Program-made: the position numbers and the translations under genes | Assembly: GCA_948474755.1 (NCBI GenBank) | Contig: CAOLHI010001149.1 | Span: 124,001-188,000 of the forward strand | Length of the DNA: 64,000 nucleotides | DNA from: Ctenosaura bakeri | Taxonomy: Eukaryota; Chordata; Lepidosauria; Squamata; Iguanidae | Reading direction: 5' to 3' | Notes under the pieces: model-generated | The model's database searches: none | The model's input: the letters and a program-made list of their open reading frames with translations, nothing else | What the model was told of the DNA's origin: nothing | Shown: in pieces, positions 1-64,000 of the stretch | Position numbering within the stretch: the stretch's first letter is position 1 | Layout: the number at the start of each line of letters is the position of its first letter

Positions 1-325
1 GAGTCCCCCATCTGCTAATACCTCCTTTTTCAGTGTAGCTGTTTTTTGGGGTTGCAGAAGAATAGAATGTAAGATGTTTGCCAGCCAATCTCCCTGAATA
101 TCATCAATATAATAGCTATATATGGGAAATGTGGTCTTGCAGAAGGTGTTGCATTAGGATGACCAGAGGTTCTGCATCCATCTAGACTGCCTACATTTTG
201 ACGAGTACCTTCCCACTGGCTCAGAAGCTCCTTTGTCAGGAGAAAAAGACCTCTTCTGTCTTGTTTGTCTGTCTGTCTGTGTGTAGGAAAGAGAGAGAGA
301 GAGAAAGAGAAAGAGAGACTGACAG

Positions 326-546
326 GGCCCTTTCACACTACATAATTATAGCGCTATGATTCCATTTTAACTACTATAGTACTTCCTTTGGAATGCTGGA
401 TCCATAGTTTGGTTGGAAACACCAGACTTCTGTGGCTGCGAATTCTAAATGCCTCTCTGCAAGCTGCAAACCCCAGAATTCCATAGATGTTGTTGTGGCA
501 GTTAAAGTGGAATCATAGTGCTCTAACTGTGTAGTGTGAACGGGCT
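326..546. mobile_element. Fold-back (palindromic) MITE, diverged copy
   Basis: Left end ggccctttcacactac and right end gtgtgaacgggct are inverted; both arms contain 'ttatagcgctatgattcca'-like sequence and the core with ggaatnctgg. The spacer is longer and less palindromic than in the young copies, which marks this as an old member of the family seen at 3655, 4465, 30774 and elsewhere. Confidence 0.7.
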
Positions 547-870
547 TTAAGTGACTGAAAGATAGGCTGATTGACAATTTTTGAAGGTTTGTAAAGGAGA
601 AGGGGGAAATCAGGTCTCAGCAATGTGTTTGCCCCTTTATCCTAGGTCTTAGCCACTCCTCTGTCTCTCAAGGCGAAGTTCACCTGCAGGTTGTTGGGAA
701 GGTGATGGTAGGAGATGGGAAGATATTTTGAGGAGACAAAGGGAAGGGTGGCAGTCATTGTAGATAAATGTGACACTTGTCTTTCTTTAAAAAGTACTAA
801 GGCACCTTAACATAAAATAGAAAAAAATACTTAGTATGTCAAAAGCATTTCATAAAATAGCAGATTCTAA

Positions 871-1095
871 GATGTTTACATCCAGTCTGATCTTGGAAGC
901 TAAGCAGGGTCAGAACTATTTAGTACTTGGATGGGAGACTGCCAATGAATAATGCTGTAGGTTATATTTCAGAGGAAGAAACTGACAAAACCACCTTTGA
1001 ATATTCCTTGAATGAGAAAACCCTATGAAATTCATGGGGTCACCATAAGCTGATGGGTGACATGAAGGCACATGCACACAGAAGGTATCTATTAA
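871..1095 (+). repeat. 5S-rRNA-derived SINE
   Basis: The head reads tctgatcttggaagctaag, then cagggtc, then ttagtacttggatgggagac, which is the internal-promoter region of vertebrate 5S rRNA. A body and 3' tail (gtcaccataagctgatgggt) follow. The 5S part is mutated and its 5' end is missing, so it is a retroposed SINE head and not a 5S gene. Confidence 0.8.
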
Positions 1096-1127
1096 GCACA
1101 ACATAAAGATTAAGGGCAGTGTATGTA

Positions 1128-1322
1128 AAAGAGCCGGTGTAGTATGGTGGTTTGAATGTTGGACTGTGACCCTGGCAATAAGGATATGATTCCCAGATTG
1201 GCTATGGAAACCTACTTGGTGACCTTGAGTGTATCACATACTCTCAGTACTATAAAATCCTGTGATAGCTTCACCTTAGGGTTGCCATAAGTTAGAAATG
1301 ATTTGAGGGCACACAACAACAA
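1128..1322 (+). repeat. tRNA-derived SINE, full copy
   Basis: Starts with gtggtttgaatgttggactg (tRNA-like box A region), continues through tggaaacctacttggtgacc and ends tagaaatgatttgagggcac plus an acaacaacaa tail. The same consensus recurs at 16594, 34505, 46806 and 56112. Confidence 0.75.
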
Positions 1323-2345
1323 TTTAGTTAAAACATACACACACTCTGTCTCACATCTTGGTGTGAGAATTTCACAGGATACCCAGAACTATTTCTACTT
1401 GGAGGAAGGTCTGGTAAAGCAATATAGTTCAGGAAGAAGGAGAGGAAAACTGAAAACTGCTTTGGGTAAATGAAAGACCCGTTTAAAGGAAAGGGGGTTG
1501 AGAGGATCCCTGTCAACAACACCACATAGTGGGATTGAAGACAGAGCAGGTATATATGTAATTTGGTCTGGTCACAGTCTTCCCCACTATGGTGAGTTTG
1601 GCTGCATTTCTGCTTAGAGTAATTATGTCTGCTTGTGTATATATTTTCATTAACTAATTAAAATGAGCACAAGCAAATTGTATTCTCCTCTTGAGTGAAG
1701 CTTGACATCCTTTTTATCAATGTCTTGATGGTGACCCTGTGTTGGAGTCCAGCAACCCCCACTCCCAGCAACCTGGCCAATGATCAGGCATGATAGGAAT
1801 TGCAGTTCAACATCATGTGGAGTGCCTCAGGAGGTATGTAAACTACTTTGAAAACTGCAATCACTCTTACAGAGGTGAAATAGTCTTTTGACAATAATAG
1901 AAGCTACCATCACTTCCCTTCCTGTGGCAATGGCCTCCTTGCCTCCAAGCCTTGGTGGAGAGTGGTTCTTAATGGGATGGAGAAGGGAGAGGTGGCAAGA
2001 AGTCAGAATTTCTGCAGTCAGTGCTGAATGGGAAGAAGGTTTTGTTAAATTATAGGAGTAGCCCCAGGGTCAGTTCAGTCTGTGATCCTCTATTAAGCTG
2101 ACAAGGTCTGATTTAAGATGCAATCCTATACTTACACTCTTCTTTAGGAACAAGTTCAATTGATTGGGCTGGTGGGTATTTTAATGTCTCAATTCTATGC
2201 TGGATTATGGCCCTTGGTTTATTTTTATTTGTTGTTACTTATTTATCCTGCTCTTATGCCTAAGAGCTTAAGGTGCAGTAATGGTGGTGCTCAGAACGGC
2301 TTTTTGTGAAGTTGATACTGACTGGGCTTGGATGGACCTTTCCTG

Positions 2346-2393
<48 letters not shown>
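2346..2393. repeat. Compound (TG)n(AG)n microsatellite
   Basis: Alternating TG then AG dinucleotides adjoin an antisense 5S-type SINE; a similar compound repeat occurs at 55421-55486. Confidence 0.95.
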
Positions 2394-2820
2394 TCAAGTG
2401 GACTTATGGCAACTCTGTGAATTTCATAGTGTTTTCTTGACAATATTTATTCAGAAGGGGTTTGCCATTGCCTTCCTCTGGATATAGCCAACAGCACCTG
2501 GTATTCTTTAGCAGGCCCTAGGTGAGACCCTACTTAACTTCCAAGGTGTGTGTGTGTATATATCTTCAAGTCACGTGTTGATTTATGGTGACCTCATACA
2601 TTTTTCATACAGTTGTCTTCATCAAAGAACACACAGAAGTTGTTTTGTCAGTTTGTTCCTCTGAAGTATAGCCTACAGACAACAGTCTGTCAAAATATGC
2701 TAGAGATCCTGTCTGATCTTGAAAGCTAAGCAGGGTCAACCCAGTTAGTACTTGGATGGAAGATCACCAATAAATACCAGCAGTTGTAGGTTATATTTCA
2801 GAGTAAGATTAGATTTGGTG
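2394..2820. repeat. Cluster of three 5S-type SINE pieces in mixed orientation
   Basis: 2394-2527 and about 2530-2690 read antisense: each carries the SINE tail (e.g. gacttatggcaactctgtga) and body in reverse. About 2692-2820 reads sense, with gatcctgtctgatcttgaaa, gctaagcagggtc and ttagtacttggatgg. The last two therefore form a head-to-head inverted pair. Confidence 0.65.
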
Positions 2821-3477
2821 GGGATTTAAACTTCATTCTATTATGACCAAGTCCAACATTCCAGCTTTCCAGCTATTATACTTTCTTGACTAATCAATAT
2901 AATACTGCTGGTAGCAATGGCAATATGTAATATCAGAATGCGAGTTATTTCTTGCAGAAATAGGTGTGTGTATATACTCATCTGTGGCTGTTTTCTTCAA
3001 TGTAACCAGGAGGCTGCCAAGGTGGGACATTTTATTAAATGATGTGTGTGCCAGTTTTCTTCAGTGCAACCAAGAGGTTGCCAAAGTGGGTTTTTAAAAA
3101 TTTTTAAAAATTCAAAATGGTATGGCATCCCTTGGTAAATCTAGGCTTGTTCCCTGTGCTTAATTACACATACGGTGCAGGACATAAATACACAAAACTT
3201 ACTTTTTTCCTTTGGAAGAGAATTGGCGCTGGCCAGCTTGCGGTTGGTGCCCTTCTTGGGAACAAAACAGGACACGTTTGGCAGCAGTAAAGGTTATTAC
3301 TATTTTAAAAATTGGGAAGATGCATCTCTTTCTGGTGCATTGAACTACTGCAATCCTGGGTCTATTCTTCCCTGCTTCAGCCCCTTGTCAGATTTGCCTT
3401 TCAAAACTGAGATAACTTGGAAAGCGGTTTTGTTACGGTCCGTAGAAAATTTCACGCCGAATTTGTTTTACCACCTA

Positions 3478-3592
3478 CGCAGAGGCAAAGTCCCTCTGAA
3501 CCAAATCTTGCCAAGACAACCCAGCGATAGGTTCGCTTTTAAGGTTGCCATAAGTCGGAAACGACTTGAAAGGCATACAACAACACTGTGGG
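3478..3592 (+). repeat. tRNA-type SINE, 3' half
   Basis: Carries the family's 3' consensus: ctgaaccaaatcttgccaag, ggttcgc, gccataagtcggaaacgact and a catacaacaaca tail. The 5' tRNA-like part is missing. Confidence 0.7.
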
Positions 3593-3654
3593 GGTTTTAA
3601 ATCTAAGCGTTGGATTAATAGGTAAGCTATACTTTGGCTTTGTTTACATGTCTT

Positions 3655-3836
3655 TGGCCATTTCCACACTAGCCTGTTCTAGCGCGATGATTCCACTTTC
3701 AACCTCCTCTGGAATCCTGGGGTTTGCAGTTTCGGGAGGGGCCGGCCGGCCCCTCCCGAAACTGCAAACCCCAGGATTCCAGAGGAGGTTGAAAGTGGAA
3801 TCATCGCGCTAGAACAGGCTAGTGTGGAAATGGCCA
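3655..3836. mobile_element. Perfect 182-bp palindromic fold-back MITE
   Basis: Read base by base, 3655-3745 is the exact reverse complement of 3746-3836, with no mismatch and no spacer; the centre is ggccgg/ccggcc. Outer ends are tggccatttccacacta, and each arm has the family core (ttccactttcaacctcc, ggaatcctggggtttgcag). It lies 1,054 bp upstream of the PRICKLE3 ATG. No clear target duplication is visible. Confidence 0.92.
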
Positions 3837-4248
3837 TTTGTTATGGTCAGTGACTGGAATTGTACACTGTATACTTTGACATTCCATTAGATAGGACGTA
3901 ATAGAAAGAGGGTAAGAATGTGAAATAAGGTGAATGCAAAAGGAGGGGGTCGTTAAGGAGCTGGCCTGTGGGTATGGGTTGGGGGAGCAGTTGAATAGAA
4001 AGGATGGGGCAGGGATGCGAGGGAAAGCAGCAGCAGCCGGATCCGGATCGCTTTGATGGGAAGTGACAGCGGATGTGTGGGAAAAAGGGGGCTTAACAGA
4101 GTGATCGATGGGAGCTGACAGCGGGGAGGACGGGCGAGAGAGCGCAGCGTGGGGCCGGAGGGAGTGGAGAGGAAAGCGACTGGCCCTGGCTGCGTGGGAA
4201 AGAAAGACCAAAAAAGAAAAAGGAAAAAAAAGGGAAAGCCACACAGAG

Positions 4249-4320
4249 GCAGGCAGGCGAGCAGGTGGCTTTGCATTGCACTTCACAGTGCAATGCAAAG
4301 CCACCTGCTCTCCTGCCTGC
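4249..4320. repeat. 72-nt inverted repeat (34-bp arms, 4-nt loop)
   Basis: 4249-4282 pairs with 4287-4320 with a single mismatch around the loop tcac. Each arm contains gtggctttgcattgcact. It differs in sequence from the fold-back MITEs on either side. It lies upstream of the ATG at the edge of the CpG island. Confidence 0.9.
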
Positions 4321-4464
4321 AACTACTGGGGGGTCTCTAAGCCGGTCGTCGGGAGGTCTGATCCCTCCTCCCCGGTGGGTGGCGACCACCCTCGGACCAT
4401 GGGCACACACCCCGCCCGGAGGGCTCGCAGGGAGGCCGCCACGGGTGGGACGAGAGAGGGGAAA

Positions 4465-4656
4465 GGCCATTTCCGCACTAACCTATTATAGCGCTATGAT
4501 TCCACTTTCAACCTCCGATGGAATCCTGGGGTTTGCAGCTTAGGGAGAGGCCTCTGTGTGGCCTCGAAGCCCCCCCCCCTTAAACTGCAAACCCCAGGAT
4601 TCCATCGGAGGTTGAAAGTGGAATCATCGCGCTATAACAGGCCAGTGCGGAAACGG
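4465..4656. mobile_element. Fold-back MITE in the PRICKLE3 CpG island
   Basis: Ends ggccatttccgcacta and agtgcggaaacgg. Both arms share the private variant caacctccgatggaatcc. A short GC-rich spacer with a C-run (about 4570-4580) separates them. It ends about 234 bp before the start codon, so it is probably in the proximal promoter or 5' UTR. Confidence 0.85.
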
Positions 4657-4889
4657 TGGAGAAAAAAGAGGAGTGGGAGGAAGGAAGCCTCCCTGGGTCG
4701 GGAAGGGGCGGGACCGGGGTAGGGAGGGGATCGGAGTCAGCTCCTCCTCCGCCTCCCTCCTTTCCTCCCTTGGGAAGGGCAGGGAAACGCTGCGAGAGCC
4801 GCCGCCGCCGCTGCAGCGCCCGGGCGCGAAGGGAGGGCAAGGCAGGGCCGGGCACCTGGAGGTGGGCGAGCCGCCCCGGGCACCGGGCC

Positions 4890-4931
4890 ATGTTCCACCG
4901 CGCGTCGCGGCGCCGACGATCCACCCGAGCC
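4890..4931 (+). CDS. PRICKLE3: PRICKLE3 coding exon 1
   Basis: Fourteen codons, [14 protein letters not shown], end at a GTGAGT donor in phase 0. The start context is gggccATGt. The human protein also opens with MF followed by a basic SRRRRSGRA run, which supports this start. The same reading frame is open upstream for about 230 nt, but nothing upstream resembles a prickle protein. Confidence 0.88.
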
Positions 4932-7900
4932 GTGAGTCTGTCTCGGTGGGGCGGGACTCGCCCGGTGGGAAGGAGCCACCCTGGGAAGGAGAAGAGACGG
5001 GGCCCTCTCGGCTCTGGAAATGAATTGGGGGGGGGCGGTTTAGGAGGAAAGAAGAAGGTGAACCCTCCAACGCATTGCCATGGATGGGGGGGGGGATCGG
5101 GTGGGTTACTACCCCGCTTTTTATTCCCCTCCCTCAACCACCTGGTTTTATGAGAGGCGGTGTCCGGAGAATTGCTACATGTATACAAAAAAAACCCCAA
5201 GGCTCTCCGGGGAGGGATCGTAAAAGACTCCCCTGCATCACCTCCGAACAAGGTGGTCTTACGGGATCCTGGATTAGGGGGCTGATCGTGGTGGCCAAAG
5301 GGCTGAGGACAGGAGACCCACGTGGGGAGAAGGGCTGGAAGGAAGAGCTGGCTGAGAGTTGGCTGTCTAGGCGCCTGCAGGCCCGCCGAGGAGTCATGCC
5401 GAGGCCTTTTGATGGGAGCTGAGCGGGGGTTGTTAGGCACCAACTGGCTCCCACCTCCCCTGGAACCGGAGGACAGACTGGCCTGGACACTTTGCAGAGC
5501 AACAGGAATCCTTATGGGGTGGTTGTGTGACAAGATCCCTTAAAAAGTTACTAGGGGTGCTGCAGATGCGATGGGGTGCTATAGTCCGAGGGCACCAAGT
5601 TTTGGTGAGGACTAGAAAGAGTTGACAGGCGGGAGGGGAGGGGATGGTGGTCTCTGGAGTATGAGTCCTCCTTAGACCCTAAGATGGCACTGTGGGACAG
5701 AGTCCCCAAAAGGCAGAAGGGGATGTCAGGTGGGTTGTGGAGAGGGAGGGTTGGATGCTGGCAGAGAATGTTGCAGCCTTCCCCAATCTGGCACTTCCTT
5801 GATGTGTTGGACGACAACTCCCATCATCCCAGGCTAGTGTTGCCATTGGATGGGGATGATTTGGGTTTGTAGTCCAACACGTTGGGAGGGTCCACTCCTG
5901 GGGAAGACTGAAAGTTGGACTAAGGGTAGTCTTGCTCTGACTAGCAAGCCCTATCTTGCTCTTTTAAGTAAGAACATATTCTCAAGGCCAGGTTAGTTAT
6001 TTATTAGTTAGTTATTCTCAAGGCCACAACTCTTGTGCTTAGAAGCAGAGCTGTATAATATCTTCACCATTGGCTCTACTGGTCAAGACTGATGGAACTT
6101 TAACTGTGAAAATATCATACAGCTATAGTTTATACTTAGAACTAAACAAAATCATTGGGTCAAAGAGGTTCTTTGAAAGGTAGGACATGGAGAAAGTGAA
6201 GCCAGGTGACTGGAGGGTTGTTATAAGTTTCCTCAAATGTAAATTGTGTAGTCCCAGATACCTTTGAGACAGATTCTTTCAGTTCTCCAAAGAACTCCCA
6301 AATATTCTCCAAATATGTTAGACTACTATAAACAAGGGATATAGTTGTGATGATGGGAGTTGTAGTCTTAACACATCTGAAGAGCATAAATTGGGGAGGC
6401 TGTCCTAAGGCATCATCTCAAAATTCTCTGTTCCTTCGTAACCCATCAAGAGCGTCCACTCATCACCAGGAGCAGCCACTTAAGCGTGCCAGCTGTGTTT
6501 TAAGCTTAAACAAGAAGAACATTAGAACAGATCCTTTGTAGGCTTACTTTCTTTTCTTGAAAACAACTGAGCATTTTGTGGAGGCATTGCCAGACCTTTG
6601 CCAGGATGGGAGTAGAAAGCTGGAAATATGAAAGAATTTTCTTTCATAAATTTAAATATATCATACATTTCTATGAAATAAACTCTTGATTGATTGATTG
6701 ATTGATTGATATAATACGTATTATACGTATTATATACTGTTTTCAATACACTGTTGATATATTGTTTATATGTGTGTGTTTATATATATAGTTATTGTTG
6801 AGCTGTAGTTGATACAGATGCATATGTATACACATACCTTAACACACAATACTCTTCTCTGTTTAGATTTATTAAAAGCCCTGCCCACACAATTATAGCA
6901 CTTCCATTCCACTTTAACCGGCATGGCTCCTTCCTATGGAATCCTGGGGTTCCATGGGGTTTTTAGAATTTTCTACCAGAGAGCCTCAGTGCCTCACCAA
7001 ACTACCAATCCCAGGATTCTGTAGGATGTAACCATGGCATAGTAGTATCAAAGTATTATGCCAAGTGTGGATGTGTCAGGCCTCCAAGAACCATTACAGG
7101 ACACCCAGAATTGCCTTCATATCTCCTGGGGGCAGTAGCCATGCAGGAGCTGTGGGGCAAAGTCCAGCACGTTGGACTTACTGGAAAGTCCAGCATTTTA
7201 TAGTAATAGATGTTGTGGAATTTGCTCCATGGAATCTGTGGGTCTCTGAGCTACAGAAACTTTTGTGGGAATTGGGATGGTGGAAGGAGAACAGGACTTC
7301 AGTGTGGTTTTGTGTCTGTGATTCTCATTTCACTAGAGACATCCCACTTTCCCAAATAGCTCAGTCTCGGTTGTGGTGGCTGACAGGAATGTTTCATGGA
7401 TGTAGATGGCTTGTGCAGTCCCATAGCATCCAGTGTTAGCTTAGTTAAGTGCCATGGACGCTGATGGCACTAAATGAAAAACAAGCAAAATAATTATGTA
7501 CTCTGGTCCTTGCCTGGAGGGAAGTGTGAGCTGCCAGTGTTGATGCTGGGGCAGCTGGGGAGGAAGGAAAAGTGGGCAGAGAGAAACTAAGATGCTAAGA
7601 ACATGTGGAAATATTTTTACAGGTACTTTGGCCTGTTTTTAATTGGGACTGAAGATTGTGGAGTTAGGTGCAAAGGCTTTATGGGTGAAGTAAGATTTGA
7701 AAGAAGAGGCTTGGCAGCAGGTGCTCTGGGAGGCAGTTCCAGCTACAAGGGATCTCAAGGGAGAATGGATGAGGTGTTTTGGAGAGGTTGTGTTTTGGCA
7801 AAAAAGAGTGGTTTTGGTAGAAGAGCAAAGGACACAAGCAGGGGGTCTAGCTGGGAAGAAAGACAGGAAAGTAGGGCAGGGCAGGCAGTCCTTTGGATAG

Positions 7901-10900
7901 GTTTGAAGTGAAGAACTGGTGTGGGGGAGAAAGGGATGAGGAGCCAAGTGAATGTGGAGGGTTGTGAGGGTGTGTCACTTTAAGAAACAGCTAGGACTCT
8001 TGTGCTTAGAAGCAGAGGTGTATAATATCTTCACCATTGGCTCTACTGGTCAAGACTTATGGAACTTGCAGGGCAACAACATATGGAGGGCCCAGAAGTT
8101 CTCTAACTGCAAAAGGTCCAATGCTGGAGGTCCTCAGTAGTGTGCTGTAGCAGAGAATGGGGTCTGTAGGAGCAAATCTGAAGCTGTTATTTGCCAAGAG
8201 AAGTCACTGTCCCAAAAGGGGATATACTCTTGAAAGAAAGAAGCCATCCAATGCCAGTTTACTATCTGAAGGATGAGATCCTTTCTGTCATTTCATTCCA
8301 TATGCAAAACAGCTGGACTAGTAGTCAGATTTTATGCCAGCGCTTATGTTTGTGATCTCTGCTTTGTTTGAGGACAACAAACTAGCATAGGGTGTACAGT
8401 ACAGGCTATGTGGCAAACACAGCTCTCTCTCTCTCTCAACATCTGGTTGACATTTTGTGCCCCATAGCACCTACCACCTGAGACAGATGCCTTACTTTGC
8501 TTAAGGGCAGGACTGATCCTTTGAGGAGTATAGTAATTGTAGAGCCTTCTGTATGTTGGCTCCCTATAAGCCTTTAAGCACTCAGGTTGTCCTGTTTTTC
8601 TAATGAGTCGCATCATCTTATGATATGTACGAGGTAGTGCATTGTGAATGGATAGATTCAACGAAGCCATAGGCATGAGTCCGCAGTATCTGAATAAGTC
8701 TGTTCATGGCCAGGTTCCTTGGAAGTCTCTCATCCATACAGTCACCAAAAATTAAAGCTGGATTGATGGCAATTCGCAATAATAAGTCCTTTTTTTTTTG
8801 GTGTGTAGCTAGGGGTAGGGTGTTCATGTGGCAGAGCTTTCTGGGGTTTGCCTGCCATGCCTCTGCCTTGGGGTTGATGAGGATGAGTTTTTTTAACTCT
8901 CCAGCTGTCCCAGTTGGCCTGGTTTCCTTGTTCTAGGGCAGTCTGAGTTAGGTTGACACCTCTTGTTTTCCTTTGAGGACTTGAGCAGCCGGAGTGGGCA
9001 TTGCTGTGAGCGTGTAAAACTTATGCAACATTCGTTTCGCCAAACTTGGCTATCTCTGTACTATTGCTGTTCCCTTACATATTTTTGTCTCCTCTTTTCG
9101 TAGAAGACAGATGTGAGTTTTGGAACTTGATTTTGGTTGTTGATGAAAATCCAAACTTTGAGGAGAAATAAGGTCTAGGGATTCATGAATGTCTCAATGT
9201 GTGGGAGAGAGAATGAGATTATTTCTCTATTTTCCCTCATTCACCAAGATGCTGTAACTGGGAATTCTACATACCCAAATCCTGTAGTGATGGATCAGCA
9301 GTAGTATTTCCTTTTCAGTTAACAGCAGGATTATTGAAGGCATTTCTGGGTCATGCTGGGCCATGGGGGTGGGGGCACCGGGTGAAGGGATTCTTGAACA
9401 AGGAGTGTCTATTGTACTGGAGAAAGAGGAGGGGCTCACATATGGTGGATCCCAAATCTGGGATGAGGGAAGCAGGAGGTTGCACATTACATTACGTCAG
9501 CCCTGGTAGATTTGATTTTTTTTTTCATCAGCATCTGATGGAATAGATCTCCCCCCACATCACCCCTCAAATCCCTTCTAAGCTGTGGGTGAGTCGGAAA
9601 GTATTGGATCTAGCAGCAGCAGCAGTTGGTAGATGTGAGAGGAAAACAAATCATATTGCCCTTTGGGTTATTGTACAATCTGTAATACCAGTGCATGATA
9701 CATTTTAGATTCTATTTTACCTCTTTCAGATGGAATGTTGTGCCTAGTCCCTGTCCTGTAGCACCTACGAACATGTACAGAGTGTAATCTTCTAATAGAT
9801 TTGCTAAGAGATTTAAGGATAAAGTTAGGTTAGGTGGAATATTCTTCTCTTATGATGGTATCTGAAGGGTATAATCTTCTGTTGAGGGTAGGAAAATAAC
9901 AATGCAAGTATTCTAATTCACATATGTTTACTTGCTTTATGTCTTTCTGTGCTAACAACCAGTTTGGAGAGAGAAATTCTGTCTGGTTGGAAATCTTGGT
10001 TTGTTAATTTGTTTTTACTTACTTTTGAAAATAGAAAGGCGGCATACAAATATAATAATAAATGAAATAAAATGATGTGCTGCTTTTTTGCACCTAAAAA
10101 TACACTGAAAATACATTTAAAATTACATTTCAATTACTTTGGGGGAAAAATAAGAAGATGTAAAATCAAGTTAAAGCTGATACTTCAGATTGTGATGAGG
10201 AAAATATCTCATGGAAGCTTCTGAACTGGCCTTTTCTACTCGCTCCTTCTTGACTCCTTCATCATTCCCTCTGTCATTCTGTTCAGCCATTAAAACACTC
10301 ACACACTAACACACACACAAAACCCTTTCTCTTGCCCAGTTCAGGCACTGCTCCAGTGATTCTTGCCTGAGGAAAAGTGGGAGCGGCTCCTGGCAACTTC
10401 CCCTCCACTTCTTCCAGTGGTGTCCTGTCCCCCTTCCTGTGCTCTTAGCTGTTCGTTGGCATGATGAGCTCTGTCAAGAAAAAAAGCAAAATGGAAGAAA
10501 AGCCACAGAAAGGGAGAGATCGGGGAAGTTCCTCCTCCACATGACATCATAATTGGCAAAGCTTTCCTACTCTCCTCTTTCCTACCCCCCCCCCAAAAAG
10601 TGTTGTTTTTTGCTGCCCACTTTTCTCAGCTACCTGCAATGGCAGGAAGCCAACCTGTGGCCTCTTTGTGCCTTGCTGAACTCAGCGGGAGGCAAGTTCT
10701 GGCCTGTGGGTGGCTTCCGGCACTCAAATGAAGTCGAGGTTTTCCCACAATTCCCTCCTGGTTCCCGACAGGAATCTGTTTCCTTAAAAGCCGCTCTCTC
10801 AGCCAAGGTGGGCACAGGATTTCGCCCACAAATGCCCTGGCCATAGAGGTTAGCAAGTTTGGCTTCTGTCAGCAGTCAGACGGGCCGGTGGATGGAATAT

Positions 10901-11833
10901 GTTTTGCCCCTAACAAGCACACACATGCATCCTGGCTGCGGAGGCACCGGTCCGTGTTGGTACAGGCCTGCTTTACCATGGCAACAACTCAAAGCACCTT
11001 GTAAAAAATGTCTCCAAATGTACGAGCAACTCTCCCTTAAGTTTTAGGAGTAAGTTTCAGGCCTACTTTGTAAAAGCAGAGCTTGGAAAACTTACTCGTA
11101 CAGAGAACAGCTTCCAGGATTCTCCTTGCCAGCAGGACTAGGGTTCACGTTGGCTAGAGGATTCTGAGAGTTACAGCCACAAAATAGTAACATCCAAGTC
11201 CCAAAGTAGACTCTGGTTGTACTTGCAAGTGTTTACATCCTGTTGTAGCAGCCCTACTGAAAGGTCCATGTCAAATGGGAACTTGGGAGTGATTTGGTAC
11301 GGGTTATACAGGATTCTTGACCAGTGGGTGCAAGCCAGGCTATTGGCACAGCTTCTGTGGATACAGGTGGTGATGGTGGTTTTTTTTGTGTTGATAGTGA
11401 TCAATGAGCACAGGCTGGTTGGGACGGTGCTAGCGATGATCTCTTGGCATGGCTGGCAAAGCTGGCGAAACGTACTGGAAAATGAGTGGATGGTGCCTTT
11501 GTACTGGAGTGTGCCCTGTGGGATGGGGGCCTGCTGATGATACTAGTAATGTTGGGAACTGTGTATCTGGGTGGCTGATTTCTTACCTCTCTGTCTCACA
11601 CCAGCTGCCTGAGGTGGAGGACCCTGACCGGGGCCAACCGTGTCAGGCGTGCGGGGAGCAGTGCCCAGGCTTCCTAGTGCATGGATGGAGGTAGGAGAAT
11701 GTTCTATCCCCTTCCACATTCCTCCAAATCTCCCTTCATTCCCTCTGTGATTTTTCTTGCCCTCAACCCAAATTTAATGGGCTTGCACAAGCCCTCTTGG
11801 CACAGTGCTGGCTTGCTTTACCTTGTGTTTATC

Positions 11834-11873
<40 letters not shown>

Positions 11874-14800
11874 TTTAATCTCTTTCTCTCTCTTTTTCGG
11901 GGGCAGACCCTCAGGCTGCAGTCCTCTATGCACATAGAGAGTAAACCCCATCAAAGGCAATAGGGTTTACTGCTGACTAAACATGAACAGTGTTGCGTGG
12001 CATGCCGCTCCCGCTTTCTGTTCATTCTTATAGCTGACTCTTCTTGATTTTGATCCAATCTGTTTTGCACTCCTTTCGTTCCTCTGATTGATTCTGTTGG
12101 TTTTAGTCATTCTGTACTTAATACGCTGCTCACTGACTCTCCATCATTCTGAACAGCAATTTAGATAAGAAGTTAAAACATTGCCCCATCCCCTGCATCT
12201 TTTTCTTTTGTCCATCCCAATTGCCACTGCCCTGATCTGGGAGGGAGGGAAGAAGAGGCAGGCACAGCTCCATCATCCTTCGACCCAGAAGCAGATGAAA
12301 GGCCCTTCTTCCATCCAGACTGGCACTGCCCTGGCCTCAGGGAAAGAGAAGAAGGGGAAGTGTCTGCTAGACTTAATTCCCTCCTGCACTGCCATCCCTT
12401 CTTCCTTTTGTGTCGTGTCTTAGTTAGATTGTAAGCCCAAGGACAAAGAACTGTTTTGTTGTTCTTTTACTTGTAAAGTGCCACGTCCAGTGATGGCATT
12501 ATATAAGATGATGATGATGATGATGGAAATTGCCATTTTAGAGATTAACATTCTTACATAATTTTTGTCTCTTGAGTTTCTTCTTCACACTTCTTCCCTC
12601 TTTGTTCTTCTTCTAAATACATTCCTCCCAGATGCACCATTTTCTCCCTTTCACATGCACATGCTTCCTTGTCTTAAATTTGCATTTCAGCAAGAAAGCC
12701 CTAGAGTGGAAGAGATTCGTTCCTTTCTGTCTCTTTCCATCACTCGCTCCATTTCCCCCCATCTCGCACACTTCTGCATCTCCACACTCACTGTTCCTGT
12801 CTTGCTGTGCCACTGCTTGACCAGCCTGGCGTTTCTCTGCCTGCTGCCTACAGAGACTGTCATGAACCTTGGGAAGGAGAGCCTGGGAGCTCCTCCCTCC
12901 TCTGTCACTAATGAATTATTGACTTCATTGTATACAAGGAGCACAAAGCCTACTAGACTTTCAGTCCCTGGAGCCAGTTTTTAGTTGGGTGTTGGAGTAA
13001 TTGTCATGATGGACTTGGGCATGTCAGGTGAGAGTGGGTGGGAAGCACCCAAGATCAGGATCAAAACACCTTGTCTTCGTAAGGTTCGAGGCAAATGCAG
13101 TGTGGTCACGTGCTGGCTTCCAGTTGAAGAACCTTTTATTGTAAGCTGCTTTTTGAATTAACTTGAAGGATTGACATAGAAACACCTATAATGAGTAGGA
13201 TGAAAGAGGAAGAGATAAAAGAACTTGGTATGGGGTTAGAATGAGTTAACAGCGTTTCTTTTCAGCTGTCTCCCACCCACCGAGTTGTAAAGCATCTTGG
13301 TGACTCATAAGCCAGAATCCTGATGCTTAATCCCAACTAAAGTAGACCCATTGAATCAATTGTTGAATTGTGAGTCAACAAGAGGGTAAATACCATTGAT
13401 CCATTCTATTTAGGATTAACAAGTGGATTCAGGCCATACTATCCAGTTTTCTTTTTATAAGTGGCTCATAACATTTACATTAAGACAGTCTTTTTAGGAT
13501 CTCTGGGTCTGCATATAGAGTGTGAATGGATGTAAGGATATGTGGTGGGTGGGATGCATTTAGGATTTCTCAGGTTCTGACAAAATTCTGTTGTGCTGTT
13601 TCTTACACTTTGTGGTTTGGGTGAGTGATTATAAAACCTATAGTGTTTTAGCAGGAGTGTTATAGAAGGAGTCAAGAAAGTGTGACTTTCCAGATGTCAC
13701 TGAATTGCAACTCCCACCATTCCTCATCACTTGCTGTTAATTATGGCTAGTGGGAGTTGCGCTTCAACAACATCTGGAGGGGTGGCACTTGTTCCCCAGC
13801 CTTGTGTTATAGGCTATCTCAAGAGCCATAAGAAATGTTTATGCTCCTGGGTGGTTTGGTTATTATAGGCTCCCTTGAGTGTTCCAGGAGTCACTTTTAA
13901 CGTTTCTCTTCATCTGCAGAAAGATCTGCCAGCACTGCAAGTGTCCACGTGAGGAGCATGCAGTGCGCATGGTGCCTGTTGACTTGGAAAGGATGATGTG
14001 CCGTCTCATCTCTGACTTCCAGCGCCACTCTATCTCAGACGATGACTCGGGCTGTGCCTCAGAGGAATACGCTTGGGTGCCCCCAGGACTCAAGCCTGAG
14101 CAGGTGATGCCAGTGGAATTGTGTGTGGTAGAGGGAGAGGTTGTCCTTTCAGGGCAGCTAGTATCTTTGGGTGGGGGATTTTCCTCAGGACAGTGGCAAC
14201 GGAGGAAGGGATTACAGCTCTCCCTCTGCTCCTAAACATGCTGCAGTGCTGACTTTTATTAGTCCTCCAAGTTGTTTGTTTTGTTTTGTTCTTTTAAACC
14301 ACATAAGCCACATCTCATAAGGCTATTCAATTTTGTACTACAGTCAGCCATCCACATTTGCAGGTTTCACTTTTGTGGATTTGCTTATTCACAGATTATG
14401 TGCTGTCATCTCTGCTGCCTCCCTATGCCATTTTTAATAGTGACTGCAAGCCTTGTGAGACTGAGAAACTGTGAAACAAGGCTTGTAAATCCTTCTTAAA
14501 AATGGTGTGGGGCAGCAGTGGGGGTGGCAGTAAGCGCCACCAGCCCCCCACTTCTGCCTTGTGAAGGAACCCTGATGCCTCAAAAGAATCCACGGTGGGT
14601 TGAATATGGTGATCATACTTTTTTTGTGTGTTAAATATGGTTTGGGAGGGCCAGAGTTATTCACAAATTTTCCACTTTTACCGGGGTCCGTGCCCCTAAC
14701 CCCAGCGAATGTGGAGGGAGGACTGTAGTTTAATTGTTGTGGCTTAAAAGCCTGGTGGCAAATTAAAAAATGTTTTAATTTGTTGATGGAAAGATAGCAG

Positions 14801-17800
14801 GGACGGGGCCATCCTGGCCTCCCAAGAGTGGGAGTCCCAAAGGCTGGGAGGACTGTAGTTTAATTGTTGTGCTCTGGTGAATCTTGAGAAGTGCAGTTTA
14901 TTTGACTTTTTCATCTCCCCTGCCTTTGAACTACAGCTCCCAGGTTCTTAGGAAGAGTGAATGAATGTTAAACCACTTCAAGTTTATAGTTTTCAGATAA
15001 AAGTTTCTTTGTGACACATGTTTTTCCCCTTTGAAGGAAGTCATGGAGGAAAGACAGCAAAGAATTGAAGGATTTTTGAAAGCAGGAGAGGATAGAAGCT
15101 GGGTGTTTTGGGGGCTGTTCAGTTGAAAGTGATGGTGATGACTTATAAAACCTTATGTGGCTTGGGTTGGAGATACATGAAAGACTGTATCTCCCTTTAT
15201 GAGCTGCTCAGGGTTCTAAAATCTTCAGGTGAGGTCCTTCTCCCTCTCCTGCCACTTTCTCAGGCTCATTTGGTGGGAACAAAGGAAGTGACCTTCTCAG
15301 TGGCTGCTCCCAGCCTTTGGGACTTCCACCCTTGGGAGGCCAGGATGGCCTCGTCCCTGCTATCTTTCCATCAACAAATTAAAACATTTTTTAATTTGCC
15401 ACCAGGCTTTTAATAACTGATTGGGATGGGCTTTTCATGCTGTGAAGTGTTGTTGGTAAGGTTTTTATGTTGTCTTTTAATGCATTTTAATGTTTATTGG
15501 TTTTGCTTTATAAATTATTTTTTTAAAAATAACTTTCATATTTATACATTTGTCGAAGGTTTTGTATAGTCTTAAACTATTTTGTTTTAAAATATGTTGT
15601 TAGCTACCATGAATCTCATTACTGAGAAAAAGGCGGGATATTAATAAAATAAATAAATAATAAAATAAGGAATGACATTTTGGTGAATCCTTCTGGGCAT
15701 TTCTAACCATGAACCCTTGCTACATACTTCTCATGTCATGATCATCTAAGATCATTCTAATAGTTTTTAAAATACAAGCGGTCCTCTTTGTTTATTAATG
15801 TTAGTTGGAAGAAAAGAGAAGATAAAGCAGGGGTGGGTATATTAGGGTTGCCAAATGAAAAACAAGATAGGGCTCCTCTATCTTTAATGGTTGTATGGAA
15901 GAAGAAATTTCAGTGGGTGGGGCTTGCATGACAAGCAACACCTGCTGACTTTCCCTCTTCTATACAACTATTAAAGGTACAGGAGTCATGTCTTGTTTTT
16001 CACCTGGGAACCCTAAGGCATGTTTGCTATAATAAATAACTTAACCAAGGTGCACATCTTGGACATTTTTTACTAGAGCTTCAAGTTCTGCCCAAGTAGT
16101 TTCAGCTCATTTGCCTTTAAATCCCTCACTAAGGAAGGTGCTATGCGGCCTAGCCAGCTCAGTCCAAATGTACTGTAGGTGACTGTCTTTTGTGGTTGCT
16201 GTTTTGGAGCCAAAGAGGCTCTGGAACTTGTATGGGGGCCAACCCAAAACATTTTGTTGGTTAACAGTGATGCCTCAGGTACCCCTCTTCTACATAGAAA
16301 AGCCAACCTAGCTGAATCATATTTTGATGCTGGCAGTGAGAGAGACTCCTCTACAATATCTGAAGGCACTGTGCTGATTTAGGGAGCTAAGCAGGAATGG
16401 GTGGGTATAAACTGGTACCCCATGCATTCTGTCCTCACTGCCTGTTGCCTGAGGTAGCCACCCCACTGTGCCTCAATGCAGGGCCAACCCTAACAGAAGT
16501 CCTAGATTGTCTCTTAAAAAATAACTAGGAAACATTGCAATTATTATTATGGGCAGTATATGCTAAGAAAATATATTGCATCCTGTTAGGGCCAAAGAGA
16601 CCCAGCATGGTGCAGTGGTTTGAGCTTTGAACGATGACCCTGGAGACTAGTTCAGTTCCTGGTTCGCCCATGGAAACCCACTGAGTGACCTTGAGCATGT
16701 CACACATTCTCAGCCCCAGAACACCCTGTGATAGGTTCACCTTGGGGTTGCTGTAAGTTGGAAACAACTTGAAGGCACACAACAATGAGAGTCAAAACCT
16801 CTTAATTAGGAGCTCTTTCTTGGAGAGTGCAGTATAATTGTTCTAGATAAATGAGCACAGGACAACTTTTTCTTTTACCACAGAAGTTTCCTCATGCGCC
16901 ATGTCTAACTTTTTTACACCCTCATCCATAGGAATGAGTGGTACCAACTTTCCTATCTTCATGCCCTCAGAGTACATATGATAATAGGCTGGATCCAGAC
17001 AATTTGCCTGGACAGATCAGTCAAGATTCAAAGCCCACTGATTATAATAGGAACTAAGTGCAAGGAAGAACCCTGGGTGGAACTCATGTGTCTTCACACA
17101 ATCAACTGATCTCAGTTCTGGAGGCAAATGTCTGAGTTGTACAGAATGTTGGGCAAAGATACTCAAAGCAACTTTGTTTGTTTTTGTAAGTGTTACCTAT
17201 CTGTGCCGATGTTACCTTTCATAAAGTTGGTTCTTTTCAAAACAAAGAGGCGGGAATGCGCAAGACAAAGGACTATATTAATTTAATTACAAGCCAGTTG
17301 CTGCCTTGGTATGTGTGTATGCGGAAGCATATTATGTAACCTGACCACTGTAGCAAGGCCAGACTGTTTGTAATCTGATTAGTAGAGCTCTTGTTTTAAA
17401 CTGATTATGGAGAAACATTTCTTTATCACTTTCCGGTTGCTTTTGACAGGAGGTTTCATTGTAGAAAGTGTTTACCCTTCTTATCTTGTGTATTATCAGG
17501 AGAACCCTGAGAGGCATGTTAGACCAAGAGAAGGTACTTTTTCTGAGGCCACCCAGTGAGTTGAGAGTTGAGCCTAGTGCAAGGGGGATGGAGTGAAGAG
17601 GTAATGTCTGTCCAAAGCACTTGAATACTTGTCACTGTTTGTCTTGGGGGTCTGTTTGAATGGCCCCTCCCATGTGCAGTGGGATTAGGATCAGACTTTG
17701 GACTCTGTGTCATCCCACCTGTCACTGTGTGCTGAAAATAACACCTGGAATGAAGACCTTCCATTTATTTGATTGCAGCAATACCTCTAATCTTGATTGT

Positions 17801-17977
17801 GGAATCTGCTAGAAAAAGAGGTTTTAGCGAGGGAGAGTCTACATTTAGATAAATGCAGGAAGTCTCATACCTTCCAGCATTTCACAGGTGGAAACCCAAA
17901 CACATGTAACCAAGTAACATCAGTGTGTTATTAAGATGGCAGAAGTTATTAATGAGGAAGAATACAAAGTAGGAGAT

Positions 17978-18012
<35 letters not shown>

Positions 18013-21000
18013 TTGAAATTATATCCCATCTTTCTCCCAAGGTGGGATTCAGGGTGGTTTGAGAAGCTGCAGCAGATTGCAATAAGCTCAGGCCAAAGCA
18101 AAGGACAAATATTCCCTCCTCTCTTCTCTTCTTCCACTGTGTAAATGGAGTGCAAACTACTTTTGTCCTTTGAACTCAGTTTGCAGCAGTTGAAGTAAGT
18201 TGAGGACAAAGGAGGAAAGTGAGAATTGGGAAGGGAAACTGGAACATTTTTAAAGTGACTGAACAAGTGGGATGCCAGAGGATTAATCTGAACTGTACCT
18301 GCCAAACTGGGACAATGGGAAGGTATGAGGTCCTGATCTGGGTTCATACTATGTAAAATGTTTATATACTGTCCACCTGGCAGTGTCCTTGAGGAGGTTT
18401 ACAAAACCAAAAATAATGACAGTCAACAGAATAACAAATACTACAAAAATAAAACAGCTACAACTGAGTCAAGACTTTCAAATATTGGAATCTTAATGGT
18501 ATCATAATCATTAATGGTATTAAATGATGTCAGAGAAAGCTGTAATACCTACTGCTAATACCAATGATAAAATCAAAGACTGAATGCTCATTGAAAGAGG
18601 GAGGTTCCAAGCTGGCTTCTAAATGTACAAATGATGATGCCAAGCAGAGCTCTTTGGGGAGAGGGTTCCACCAACTGTGGGGTGGGGTGAGTTGGGATGA
18701 CACTGCTGAGCAGCAATGTGTCACACCTTTTTCAGGGGGAGCACCCAGAGAAGGCTGTTCAAAAATAACCTTAACTGAGCAGAAATTTACAGAAGTAGAT
18801 AATCCTGTGCATAGATTAGTTTTATTCTGGAAGGGACTGGGAAAGAGGCTGGTAATTCTAGGTTCCACTCTTGATCGTGTAAAAAATGTCTTTATGCTCA
18901 TTGGTCCCTGCAGCTTGATGGTGTCTTTGCTATGGGTCTCAGGTAGATTTCCCCACGCATGGCCACCTCACTCTGCTACTTGGCTTCTTTTTGCTAAATG
19001 GTCCTGCCATTTGAACGTGAAACAATTGTGCATGCAAAGCCTGTGCTTGCCACTAAGTTAAATCCCTCAAATCTGACCCCAGTGTTACTGAATCTGAAGG
19101 GTGTGGGACTCCAGGGGCATCTGAACAGTCTTCTCTTCATTTTACTAGACATGCCACCTAATTGTAGCATTATTGGTTGATGTGCAGAACTTTTTTTCCC
19201 CTCCTCCTCCTCCTGCTCTTCTTCTGAACACTTATTTGTGAAGGAAGGTATTGTATGAGGCAAGGGTGAGCCACTGTGGTTTTTCATTGTTTCTCCTTAC
19301 AACTTCCGTCAGCTGTAGTCAGCACAGCCAGTGCTGAGGCATAATGGGAGTTGTCCCCAAAACATCTGCTATAAATCCAAAGTAATGGGAGTTGTCCCCC
19401 AAAACATCTGCTATAAATCCAAAGTTTGATTCCAACATATTGACCCTCTAGCTGGCCTGATAAAGGCCTTTGTTTTGCTTGCATATTGATTTTGCATAGT
19501 GTGGGACTCCTGGAAAACTTTCAGGGGTGAGGAAATGGAAAGAGAAACCTCTTGCTGAGGTATTTTTGTTAGTGTAAATTTTACGGCCGATCTGTCTCCT
19601 GTCCGTCCTCTTCTTCTCACCTGTGTGTGTATGTGTCTTCAAGTTTTACTGCTAAGGAGTTGAAAGGAGAGGTCTTTTCCATTTTTGAAAAAAAGAAAAA
19701 GGACGGAAGGAAGGAAAAGGCAATAGCTTTTTCAACATCTCCCCCTTCCTCATTTAATGTGTTACAAACAAAAGTGATTCTTAATCATCATTTCCACAAA
19801 TGGCTTCATGTGTAGCTTTCCCTTTTACATTGTGGGTGTGTTAATCTAGTGTATGTGTGTGCCTTCAGGTCACCTGTTGACTTATGGCAACCCCATGATA
19901 TTTCATAGGGTTTTTTTAGGCAGAGAGTATTGAGAGGTGGTTTTGCTAGTTTCTTCCTCTGATATATAGCCTACAGTACTTGGTATTCATTGGCAGTCTT
20001 CCATCCAAATGGAAGGCTGACCAAGGCTGACTCTGTTTAGATTCCAAGATCAAATGGGATCTGGTGCCTTTAGAGTATTTAGGCTTCTCTTCGCTTGACC
20101 TAGTAATATTTCCTTCAACTTTCAGGTGTATCAGTTCTTCAGCTGCCTCCCAGAGGACAAAGTCCCCTATGTCAACAGCCCTGGAGAACGGTACCGCATC
20201 CGCCAACTGCTGCACCAACTGCCTCCACATGACAGTGAGGTAAGAAATTTTGTTTTGTTTTTTAAATTATACACAATGCCGGAATTGCAAAGCAGAGGGT
20301 TAAGAGGCTCACTGCTACTAGCAGTTTTTGAAAAGAAATTCTGTATTCTTGTGAAGTGGCCAAATGCAAAATAGGACGGAATTCCTGCAGCTTTTATCAT
20401 TGCATAGAAGCAGGAATTGCAGTCAGCTGCAGAAGGTCCCTCTCTCTTAACACAGTAAGGACAGATGTAGGAATCCTGTCATTTCTTGGACGCCTGATGA
20501 TGACAATGCAGAATTTGTTGCTCAAATTAAAAAAAACAAGAGGCTGTCAAATTGCCATTTCTATGCTATGCCTGGGAAAATTCTGAGCCAAACTCCTTCT
20601 GTAATGGGAATAAATCAAGCAAGTCAATCATGTTCTTAGCTCTGTGAATCATAGAGTTGGAAGAGATCACAGGGGACATAGAGTCCAACCCCTGCTATGC
20701 AGGAACACACATCGAAGCATTCCCAACAGATGGCCATCCAGCCTCTGCTTAAAAACCTTCAAAGAAGAAGAGTCCACCACTCTCTGAGGCAGCATATTCC
20801 ACTGCTGGACAGCTCTGGCTGTCAGGAAGTTCTTCCTGAGGTTCAGGTGGAATCTTCTTTCCTGCAGCTTGAATCCATTGTTCCTTGTACTAGACTCTGG
20901 AACAGTGGAGAACAAGCCCGTTCTCTCCTCGACATGACATCCCTTTAAACATGGCTATCGTGTCCCCTCTTAACCTTCTCTTCTGCAGACTAAACATATC

Positions 21001-24000
21001 CAGCTTCCTAAGCTGCTCCTCACAAGGCGTGGCTTCCAAACCCTTCACCATTTCAGTCAGTCTCCTCTGGACACACTCCAGTTTGTTGATATTCTACTTG
21101 AATTGAGGTGCCCAGAACTGGACACAGTATTCCAAATGAGGTCTAACCAGTGCAGAATAGAGTGGTACCATTACCTCCCTTGATGTAGATGTCATACTCG
21201 TATTGATGCAACCAAGAATCATGTTGGCTTTCTTGGCTGCCGCATCACACTGCTAACTCATGTTCAGCTTGTGATCTACCAAGACTCCTAGATCCCTTTC
21301 GCATGTACTGTTATCCAGCCACATGTCCCCCAGCCACGTGTCCCCCATCCTATATTTGTGCATTCCATTTCTTCTGCCTAAGTGCAAGACCTTACATTTC
21401 TCTCTGTTGAAATTCATTTTGTTAACTTTTGCCCAGCTCTCCCTGTCCTCTGGTGTATTAGCAACCCTACCCAATTTGGTGTCATCTGCAAATATTCAAA
21501 ACATGGAAGATTTGTTTTTGATGATGTGGTGCTGGGAAGTAGGGTCAGACTGATGTGAAGGTGTGAACATGGGACACTGCCTCATCATTAATCAGATCAT
21601 TGAGCTATCTACTTCAGTGCTTCCAGCTCTACTGGCAGCAGCTGCCCAAAGTTTAAGACAGGATTATCTACTAGTCCTATTTGGAGATCCCTGGTGATGT
21701 CCCATCCAAGACAAACTAGGCCAAGCTCTGTGTAGCTTCCAAAATGAGAAATGAAGGGATGTTCAGGGTGGCATACAGGTGATGAAGGAAGGTCACCTGC
21801 AAGTAGTGGCCAGATAGACCTTTCACAGCTACATCCAGCCAGGGTCCTGCTCTCAAGCCTGTTACCTTCGGAAATACAATTGACAGGCATTGATGGTGAA
21901 GCTTTTTGTTACAGTGGTACTATTGTAATAGAGTTTCTTCTCTATACAACTTCCTCCTTTTTTAGACAGACTTTGAAAGCCTTCTCTTGACTTGTTCATT
22001 TGAAATATAGATTCACTGCCTCCTTATGATTAACTGCTTACAGTTTTACAGTATTATGTTTTTTACTAGTTTTTGTGCTTGTACAAGTGGTCTGAATGAG
22101 TTGTATGTGGTCGAGGGGGAGTGATGAAGGTGGAGATACATTTTAGAAACAAAACAAATCTTTCCTTCTCTATCAGGATGTGGTCATTTTGATTCACTAT
22201 TTTGTCATCTCAAAGATGACAATGTCCTCTGATGTGGAACTGCCCTAGATGCCTGCTTGTAGGTTTTAGTACAGCATCCTGACTTCTGGTGTGGATGATT
22301 GGTTGAGAGCAGACAGCGAGAACTCAGTGTCTGCACTGCCTACCCAACTATTGTCAGGACACCGTTTTCCATGCTTAGTTTTGGTTTATATAAAACCCTT
22401 GAGAGCTTGAGGCCTACAAATCTCAGACATAGTCATCCCTCCACTCTCTCATTATGGCAGGTCAGAAAGTCAGAAAGCACCTTCTTGACTGTCAGTATCT
22501 GGGCAGTGGCTTACAAATAGCAAGTGCATAAATAGCTGTTTCTTTGGTAGCAGAGCATGAAAAGGGTCATTCTTTGACCTACAGCTCTCTGAATCCTCCA
22601 ACTAGGAAGTCCAGCAGCCATACTGGCTGGAGGATTTGGGGAGTTGTTGTCCAAGGAAAACTAATGTGTGCAAGCTCTGTAAGATTTCAGACAGTGGATA
22701 GAACACTCTTATAGGCTGTGAGAGACTTGGGATGTGTGTGTGTGTGTGTGCCAGGATGGCTGTGGGGAAGAGGTGATGGTGTGTTTCTGTCCTCCCAACC
22801 CCCCACACACTTCCTGAACCTGACTAAGACTTCTGCAGGCAAGGACTCAAGGAAGGAACTTCTTAAAGTAGTCAGCTGGACCCTTTCCACCAGACGAGAA
22901 AATGAAATGCCACAAAAACAAAATGAAGCCGATCATAGTTGTGCTAAAATGACACAACAGAGCTTTGTGCTGAGCTTCTGTGCACTGGCACACATCCTGC
23001 TTATTAGACTTGCCAGAGTGAAAACTGGAGATGGCCCCTGTACCTTTAACAATTATGTAGAACAGGGAATTTCAGCAGGCGTTGCTTGTTGCTTGGTTAT
23101 CTGACAAGCAACACTTGCTGGAATTCCCTCTCCTAAAGGCACAGGTGCCCTCTCCCATTTTCAGTCTGGCAAACCTTATGTATACAGGCACAATTGCCTA
23201 CCATTCTAGGGAAGTGCTCTGGGATGTGTAGACTGTATGGGGTTATTTTGAGAAGTCTGGAAATAACATATGTGTTCGTGCCTCCTCTCCATCTTCTGCA
23301 AGGCATTCACAAGATGTTTGGGGGAAGTGGGTTGCAGTGTCCATGTTGGCTAGAAGACACTAGGAATTGTAGTGCTCCCTCCCACAAAAACTTGTCCAGG
23401 CTCAGGGCACCTTTCATCATCAGCATAGGAAATGAATTTCCCCATGGTGGTTTGCATGTCTGTGTGAGTCTGTGGTCATGCACACTTTTTTCTTGTCTTT
23501 TTTTTTTGGCAGCATTCCCCTTTGGAAGCCCTCTGCTCACACTTGTTTGCATTCTGGATAATTGAGGTTAATCTTTGTACGCCTGTGGCTGGACTGATAA
23601 TCTCCATGAAAAGGCATACAATTATCCTTACAACCTGTTATGCATATTATGCTAATTATACGTAGCGCTTCATTTATCCTGTGTTCATCTTTCACAAGAA
23701 TTTTTCACCAGACTGAATTTTGCAATGCATAGCATCATGTAAATTGCCCAAGTTTGTTTTTCTTTTTGGGTTACTTATTTGATTTTTCCAAGTTTAATGG
23801 TATTTTCAATAACTTCCTATATTGTACAACTGCCTTTCTTTATTTGCTGAATTTTACAGACACTACAAATAACATCTTCCCTTTGCAATTCTCCCATGTT
23901 TTCCTATTTCTTCTGCCTTTTTTTCCCTCCTAGCAAAGAGGTGTCTGTTAGCAGGGGAAAGAGCTGTTCGGTACCTTTTAATCTTTAGTTCTAGGTGTTG

Positions 24001-27000
24001 TCTGTTTGGAAGCACTCAGAGGTGTGCTGGTGGGGGGAGCTGTGCAGGTCAATGAAATCTTGTCCCCTCATTTTATAGTTCATATGCTCACCGTAAGGAC
24101 TACAAACTTACTTCTTTTAATGAAAAAAATTAAACTCTCAATATATTCTTGTATAGAGTGCAGAATACATCCCATCTTCGCTGTGTATATGTAAAAAGGA
24201 GAGAGATGGAAAGAGGATTCTCCATTTCAAACCGTAATTCAGTAAAAGATTTCTGTGCTGAATAATTTTGCTCACTCCTCTCAGCATGCTGTTGTATCTT
24301 GCTCCCAGGGGTCTGGATTAATCAGTAGGCTAAGTGCTCTTTAGAGAGGAGGCCCAATCTGGTGCAGTTGTTAAATTGTCCCCCAGTGTCACAAAAGTGC
24401 ACAAACTGCTTTTTAGTCTAGTGTCTTTGAACATTCTCTTTCTCTCAGGACAGTGGAATTGTTATGTCAGGCTTAGGCAGTGCAGGCTCTGCAATCTGGT
24501 ATAGAAAGACTCTTGCCAAAATTGTGAGGAAGAGCTGATGTGTGGTTGTGGAAGCTGTGCTTGTTAGCTGTGGCACCTGATAAAGTGGCTAAAAATGGAA
24601 AATGATATTTGTGCAGGTTATATCTATTTATTTGAATTGTTTATAGCTTGTCTTCTCTTTCACCCACCATCGATGTGGGCTTTGACAGGCACTCTTAGGA
24701 TATGTAATTATGTGATGGGTGTCTGGCTGAAGCATTCATGCTTCATCATGGTGGTATTTAAAATTTAAATCCAATGTCCTGGCATGGACTAACTTTACTT
24801 TTTTGATTTGAGTGGCATGGTAAAATCTCCCTGTATATTGCATTAGGAGAATACACAGAAGACAGCGCAATGTCAGACTGGACATGTTAATAAGAACTGG
24901 GTTTTGGATCTTATCACCAAGGTCTCCATGCTTAAACTGTGTGAGGGAGACAACAACTGCTGCAGAGGGCATTTCAGTGCCAGGGCATGATAGTGGCAGT
25001 GACAGATTGTGCGTAAGGAAAAAAGGAGGCACTTACTACTTTCTGTCTTGCAAATGTAGGGGCTTCCACTTACTCAACCCCTGTCACCAATTGTGAAGGC
25101 ATCCCTGCCACCAATTGTGAGAACTTCCACAAATCCCACCTTAGCCACCAAATGTGAGGCCCTCCTCCTGTCCCACCACTATGACATCCATTGTGGGGAC
25201 CTTTTAGATGCCCTGATGGTTCCTGTTTATCACTGGACACCACCACCCTTAAAATTGGTGGTGGCTTTTAAGGCATGGTGGGGCCTCAGTTGGGCTTTAT
25301 ACACATGATGCATTTGCATGAGCCCATCTGAGGAGCAAAGTGGAGAGATCTGACAGAGTTTTTAATGTAAGAAAGGACTGAAAAAAGATTAAGGCTCTTG
25401 ACCTCCAAAAGAAGACTGCCAAGGAAGGATCAGATAAAGATCCTGATTAGTGTGGAAGAACCAGATGTGGGCTGTAATTTATCCTTTCTTGTAATAAGAG
25501 AGCCAGAAGACAGCTTGATGAAATTAACAGGCATACTTGAAAGGAGTATAGTATTTTCTTCGTATGGGGCCCAGTTGAAATTGTGGAGTCGTGTGCCAGG
25601 GGCTATTGTGAAGCCAAGGGTAAGTGTCTGACTGTCTGCTCCAGGAAAGCAAGGCCTGCAAATGAAATCTGGCTGGCTGAAACTCATTGCTGAGTCTCTG
25701 GTGGCTTCCTCCCTCTCCAGTCAGGGAGAGACAAAATTGAGGTAGATGGGCTTTTGACTACAGCTCTTACAATCCTTTAGCTAGTATGGCTACTGACTCT
25801 CGGAATTGTAGTCCAAAAAGGTTTTTTTAAAAAACTTTTTATAACACCAGAATAACTTTCTCAAGCTCTAGGAAAGGACTGCTTGATGTAAACTGTAGCC
25901 AAAGCACTGTAAAACTCAAGTCATTTTTATAGGTCTGGGAAGCTATCTCATGTACAGAAGCTGGCCAAATAATATTGAAAGGGAAGAATTGCTAATCTCT
26001 TTTCATTCTCTGTGGATACTTCCCTCAAAGACCCAGCCTGGAGACACCTATTTGATTCTTGCTACAGGCCCATTTTAAAACAGGCATTTTAATGGGATTC
26101 TGAAGGGAAAAAATTGGGAGCAAACTCAGCAGGATGGAGGCATAAGCCTCAATCCTTAAACAGGGGAAGGGAGAAAATTTCCTAATCTTGTCTATGGAGT
26201 TTTCCTTTCTAGAGAACAGTTCTTCTCTAAGCCACAGATTCATACCCTGCACAGGGAGTTTTCATTGCATGGCACTGATCTTATTAGGCACATAGGAGGA
26301 ATATCCCTCTGTGATCTCCAGTCAGTAATAACAGTGGGATACCCCATGCCCTGCAAAAGCTGAGAGTGAACACTGAGAGCGACTTACTGTTCTGCCTGTT
26401 TTATATTCCTTATGAAGTGAAACAAAATAATAAAAACTGCAGCACCAAGTATGCAAAAGAAGGTAGGCAATTTCTGTTGACATTCTGGTATACATGTTGG
26501 ATGGCAAGCAGAAGGGAGGCTGAAGCATAACCCCTGTATACATCTAGAAATGTTAGAACAGATAATGCAGAAATGTGGAATCTGTTTAATATGTTTGCTT
26601 TTAAATAATAGCCACAGGAGTAGGGGAAAGAGAATCATAACCACAGCCCAAGGAAAGGTGGGGTTTAATAATTGCCCCCATATTACTGTTCTGACAAAAA
26701 ATAGCCTTCCCAAGGCTGCCACTGGCCTACAAGGGAAGCTGCAGTGCCAGCGACTCTGCTTTTAAATTGCATTGTTGTCGCTGCTGCTGCTAATGTAACA
26801 GTATTGGCAATGATGATGGTAATAATAGTAACTTAGGAAAGGATTGTAGCATGTATACATGGCAATGCACTGTAGGTTTGTTAGCTGTGTGCTAAGTTGG
26901 TGCTGTGGAAAGTGAGGATGGATTCTTATGGAGCAGGTATTGTAGGGCTGAATCCAAAGTTCATTCTACCTGAAATAGACCTTTAAAAAGAAAAGCATTT

Positions 27001-30000
27001 GTTCTTGCAACAAACTAAATTCCAAATGACTTCAGTGGATCTTCTTTAGGAAGGACTAATGTTGGATTTAGCTCAGGTTCTTTAGCAGAGCCATAAAGCA
27101 CAGATCTGAGTGCAAAATTTACCCAGATTCTTGATTATTTTCATTTTACAGCATTTTGTTTGCTGGCAAACAGGTTTTAGCCTTTTGACTGTGAGTATCA
27201 GTTCGAAAGATGTTTGAGCAAACATCTCTCAATATTTCAGATAGTATGAGGATGGACAATTATCATTTGCTACTACAGTGTTGGAGACACAATAGTTAAA
27301 AGACTTTAAGCTCCTTGGAGCAGACACTTGGCTTTTACTGATACTTTGTAAATAGCTATCCTACTTCCATGGTGCTTTGCAAAGAATACACAAATATTGT
27401 TGCCCCGCAGAGGGGAAAACTTCATTTTCCCCGCAATCTCATATGGCTTCTGGGTAATATATATATCTATATTTCCAAGCACCAGTTGTGATAGAAGCAA
27501 CCCTATCTGGACCCTCCTGAGACAAGAATTGGTAAAACTTGTGCATGTGTTGAAGTGTAGTCTGAAAAGATCTTCAGATATATAGTGGATGAATGAATAT
27601 GTCTCCTTCCGCTTCCCCATGCTGGGTGATTTTATCTCAACAGTGCAACAATTTTCTTTTTACAGGGTTTCTGTTTCCCTGAGGTTACTATGTGGTTACA
27701 ATGTCATGTGGCTCATTTTTTTTACTTTCCCTTTGGTCTGTCTGCCTTTGGCCAGGGACCACAGTGAAAGTTACCTGTCCAAGTCCTTTTTTGGTTTTAT
27801 TTAACTGTATTGGAAGTAGCTTCCCCCCCCCTTTTCTTTGGGGACCCACACTGAGTGCCACTGGAACAGAAGGCTCAACCCTGCCCTAGAGGCATCCATA
27901 CAAGGAATGGCAAGGTAACACTCATGGGCTTTTTGGACTGACTGTTCTCTTTTCCCCTGTCTTCCCTTCCCACACATCCTTTTTCCAGGCTCAGTACTGC
28001 AGTTCCCTGGAGGAAGAAGAGGCAAAAGAGCTGAAGTTGTTCTCGCAGCAGCGGAAGAGAGAGAACCTTGGCCGAGGGACTGTCCGACTTTTCCCTGTCA
28101 CCATAACTGGAGCCATTTGTGAGCAGGTACTGGGACCTTGCTCTGTTTGCTCTTAGCATTAAAACAATATGAGAAAATACGGATTTATTTGGAAACTGAA
28201 GGATGAAAAGGTCTTAAAACCAAGCTTCAGTGTTACGACTCAGGTCTTCTGTCAAACACTGAAGCTTGGTTTTGAGACCTTTTTTTAAATTTCAAATTTT
28301 TTAAAATTTTAATTTAATTTTATTTTGTCTTTTGCTGAACATATGAAAAGTAGCAGTGGACAGGGCATGTCCTGAAGGGCAGAAGTAATGTGGGGAGGGG
28401 AGGAGATGTGCTTACTCAGCCTTTCCTTGACTGCCATGTTTTCCTTTGTGCTGTGTTTCCCTGCGGAAACTTTCCCAGCTGAGGTTTGTAGACATGCAGT
28501 TGCTAAAGCAAAAGGGGCAGTAGGACAGAAGATAGCAGGAAACCCCTCCTCTCCTTTAAACTGCAACCTCCCATCTCCTTTGCCACCTTTCAGATGTATT
28601 TTGGAGAAATGTAGGCCTTTTACTGTCTCTACAACAACAGATTCGCGGGTTCTCCTTGAGGTCTAAATGGTGGCATGCACAAATCATTGCAAAGTCTGCT
28701 GTGCTGAACCTGGGCTTGAATGAAGATGTTAGTATGTCATCAGTTGGCTTCCATAGTTGGTTTCTGACTTTGGGCATAGTTTGTGCCACCTGGTGGCTAC
28801 TGAAAAGACTTTCCTGAAACTTGGGACCCAAGTCTTTGAATGGAATTGTTCCTTGGGGTTTCACTGGTTTTGTGTATTGACTTCCTGGGCTGGGAGCGCT
28901 GCTGTTAGAGAGAGAAGTATATAGATAGTATTTGCAACAGTTTTTGTTTGGGTACTGAGGCTGTTTCTCTGGATGTTGAATCAGTGCTGTGATCCATTAG
29001 TAAAGAGAAATGCCTTTGGAAGTGATTTCAGGACACACCCTCGCTTATTATTTCAGTTCATTGATAAGACACACTGCTTGTCATTAAGGAGATCCATTCT
29101 CCACCCAGTTAAGCTGTTTTTGACGTGGCACTGATTTCACATAGGAGATATTGAATAAGATTCTGTGTGGTGAGAATCTGGATGACTGTAGCAGCTAGTA
29201 TTTCTGACAACTGCTACAGTGACCTGCTTCCAAACTTCTAGTAGTGCTGTTGCCATGTATCTGCTTGCTTGTCTTTTCCTGGCAGTGCTGGCTTCTTTTT
29301 GGACTCCGAATTCCCAAGAGGATCTGGGAAGTTGCAGCAACATCCTGATTTCTCTGTGTTGGTCTAAAGCAGCGGTTCTCAACCTGTGGGTCGCGACCCC
29401 TTTGGGGGTGGAAAGACCATTTCACAGGGGTCGCCACTCCTCTATCCCGCCCGCCCCCTTTTAAAAGAAGGTGGCCTCACAGCCAATGGGAGTGCTGCTT
29501 CTGAGATCTCGCACTGGGAGGAGGGGAGAGGAGTCGTGCTTGGTGTTTCCCTGTCTTTCCCTGCCAGGTGGGAAAGCATTGGAGGAGACTGAGGTGGAGC
29601 CGAAGGTGAGGAGAGTGAGAGGAGAGAGCTGGAACCCGAGCGTGAAGGCGGAGGTGAGAAGAGGAGACCCTGCGCTGGCAGGAGAGGAGAGAAGGCGTGC
29701 AGCCAGGTGCAGCCGGGCGCTGAGTGGACGCTTGCGCGCGCACCACACACACAGACACACACACATGGAGGGCTTCCCATTCAGGGCTGGAGTCCCCTCA
29801 GGCCCTCCTTGTGCCCCCTTTTTTGGGTGGGGGAAGCGGCTGGGCCCGATCTGGGCATGGAGGAGGAGTGGAAGGAGCCACGGCCCGTGCGCCCTGCCCG
29901 TCGCCGCCTCCTCTCCGTCCCTCGCTGGCCATGGATGCTCCAGGTGGGAGCCCCCCACGGCCACCCCAGCGCCTCCTCCAGACGCTGCTGCTGCTCGTGG

Positions 30001-30268
30001 CCAGTGCGTGGGAGGGCGCGTGGGGTTGGGGGGAGGATGCTTGCAGGGGCACTGCTGGGGGAGGGAGCTCTCCTCTCCTCTCCTTCTCTGAGGAGCGCGC
30101 TAGGCCTTTGAGCCCTACCTGTCCCCTGTCTCTTCTCCGCACCACACACACACACAGACACATAGAGGGCTTCCCCTTCAGTGTTCCCCTTCCCCTTCAT
30201 GCCAGCTTGCAGAGTCAGAGTTGCTTGCCGGGGCGAGTGAGCAGCCGGGCGCTGCTTGGACGCTCGCA

Positions 30269-30310
<42 letters not shown>

Positions 30311-32865
30311 GGCTTCCCATTCAGGGTTTATGGCGCTGCAGCGGGACGTCTGGGAGGTAAGACCCCGTCCCCTCACCCTCTTCGCCTCACGCTCATTCGT
30401 GCCGGTGAACAGAGTTGCTTTCTGGGGTGAGCGAGCAGCTGGGCTCCCTTGCTTCCCAAAATGGCGGGGCTGCAGCAGCGGCGATTGCCCGGTTGCCTAT
30501 TCATTCTGGGCACACTGCTCCGTGGGAGTTGTCGGTGTGGCTGTCACTTTTGGTCCAGCGGGCAAAGGGGGAAACTTTCCTGCGGTGGATCTGCCATCCG
30601 ATGGGGGAGATCAGTCCCTCCGAGACCAAGAACTCGGTCGGGAAAGGAGCAGGGGGCGTCAGCCAAGGGTTTCAGTTTGTGTAGCAAGAGCCCCCGAGGC
30701 TCCTTGGTTGTTGGTTTTTTTTGTTTTGTTTTTTTGACCCAAAAGCGCTGCTCTGATCCGTCCTGTGGACTTTGGCCATTTCCACATTCCAGTGTTATAG
30801 CGCTATTATTCCACTTTCACCATCCTATGGAATTCTGGGGTTTGCAGTTCAAACTGCAAACCCCAGGATTCCATAGGATGGTGAAAGTGGAATAATAGCG
30901 CTATAACAGTCCAGTGCAGAAATAACCAGGATGACTTTCTCCTCTTACTTTTGTTGTGCATGGACCTTTGGCGCTTGCCACACACACGTGTTGTGTTCTT
31001 CGCCTGACTGTCTTGCATTCCTCGCTTTTTGTATGTTCAGCGTCCACACTCCCTTTAAGGGAGAGAGGAAGGGAGGGAGCGAAACAAAACGCGTCTGCTT
31101 ATGCCGCCGCCATCTTTCCTCTCTCCCTGTCCTTTCCTCCCTGTACCTCGTGTAAAATGTGGGCTGTTTCGGCATTGCCTTTGGGAGTAACTGGCTTTTT
31201 GAACTGTGGAAACCCAACATTCAGAACTAGAACTACTGCCTTAATTCTGGCATTGGTGGACGCTTTCTGTGCTTAAAAAAAGGGGGAGGGTTACCAGTTT
31301 TTAGGCATTAGAAGTCTATCCAGAGCAGTGATTTAGGGCAGTGTTTCCAATCTATTTGATGTTGGAAATAACTAACTAACTAACTAAATAATAAATAAAT
31401 AATAACAAAATGATTTTATGGTTGGGGGTCACCACAACATGAGGAACTGTGTTAAGGGGTCGCGGCATTAGGAAGGTTGAGAACCACTGGTCTAAAGTGA
31501 GGAAGCCAGACACTGCCGGCAGTGGGATGAGTGGGCTAACAGCAGTGGAAAGAGGACCTTTTTACAACTATCGCAGTTAACCAACCTATTGGCTGCTATA
31601 ATCACCTGAAGGCACCACAGTTCAGGGAATCTCACCTGTCATGTATCTCAAGTGCATAAATGGTGAGTCAGGAAACCTCTGGCCATTTCCATGCTACACT
31701 ATTACAGTGCTATTATTCCACTTTCAACATCCTGTGGAATTCTGGGGCCTGTAGTTTACTGATGCCAAAGAGTTCTCTGGCTGAGAATTCTAAAGCCCCC
31801 TCCCTAAAGTGCAAACCCCAGGATTCTATAGGATGTTCAAAGTGGAATAATTGCACTATAACAGTGTAGTGTGCAAATCGCCTCTATCTCTGGAGTACCA
31901 CAAACAAATCACATTGAGGTGGGGGCTTTGTTCATTAAAAAGAGCTAAAGCAGTGCTACTCAAGGTGGTTCTTCCTCAACTGGTGCCCATCCTCAAGACA
32001 TTGGCTGCCAGTCCTTCAGAGAGTTTCCAAAAGAGAAAGAAACAATGAGAACTAATATGGTACCAGGTCTGGCAGACTGGGGAAAAACATTGCCAGTCGG
32101 AAGCACTGAGCAAAGTACAACCTTGCCTTAAAAGTTCACACTTTTTGATCCAGAAGGATTGTTCTCTTTTTCCAGATGCATTAGGCTACTTGAGATTACT
32201 ACTTGTGAGTCATCATTCCAGTTTGAATGTCTCAAGGCTGAGTGCTCATATTGGGAGCGGGGTCTTTGGGAATTAAAGTCTTCGCAGTCTTTACCTTCTT
32301 GCTCTGAAATGAGTTAGGGAAAATTAAAAGGATCAAGCAGAACAAGTATCAGTCTCTGTGTGTCTCTTGGTCACAAGGTCCTAATCTCTAGCAATATTGG
32401 GCAGTCCTACATATGCTTGACATCAGCATGACTCATTAGAAAAGATGGTAATGCTTCGTAAAGTGTGAGGTAGTAGGAAAAGAGAAAGACTGGAATACAG
32501 GTGGGTTGACTCAATCAAGGAGGATCTGAGTCTGCAGGAGCTGAGAAAGGGTTCTTGATGACATGGTGACACAGAGGTCTCTCATTTGTAGGGCCGCCAT
32601 GAGTTAAAGCCAATTTGCTAGCATTTCACAACAATATTTGCTCTGCCATAACTGTGTGGAAGAGTTAAGAGCTTAGTATTGCTTTAAAAGGTGGTTCAAA
32701 AGTGGATTTGGTGGTTTGGGATAGACCTGATCCTGGGTTGACAGAGTAGGCCACCTTAGACATATAAATAAGTTGGTAGAGCAACAGTGACATCTGGTGC
32801 TCAGAATGAGCTGCTTAATTTCTCTTGGCTTCTAGTTATGTTCTCTCTCTCTCTCTCTCTCTCTG

Positions 32866-32898
<33 letters not shown>

Positions 32899-35800
32899 TA
32901 AAATGTTTAAGCCTGTGCTCTCTTCTCTATCCTTTATTTAAAATATGTGCTTTGTTAACTGTACACAAAAACAATGAGTAGAACTAACCAGATCATTTCA
33001 CAGGATGCTCACCTTCTTCAACCACTCTGTTTTTGTGAGCAACAGCAAGGCTGCTCAAAGAATGTCCTTAGGGAGGACATTACATAGGTTTGCTATCAGT
33101 TGTCCCTGAGAAGACCCTTCTCCTGAATTTTACAAACACTGGTTTCCTGGAAAGAAACTGTCTTGAGCTGTGCCCTCCCATGGAGACTTTGTTCGCTAGC
33201 AAGGGTCATATGCAGAAAAGCTGCCTCAGGTTAGGCCAAGCTGCTTTATGCCCTACCAGGTTGGTAGAAGAGACAAGGTATACCCCATGGGCCACATGGG
33301 GCCCAAATACTGTTTGGTGGCCCATGGTCCCCTCCCATAAACCCTCAATAACACTCCTTAAAGAATGTGGGGGAAGGAGAATATCAATTTCCACTCCTGG
33401 AAGCAGAAATTTAGCATTAAAAGAAGATGTAGCACTCCTTTGCACTTTGCTTTGCCCTCTGCAGAATGGAAAAGTGGAAGTGAACATCTGGCCACTTCCA
33501 GTTTTGTTTTCTTTTCCCCCTTGTATTACATTTTCAGTGCTGGTGTGGTCTGTAGCAAGCCTGGTGGGGTAGAAAACAAACCCCCAGAACTTGCCATAGG
33601 TAGCCTAAAATACAAGCTTTAATTGGCCACTCTGTTGCTCCAATCTGGCTCACCCACGTGCAAACTGGAAGGAGATAACTGAACATTTTCCCATTGTTTC
33701 TGAAATACTTTGCATGTAACACATACACACGCATATGCAATAAAGTGTCATGCCACTTAGCCTGTTGTAGCTCTTGTGGTGGCCAAGAATTGGAAAAGTT
33801 TAGAGTTTTGTCAGTGATCAACAAGAGAATAATGTGACAGATCAGGAGCAAGGCAGTCTTCACCATCCACAGAATGCTGTCAGTTAGATTAAAAGCTCTC
33901 CTGGGTATTGTGATCAGTGTTCTAGGAAAAAATGAATCTTCTCAACAGAACAGCTGCCTTGAAGGAAGATATCTGGGTTCTCCAAGTGAGAACTGTGCAC
34001 TTACTATCCAGGGAATGAGAGGAGGGGTCAGTTGTCTGAAAAGGTCCCTGGTGCCTCCCTCATACAGTCTCGAAACAATCATACTCTGGTCTAACTTTAA
34101 GGACTGATGTAAACATTATCAGGGTAGTGTATCCAAAGAGACTTGAACTGCTTGTATATACTAAGGGGCTGACTGTTGTTTTTCTTGTCCTTTTGTTGGC
34201 AGTGTGGGAAGCAGATCTGTGGTGGGGACATTGCTGTCTTTGCCAGCCGTGCAGGGCATGGTGCCTGTTGGCACCCGCAGTGCTTTGTTTGCACCACCTG
34301 CCGGGAGCTCCTTGTCGACCTCATCTACTTCTACCAGGATGGCAAGATTTACTGCGGGCGGCACCACGCAGAACGCCTTAAGCCACGCTGTGAGGCCTGC
34401 GATGAGGTGAGGGACTGAGCACAGCTATGTGAGATCTGGAACTGCTTCCTTCAAGTGAGGAAGCCTGTCTTTAGTTATTTATGTGGCATGCAGCAAGCAC
34501 TTCGTGAGCCAGAGTGGTGTAGTGGTTTGAATCTCTGATTAAGATTCTAGGAGACCAAGGTTCAAAGCCAGACTTACTCTTGGAAATCTACTGGGTGACC
34601 TTAGGCAACTCTTGCTATCCCAAACTCAGAAGAAAGCAATGGCAACCCCTCTCTCCCCGAACAAATCTTGCCAAGAAAACCCCATGAACAGGTCATAAGG
34701 AGGAATCCTTATAAGGAGGAATCAAACAACAGCCCACTGTTTCCATAAGGATTCCATAAGGAGGAATCCTTATAAGGAGGAATCAAACAACAGCCCACTG
34801 CAAGATCTCTCTAAGCTGAAAGCATTTGAATCCATTGTTCCAATTGGGTGTCGTACTTTCTTTTTTTATAGTGGGGATTGCTTAAATGTTGACTATGTTG
34901 ACTCAGCCAGCAAACGGTTTTCTGATGGAAATAAACATGGCTATGGGTAAGGGCTTGCGGGGGGAATTGTGGCTGGTCTTAATTTTAGAAAAACGGCTGA
35001 GAATGGATTAACTATCGAGAGATGACCTGTGTTCTTATGGATGACTGGAAGGAAAGATGGACCCATCCTTGGCTGACTGAGTAAAGCCAGATATGGACGC
35101 AATAGCAGAATTTGGTGGGACAAAGAGGAATGCATGTTTTGTGTCTTCCTACAGCAGTTTTTGTGACATTGCTCCCTTTACATTTAGAGTGGGCATGGAT
35201 TGGGGTCAGACAGCCACTTTTGGTTCTTGTCAACACTAGTGCCATGCTGCACTGCTGTGGCCACTGTTTTCTGCAACCAGAAATCATGTTCCAGCTTCCA
35301 GTTTTGAAGGGCACACTGTAGGGTGGAGCCCCAAAACAGCATGTTAAACAGAATGATTTTTTTTCAGCTAAAATTTGGAGGGGAGCAAATCTTTTTTGAG
35401 ACAGATGAAGTGAGTCCAGGACACTCCAGGGCTGCATGCATCCCATGAGCCTTCAGTGTGCTAAGTGCCCTTTTTAATGTGACAAGAAGACCTTGTCACC
35501 ACCCTTTTATCAGTGAGCAAAGAACACATGACTTATTGTTGCTGCTGTAACTATCATTTCTAATTTGGCCCATAGACAACCATAGTTATAAACTCTTTAA
35601 CTTTTCAAAAGGCAGTGTCAGCCTGAACCCCTGATTAGAAATGTAAATCCTGGCAGTCTCATTTTTTAGCCCCTTGAGCCATGTCAGGAGAGGTGTTTTC
35701 TAAAACCAAGAAGTAAACAGGAAGTGACTTTGCTGTCTCCAAAACGTGGTCAAAATTCTCCCAATGTTCCTTAGACGGCTTTTAGGACAATTTTTTTTAA

Positions 35801-38253
35801 AATGTTGATGTGCAGCCTTCACAGTCTCCTGGGGGAGTTAATGCAGGGGCTTTGCCTCCCATAGTTGCCTGCCCTAGCTTAAAGGGAAGAGGAGCACCAT
35901 GCCCACTTAATCTCATTGAAGAAATAATTAGATAATTATAATAATTAAGTTGGCTCATCTTCAGGGGGAGATGGATGCAGAACTCTCCTTCTTTTAGAAC
36001 AAGTGGCTTCCCTTCTTTTTTTGTCTGTTGCTTTCTTTTCTTTGACTCATTTCTCACATTTTTCTCCTCTTGCTAGATCATTTTTGCGGATGAGTGCACA
36101 GAGGCAGAGGGCCGCCACTGGCACATGCGCCATTTTTGCTGCTTCGAGTGTGAGGAGGCACTGGGTGGTCAACGGTACATCATGAGGCAGAGCCGCCCTT
36201 ATTGCTGCCGTTGCTATGAGAGTCTCTACGCAGAGTACTGTGATGCCTGTGGGGAGCACATAGGTATGCAACCAGGCACCAGGAGGAGGGGCGGGCTATT
36301 GGCCATTCACAGTGAGCAACAGCCTTTAAGGGCCCAAATGTTCTCTGGGTTTGTGAGAGGAGGAAACCCTTGGCTGCTCCTTTAAAAAAAAATGAAGGCA
36401 GAAAAATTAAATGCAGTCCTGAATGTAACACAGTGTGTTGACCAGCCCCTTTCTAAAGGAATTTTGGGATAAATATAATATCAAACTGCCCTGGTGTTTG
36501 CCATATATGAGAAAGGTCAGAAAGGTATTTTTTTGCCTTTTTCCTCTCTTATCCAAGATTCTTAGGGTAGCGAGTGTGGCTGCCCTGAGGTGAGGGCAGG
36601 GATCTTGGCACATATCCAGGGGCAGCCCATGTTGAGAAGCAGAGATGAAATCCCCTTCCAGACCTGCTGGCCAGGGGGATGTCTCTGAATCTCCTTTCCA
36701 GCTTGAAGTAGTTTTACCAGAGCTTTGAATGGGCAGCTGGTGGAAGTGGATGTTTGCCTAAGGTGCCAATGAAGTTGGAACAGATGGCCTTTGCTGTCCT
36801 TTCCAGCTCTGTGATGTCTGTGTAATGAAGCATTTCCTTGGTTTTCCTCTCCCCTGCAGGGATTGACCAGGGCCAGATGACCTATGAGGGCCAGCACTGG
36901 CATGCCACAGACACTTGTTTCTGCTGCTCCCGCTGCCACCAGCCTCTCCTCGGGAAGCCATTCCTGCCCAAGCAAGGGCAGATCTTTTGCTCTCGGTCCT
37001 GCAGCCTGGGTGAAGACCCCAATGCTTCTGATTCCTGTGATTCAGCTTTCCAAAGTGCCCGTTCCCAGGATTCTCGGCGAGCCAGTTGGCAGCAACGGCG
37101 GGTGCAGGCCCAGCGCTCACCACCCTCCCACGTGGCCCGTTCTGTGTCCTTCGGAGGGCAGCCGGTGCTGCCTAACTCAACCCCAAGGCTCCGAAGGAGC
37201 TGGAGTGGATTGGCTGGACCTGGGGAGGAGATGCCGGTGGAAATGGAGGAGCTCTCAGATCCAGATAGCAATGGGTCAGGATGCAGCCAGAGCTGTGAGG
37301 AGCCAGTGAAATGTACTTCCCGGGGAACTTCCACTTGCCCACCACCAGCCACTGACCACCAGTCAGGACCAGGTGAGATAAAACTGGAGCTCAGAAATGT
37401 TACTCATTTTTTTTTTGACTACAGCTCTGAGAATCCCTTATCCTGCATGACTCCTCGCTGTGCTGGCTGCCTGGGTATTCTGATAGTTAACTTCTTTGAT
37501 TCTGGCTACTCTATTATCATTCCAACCCTGTGGGGTCATGGGTAGGGGGAAGGCTTCTCATTTTGTTGCCTGTGTCTCTCTAACAGTCTTGTTTCTCCTC
37601 CAGGGACTGAGATCCAGCCACGTTTCCAGCGTACCTCCCCCTTGCGCCACTCCATGCCAGAGTTGGGTATTCCCCCTTCTAAAATCCCTGACTGGAGCAG
37701 CAGTTCAGCTTCCAAGCTTCAAGCATCTGCCCGGACACGACTCAGTGAAGGAACCGAGCTGGGGACAGGGAGTTTTGCCAGGGGAGGGGTACCCCGCGTT
37801 AGTTTCCGGGAACCTCTGGTCTCAGGAGAGCCAAGCACTCCTTGTCTTGAGCAGGCCTCCATGAACACTCAGGTGCTTCAGAATGGAGGTGCCAGCCGGG
37901 GACACCCTCGTTCCACTTCAGACAACTCACTTAACTTGGGCAACCAGGGTTGGAGGCCAAGAAAGGGCACCAGGGAGGTGAGACGAGGCAACCTCTCTTA
38001 CTCAGCTTCTGAGGGTGCTTTTCCTGCCTGGCATCGACGTTATCCGCCTCGAGGATGGGACTTCAGCTCCTCTGACTCCTCTGATTCCTCCTCAGAGGAG
38101 GAAGGCTACTTTCTGGGTGAGCCTATACCTTTGCCCCCCCACCTCCGAGCTGGGACTACCGCCACAGAGGCTGCACCATCTACTGACTCTACACGTAAAC
38201 AGCAGCGCCGAAGACTGCGGGTTGTCCGGGATAAGAACTGCGTTGTGGCATAA
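4890..38253 (+). CDS. PRICKLE3: PRICKLE3, prickle planar cell polarity protein 3 (complete, 9 coding exons)
   Basis: Coding exons are 4890-4931, 11605-11690, 13920-14103, 20126-20239, 27989-28126, 34203-34406, 36077-36263, 36860-37372 and 37604-38253. All introns are GT/AG, and the joined 2118 nt give 705 codons plus TAA. Order: a short basic N-terminus ([10 protein letters not shown]), a Cys/His-rich segment (about 15-60), a PET domain (about 80-180), LIM1 (C186 to about 243), LIM2 (C251 to about 302), LIM3 (C311 to about 366), a low-complexity Ser/Arg/Glu tail and a terminal CVVA CaaX box at 702-705. The N-terminus, the motif [19 protein letters not shown] and the end RDKNCVVA match PRICKLE3 rather than PRICKLE1/2, whose CaaX boxes end in Ser. 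Prickle proteins are core planar-cell-polarity scaffolds that bind Vangl and Dishevelled; human PRICKLE3 has also been linked to mitochondrial ATP synthase. Human PRICKLE3 is about 615 residues; the extra length here lies in the tail. Identity is very secure; exon 1 is the least constrained part. Confidence 0.95.
5795..5905. mobile_element. Short palindromic hAT-like MITE
   Basis: ttggacgacaactcccatca and, in reverse, gggtttgtagtccaacac form terminal inverted arms. Relatives of this abundant family occur near 13691, 46289, 55821, 58215, 59530 and 63220. Confidence 0.6.
6029..6100 (+). repeat. 72-bp dispersed repeat, copy 1
   Basis: Near-identical (about two mismatches) to 7996-8067, same orientation, 1.97 kb apart. 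Begins actcttgtgcttagaagcag and ends near tcaagact-atggaact. No coding or known repeat identity recognised. Confidence 0.85.
6687..6730. repeat. (GATT)n run followed by an AT-rich palindrome
   Basis: About six GATT units are followed by two ataatacgtattat-type inverted units. Confidence 0.85.
6880..7078. mobile_element. Fold-back MITE, old copy
   Basis: cacacaattatagcacttcc and ggaatcctggggtt on the left are answered by ccaggattctgtaggatg and a degenerate right end. Arms are clearly diverged and the spacer includes ccagagagcctcagtgcctc, as in other old copies. Confidence 0.6.
7996..8067 (+). repeat. 72-bp dispersed repeat, copy 2
   Basis: Partner of 6029-6100. Sequence on either side of the two copies is unrelated, so the unit is dispersed and not part of a larger duplication. 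Confidence 0.85.
11605..11690 (+). CDS. PRICKLE3: PRICKLE3 coding exon 2
   Basis: The acceptor cacaccag precedes [20 protein letters not shown]..., and the exon ends GGATGGAG at a GTAGGA donor (phase 2). It codes residues 15-43. The segment has a CxxC-x3-C pattern and matches the PRICKLE3 N-terminal Cys/His-rich region ([19 protein letters not shown]). Confidence 0.93.
11838..11871. repeat. (TC)n microsatellite
   Basis: About 17 uninterrupted TC units, followed by more pyrimidine-rich sequence. Confidence 0.95.
13690..13795. mobile_element. Short palindromic hAT-like MITE
   Basis: Inverted arms: tgcaactcccaccattcctc on the left and agtgggagttgcgcttcaac on the right, then aacatctggaggggtggcac. 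It lies 125 bp before exon 3. Confidence 0.65.
13920..14103 (+). CDS. PRICKLE3: PRICKLE3 coding exon 3 (start of PET domain)
   Basis: The acceptor is catctgcag and the donor CAG/GTGATG, leaving phase 0. It codes residues 44-104, beginning [15 protein letters not shown] and running through [20 protein letters not shown] into the PET domain. This is among the most conserved parts of the prickle family. Confidence 0.97.
14341..14725. mobile_element. Pogo/Tigger-like non-autonomous DNA transposon
   Basis: Starts cagtcagccatccacatttg and ends gcgaatgtggagggaggactg in inverted orientation; TA dinucleotides flank both sides (14339-14340, 14726-14727), the target duplication of the Tc1/mariner-pogo group. 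A relative is at 43907-44373. No transposase frame remains. Confidence 0.8.
14745..14848 (-). repeat. Inverted copy of a nearby LINE end, flanked by a 26-bp direct duplication
   Basis: These 104 bp are the reverse complement of 15309-15412 with about three mismatches. The insert is bracketed by identical 26-bp sequences at 14716-14741 and 14846-14871, the first of which includes the right end of the pogo-like element. The source is the end of the LINE open frame 500 bp downstream. Confidence 0.9.
15095..15665 (+). repeat. L2-like non-LTR retrotransposon, 3' end
   Basis: An open frame at 15108-15413 has the C-terminal signature of L2/CR1-type ORF2 proteins ([48 protein letters not shown]). 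It is followed by a 3' UTR ending aaggcgggatattaataaaa, a typical squamate LINE tail. It is 5'-truncated and inactive. Confidence 0.75.
15845..16016. mobile_element. Inverted-repeat MITE (ggttgcca family)
   Basis: Left agggttgccaaatgaaaaac and tctttaatggttgtatggaa are inverted in the right half (tatacaactattaaaggtac, ttgtttttcacctgggaacc). The centre carries gacaagcaacacctgctgac. A second copy is at 23009-23178. Confidence 0.75.
16594..16791 (+). repeat. tRNA-derived SINE, full copy
   Basis: cagcatggtgcagtggtttg, then tggaaacccactgagtgacc, and the tail ttggaaacaacttgaaggca plus cacaacaatg. Same family as 1128-1322. Confidence 0.8.
17976..18015. repeat. (ATTT)n microsatellite
   Basis: About ten TTTA units followed by an antisense LINE/SINE-type tail (atatcccatctttctcccaa). 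Confidence 0.95.
18341..18900 (-). repeat. Antisense L2-like LINE 3' region fragment
   Basis: Contains aggtttacaaaaccaaaaat with an A-rich tail region, then agagggttccaccaactgtg, sequence typical of the 3' end of squamate L2-type LINEs read in reverse. Boundaries are approximate. Confidence 0.45.
19340..19427 (+). repeat. Tandem duplication of about 45 bp
   Basis: taatgggagttgtcccc, then aaaacatctgctataaatcc, occurs twice back to back with almost no difference. Confidence 0.9.
19855..20075 (-). repeat. 5S-type SINE, antisense
   Basis: Tail gttgacttatggcaacccca comes first and the 5S-like head (agattccaagatcaaatggg) last, so the copy is antisense. It ends about 50 bp before exon 4 of PRICKLE3. 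Confidence 0.65.
20126..20239 (+). CDS. PRICKLE3: PRICKLE3 coding exon 4 (PET domain)
   Basis: Thirty-eight codons (residues 105-142), [20 protein letters not shown]... to [11 protein letters not shown], lie between ttcaactttcag and a GTAAGA donor, phase 0 at both ends. This is the conserved core of the PET domain. An antisense 5S-type SINE ends about 50 bp upstream of the acceptor. Confidence 0.97.
20647..21510 (-). repeat. CR1 LINE, antisense, 5'-truncated
   Basis: Left edge tcatagagttggaagagatc is the CR1 3' end in reverse; the remainder encodes, on the minus strand, the CR1 ORF2 C-terminus (for example [18 protein letters not shown]), with stops and frame breaks. This is the classic sauropsid LINE. 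It is inactive. Confidence 0.9.
23009..23178. mobile_element. Inverted-repeat MITE (ggttgcca family), second copy
   Basis: acttgccagagtgaaaactg on the left is answered by attttcagtctggcaaacct on the right; the centre contains gacaagcaacacttgctgga, as in 15845-16016. Confidence 0.7.
27989..28126 (+). CDS. PRICKLE3: PRICKLE3 coding exon 5 (PET-LIM junction)
   Basis: Forty-six codons (residues 143-188), [11 protein letters not shown]... to [11 protein letters not shown], lie between cctttttccag and a GTACTG donor. It holds the end of the PET domain ([14 protein letters not shown]) and the first zinc ligand of LIM1 (C186). A 29-bp-stem hairpin begins 80 bp into the following intron. Confidence 0.96.
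28206..28283 (+). repeat. 78-nt stem-loop (29-bp stem, 20-nt loop)
   Basis: 28206-28234 pairs with 28255-28283 with one position that would be a G-U wobble or mismatch. The stem includes aaccaagcttcagtgtt. Size and shape resemble a microRNA precursor, but a tiny MITE relic would look the same; no known microRNA is recognised. Confidence 0.85.
29931..30003 (+). other. Signal-peptide-like mini-exon inside the hAT element (possible captured exon)
   Basis: An ATG in a strong context (ctggccATGg) opens 24 codons with a proline-rich head and a hydrophobic [10 protein letters not shown], then a GTGCGT donor in phase 1. Secreted and membrane protein genes commonly have first exons of this kind. I do not recognise the gene. 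The capture is inference; the frame also continues open past the donor. Confidence 0.35.
30207..30451 (+). repeat. Diverged direct repeats inside the hAT cargo
   Basis: agagttgctt followed by a ggggcgagtgagcagccggg-like segment occurs at 30207-30249 and again at 30410-30451. A related gagggcttcccattcaggg box after a CA run occurs at about 29769, 30163 and 30308. Confidence 0.7.
30268..30307. repeat. (AC)n microsatellite
   Basis: About 19 AC units inside the hAT element; shorter CA runs at 29745-29765 and 30141-30158 stand in equivalent positions of the internal repeat. Confidence 0.95.
30774..30927. mobile_element. Fold-back MITE nested in the hAT element
   Basis: Arms of 76 bp meet around a 2-bp spacer at ttgcagtt-ca-aactgcaa. 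The inner 50 bp differ at about one position, and both arms carry the private variant ctttcaccatcctatgg. The outer right end is more diverged (aaataacc). Confidence 0.88.
31681..31882. mobile_element. Fold-back MITE with possible 3-bp target duplication
   Basis: Starts ggccatttccatgctaca and ends gtgtgcaaatcgcc; tct stands on both sides (31678-31680, 31883-31885). The spacer contains ccaaagagttctctggctga, seen also in the copies at 40133 and 48365. Confidence 0.8.
32841..32896. repeat. Compound (TC)n(AC)n microsatellite
   Basis: TC units switch to AC units through ctgtcac. Confidence 0.95.
34203..34406 (+). CDS. PRICKLE3: PRICKLE3 coding exon 6 (LIM1)
   Basis: Sixty-eight codons (residues 189-256) lie between tttgttggcag and a GTGAGG donor. 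The exon carries most of LIM1, [18 protein letters not shown] through [10 protein letters not shown] and YCGRHHAE, and the first CxxC of LIM2 (CEACDE). The expected zinc-binding Cys/His pattern is intact. Confidence 0.97.
34505..34695 (+). repeat. tRNA-derived SINE
   Basis: agagtggtgtagtggtttga, a degenerate box B region (ggttcaaagccag), tactgggtgaccttaggcaa and ttgccaagaaaaccccatga. It is truncated before the usual tail, where a tandem duplication begins. Confidence 0.75.
34697..34800 (+). repeat. Tandem duplication of about 60 bp
   Basis: ataaggaggaatccttataa, then ggaggaatcaaacaacagcc, occurs twice, starting near 34697 and 34757, with a short ttccataaggattcc link. Confidence 0.9.
36077..36263 (+). 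CDS. PRICKLE3: PRICKLE3 coding exon 7 (LIM2, start of LIM3)
   Basis: The acceptor is ttgctag; the exon ends CACATAG at a GTATGC donor in phase 1. It codes residues 257-318: [25 protein letters not shown], then YCDACGEHI, the first Cys pair of LIM3. H275, C278 and C281 are in LIM register. Confidence 0.97.
36860..37372 (+). CDS. PRICKLE3: PRICKLE3 coding exon 8 (LIM3 and start of tail)
   Basis: The acceptor is cccctgcag and the donor CCAG/GTGAGA, phase 1. Residues 319-489 complete LIM3 ([16 protein letters not shown] ... [10 protein letters not shown]), then enter a Ser/Pro-rich tail with basic patches ([17 protein letters not shown]) and an acidic stretch ([12 protein letters not shown]). 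The tail is less conserved but follows in frame from the LIM domain. Confidence 0.96.
37604..38253 (+). CDS. PRICKLE3: PRICKLE3 terminal coding exon 9 with CaaX box
   Basis: The acceptor is ttctcctccag; residues 490-705 end at TAA 38251-38253. Recognisable PRICKLE3 features are [19 protein letters not shown], a serine/aspartate run ([19 protein letters not shown]), IPLPPHL and RDKNCVVA. The last four residues form a CaaX prenylation signal; Ala at the final position predicts farnesylation, the known membrane anchor of prickle proteins. The preceding intron (37373-37603) is only 231 bp. Confidence 0.97.
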
Positions 38254-38359
38254 CCCTGACCCTTATCTTGTAGGTTTGGGACATAATGAGCCAGTGTCAA
38301 ATCAGGATTGCTGGCTTATTGAAACCATTAATTGTTGACCATTCTGTGGGAGGTAGGGT

Positions 38360-38668
38360 CTAAAATTTGACCTGGGACCACTGACTGTTGCTTCTTCCAC
38401 TATGACTTCTTTAACTCATGGTCCTTTTCCAGATATCCTCCTCAGTAAGTGACCTCTTCATCATGACCATTGAAATCTTCTACCTTTCCTCAGGGACACT
38501 TTAGCACTGGCTTTTCCATGGTGACCTTTGACCGTTTAGATGTGTGACCCTCTGTGATGAATCTTGAACTCCTCCTGTCTGTGGTGATCTTGGAAGTTTG
38601 GCTGTGTTTATTTTCCATTGTGGCCTTTTGACCTTTCAACTGTGACCTCTTGAATACACACTGACCCG

Positions 38669-38704
<36 letters not shown>

Positions 38705-38930
38705 GTTCTTCTTCTTCTTCTTCTTCTTCTTCTTCTTCTTCTTCTTCTTCTTCTTCTTCTTCTACTGTTAAGAGTTGATGGTCTTTAAAAACTCTCTGCA
38801 CTGTGCTCTCTGTGAGCTTCAAACTGCAATTTCTTACCTGGGAATCCTTGAACTCTGTTTTGACCTTTCCACTGTGACCTCTGAATTTTTGTCACCTCTC
38901 TCCTGGGTGGACCTTTTGATCATTCAAGTT
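38360..38930 (+). repeat. Degenerate repeat rich in TGACCT half-sites
   Basis: At least eight tgacc(t/c/a) sites occur, such as near 38352, 38453, 38522, 38546, 38643, 38862 and 38876, often as ctgtgacctct or ttgacctttc. The site at 38522-38533 reads TGACCTTTGACC, the reverse of a DR1 nuclear-receptor element. Confidence 0.55.
38668..38763 (+). repeat. (GTT)12-(TTC)19 microsatellite
   Basis: Twelve GTT units (38668-38703) pass into about nineteen TTC units (38706-38762). Read on the minus strand it is (GAA)n(AAC)n. It lies in the presumed PRICKLE3 3' UTR. Confidence 0.97.
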
Positions 38931-39188
38931 GCCATTATTAATGTAAGCATGTAACAAGGTTGTGTGGTTTTGAGCTTTGAGGTGTGTTTTCTCTATAAGA
39001 AAGTTATTGGATTAAGTGTGTGTTGGGGTGGGTGGGATTGAATTCCATTCCTTAACTGGTACAGTGTCCCGCTCTGTTGAATATGGGCATTCAGTGGGCA
39101 GAGTCAAAAGCTACTTTTGCGCATTAGAACTCAGGCCATTTCCACATTGCACTGTTGTAGTGCTGCTATTCTGCTTTCAATATCCTAT

Positions 39189-40132
39189 TGTTAGGGTGGA
39201 TAAACAAACCACACCCCAGGTGGAGCACGGAGTTGACTTGATCCCCCAAAAGCAAGGTACAGGAAGGTAGAAAAGAGAAGGAAGGACAGACATGCACACA
39301 TACAACTTTGGTCAAAGCAGCCCAGGAAGGATGATTTATTATTTGAGACTTCCCTTCTTAAACCATTTTTATGTTTAAAGAATGCTTACAGAAAAGAAAA
39401 GAGTCGTGCACCAGCATAAACAGAGTCACAGCTTGTACATGTGTTACATTCTATCTGATCCTTACCTTCCCAAGTCTACATGACCCTGTTACATCCTAGG
39501 TCATAGAATCAGAGAGCTGGAAGAGATCCCAGGGGCCATCCAGTTCAACCCTGCTATGTAGGAACACACACGAAAGCATTCCCAACAGATGACCATGTAG
39601 TCTCTGCTTAAAAACCTCCAAAGAAGGAGGTTCTACCACACTCGGAGGCAGCATATTCCACTGCTGGACAGCTCTGACCATCAGGAAGTTCTTCTTGAGG
39701 TTCAGGTGGAATCTCCTTTCCTGTAGTTTGAATCCATTGCTCCTTGTCCTGGTCTCTGGAGCAGCAGAAAACAAGCCCTCTCCCTCCACACATCATCCCT
39801 TCAAATATTTAAACATGGCTATTGTGTCCCCTCCTAACCGTCACTTCTGCAGACTAAACATACCCAGCTCCCTAAGCTGTTCCTCATAGGGCATGGCTTC
39901 CAGACCCTTCGCCAGTTTGGTCACCCTCATTCTTAAAGATATCGCTGACATTTCAAGAGTCCTTCACTTGCACATAACTGATTATAAAAGGGGGCAAAGC
40001 AGAATAAACAATTCTAAAGCAAGGTTGTTTGATGAGCTCTGGATGTCTAAAATGCCAATTAATATCACCGTTAATTGTTATCAAGTATTAAATCTATAGC
40101 AAGCTACAGAGCCCCAACTTTCAGGCCTAACA
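39189..40132 (+). mobile_element. Solo LTR of an endogenous retrovirus-like element
   Basis: Begins tgttagggtgg and ends caggcctaaca, giving inverted TGTTAGG/CCTAACA termini, and is flanked by the 4-bp duplication ctat (39185-39188, 40133-40136). A TATA box (tataaa, 39984-39989) and a polyadenylation signal (aataaa, 40003-40008) stand in the order expected of an LTR, which fixes the + orientation. A CR1 is inserted in the upstream (U3) part. No internal viral genes remain. Confidence 0.82.
39500..39935 (-). repeat. CR1 LINE, antisense, nested in the LTR
   Basis: Left edge tcatagaatcagagagctgg is the CR1 3' end in reverse; it follows the same course as 20647-21510 (ccactgctggacagctctga, caggaagttcttcttgaggt) and stops near 39935. 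It is 5'-truncated. Confidence 0.88.
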
Positions 40133-43100
40133 CTATGGAATCCTGGGGTTTGCAGCTTAGGGAGGGGCCTTTAAGAATTCTCATCCAGAGAGCTCTTTGT
40201 CCTCAGTAGGCTACAAACTGCAGAATTCCACAGGGTATTGAAAGTGGAATAATAGCACTATAACAGTGTATATTATAGAATCTCCCTGCCTGTGCTGGCT
40301 GGGGGGTTCTGTGAGCTGTAGTCCCCTCCCTACAAAAGCCCCACTTTTTCTGAGCTCTGACTCGGAGCCAACAACAGATCCTTCCAGTCTTACTGATACT
40401 GTTCTTCTCTTTTCCTCCAGCCTGTCTTTTTGCACTTTGTGCTCATTTCTCAAGTTTCCAGTTTTTAACAATTTGTTTTGTTTTCTAATTAAGAGTTTTA
40501 ATTTAAGTGAACTTTGAATAAAAATATATGAAGATCTTCTTGTGCTGCTGCATTGGATAGTTACATGGTGCTAGGGCTTAAGAAACCTGAGCAGGTGGAG
40601 AGGTGACATGTGAAGGTATTTGTACTCTGCGTGTTCAGGGGTGGCAAGTGGAGAAATAATCTAGCAGCAATGCTCTTGTGGCTTGTGGAGACATTTGTGC
40701 CCCAGCATGCTGAGTAGCGGAAATGGTTCTCATAGTACATTAAAGGCACAATAAAAGGAGTCTTTGTTGACATCTGTATCTCATTTTGGACCAGGTAGGA
40801 AATCATATAAAACACATCTGTAGGTGTCAAAACAAAACTGTTTACTGTTTCATAACCAAGCCACTGGAAGCTAGTCCAACCAAATGTATTTATTTTTGAA
40901 ATGCCCTTCCTCTGACAACTCATAGTGAGTCATTACGAAGGAAATATACTTACTATGTTTGGAATTGCTCCTTCTTCCAAGAGTTCTTCCTTTACCACAG
41001 TAAACTCTTTGTGAGAAATGTTGCTGGTTTTGGAGGATTCAGATTGCCATCTTTGCATCTGTGCATTTATCTTTGCAACCATATGAGCTAGGAAGTGGGT
41101 GATTTTGTTCTTAAAATCTAATTAATGAAAGCTCCAATTGCTAGTATGCTGCGTATTTTGTGCATCTGCAGAAATGTAGAACGCATAACAGTCTGGCTTA
41201 ACTTGCAGTGCTAAGGACACAACAAAACTTTCTTCCGATGACTCAGTTGTACCATATACTGACTGACGAGTTACACCTCGGTGATTTTGTTTAAGTAGCG
41301 CTTGCGCGTGTGAACTTGCAGCCAAAATGTATTGTTGCACAAGAGGTGGGAAAAATACAGTGCTATCTCCAGAGCTCATTCATTTCCCATGATTAAGCTG
41401 GATCCAGCCAAGCTCTGCTCTAAATCAGGTTTGTGCTCTGCAAAGAATTTTCCTCCCTCTATACTGCCAGCCCTGTGTCTCTGTTTGCACTTTCACACAC
41501 AACGCATACACACCAACAGTGCCATCACATAATGCACCATGCCCTAGCATAGTTCCACCCACAGAGAATGCTTCAGTAGTTGGGGCTAAAAATTCTCATC
41601 ATGTGGCTGCCATTCTGACATTTTCTACTTTATGTAAAACTATGTGGTGGCAGTGCAATATGATTATTCATAGTCTTAGAAACTAGGAGGAGAACCACCA
41701 ATTTGCATATTGTACATTTGCATTGGTAAAATATTTTTAACTTGGATACCCAAATTGATGGCCTTTGCCTATATGTGTATTTTTGCTTTGCTCAGTTCAT
41801 TTGTATTTTACTTTATCCAAAGAAGGCAGACAACAAATACAGGGACATTGTCTCTCATTTTTTGGGCTGAGTAAACCTCTCAAGAAGGTAGATGGAGGGA
41901 AATTTCAGAACATAAGCCAAAGGTAGCTTTGGCCTAGCTGATTGATAGCAGTTTGCCCAGACCCTCTCATGAGCTTCAGTCACTGTTTTAGATCCTGAGA
42001 CTGACTTCATGAATGATCCCATACTCTAAGGCTGAGATCATGCATCATGTGGGTGGAATGTACTGTTTTGTCTACTCAGTGTGAATCCCATCTTCTTTTT
42101 TCGTAGCTTCCACATGTCAGGAAGCACTGCCACAGCCATTTGCTGGCCAGCTGCGAGAACAGACAGAAGCATCTTGCTGGAGATTGGAGAGGCAACGTCA
42201 GCTCTCTTCTCCCTGTCACTTCCAACCATTCCTTTCCCAGGCCATAAAGTACCATGTCAGTGCATCCTGGCTCATGGAAGCTGAGGACAGTGGATTGTGT
42301 GCAAGGAGGTAATCAAATACTTCCTTCACAAGATCTAAAAAAGGGAAATAATGGATGTGCAATCTGGGGTTATGTCAAAAACATATTCCAACCTATGTGT
42401 GCTGCTTTGTTTTCTTTAAAAAAAGTCCAGTGGCACCTTAAAGACGAATAAGGTTTATCTGGACAGCAGCCCACTTCATCAGATGCAGACCACAAAAGTT
42501 TATGCCATGTACTTACCCTTTAAGTTGTGGTTAGACTCTTTGTTATTGTTTTTGCTGTGATACCTCCCCCTTTGGAGTTCTTTTTTTATTAGTCTCCACA
42601 AATGGAAAATATTAAAAAACATTGCATTATGGATCAGAAATCAAAGCACAGTGGTAGTTGTGGCTTGAAGTAAGACATGGGACGGGAGATAGTCCCAGTG
42701 TGAACAATTCTAGATAGAGTGGCTCATTTTAACAATTGTACTTATCATGCTTATGCCTCTGCTTTTAGTCTGGGGAGATCCACACATGTGGAATGGTTTG
42801 AAAGCAGCCATTGGCAACTGGTCAAGGTTTCTTGCCTGGCCAAGGTCTTCATTCCCAAGCCAGTAGTAAGAGCCATAACAGTTTTGCTCCTCCCAGAAGG
42901 TTACCCCTTATAAACAGAAGTTGTCATGATGACTGTGGAGAACCTGCATTTGGCTTGCAGATGGTCTGGGACAGGGAAGCATGGAAACATGGAAATGAAC
43001 AAGGAATTGATATAGCTCTTGAAAGGCTTTCCCTCCCTCTAGGCAACTGGCTTTTTTAGAACATCCATGAGATAGCAACAAGATATTTGACTGAAATCCT

Positions 43101-43906
43101 TTTGTCAGGCTGTTCATTTCTGTAGAGCACATTTGGAATGTGTGGCTCTACCAATCTCAGGACTTCAGATACCATGATCCCCCAGCAGCAGTAATCAACT
43201 TTTGCAGGGGAATATGCCGTACCCCCTACTCAAACAACCCCTGAACTAGACTGAAGGGGGAAGGATTGGTGGAAAGAGGATTTAACAAGATGAAAGGTGC
43301 AATGAGTCTGTCTCCTATAGGGTGCAACTCTGCACAGATAATTTCACATGCCTGCCAGAACCACATTTCAGTCACTGAGGCATCTTAGCATAATCTAATA
43401 GACAATAAGCAAAGTTTTCCATGTACCAAATAAAGCAAAATGTTCACAGATGTGGCCAAAGAGTTAGTACCAATTCAGCTATGTTTTATTTGCATTTAAA
43501 TCATTCATTTGATTTCCTCCAACAAAAGCACAAAATGTATTCAAGCTGCCTGAGAGACTAATGGGAAGGAAGAAGAGCAACAGAAATCTGGGCTGGCAGT
43601 TTAAGAAAACAAACATTCCTCTCTTTTTTGTGTGTGTGTCCTTATTCCAAATGGGTGGAAGAAACATTTTAAATGTACATCCTGTAACAGCCCCCATTCC
43701 CATAAAAGATGAAAGAAAAGATTCCCATATAGATCTGTAAATAATACAGAGCCTACAAACATGGCAGTATGCATTCTCTACTTCAGCAAAATAATCCAGA
43801 AGTCTGCAGCAAGGCCAACCAATTTCCCTGCTAAGAAAAAAAAAAACCAACCTGAATTCTGTAACCTTTGTCAAGTATATAAATCTGCATATTTCCTTTC
43901 ATACTA

Positions 43907-44373
43907 CAGTTGGCCCTCTATATGGGCAAGTTTGACTTTCACGGATCTGATTATTTGCAAATTTCTCCACCTGCCCCCCCCCGCCTCAGGTGCTTCTTTT
44001 CCAGGGGAAATGTCCCTCTTGGAGGCTCTGATCAGGCTGCACCTGCCTGTGGTCTTCCTCTTCCACCGCCCACTGCCTGGCCAGGTAAGGATCGCTCACA
44101 GCCTGGTTTCTCAGCACCAAATCCCTCTCCCAATGCTCCCCGCAACACCCAAGGAAGGGGATGGACAAGAGAGAGAAAGTATAGGGCCACCATGCCGACT
44201 CACCCCCTTTCCCTCTCCTTCCTCTGACCTGGTTTGGACCCTGGGTGTCTCTTTTCCCCACCATGCTTCAACTCCCTCCCCAAAGACACACATATACATT
44301 TTGATATTTGTGATTTTTCCACTTTTGTGAAAGTCCTGAACTCCTAACGCTAGCAAATGTGAAGGGGCAACTG
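43907..44373. mobile_element. Pogo/Tigger-like non-autonomous DNA transposon, second copy
   Basis: Starts cagttggccctctatatggg and ends aaatgtgaaggggcaactg, with TA on both sides (43905-43906, 44374-44375). Related to 14341-14725. The open frames inside are fragmentary. Confidence 0.75.
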
Positions 44374-46288
44374 TATTCTGAAGTGTCTACTGTTTCTACA
44401 TAATTTACAAACAGGAAGGGGCAATGAATTACGGAGGGCACTAGAGCTTCCCACTCAGAGTTCTGTGAGCCAAATACAGAAAAGTTTCTCCCTTGTCTGT
44501 AAGATTTCAGCAGGTGCTGTCTACATAGGTTCAAGCATCTCTTTGTAACTGTCTTTTTGCTTATACAGAATTATAATATGTGTAAACACACAGTCAGGCC
44601 CATAATCTGATGCCTATTTAAAATCTGGTGCCCCACAGAAAAGGGGAGCTACGATTTGATATAAATATATTGTGTCCTAAACCAAGGAGGGAGGTTTTAA
44701 TCAGTGCACAAAACTGGAAAGGACAGAGGAGTTGGGCTCCTTATGTTTTTTTATTTTTCAAGTGATAATTACTTGTCCTATCATAATTGGCATGCGAGGC
44801 AGCTTAATAAAAAAATATCAAAACATCCTTGACAAGATTTAGAACTAGGTCTATTTTAAAGAGTTATTTTTTAAAGCTTTTTAAAAATAATAATAAAAAA
44901 TACTTATTAAATTCTTTAAAAACGGTGTCCTCTAATCAGGAGATCCAGAGTGAAATAAAATTGGACGTAAACAAGACAGAAGCACCCAGCCTCTGGTTCT
45001 CCAGCTTCCCAGGGAAAACTGGCCCAGAAAAGAGAAAGCACTTAATGTGAGTCTACAGAGTCCTTTTCAACTCCCCTCCCTGCCTCTTTTTTCTGTAACT
45101 GGTAGGAGAATCCAAGGGTCCCATTTTCTGCCTGATTTTCTCACCAAAATCCGTATTGGTTTATTCCGTCAGCTGACCTGAAACTTCCTCCACACAACAA
45201 TATATACGGAGGCTAACCTATTTATTGTACATGTGCATATGTGTGGGAATACTTCTCTTTCTCTATTGTCTGTGAAGCTTCCTTTCCTATCCATGGCTAG
45301 GATGGAATCAGAAAATGGGAGGTAGCTAGCAGAGATCAAGGGAGAGGAATTATCTGTCTGAAGGAATGTGGCCCCCACGGAAACATCAAGAGGATGGGGG
45401 GGTGGGAAGGGAAGGGGAGAAAGAGTGATGCTGCCAAACTGATAGACTGGGATATCTTTCCAGTGGGTGGCGAGAGGTGATGGGTCCTGTGTGGTATTCC
45501 ATCTTGATGAACCAGGGAGACAGCCTCCTCAGACCCCTTCTGTGGGTCCTGTAAAGGAAGAAATATGTGTCACGGGCAGGTATAAGAAAGGATGTTCTTG
45601 CATGCTATTCTCCTCAAAGGGAGCTGTTCTGTGGACACTGGCACTTATCTGATTACAAAGGCACGAAAGTTTCCACCAACACTGAACAGTGGCTGCCACT
45701 ATAGACACCATGTGTCTGTACTTTAATAGCACTGTTGTACCCAGTGCTCCCAGCCATAGGTACATATTACAAGAATAATTTGTTAAACAGAAGTTCAATC
45801 AAAATTACACATGACTTGATGCACGGCGCTAATGGGTACCAAATTTCAAGGCTTCGTTATTATTGTTACTTACTTTTAATGCATCTAAATCCTGACTCCT
45901 AACACACCTCATTGATTCTTTCACTGTCTTACAATCCTAGCTGAACCTCACTACCTGTCCTAACTGACCCAAAATGCAAACTCCTTCCCTTTAGTGTCTC
46001 ATCTCTCATGTTACTCTTCATGGTTATTTCTCTTAACTAACTTTAACTCATATTGCTATCTTTGACTGTGACCTATACACCAGCCTTTTCAAAATCCTAT
46101 TCAAACACTCAACCAACCACTTAATTCCTTCAGCATTCCATGCTCTGACACCAGGCCCACAGATAATTTACTTAATTTATTACTTAATTTATCCATCACA
46201 TACATAACCATACTTTACTTTCATTTCTCTAAGAAACACAACATTTTCTATAAATGTCTAGAACATTGCCTCCCCAAACTTATGTTCT

Positions 46289-46397
46289 CCAGATAGTTTG
46301 TGTATAATCCTCATCATCCTCAGACAATGTGCTAATGGACTACACTCTCTCCAAATGATGGGAGCTGGAGTCTAACATACCTGAAGGTTGGAGACAA
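46289..46397. mobile_element. hAT-like MITE, diverged
   Basis: ttctccagatagtttgtgta and, in reverse, gatgggagctggagtctaac frame a short palindromic unit of the family seen at 13690 and 55821. Confidence 0.5.
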
Positions 46398-46805
46398 GGC
46401 TACTTAGAGAATTAATTTCAAAACTTGTAAGCCAAAGTCTGGCTTGGTCAGCATAGTCGGGTATGTATGATACTTGACCAAGCAGGGAGGAAGAGGAAAC
46501 ATTCAGGGGAAGCCTTCCAAGTTAATTTTGGGGGGAAATGAGTTACCCCTATTTACCCACACGCTTTTGCTCCCAATGCCCTTTTCTGGGTACTCCTGAA
46601 TCCCAGGCACTCTAGAAGGGTTCCCACCAAGGACCCCTTTGTCTGCTGTCCACCCTGCCTTCCTTTGGCACTTCCCCATCCCATCTACTCTTGTGTCATT
46701 CCTCCTCAGAAGTGGTGGGTGCTTCTGCACAAGAGGAACCCTTGACTGCACCCCCAAAGCCATGCTCTTATGCAATGGGCTGATAAAGTGGGCTGCAGCC
46801 AGCAA

Positions 46806-46995
46806 CGTTTCGTGGTTTGAGTGCTGGACAGGAGACCAGAGTTCAGATCCCTGCTCAGCCATAGAAACCCACTGGGTGACCTTGAGTAAGTTACACTCTC
46901 TCAGCCTTTGACAAACAAGGGCAAACATAAATAAATCTTGCCTTCTCAATGGAAAGGTCACTAGAAATGACTTGAAGGCACATAACAATGAAGCC
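46806..46995 (+). repeat. tRNA-derived SINE
   Basis: gtggtttgagtgctggacag, agaaacccactgggtgacct and the tail agaaatgacttgaaggcaca. Same family as 1128-1322. Confidence 0.75.
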
Positions 46996-47296
46996 CACTA
47001 AAGCTTTGGTGCTGCAAGACTCTTATTGCTTTTGCTGCCATTACCTTTAAGTGGAATCAGAAGGGCAGTTTCACATGTTGCTCACTTAACAGGCTGCCCT
47101 ATGATCCAGGAATGCACTTTCCCATGGAAAGGATCTAAGTATAAAGTCTATATTCAAAATAAGTTCCATTCAGGAAAAAGAGAGGTCCTTTTCTAGTGCT
47201 AATTAAACTCCCAGCCCACTAGATGCTTCCTGTCCATGCAAGCTGGAGGAAGTTCTTGACAGACAGCTTGCCATTTATCCCTTCAAAGTTGTTGTT

Positions 47297-47470
47297 ACTG
47301 TGTGCCTTTAAGTTGTTTCTGACTTACGGCAATCTTAAGGCACCCTATCATGGGGTATGCCTTTGCCTTCTTCTGAGGTTGAGACAGTGTGACTTGCCCA
47401 AGATCATGGGCCAAACCCTGATTCAGACCCTGATCTCCAGAGTCACAGTCCACCTCTAAAAGTGCTATAC
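47297..47470 (-). repeat. tRNA-derived SINE, antisense
   Basis: Tail first (gtgtgcctttaagttgtttc) and head last, so reversed relative to the copy 300 bp upstream; the two form a loose inverted pair. Confidence 0.65.
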
Positions 47471-47559
47471 CATTCTCGTTCGTATGCCTTCAAAGAACCT
47501 CCCCAAATTTCCCCCAGAGAAGTTTGCTTTTACAAATTGACTGTGAGGATCTTTTAATG

Positions 47560-47785
47560 GTGTGCTGTGCTGTTTCTTGTTTTCCCTATATTTTTTTCAT
47601 GATTTTAATTGGCTTTAATTCTACAATTGTTAATTGTTTTAAAAATAGTGTTTATGTTAGTATTTTTTACTGATGCTTTTGTATAGTTTTTAATCTGTAC
47701 TTCTTTTAGTAAGTTTTAAGCTGCCTTGAGTCCCATTATTAGGAAAAAGCAGAATATAAATGAACAATATGAATAAATATATACA
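47560..47785 (+). repeat. LINE 3' tail
   Basis: AT-rich sequence ends taagctgccttgagtcccat, then aaagcagaatataaatgaac, the usual squamate LINE terminus (compare 15600-15665). Confidence 0.6.
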
Positions 47786-48364
47786 TTTTGGAGGGTGGGA
47801 TGAGGCAGGAGACACAGTAACCACCAAATTCCTCTACTTCCTCCATTTAAAAAATTATGAAATTGCAATATTTATGGCAACACTGGTGGGGGGAAAAAGA
47901 ATTGACCATGTAAAAAAGAGAAAATAGCAAAAGTTTAGAACTGATTTCCAACCTACAAAAGAGAAACTGATGTTTCTGTCACAGGGAAAGCGGCAGCAAA
48001 AGGACTAGGAATATATGGGAAGATTATAACTAGATTGTTGCATTGTGTGGACGCCTAGAAGATGGAAGTGAATAAGCCCGAGCAATTCCACAAAACATTT
48101 CTACTTAGTTACAAACATGTAATTTCTCTTCAGCTTCCAGTCAATATGAAAGGAGGATGACATTCCCACTCGCTCCCACCAGCAAGCAAACCTGTGACAA
48201 GAACTTACAACAGGGATCCTGTCTATGATTGTCTCAGTCTGGATGGCTGGCTCGGAGTGGAAATGTTATCCTCCTTGCTCTTTGATCACAAGCTGAATGG
48301 ACCTCCTTCCCTGATCCACCTGCTGGTTCTTACGGTGGGCTGAGGTGGCATTTAGATAGCCTTA

Positions 48365-48566
48365 CGCCGTTTCCGCACTACACTGTTATAGTGCTATTAC
48401 TCCACTTTCAACCTCCTGTGGAATCATGGGGTTTGTAGTTTACTGAGGCCCAAGAGCTCTCTGGCTGAGAATTCTAAAGGCCCCTCCCTAAACTGCAAAC
48501 TCCAGGATTCCACAGGAGGTTGAAAGTGGAATAATCGCACTAGAACAGTGTAGTGTGGAAATGTCC
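48365..48566. mobile_element. Fold-back MITE
   Basis: Ends cgccgtttccgcactaca and tagtgtggaaatgtcc. Both arms have the private variant caacctcctgtggaat. The spacer, with ccaagagctctctggctgag, is retained. Confidence 0.82.
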
Positions 48567-49425
48567 TAAGACTACATAGTCTTAATGAATACAGAGCAGT
48601 TACATACCTATAAGTTACAGATCCGTAGTTTCACTATTGAATGTCAGATGTTGTCTGGAAGCAGCCAATGAAACAAAGGAGGGGGGTTTCTCAAAAGAGA
48701 AAGGAATGTGGAGGGCTGATAATGACAACATACCATTACTCCATAAATGAGTATGTGAACTGTAGATGTTAGTTCCAGGAAAAAGTCTAATGTGGTCACA
48801 ACCTATTTTGCAGGAATCCTATGCCTGGGTCACCCTTGCTTCTCAGAAGGAGAATTTCTTCCTATTTTTTTAGAAACCCCCATCCCTATGTGAGCGTGAC
48901 ACCTGAATTGATCACCCCCTTTTGTCAACATTCTATGGCTGACCTACACCTAGCGCAGTCCTTAGAGGCACGGCAGCTATCCACCAATAATGTAATGAGG
49001 AGTGGAGCTTGCAGGTGACAGGAAATAGGAGGAGCTTACTGTTGAAACCTTAAAATCACTGGTGAGGAATGCACAGCCCTGGGGCTACATTTGGCTTTGA
49101 AGGCTGTTTTTACAGCCCTGAACCCTTTTGGACTCCTCAGATTGCCAATTCACCACACAAATAGGTTGCAGCCTTTTCCACCACACTGTTTAACATCAGA
49201 AAGTATCTGTTTTTCAAAATCAGACATACAGCTATGGCTTGTTAGGAGGAGGGCTTCTTCTTTTGGAGGTGGCCCCTGGAGAGGCTTCCAGACCTACTTT
49301 GGTTGCCCACCCCGAATGGTTTCTTGTATCTGTTCAACTCACTGTTGATGCAGTAAGGAAAAGCTACCAAGGGCCCATCCAGAAAAGATCACCCATTTCA
49401 TCTCATCTCTGCCAAGAGGACCTAC

Positions 49426-49516
49426 CAGTAGGAGCTGCTGTGTGTGATTTCCTCAGCCTCGGTAAGAGGGTGTAAGCGTCATAGCCAAAGAGGATCCCTG
49501 TTAGAATTCCAATCAC
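49426..49516 (-). CDS. PLP2: PLP2 coding exon 4 (TM4 and cytosolic tail)
   Basis: Ninety-one nt, VIGILTGILFGYDAYTLLPR then HTAAPT, follow a caacag acceptor. The LFGYDAY motif and HTAAPT are PLP2 hallmarks. A GTAGGT donor after ACTG leaves phase 1, as expected for a short last coding exon. If it is not spliced, the frame reads GRSSWQR and stops, so either end is possible. Confidence 0.93.
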
Positions 49517-52500
49517 CTGTTGAAAGGAAGTGCCAGTTTAGCTTATATCATTTTACTCCACTTTATTTTACTGTACATTTCTTAGTCTATTTCTTGAACG
49601 TGGTCTGTCCAGAAGAGTGGTACAAGCATAAAACTAGTACCAACATATTGACCATAAACCTCCTGTTAGGTCCAGTTAGAGTCTACCCATTGACTCAATT
49701 CTTGCATGGTGAGTCAACAAGATGGCAAATCCAGTTGATTCAGTGGGTCTAGTCTGCTTGGGGCTGACAGAGGATGTAATCCATAAACTAAATAATTTGG
49801 AGTAGAGACAACTGTATCGTTGTCAAGTTTACCAACAAAATAATGGCTGGCATCTTGTTCAGCAGTTCCAAGACCATAAGCTGAACCTGTGCTATTGTAC
49901 CTGTTGGAGATTCATGTTTACAGTTCTGAATGGCTGAATGGGACCACCAAAACCTACCTTTATGCCTGGCAGCACCCTGACTAAAGCATCTCTGAGGTGC
50001 TGGAGACTAGGGCATGGGGAATTGATGACCGCAATTAATGTTTGTTGGGTCCCCTGGGACAAGCAGTTGTGGCAGGATCCCAAAGCAATCTCTCCATCTG
50101 CCTGTTCTCAAGACACGCCGTTACTGGGGGAATGTGCACATTTCAGTTCCCAGCATTCTGATCTCAATCCCCTCAGAAACATTTCTCTTAGGGCATCATC
50201 AGATATAACTATGACGATGGGAGTTCTGTCATTGTAGCTACTTTGAGGCTGCAGGATCCAGACATTATTTTTTATATCTTATCCATCAACACGGTATTTT
50301 TCAACTTAAAAAGGAGAACCATATCAGTTTGTAAACCCTTCTTAAGGGCAGCTAGAAATGAGTCCAGCCGTGTATCTCGTGGGAAGGACACAGCACTTCC
50401 GAGACATAGCAGCCACTTCTGAGAAGGCCTTATTTCTGTCACACACTTTTATGCAAGGACCATCTGAGTATCAAAGGAGATTTGTTTTGCCAGAACAGCC
50501 ACATTTATTCCTTGTAAGCCTTGTCTCTACCACATTCTTTTGTTTAATGCTGACATGGAATGAACCAGTCACAATAACACAATCACCTAGAAACTAGTTA
50601 GTATTTGGGGTGTTAAAAAGGGATGACACAAAATCATATTTCAGAGATAATATATGGAGTAAGAATGCACTCAATTCACTGGCATAAGGACCAATGGTTT
50701 CTAATTACTTCTAGAAGTTACCACTGAAGGACATATTTAGAAGCATTTTGACAAGAATTTTTCATGTTTCATACCATTCCTAAGGCCTTTTTCTCTCTTT
50801 CTCTTTTTGTTTTTAAAAAAAGACAACAGGAAGTAATTGAAAAGTAATGAGCAGCACAAGTTACTTTTGCAACATTTCAAGGAAAAATGGCAATATTAAG
50901 GAGTGAAAGAAACAAACAACTTTCTAAAAGTGGCATTAAAACTGCTACCTAGTTGTGCATATGGCTCTGGTAATTTTGGTCTGGCCCCAGGAAACTGCGT
51001 GATAGGTTCACCTTAAGGTCGCCATAAGCTGGAAATGACTTGAAGAGACACAACAGCAGCAGGGACAGTATATACTGAACACAATCCAGACAAAGGTGAG
51101 ACATCCCTTCAAAACCAGAGAGTACAGCAAGCCTGGTGGCAACCAACACAGAAAACTGATTTGTGGCAGGACTGGTAGTTTTACAGTTGGCCTGCTGCAG
51201 TAATTTGCATGATGACCTGCTTGCCTCCTCTTACCACTTTGCAACAGGAGTCCTCCTAGTGCCTTTCCTAGTATGGATTGCTCCTGAAGTAGGCCCTCTG
51301 TGCTGTTACTATACCCAGCCCTTCTTCCCTTCCACTCTGGAGGGCAGGGAATTCTGGATGGCACCCTTTTTGTGACATATGCATGCATACATTGCACTAC
51401 ATGTGTGGGATAGTTAACTGCCACAGCACAATGGCCATATTGTGCTGACAGCAGTGGGAACAATCTCACATACAGCAATGTTGTACATTGAGGTTGTGTG
51501 CTGTGCATTGCACAATCACATCTAGACACTGGCATACGTTGCACAGTGCTGGCATTCTGCATGTGCTTTGCATAATGCTGGCCTAGCTTATCTTGATATG
51601 GGGATATTTATGCTACATTGGATTGCAGCCAATATCTTGGATTGTGGTGCACCTAAGGATTTTCAATTTGTTTCTCCCCATTCTCTCCACTCAAGCCTGT
51701 AGAGTGCCCTCTCTGGAATCCCACTCAGTTTCTAAAAGAAAAAAAGAAAAGAAATAAGAATCTATTTCTGCACAGCATCCCTGGTAGATTCCTGGAGAGT
51801 TCTCTCTGCTAGGATCATCCTAGACAATGAGCTTGCCCTTCCTTGCTGACTGCAACATTCTGGAATGCTCAAGCTCCCTGCCAAATCAACATTCCAGCTT
51901 CTTATCCCGGCCCCACATGAATCCCCGTGTCTTCACTTACCCCTGCAGCAATGCCAGCTCCATCATAGTGCCCTATGAGTACAATTAGGGAGGTAATGAG
52001 GAAGGCAACAGCTCCTATAAGAGCCCTTATGAAATCCTAAAGGAAGAAAGAGAAGGGGATGAAAGAAGTTAATATTGTGCTAATCTGAATTTAGGAATGC
52101 CAAAAAGGTCAATCTACATTTAAATGGATCAAGCCACAACCTAATCCTACATTCCGGGTTCCCTTGTCTACTTAGAAATAAGTCTCATTTAATTAACAGA
52201 GCTTACTCCTAGGCAAAGTATGTTACCCTTAAATTAATGTGCATTGTCCCAAAACTTATCCACATGGATGGATACACATAGTGAGAATCTGGAAAAGTTA
52301 CTTTTTGGGTAACGACTCCCTGAATTGCCCAGCCAGCATGGCCAGAACCATGTTGGCTGAATAATTCCAGGTGCTGCAGCCCAAAGAAATAACTCCTCCA
52401 AGGTCCACATAGACATGCTTTCTGTAGGCTGCCAAAATGCCAACTCACCCTATTTTAATTAGTGTAATATAGGCAGGAGGTTTTGAAATATGTTGCATAA

Positions 52501-55417
52501 GATAAGGAGTGGCCATAATTCAGAAACAGAGGAGAGCAATGCTTGGTCACGTATAATCTCCTAGGTTCCACCTGCACCATTTCCACTCCAAAGTTCTGCA
52601 AATAGCCGGATTAGTAATGAACTCTTTTTCAAATTCTGGAGCACTGTTGTCAATCAGAAGAGACAACAGTGCAGTGGTCAGAGTGTTGGACTGGAAGTTG
52701 GTTCAAATTCCCACCATCCATGGAACTCATTCAGTGAACTGGGGCCAGTCATACTCTGTCAGTCAGACCTACCCAGGGACTGTTGTGAGGATAAGCTGAG
52801 GAGGAGAGAAGCCATGTATGCTGCCTTTTGCTCACTGGAAGAAGGCAGCATATAAATCTAAACAAATAAGCAATTGATGGAAAAAAGTTCTAAACAAATA
52901 AATATATAATAGATGGATTGACAACAGCTATTTAAATCCTTGTATAATTGCTATTCCATTCAATTCAAAGTAAACCACCTATCTGGAAAACTATCTAAGC
53001 TTTTGTTCACTGGAATTAAATGCTTACTGAAAATGTATCACCTGTGCAGTAGAAACTTTGAAACACTGCATCTTTTGCATTGGGAGGGATACTGGGACTC
53101 AGTAGTGACTGGTGGCTTCCATTGTCAATGGGCTGGTAATTCTGCTTCATGTTTCATGTCAAGCTTTGAATGAGCTATCCAAGGGACTGAACCTAATTTG
53201 GGAACATGGCTACCTACCACCTTGGAGAGTTCTAATTTCAGGCTAAAACCTGGAGTTGCTTCACTGGACCACTCACACAGGAACCACCAACTGAACCTGG
53301 GAACTGTAGTCCAAAACATCTGGAGGGAAAAAGTGTTTCCTACCCCTAGAATAACCACTGCTTCATTCTCTGTGTAAAGTCTCCTCCTGTGTTTGCATGA
53401 ACAGCAATGAATACAACTGAGATGTAGCTTTTAGGAGTCCACAGCACTGAAGTCCCCTTCCCATGCATTCTCCACCAAGGCAGTAATGTGGTTTGTAGAA
53501 CACACTTGGAAAATCACATTTCATGGACGAAACTATCTCTGCAGAGATTCCAGATAGCATGGGAGCAGCCATAAAGGTGGCAGCAGTGATAATCAGAGGG
53601 GGAAAAGCCAGCAGCACAGTTCCCCACTCCAACCAAAAAACACAATAGTCAGGGTTGAGGATGCCTGTAAGGGTTTTTTGGAGACCTCCAGTGCTCCTAT
53701 ATGTCTCTTACTTTGGAAAGAAAGTGCTTCCCTCCAATCAAACAGCGTTAAAGCAACCTGTTCCTGCCAGATTTTTGTTTTATCTATCTTTTTTATTATT
53801 TGCATCTTTATCCTGCCTGCCTACTAAAATAAATAAATGAATAGCACTGGAAAGTTTTGTAGCTAGATTCAATGTTAGCCCCAACTAAAGATGTAAATCT
53901 TGACTTATTTCAGTCTGGAATTAAAAAATGGACAATTGAGCAAGATTACAACTCTATTTGTCCATTAAAACTTCACTGTGCATTTTCCAGTTCTTTTTCA
54001 TATATTTTGGGACTTAGTTTATGTTTTAAAAAATGCTGCTTTTGTGCAAAACAACTGTGCATTTAGCTGTTTCTGCACTTTTTTCTTTGTTCCCATATTG
54101 GAACAAAAAAATCTGGGAGTGGCTAACAGTTTTTTTGGTGAGATGTCTCAAGGCATCCTTAATCACTGAGCTCTATAAAAGTGGCAAGTATTCTTACTAA
54201 CATTAATCCCAACTAGAGGAAATTCATTGCTATCCTTGGAATGCTACATTAGGGGTGACTAAGAAGTCCCATTCATTTCAATAAGTCTATGCTAGCTGGT
54301 GTTAAGACTGGATTCAGCTCTTGGACCACAGTTCCCATAAGCTGCTGCCAGCATGGCCACGAAGAATACCCTTCCCCACCCCAGTACTCACAGTCCATCC
54401 CCAGTGGATGAAACTCAGCTGGTTGTCCAATTCACACGTGTAGATGATGAACATGACAATGCAGTAAATCAGCATGCAAATGGCCAAAGATGTGTAGCCA
54501 GGTGTTCTTGAAGCCCCATAGCAGATCAGGATAAGAATGCAGCCAAACTAGGAGAAGAAACATCATCATCATCATGCAGAAATGATAAGTGGGGGAAAAA
54601 AACAGAGAAAGAAGGATGGATTTAAATGCTAACAAGTAAAAGCGGTCACATCTCTTGCAGGTTGGGGTAAAAAGGGAGGTCCCTGGGGTTGAAAAGGCCA
54701 CCCTCCCCCTTCTTGTCCCTTGCACCAGTGTTTCGTAGAATCCACATAAATTGCTTGAGACTGGCCACGTTCACATGCCATTTTAGGATAAAACATTAGG
54801 CTCAATCAACTTAAATGTGAATGGGGTCTTGCTGGTACATGCAGTCTGATCAACCCTCCTTTGCTCCTCCCACTATACAAGTAGATAAACCAAGGAAAGA
54901 TAGCTTTGCATGATTTTCATAGTGAAGATTAGCCAGTATCATCAGACAGGATTGCCAGGTCAGATCTTGCCTTGTTGCAGATACCCACAGCCATAATTCT
55001 GGGCCTGGAAGTCATACAAACTTCCCCCTTTCCTGGCTGGTTTACTCTTTCTTGGTAAAAGAGGCACAAACACAAAGCTATTCTGGAGTTACTGAATCAC
55101 ACTTTCACACAACTCAATGCACAACAGAGATATCACTGTACACTTTCCCACTGAACAACAATCAAGGCAACTCTCTACCAACCACTAAGGACTGCACTTA
55201 AGAACCTCCTGGATGATGCAACTAAACTGTGCAACAATTTCTGTGTGCTGCCTTGGACCCCACACTGGGAGAAAGGCAGGATATTAAACAAACAGACAAA
55301 AATTATGCTGGGGAAACAGTGTTTGTGCAACTTGGAATTGGACACCACCCTGTAAGAAAGTGCAAACACTTGCACAGCAACATTTGCAGTAACATAAAGC
55401 CAGCACAAGACATCAGA

Positions 55418-55489
<72 letters not shown>

Positions 55490-58400
55490 GTTTTAGGCTG
55501 CCTTAAGGCAAATTCCTAAGTAATGATGATAATAATGACAACTATGATGACAACAAAAACCACAACAGCAACAGCAATGGCAAAAACATTCTTAAGAGCT
55601 ATAATTTTAGAAACCAATACTATAATACAATTTTGAGGAGGTTAAAATAGCAGCTGAAAATATAATACATAGGTAGGATCATGCCACAGAGTAGTGGTGG
55701 GTAGTTTGTTAAGATGGTGGCCATTTTTGGATGATTCTGACAGTATCTGGTAGTCACGCTTCATGCTACGTTAAGCAGGTGGGTGGCAATTTCAGATTCT
55801 TTTCCTGTTTTATTCTAGAGCAGCGTTTGTAATCATGCGGTCCTCCAGATATTGCTGGACTGCAACTCCCAACATTCCACATTATTTGCCATGCTATCTG
55901 AGGTTGAGGGGAGATGCAGTCTAGCAACGCCTGGAGGGCTACAGGTTACCCACTCCAGTTCTAAGGTAGGCATGGACAGCCCTAATTGGGACCTTTTGTT
56001 CTGTTTTTTTTATTTAAAAATAATCTCATACCCAGTTTATGTGAGGATCAAGAAAGAAAAATGTTCAGTTCCAGGTGAACCTCCTTTTTAACCTCTGCAT
56101 ATGCAGACAGAGTCAGTGTGTTGTTGTAGTTTGTGTGTTGGATTAGAACTCCAGGAAATAAGGGTCCAAATCCCCACTTGGCCATCGAAACCTACCAGTG
56201 ACCTTGGGCAAGTTGCATTCTCTCAGCCTCAGAGTAAGGCAAAAGGCAAATCTCCTCTGAACAAATCTTGTCATGAAAACACCATGAAACGTTTGTCTTA
56301 GGGTTGTCATAAGTCAGAAATCATTTGAAGACACAATAACGACAATAATGTGCAGAGAACAAACTCTTAAATACAAATTAGATGGGAGAAATCTTTAAAC
56401 CTCCCTCAGTTATGCTGCTCCCAATCAAGGGCAAAGCCACTTAACCTCATTCTAGAGAAAAACATAAAAGAACTGATGCATATTTAAAACAGTATGTACT
56501 TTAACTATAAAAAGGTACAAATGAGAAACTTTGGGCTCTTCCAGAGAAGGCAGAATTGTTGAAAGGTTGTAATATTTGTGATTGTAGTTCTCTTTTTTCA
56601 AAAAATCCAAATAATTTTCTGTTGTTCTTCTGTTGTCTCTCTCCGTTTTTTTTTTAGCACTATAGTGCTATAGTGCATTAATGAAACAGCACTTTTGCAC
56701 TGTAACACTACAAGACTAAAAGGAAAAAAGATTCAGCAGAGAAAATTTGCCCTTCAGACTAGTGGAGCATATCAGCAAACCATTTCCTGGCTTTAAAAAT
56801 AAAATCTTTGGAAGATCCCTGTTGCAGATCTAAGAAATCACTACAAACAGCTGCCCAAAAGAATGCAATGAGATGACACAATGGTCAAAAACCATCACTC
56901 AGGTTTTCTGACGTGGAAGACTGGCAATTATTTTTTTCCAATCTGGCACTAAAGTTGTACCTAGTGGGTACAATTGTTTCTTTATTTTCTGGAAATATGC
57001 CCAGGACTGGCAGACACTGACAATGGCTCAGGGACTGATAATAGTCCATGGATCATGACTGGTCTAAGGGATGTCTGAAACAGAGGTAGCGGAGTGCAAC
57101 TCCTATTACATAGGAGTCCTTGGAAAATGTCATCAACACACTCTGTGATGCCACAACTCAGTGTGAATTGACTCTTAATGTCAAAGAAGCTGGGAATCAG
57201 AGAGGTCTGGAATTATATTTACTCTAAGATCTTGGAGAGAAAAATAAGCAGCAGAGCCAGTCCAGACATTTAGCTGCCAGGCAGCAGCACATGGCACCCT
57301 CATTCGCCCAGGGCAATGCACATAGCATTCAGAGCCAATCAAATTATTTTGGCACATGAGGCTGAATATTTCATATGAGGCAGCCTTCTCTGTCTCCTGC
57401 CCAATACCGGCATTAAAAAATACATAACATCCCCAAATCTGCACCCTTGGTGGGTGCCTCAGTTTGTTTAATGGTAGGGCAGCCAGGTCTTGGTAAGAAT
57501 ACCTTAACCCAACTCAGGCCATGCAGACAACTGTCTCTGTTGCTTTGCCTGCTTCTGAGAATTTGGGGGAAAGTCATGCCGAGACTCCTTTTAACTTGGA
57601 GGGATGCCAGGGAACCTGTGGCTTTGTATATGCAAGGGACAGTACCCTCATTGAGCACCTACATCTCATATCACCAGGCCTTATCTCTGCTCTTTACTCA
57701 TGTAGGGACCTCCCCAAGCCAGATAGGAAGGAGAGGCATGAGGAGGTTTCTCTTGATACACCTCCCAGCAAATGGAGTGGCAGAGCAGCTGAGGGAATGA
57801 ATGTTCCAGCTGCAGCAACTAGTAACCACATCTGGCAGCTAAATATACCAGGTGTGGGCCCGGGAGACAAAGGCCCAATCTGTTCCCCAGCATACTGGGT
57901 AGCGAAGCGCAAGCGGGTGGGGCTGCTGCTGGGGCAACCACTAAACAAACTAGGACTCTACTGCCAAGTATGCCAAGGACCAGGATAAAGATTTAAAGGA
58001 ACAGAGCTGCATTTCTCAGGCAGAAGGACTAGTGGGGGCAGAAATGCTTCAGAATGGCATAGGGAACCAACAAAACGAAGCTAAAGGCAGTAGCAGGGGA
58101 AGAACTTTAGAAGAATATCAGAATGAAACGGCAACAGGTAGGATAAAACAGTGGCCAAGGAGCAGAGTTTGGATAAGTCACTTTTTGCATTTCAAAAATA
58201 ATTGTCTAGTATGGTTTAGACTACAGCTCCCAGGATTCTCAACCAATATGGATGGTGACTGGGGATTGTGGGAGCTCTAGTCCAAAAAGTAGCTTTCGCA
58301 AGGTCTGGAGGGCTAACCCAACATACTTATCTCCATGAAGTGAGAGGTAAAACAAGCTACCCTATTCCAGTCCCATGTAGAAACCAACTACAATGAATCT

Positions 58401-61400
58401 TGGGGGGGGGTGTTGTGTGTGTGTGTGGATTTTTTTGGCAATAGTTTTATTGGAGTTAACATTAACAGAAAATGGGCAGAGGAGGAGGAATATGAGCAGA
58501 ATCATCCAAATCATCTGAAAATCAAAATTGACCATGCAGTTGAATTAAAGAAGTCTGTACAAAAGAAGATTAAGTGAGATAAAACAATGATATCTGAATC
58601 TTTTTGCTAATGGAGCAGTATCCTTCCACATACTTGAGAAAAAGAAACTAGCTTAGAGGACAGAGGACAGCACCCATAGCTCTGTCCTCCAACACATTAC
58701 TGCTCCCCAACATCTGCTATCCAAGACAGGCCCCTGGCACTGATTAGAGACAGGTTCTATTCAACATGAAGGTTTATTGTGACTGCCATGTTCAGTATGT
58801 CTGGAAGAACTTTATGTGCACCACACAACCTGTTTCATCTCCTAAAATATACGCCAGTGAACTAGTGCTGATGGTGACAAGCCCCTCACCAACACTGGAT
58901 TAAGATTCAGCTGGCAGTGCAATCACCTTCTGTATGTGGACCAGGGAAGGTGGGGAGGTTCAGACCACAGAATATCTTGATCCAGCCCTGCTCCCACGTT
59001 TATCAGCTTATCCAACACAGACCTGGTGTTTTGCAACAGAAATGGACCACAGCAAATACAGGCAGATATCTCAAGCCAGCCAGCCAAACTTCTTAATCAT
59101 ACTGCTGTGAACTCATAATACAGACAGACAGATCAATTAAACAAGAGAAATCGTCTCCAGTTGTTAGAGTGTCACCTTATTTCTACTGATGTGTTATTTT
59201 GGACACTGTACCTACCACTGTATCAGTCCACATGTCATTAGGTTAGTAACTACTGTACTAAACAGTAGTTGTTATAAAACATTTAAAAAACTTATTCAAA
59301 ATGTTTAAGTGCTAGTTTGAGGCTTTGTGATTTTTTTGTTGGTTCAATAAAAGTTTTTGTGATATTCTTCACAGCCCAAGGTTTTTTCCTCAGAAGGGAC
59401 CAGAACTCCCATCTTTATTGTTTTTATTAGTCTGCTTTAGATAATAGTAAATTTAAGAAGGTAGAAAGAACAGAAATGAACCATAGTGTATGCTCCTCTG
59501 CTCTCTTAATCAGCTTTCCAATCCTAGTGACTTCCAGATAGATGGACTACAATTCCCAATCATTCACTAAACATGGACAATTGCTGTGTTAGATAGAGAT
59601 GATGAGAATTGTAGCTCATCACAGCTGGAGGGTTTTAATTACAGAAAGGCTGACTTGCATAGCAAGACTTTGTCTAAACAGGATACAAATATATGTCCTC
59701 CAGCTACTAGGTTATGTTATCCAATTTGGCTTCCACCAATTCCACAACAACCTTGGTTGGCATTCTGTTTGGGACTTGCATCTTTGTAAATGGCTGTATG
59801 TGTGCACAATATTGAACCAAGTAGTTTCATGACTTCCACGTCCACCTAGGGGCTGCTGTGACATTACAGCATGTAAGTGTCCACTGCCAACTGAAGTGCG
59901 ACAGCCCAATTTGCAATGGGCACTGATATGCATCAGAACACTGGCTAAGAAGTGCCATAACACATCAGAAGCACCCAAAACACATCAGGAGGGCCAAAGG
60001 CACATTGGAGCACTCCTGCCTTGACTTGCACCTTCGCAATTCAAAAACAGGGTTTCTCTGCATTTCTGCAGTGTGGCTACAGATTCATGAAGTTAGAAAG
60101 GGTAATTGTGAGGTAGGATCTCAGCACCTATCATTTAAAATTGACATCCAGCATATACTAAAAGAGATTATACTGTTTTTCTTTACTTTTGCTATCTGCT
60201 TTATCATGGATTTGCCAGCCATCCTGAGGGTTAATCTCCAGCATGTATATTTTCAAAGAGAGAGCAGCTTCCTCTCCCCTACTCCCCTGCATGCTTTAGT
60301 GCAATCAAACATCTTTTGCACTGAGGACTAACCTGATCTACAGTAGTTCACTCACAAATGACTTCCTGGATCACCATCTTAAGATCTCAGTGTACTGCAG
60401 ACACAGATTTTTTTTCATTTCCTTTAACTGATATGAATGTGTCAGAAGCATCTCTTCCACCCCTGCACCCAACTTTTTCCTTTAACATCAAAGCAGGAAG
60501 AACATATCTGTGAAATCTGAAAGTCAGCTCAGTGTTCTGCTATTTTTATTTCCAGACAAGTAGTGGCATTAGCCTGTCACAACAAAAAATAATCCCCTTC
60601 ATCCGTATGTTGCTGCAAAACTCTTTCTTGTTCTTGCTGTTCTGAGTTGGCTTTTACAATGCTGTTCCTGTTTTGAGTTTTCCTATCGTCCACTATGACT
60701 CAAGAGAGTGTTGGGGAGGATGTGCAGACAGGAACATGAAAAACAGAAGGTGTGACCAGGGCGGAGCTATGGGAGTGGGGCAAAATGAGAGTATGGCTCC
60801 ACCAAGTAAGAAGTCTGTACCTTCCAAAATTTTCCTTCAACCCTCCCATTTCTAGCTATCCATTAAATTAAAACTTCGCTTAAGCATTTAGGAATGCAGT
60901 TTAGGCACCAAAGAAAAGGGGCAAGCAAAGTTAGCAAAGGTATGTGAACACAGCAAATTCAAGTATTCAAGGTGTGACCAATTTTCAGAGTCTTAACTGT
61001 CTGCAATGCTAGAAATTTGGGGACTAAATTTATTGGGGGAATTCTTATTTGAAGAAGCAATTCCCTCATTCCCCCCACCCCTGTATACCGTTGATATGCA
61101 CAGGGATCATGAGCCTTAAGGGATACTGCTTCTTGATACCAGTTATACAGGACCAGCAGGTTTTTCCTCAGAAGCAACTGCAGTTAGGGAAAGGAGTCTG
61201 TAGCATGAGCCATTCCCACTATATTTCCAAATATCACACTTCCTCACGCTACACCTCAGACCCATCCTTGAATGTCCACAACTCCCAGAAAAAGAAGATG
61301 GCACCCTCTGTGAAATGGTAGGTAAAAGACATGAAGTTATGGTGGTTCAATTCAGCTAAAGGATGAATTTTCTTCACCACCCTTTCTCCACTGTGACTCT

Positions 61401-61847
61401 CAGCAGCCTTGGTCACTATAACAAATGGAGAGAAATGCTGGGAGTTGCAGCCCAAGAAGATCTGGAGAGCTACACAATTCCTATTGTGTTTTAAATAGAG
61501 ATTTAAATGAGTAAAATGGAATTCTGTTTTCAGGTAGCAAAAGGCCTGGCCCAAGATATTTTGCTGCCTGAAGCAGAACAGTAAACAGTGCTCCAGGTCA
61601 CAATATTCAAGGTTCACAGGACTCAAAGCCAGCTTGTTTTGGCACATGAGGCAGAGAATCCCACAGGGACTTCTCTCTCTTCCTGGCAGTAAACACAAAC
61701 CAACAACAAAGTAAACTAGCAATCTGCTGTCTTTTCATGACAACTCAAAACATAAGTAAAACTTACATAGAGTGAGACAGCCATCTCATGACACAAAATG
61801 GTAGGGCGAGCCTTCAGTAGCAGTTGCAAGTATGGATCGTGCAGCAT
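49426..61847 (-). CDS. PLP2: PLP2, proteolipid protein 2 (four coding exons; 3' tail exon unresolved)
   Basis: Minus-strand exons 61847-61767, 54547-54392, 52036-51941 and 49516-49426 join in frame (phase 0, 0, 0, then 1) to 141 codons; human PLP2 has 152. The product has four hydrophobic segments of the MARVEL type. Diagnostic matches to PLP2 are ILILICYGASRTPGYTSLA (human ILICFSASTPGYSSL), FIHWGWTDFIRALIG (human FINWPWSDFFRTLIA), AFLITSLIVLI, LFGYDAYTLLPR and HTAAPT (human CLFGYDAYVTFPVR, HTAAPT). PLP2 is a small multispanning protein of the endoplasmic reticulum and plasma membrane that interacts with other membrane proteins. It lies convergent to PRICKLE3 as in mammals. Exon 1 is the weakest: it has a poor Kozak context (ttaATGc) and no CpG island. 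The coding end after HTAAPT is not secured. Confidence 0.88.
49517..51940 (-). other. PLP2: PLP2 intron 3
   Basis: 2.4 kb. Holds a fragment at 49620-49760 (gagtctacccattgactcaa, gtgagtcaacaagatgg) similar to 13310-13430, an L2-like LINE fragment near 50360-50560 and a tRNA-type SINE end (50985-51060). No exon recognised. Confidence 0.75.
50985..51060 (+). repeat. tRNA-type SINE, 3' end only
   Basis: gtgataggttcaccttaagg, gccataagctggaaatgact and cacaacagcagcag tail. Confidence 0.7.
51941..52036 (-). CDS. PLP2: PLP2 coding exon 3 (TM3)
   Basis: Thirty-two codons, DFIRALIGAVAFLITS to GHYDGAGIAAG, lie between tttag and a GTAAGT donor. It aligns throughout with the mammalian segment that starts DFFRTLIA and ends KIVAG. 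Phase 0 at both ends. Confidence 0.94.
52037..54391 (-). other. PLP2: PLP2 intron 2
   Basis: 2.4 kb. Holds an old repeat fragment near 52134-52215 (agaaataagtctcatttaat), a second type of tRNA-derived SINE (52664-52868) and AT-rich unique sequence. No exon recognised. Confidence 0.75.
52664..52868 (+). repeat. tRNA-derived SINE of a second family
   Basis: cagtgcagtggtcagagtgt, ggttcaaattccc (box B), gaactggggccagtcatact and a tail aaggcagcatataaatctaa. Its 3' end differs from that of the acaacaaca-tailed family. Confidence 0.65.
54392..54547 (-). CDS. PLP2: PLP2 coding exon 2 (TM1-TM2)
   Basis: Fifty-two codons lie between a ttctcctag acceptor and a GTGAGT donor. FGCILILICYGASRTPGY covers the end of TM1 and the TPGY loop; LAICMLIYCIVMFIIYTCEL is TM2. 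The end, FIHWGWT, aligns with FINWPWS of mammalian PLP2. Both phases are 0. Confidence 0.93.
55421..55486. repeat. Compound (TG)n(AG)n microsatellite
   Basis: TG units switch directly to AG units, as at 2346-2393. Confidence 0.95.
55821..55958. mobile_element. hAT-like MITE with imperfect 8-bp target duplication
   Basis: Starts cagcgtttgtaatcatgcgg and ends gttacccactccag; flanks are ttctagag and ttctaagg, an 8-bp duplication with two changes. Interior tggactgcaactcccaacat and the reversed gatgcagtctagcaacgcct are the family's arms. Confidence 0.65.
56112..56348 (+). repeat. tRNA-derived SINE, nearly complete
   Basis: tgttgtagtttgtgtgttgg, aacctaccagtgaccttggg, ctctgaacaaatcttgtcat and the tail gtcataagtcagaaatcatt plus acacaataacgacaa. 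Same family as 1128-1322. Confidence 0.75.
58215..58315. mobile_element. hAT-like MITE
   Basis: tttagactacagctcccagg and gattgtgggagctctagtcc are inverted arms; ends with aggtctggagggctaacc. Confidence 0.55.
59528..59632. mobile_element. hAT-like MITE, diverged
   Basis: cagatagatggactacaatt and gatgagaattgtagctcatc are partly inverted arms ending acagctggagggt. Confidence 0.45.
61767..61847 (-). CDS. PLP2: PLP2 coding exon 1 (tentative start)
   Basis: Twenty-seven codons begin MLHDPYLQLLLKAR and run into a hydrophobic PTILCHEMAVSLY that completes the first transmembrane helix with exon 2. The exon ends at a GTAAGT donor in phase 0, matching exon 2. An in-frame TAA lies two codons before the ATG. 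A pyrimidine-rich stretch ending in AG at 61869 could be an acceptor, so a non-coding first exon may lie upstream. Confidence 0.65.
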
Positions 61848-64000
61848 TAATTATTCCGGGTTAATCAACTTAGAATAAAAGAAAATTCTCTGACATATTT
61901 GAGCATAAGAAATGTCTTAAAAGATCACTTAGAAACAGACAGCTGTTGTTCAGCTTATTCTGCAAAGAGATAGATTGAATGGTTTCCATTAGAGCAAGAC
62001 AAATTGATTCAATAAAGTTTGCAGTCTTCATTTGTGGTTTGCATTTACAGACAAACAATACAGCACACCCTTAACTGAAAGGCACCAGAGACCTTGGAGT
62101 CATAGGCAGTGTGCAACAAAGGTAGGGGAGGAAAACGTCAAAAGGAAGGAAAAAGTCACCTTGTTCCCTTATCCTTCCAGAGTCTTGTTGGAACACGAGA
62201 TTCCTATTGCTATAAAAACCATTTGCCACTCCCAAGCCAATAGGACACCCAACCCTGCAGGCTTGAAAAAAAAACACAACCCCAAAAAACTCTCCAGTAA
62301 CATTAGAGTTCTAGCTGCATTGGAGCAGCTATCATTGATTTGCAGGGGCAGCTGGTAATTTAAATGTTGATAGAGTAGTGAATCCATTCCCAGTTTTAGT
62401 CCAAACTTTAAAGTGAGTATCCACGATGTTGCATATTGTCTCTTACAATGGGTCAGCTCCTTGGATGCTTCTTTTAAAATCTGAAGTCAAGTTTGGCATG
62501 GATTCACTGCCCCACTGGCACAAATGTCACCATCCATGACTCTGTTGAATTCTGCAACAGAGAGCCAGTCTAACAAACTAGGACCAAGGACACAATCATT
62601 CAAATCCACACCCAGCCATGAAGATGGACTAGTCAGTCATGATCTCTCAGCCTGACCTAGTCCAGAAACTGAGACTGGAGAAGTTAAACAAGAAGTTCCA
62701 GAATCCCACCACTATTGTCATGGGAACTTGTGATTGGAAAAATAACATAGGAGGAGAGTGGATGGGAAGGGCTGCTTGGAGGAAAGGTAGAATATAAATG
62801 TAAGTGCCCCAAATCCTGAGAATAAGGAACCTAAAAAGTCTGCACGGTAAGCACATTGCCCCTCCTGGATCAGTCACAGAACTCTAGTGAAGATAAAATC
62901 AGTGAATTAGAATTCATGCTCCTGGGTTTGTTCTTCCAATTTTCAAGAGCTGAAAAACTGGATTGGAAGAGGTTTCCGTTAATTATTAATTAAGGTGGTA
63001 GAGACTTGGGGAGGAGAGAGAGAGACAGAAAGGAAGGGAGATAACTACAGCCAGCTGGTCTGGCACAGATGGCAGAGAAAACGCTGCACCCATCAGGGAA
63101 ATATGAACATGTTGCCTCACCCTTTTTTTTTTTTTACAAGGTCAACAGGGGCATTCTACTCCACCTCAAAATGTGCCTCTCCACACCAGAAGTGGGAACT
63201 GTCCAGCTCCCCAGTTGTTGAACTCCAGTTCCCAAACTCCTCAGTAACTAGTGCTAATAGGAGCTGCAGGCCAACAATTTCTGGAAGGCCACATGATCCC
63301 TACTGCTGCTCTAAAGATAGGATTTGAACACATGAAATGTATGTATACCACATTCATATATAATCTAGCATCTAAGCTAACAGGACCATTGACACCAAGA
63401 TGTTACAAAGTGTATGATTCCACTCAGAGTGTCAGCCAGCCACATCTCTATTCCAGGACAGACCACTCCTTTCCCAATCCTGTTTTCAGCCTCCCTTCCC
63501 CACTACTAACAGCTAGCCATCCCATGATGTGGCTACAGAATATGCTCAGTCTTAATTGCCTTTTGTTTTGTTCTCAAGTTCATGTGTGAGTTTCTGTAAA
63601 TCTATCCATGAGTTTTGATGTCTATCCATGCTGTCAATTTCTTATACTTGTGTGTGGATGGTGCTGTTTTGGCTATATAAAGCTTCACACATGGGCCTTT
63701 TTCGCACTAGCCTGTTGTAGTGCTATTATTCCACTTTCAACATCCTATGGAATCCTGGGGTTTGCACTTTAGGGAGAGGCCTTTGAGGTTCCTCCCTAAA
63801 TTGCAAACCCCAGGATTCTATAGGATGTTGAAAGTGAAATAATAGCACTGTAACAGGCTAATGCGGAAATGGCCAAGGAAAACAAACTTGACATTATTAT
63901 GGGGGACATACTCCTTAAAAACTCAGTCACGTTACTCAGTCAGTCTTCCATATTCTTACATACTGTTAACATACATGTAAATGCACACCTTTCATAACAG
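61848..64000. other. Region upstream of the identified PLP2 exons
   Basis: No coding exon and no CpG island seen. It holds a hAT-like MITE near 63205-63300, a GA-rich run (about 63014-63040) and a fold-back MITE (63694-63874). A non-coding first exon and promoter of PLP2 may be here or beyond the window. Confidence 0.6.
63694..63874. mobile_element. Fold-back MITE
   Basis: Ends ggcctttttcgcactagcct and aggctaatgcggaaatggcc. Both arms read caacatcctatggaat-like sequence (right arm with one change), around a spacer of about 15 bp with ggcctttgagg. Confidence 0.85.

Follow-up and report, generated by a model that had tools for sequence, protein, structure and literature searches.

How MITEs become so numerous, and why many of them are near-perfect palindromes, is an old question. 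It is raised here by a fold-back element in a 64,000-nt window (the whole stretch of DNA analysed), where we find nine paired copies and one half copy, in agreement with the initial annotation, which had counted at least nine fold-back copies. The copies are short, dispersed and bounded by terminal inverted repeats, with a target-site duplication, and the family, which is very abundant, bears the marks of a non-autonomous DNA transposon (MITE). The arms, ~77-92 nt in the clean window copies, make up nearly the whole element, and no internal tandem repeats were seen in them by eye. Rfam gave no match to the window at gathering scores, a scan of viral contigs for an exact arm word found nothing, and in a literature search that covered subscription journals thinly we recognised no paper describing this MITE family. 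The copies in the window are as follows (strand in brackets):

326..547 (.), old (gen0) relative, poorly conserved, in which the arms are longer and the spacer is long
3655..3836 (.), short-spacer copy of subfamily 2b, a perfect 182-bp palindrome with two right-type arms and the centre GGGGCCGGCCGGCCCC
4465..4658 (.), short element with an enlarged centre that includes poly-C, and with G at site 53 in both arms
6873..7071 (-), old (gen0) degraded relative, its strand judged by eye from the spacer
30773..30928 (.), short element without a spacer, with C at site 47 in both arms and both arms lacking the central GGGAGG block
31681..31882 (+), long-spacer (gen1) copy with a left arm of the TGTAGTTTACTGA type, a right arm of the TTTAGGGAGG type and the 3-bp target-site duplication TCT
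39134..39188 (+), half copy, a single outer arm
40133..40270 (-), reversed long-spacer copy with other DNA in place of one arm end, not counted
48365..48566 (+), long-spacer copy whose left (A24/T31) and right (C24/G31) arms are different haplotypes that share C49 and G54
63694..63874 (.), short-spacer copy that site 34 places in 2a although site 18 is C; the word in its left arm, caacatcctatgg, matches the family consensus

The sample comprised the window and 300 kb more of the same genome, 364 kb in total, and contains 60 paired copies, or about one per 6 kb. Fifty-one of the 60 were usable, six old gen0 copies and three with one arm replaced or truncated having been dropped, and 20 single arms were also set aside before counting. 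The usable copies were split by spacer into 22 long-spacer and 29 short-spacer copies, the latter being further assigned to subfamilies 2a-2d, which were defined manually from sites 34 and 21. Automatic arm typing was wrong for a few copies (C1:126467 and C1:173717, both long, and C1:151337, short), and these were read by eye.

An exact 3-bp repeat flanks 25 of 54 copies, whereas the ten other offsets that were tried gave 0-2. Just outside the duplication stands a C on the left in 20/25 and a G on the right in 20/25, and the 3-bp duplication is therefore not separable from a 5-bp C-NNN-G duplication. The 25 duplications are ATA (4), TTA and TGA (3 each), TAA, TTG, ATG, TAT and TCT (2 each), and CTG, GAA, TAG, TGG and TTT (1 each). 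Tourist-like MITEs of the PIF/Harbinger superfamily are alike in being short inverted-repeat elements with GGCC-starting ends and a 3-bp target duplication. The PIF target is extended and CTTAG-like, and the C-NNN-G target found here resembles it. Unlike in that superfamily, only 5 of the 25 exact duplications have the TWA form, and the arms are nearly the whole element.

Within the window, the two arms of a copy resemble each other. Of the 13-letter words that the initial annotation quoted as present in both arms of five copies, four hold; the right arm of the copy at 63694 has caacatcctatag, which departs from the quoted word by a single base. In the six cleanest window copies, the two arms of one copy differ at 8.5 of 77 sites versus 12.8 for left-right comparisons between copies, and the true arm pairing is the best of 720, which excludes chance for the window alone. 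The same non-consensus base is found in both arms in 21 cells, versus a mean of 9.2 in column shuffles (0/20000).

In the larger sample the resemblance depends on the spacer. The nearest arm is one of the same side for 41 of 44 arms of the 22 long-spacer copies and the partner for none (0/44), whereas among the 29 short-spacer copies the partner is nearest for 17/58. Within-copy arm distance in the short-spacer copies is 0.107 versus 0.155 (0/5000 shuffles), and an excess persists after stratification by subfamily (0.1081 versus 0.1299, sd 0.0038, 0/20000). The 25 short copies outside the window give 0.110 versus 0.156 (0/20000, and likewise 0/20000 when stratified); subfamilies 2c and 2d, with two copies each, have no within-copy excess. 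The long copies also have a slight excess (19/5000; on the tree, 1/5000), strongest at sites 17-36 (32/5000). Clustering by partner, which the initial annotation had expected, thus describes the short-spacer copies, whereas the pattern that it had set against its own reading, left arms with left arms, describes the long-spacer ones. In-place conversion would make the partner the nearest arm whatever the spacer, and is at odds with these counts.

The same annotation took the arm variants to be private to each copy, which we could not confirm: they are mostly common to several copies. Three both-arm alleles alone occur in no other arm among the 51 copies: copy 4465 has G at site 53, copy 30774 has C at site 47, and the long-spacer copy C1:135326, which lies outside the window, has C at site 27. 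The 26-mer of copy 4465 has 82 occurrences in the genome; nine places, each on a different contig, carry it in both arms, so that this allele marks a small family. Had every one of the 82 arms with this word arisen by palindromic birth, ~20 places with it in both arms would be expected versus the nine seen; the shortfall could reflect CpG decay at the new CG or origins in one arm. The word at 3655 consists of alleles C49 and C54, each present in both arms of other copies, and many shared variants of the short-spacer copies are subfamily alleles. A few subfamilies palindromic from the start, the second outcome named in advance as contrary, thus seem to describe the 29 short-spacer copies in good part. 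The idea that older copies keep a long spacer agrees with the higher arm divergence of the long-spacer copies (A-A 0.162, B-B 0.188) than between copies within short subfamilies (2a 0.147, 2b 0.124). Progressive loss of the spacer does not look likely, because the gap is bimodal, being 36 in 20/51 copies and 14-15 in 18/51.

Both arms of the short-spacer copies are of the right-arm type of the long element. At site 72, long copies have T in 19/22 left arms and C in 18/22 right arms, and short copies have C in 26/28 readable left and 28/28 readable right arms; site 61 has a similar pattern. None of the short copies has T at site 72 in both arms. Across five automatically chosen left/right columns (one of which, site 88, is at the alignment edge), short left arms score 97 right-type, 24 left-type and 24 other, and short right arms 103, 17 and 25, respectively. 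In 2b the left and right consensus sequences coincide, and in 2a they differ at a single site. By eye, the 2a centre reads GGGGCCTC[T/A]GAGGCCCC: CTGAGGCC, as at the long left inner end, is joined to the right arm, and the other side is an inverted right arm. Simple spacer deletion as the source of the short forms was rejected. C1:36397 and C1:70899 do resemble spacer deletions, with the left-type T at site 72 in one arm, but in the remaining 27 short copies both arms have C at this site wherever it is readable (26 copies). The 364 kb did not yield the proposed spacer-deleted intermediate, in which a left-type arm would be joined to CCCTCCC, and this is counted against the reading preferred below.

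After insertion, the arms decay mostly independently. Rare alleles are found in a single arm in 89 cases versus both arms in 7. In short copies the 7 both-arm cases exceed the 1.09 expected from shuffling (maximum 6 in 2000), and in long copies there are 2 versus 1.38; their number does not rise with divergence (rho -0.18, p 0.36). Among 13 copies of 2b/2c, the CpG at 28-29 is changed in one arm in 6, in both in 1, intact in 5 and in a gap in 1, and that at 10-11 is changed in one arm in 6, in both identically in 2, in both differently in 1 and intact in 4. Thus, 6/7 and 6/9 changed copies, respectively, are altered in one arm only. The mutation spectra of both-arm and one-arm rare alleles do not differ significantly (7 versus 89, p 0.42; 13 versus 139, p 0.15). 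Single-arm decay, together with the grouping of long copies by side, led us to reject ongoing conversion as a general rule.

The palindromic haplotypes look mosaic. At ten hand-picked transversion sites, counting only copies whose arms agree, 12 of 45 site pairs have all four combinations and are incompatible with a single tree; this is a raw count, not set against a null, and several of the combinations rest on one copy each. Recurrent mutation could mimic such mosaics.

We consider that the arms were re-copied in source elements, perhaps during transposition, rather than steadily in place, and from the sequence comparisons put the probability of this at roughly 0.55. The re-copying claimed by the initial annotation would thus stand at the level of the source, because the two arms of short elements are both right-type and allele combinations cross backgrounds in both arms at once, but not as steady in-place conversion. 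The older form is asymmetric, with distinguishable left and right arms and a spacer of the 36-nt class. The short form may owe its origin to inverse copying of the right arm over the left one, via fold-back or snap-back synthesis turning at a GGCCTC/GAGGCC centre. Similar whole-arm copying would later have recurred in source elements, plausibly during excision-gap repair, such that new mutations or arm exchanges were mirrored in a source before that source spread, and silent copies would be corrected rarely if at all. Template switching is known from other systems to homogenise the arms of inverted repeats (PMC8794818, PMC8604942), which lends this reading some support. Strictly, one founding arm replacement suffices, and the later mirrored changes could have other causes. 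The slight within-copy excess of the long copies is unexplained by copying in sources and is counted against it.

A single founding event by arm copying, followed by a modest number of already palindromic masters and no repeated copying, is a rather unlikely account, albeit one consistent with the many subfamily alleles, with the small family around the 4465 allele and with the largely independent decay of arms. It has to treat the incompatible allele pairs as recurrent mutation or ordinary recombination between copies, whereas the subfamily differences are present in both arms, which itself requires mirroring, 12/45 transversion pairs do not fit one tree and the within-copy excess survives stratification. 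The reading of the initial annotation, steady arm conversion in every resident copy by quasi-palindrome correction or template switching, working best at a short loop, appears improbable. The strong effect in short-loop elements only is what it predicts, both-arm rare alleles are in excess in short copies, and homogenisation of arms by template switching is described in PMC8794818 and PMC8604942. Yet single-arm rare alleles far outnumber both-arm ones, the latter do not accumulate with divergence, CpG changes at both positions are mostly one-armed and the 4465 allele recurs on nine contigs. Selection or transposase choice, whereby only arm-matched copies transpose well and sources are palindromic with no copying mechanism, is highly improbable: the short forms are younger and numerous (29/51), but long copies with unlike inner arms were amplified too (22/51), and chance double mutation to matching arms is presumably too rare to yield many transversions.

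Among known systems, the zebrafish Angel element of Izsvak et al. (1999) is reportedly a palindromic vertebrate MITE for which a hairpin/strand-switch amplification model with alike arms was proposed. Our family, unlike Angel, shows an older form that is asymmetric, a palindrome derived from the right arm and palindromic haplotypes that are mosaic. In Galileo, a Foldback-related element of Drosophila with long inverted repeats, copies 1 and 2 have within-copy differences of 0.0018 and 0.0071, their own two repeats being closer to each other than to those of other copies, whereas copies 4 and 5, treated in a section on inversion-making recombination, have 0.0628 and 0.0570 and no such likeness, according to PMC2775673. 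As described there, Galileo repeats are longer and internally repetitive; the arms of our element are neither very long nor internally repetitive, which sets it apart from Foldback elements. For Tetris, a foldback element of D. virilis, the authors of PMC4079207 report that the repeats of a copy group together in 2/3 complete copies and suggest homogenisation, but Tetris arms contain tandem repeats with a link to satellite DNA. Template switching that makes inverted-repeat arms identical, multi-base events included, is described in PMC8794818 and PMC8604942; the cases there are RNA genes and yeast coding DNA, and the formation of transposon subfamilies is not among them.

A further, tentative possibility is that the family cycles between arm shuffling and folding. 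Exchange between copies would make elements with unlike arms, such as C1:52288 and 48365 in the window, fold-back repair coupled to transposition would then overwrite one arm with the other, and the new perfect palindrome would spread. If true, palindrome formation would be a recombination system that generates MITE subfamilies. In the sampled stretch the family shows its older, asymmetric form together with the origin of the palindrome from one arm, mosaic palindromic haplotypes and mixed-arm copies. With all of these present and a paired copy roughly every 6 kb, hairpin and fold-back models of MITE amplification become testable by genome comparison.

Within the window the fold-back element is present as nine paired copies plus a single half copy; in clean copies its arms are about 77–92 nt long. 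The window corresponds to bases 124001–188000 of contig C1149, in an assembly of 1.9 Gb and 8006 contigs. The family is similarly dense on a second contig (C1), whose initial 210 kb, out of the 300 kb taken, contain 37 family places, and these 300 kb supply 63 of the 73 family places found in them and the window together. This wider sample contains 60 paired copies, of which 51 were kept, leaving out six old relatives and three copies with a lost arm; 22 have a long spacer and 29 a short one. Exact 3-bp flanking repeats are present at 25 of 54 copies, versus 0–2 at each of ten other offsets, with C before the repeat in 20/25 and G after it in 20/25. In these features the family resembles PIF/Harbinger elements. 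However, the repeat has the TWA form in only 5/25 cases, and assignment to PIF/Harbinger is therefore withheld.

Among the six cleanest copies of the window, the two arms of a copy differ on average at 8.5 of 77 sites, compared with 12.8 when the arms come from different copies, and the true pairing ranks first among 720, so that the mirrored pattern described in the initial annotation exceeds chance. In these copies the likeness between partners is confined to two blocks, sites 17–34 and 47–55 (2/720 each), with no effect at sites 1–16, 35–46 and 56–77; across the 29 short-spacer copies the remaining segments are weaker but positive (sites 1–16, 2/5000; 37–46, 94/5000; 57–78, 0/5000). The expected clustering of arms within a copy holds for the short-spacer form (partner distance 0.107 versus 0.155, 0/5000 shuffles; partner nearest for 17/58 arms) and fails for the long-spacer form, in which the nearest arm lies on the same side in 41/44 cases and is the partner in 0/44. 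The all-arm tree accords with these counts: short arms form nine cherries with the partner, four with a same-side arm and three others, and long arms form one with the partner and ten with same-side arms. The effect in short copies persists in the 25 copies from outside the window (0/20000) and after stratification by the hand-set subfamilies (0/20000), being found in 2a (13/20000, 14 copies) and 2b (0/20000, 11 copies) and absent from 2c and 2d, with only two copies each. Long copies show a small, unexplained within-copy excess (19/5000 shuffles; 1/5000 on the tree).

Contrary to the initial proposal, most both-arm variants are not private to a copy. Of the five 13-letter words quoted as identical in both arms, that of copy 63694 is the family consensus, and its right arm is not identical. 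The word of 3655 combines alleles each present in both arms of other copies. Copy 48365, the source of a further word, has a long spacer and carries C49 and G54 on each arm, G54 being the commonest allele of long left arms (17/22). The words of 4465 and 30774 are absent from the other 50 copies of the 51-copy sample. Genome-wide, the 4465 word occurs 82 times and, as counted from the listed positions, in both arms at nine places, one of them in the window; it thus marks a small palindromic lineage.

The short form carries two right-type arms. In long copies the inner arm ends differ, being TGTAGTTTACTGAGGCC on the left and, read inwards, TGCAGTTTAGGGAGGGGCC on the right, whereas short copies have the right-arm form in both arms. 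At site 72, T is found in 19/22 long left arms and C in 18/22 long right arms; in short copies C is found in 26/28 readable left and 28/28 readable right arms, and the left-type base occurs in both arms of no short copy. Site 61 agrees. A five-column automatic score, less clean than site 72 and with one column at the alignment edge, gives 97 right-type, 24 left-type and 24 other bases in short left arms (103, 17 and 25 in short right arms). Right-type arms on both sides rule out spacer deletion alone as the source of the short form; the short copies C1:36397 and C1:70899 (2/29) do resemble spacer deletions and keep the left-type site-72 base in one arm. By eye, the 2a centre, GGGGCCTC[T/A]GAGGCCCC, joins the left arm's CTGAGGCC to the right arm's CCTCCC. 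This structure fits a GGCC–GGCC deletion, which would have come first, and a subsequent fold-back step in which the right arm was copied.

Subfamily changes lie in both arms, and they combine across subfamilies. When ten hand-picked transversion sites were scored in the 29 short copies only where both arms agree, all four combinations were seen in 12/45 site pairs, a raw count in which several combinations depend on a single copy. For instance, the site 44 change TTTC to TTGC occupies both arms in C1:35360, a 2a copy, and again in C1:57766, a 2b copy. Unless changes recurred, a simple tree of palindromic masters would not yield four-way combinations. Some copies have unlike arms: C1:52288 (L006, C1:52288–52489) joins a long-type left arm to a 2b right arm, C1:126467 (L013, C1:126467–126668) a long-type left arm to a right arm resembling short subfamilies, and 48365 has A24/T31 on the left and C24/G31 on the right. 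Older relatives (326–547, 6873–7071, C1:36139, C1:195096, C1:210026) have extra TGCCATGGTTC-like bases in their arms, absent from both arms of the younger family; their loss was perhaps an earlier mirrored deletion.

Later decay is mostly independent between arms, and there is little sign of steady in-place conversion. Rare alleles in short copies occupy a single arm in 89 cases and both in 7, and the both-arm class shows no rise with divergence between the arms of a copy (rho −0.18, p 0.36). Departures from subfamily consensus are single-arm in 277 cells and both-arm in 45. Among 13 copies of 2b/2c, CpG 28–29 is changed in one arm in six, in both in one, intact in five and gapped in one; CpG 10–11 is changed in one arm in six, in both alike in two, in both differently in one and intact in four. 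The perfect palindrome at 3655 is probably simply young.

The most economical account is that arms are re-copied in source elements, probably by fold-back synthesis and beyond the founding event. Re-copying may be coupled to transposition through excision-gap repair, during which a strand being synthesised on an inverted repeat can fold back. Counting against source-level re-copying, the 364 kb sampled yielded no spacer-deleted intermediate, the 4465 word has nine both-arm places versus about 20 expected if every arm were born paired, 2c and 2d lack the partner effect, and long copies show their small within-copy excess.

Other features of the window are as follows.

4249–4320: near-perfect palindrome (arms 34 nt, 97%) near two family copies
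14744–15413: separate inverted repeat, arms 107 nt, 97% complementary, 456 nt apart
15842–16016 and 23058–23135: possible second fold-back family, with ACAAGCAACACYTGCTG common to both near the centre, by eye
36838–38253: LIM-domain open reading frame (Pfam PF00412), then one ending CVVA, with no Pfam match

The reading frames at 36838–38253 are presumably Prickle-like.

A 1999 publication reportedly put forward a hairpin model for a vertebrate MITE. Published work on Galileo records alike arms within a copy for two of four copies (PMC2775673), within-copy arm likeness is suggested for Tetris (PMC4079207), and homogenisation of inverted repeats by template switching is described in two further papers (PMC8794818, PMC8604942). 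The idea itself is already known, and what is new here is the dissected history of the family.
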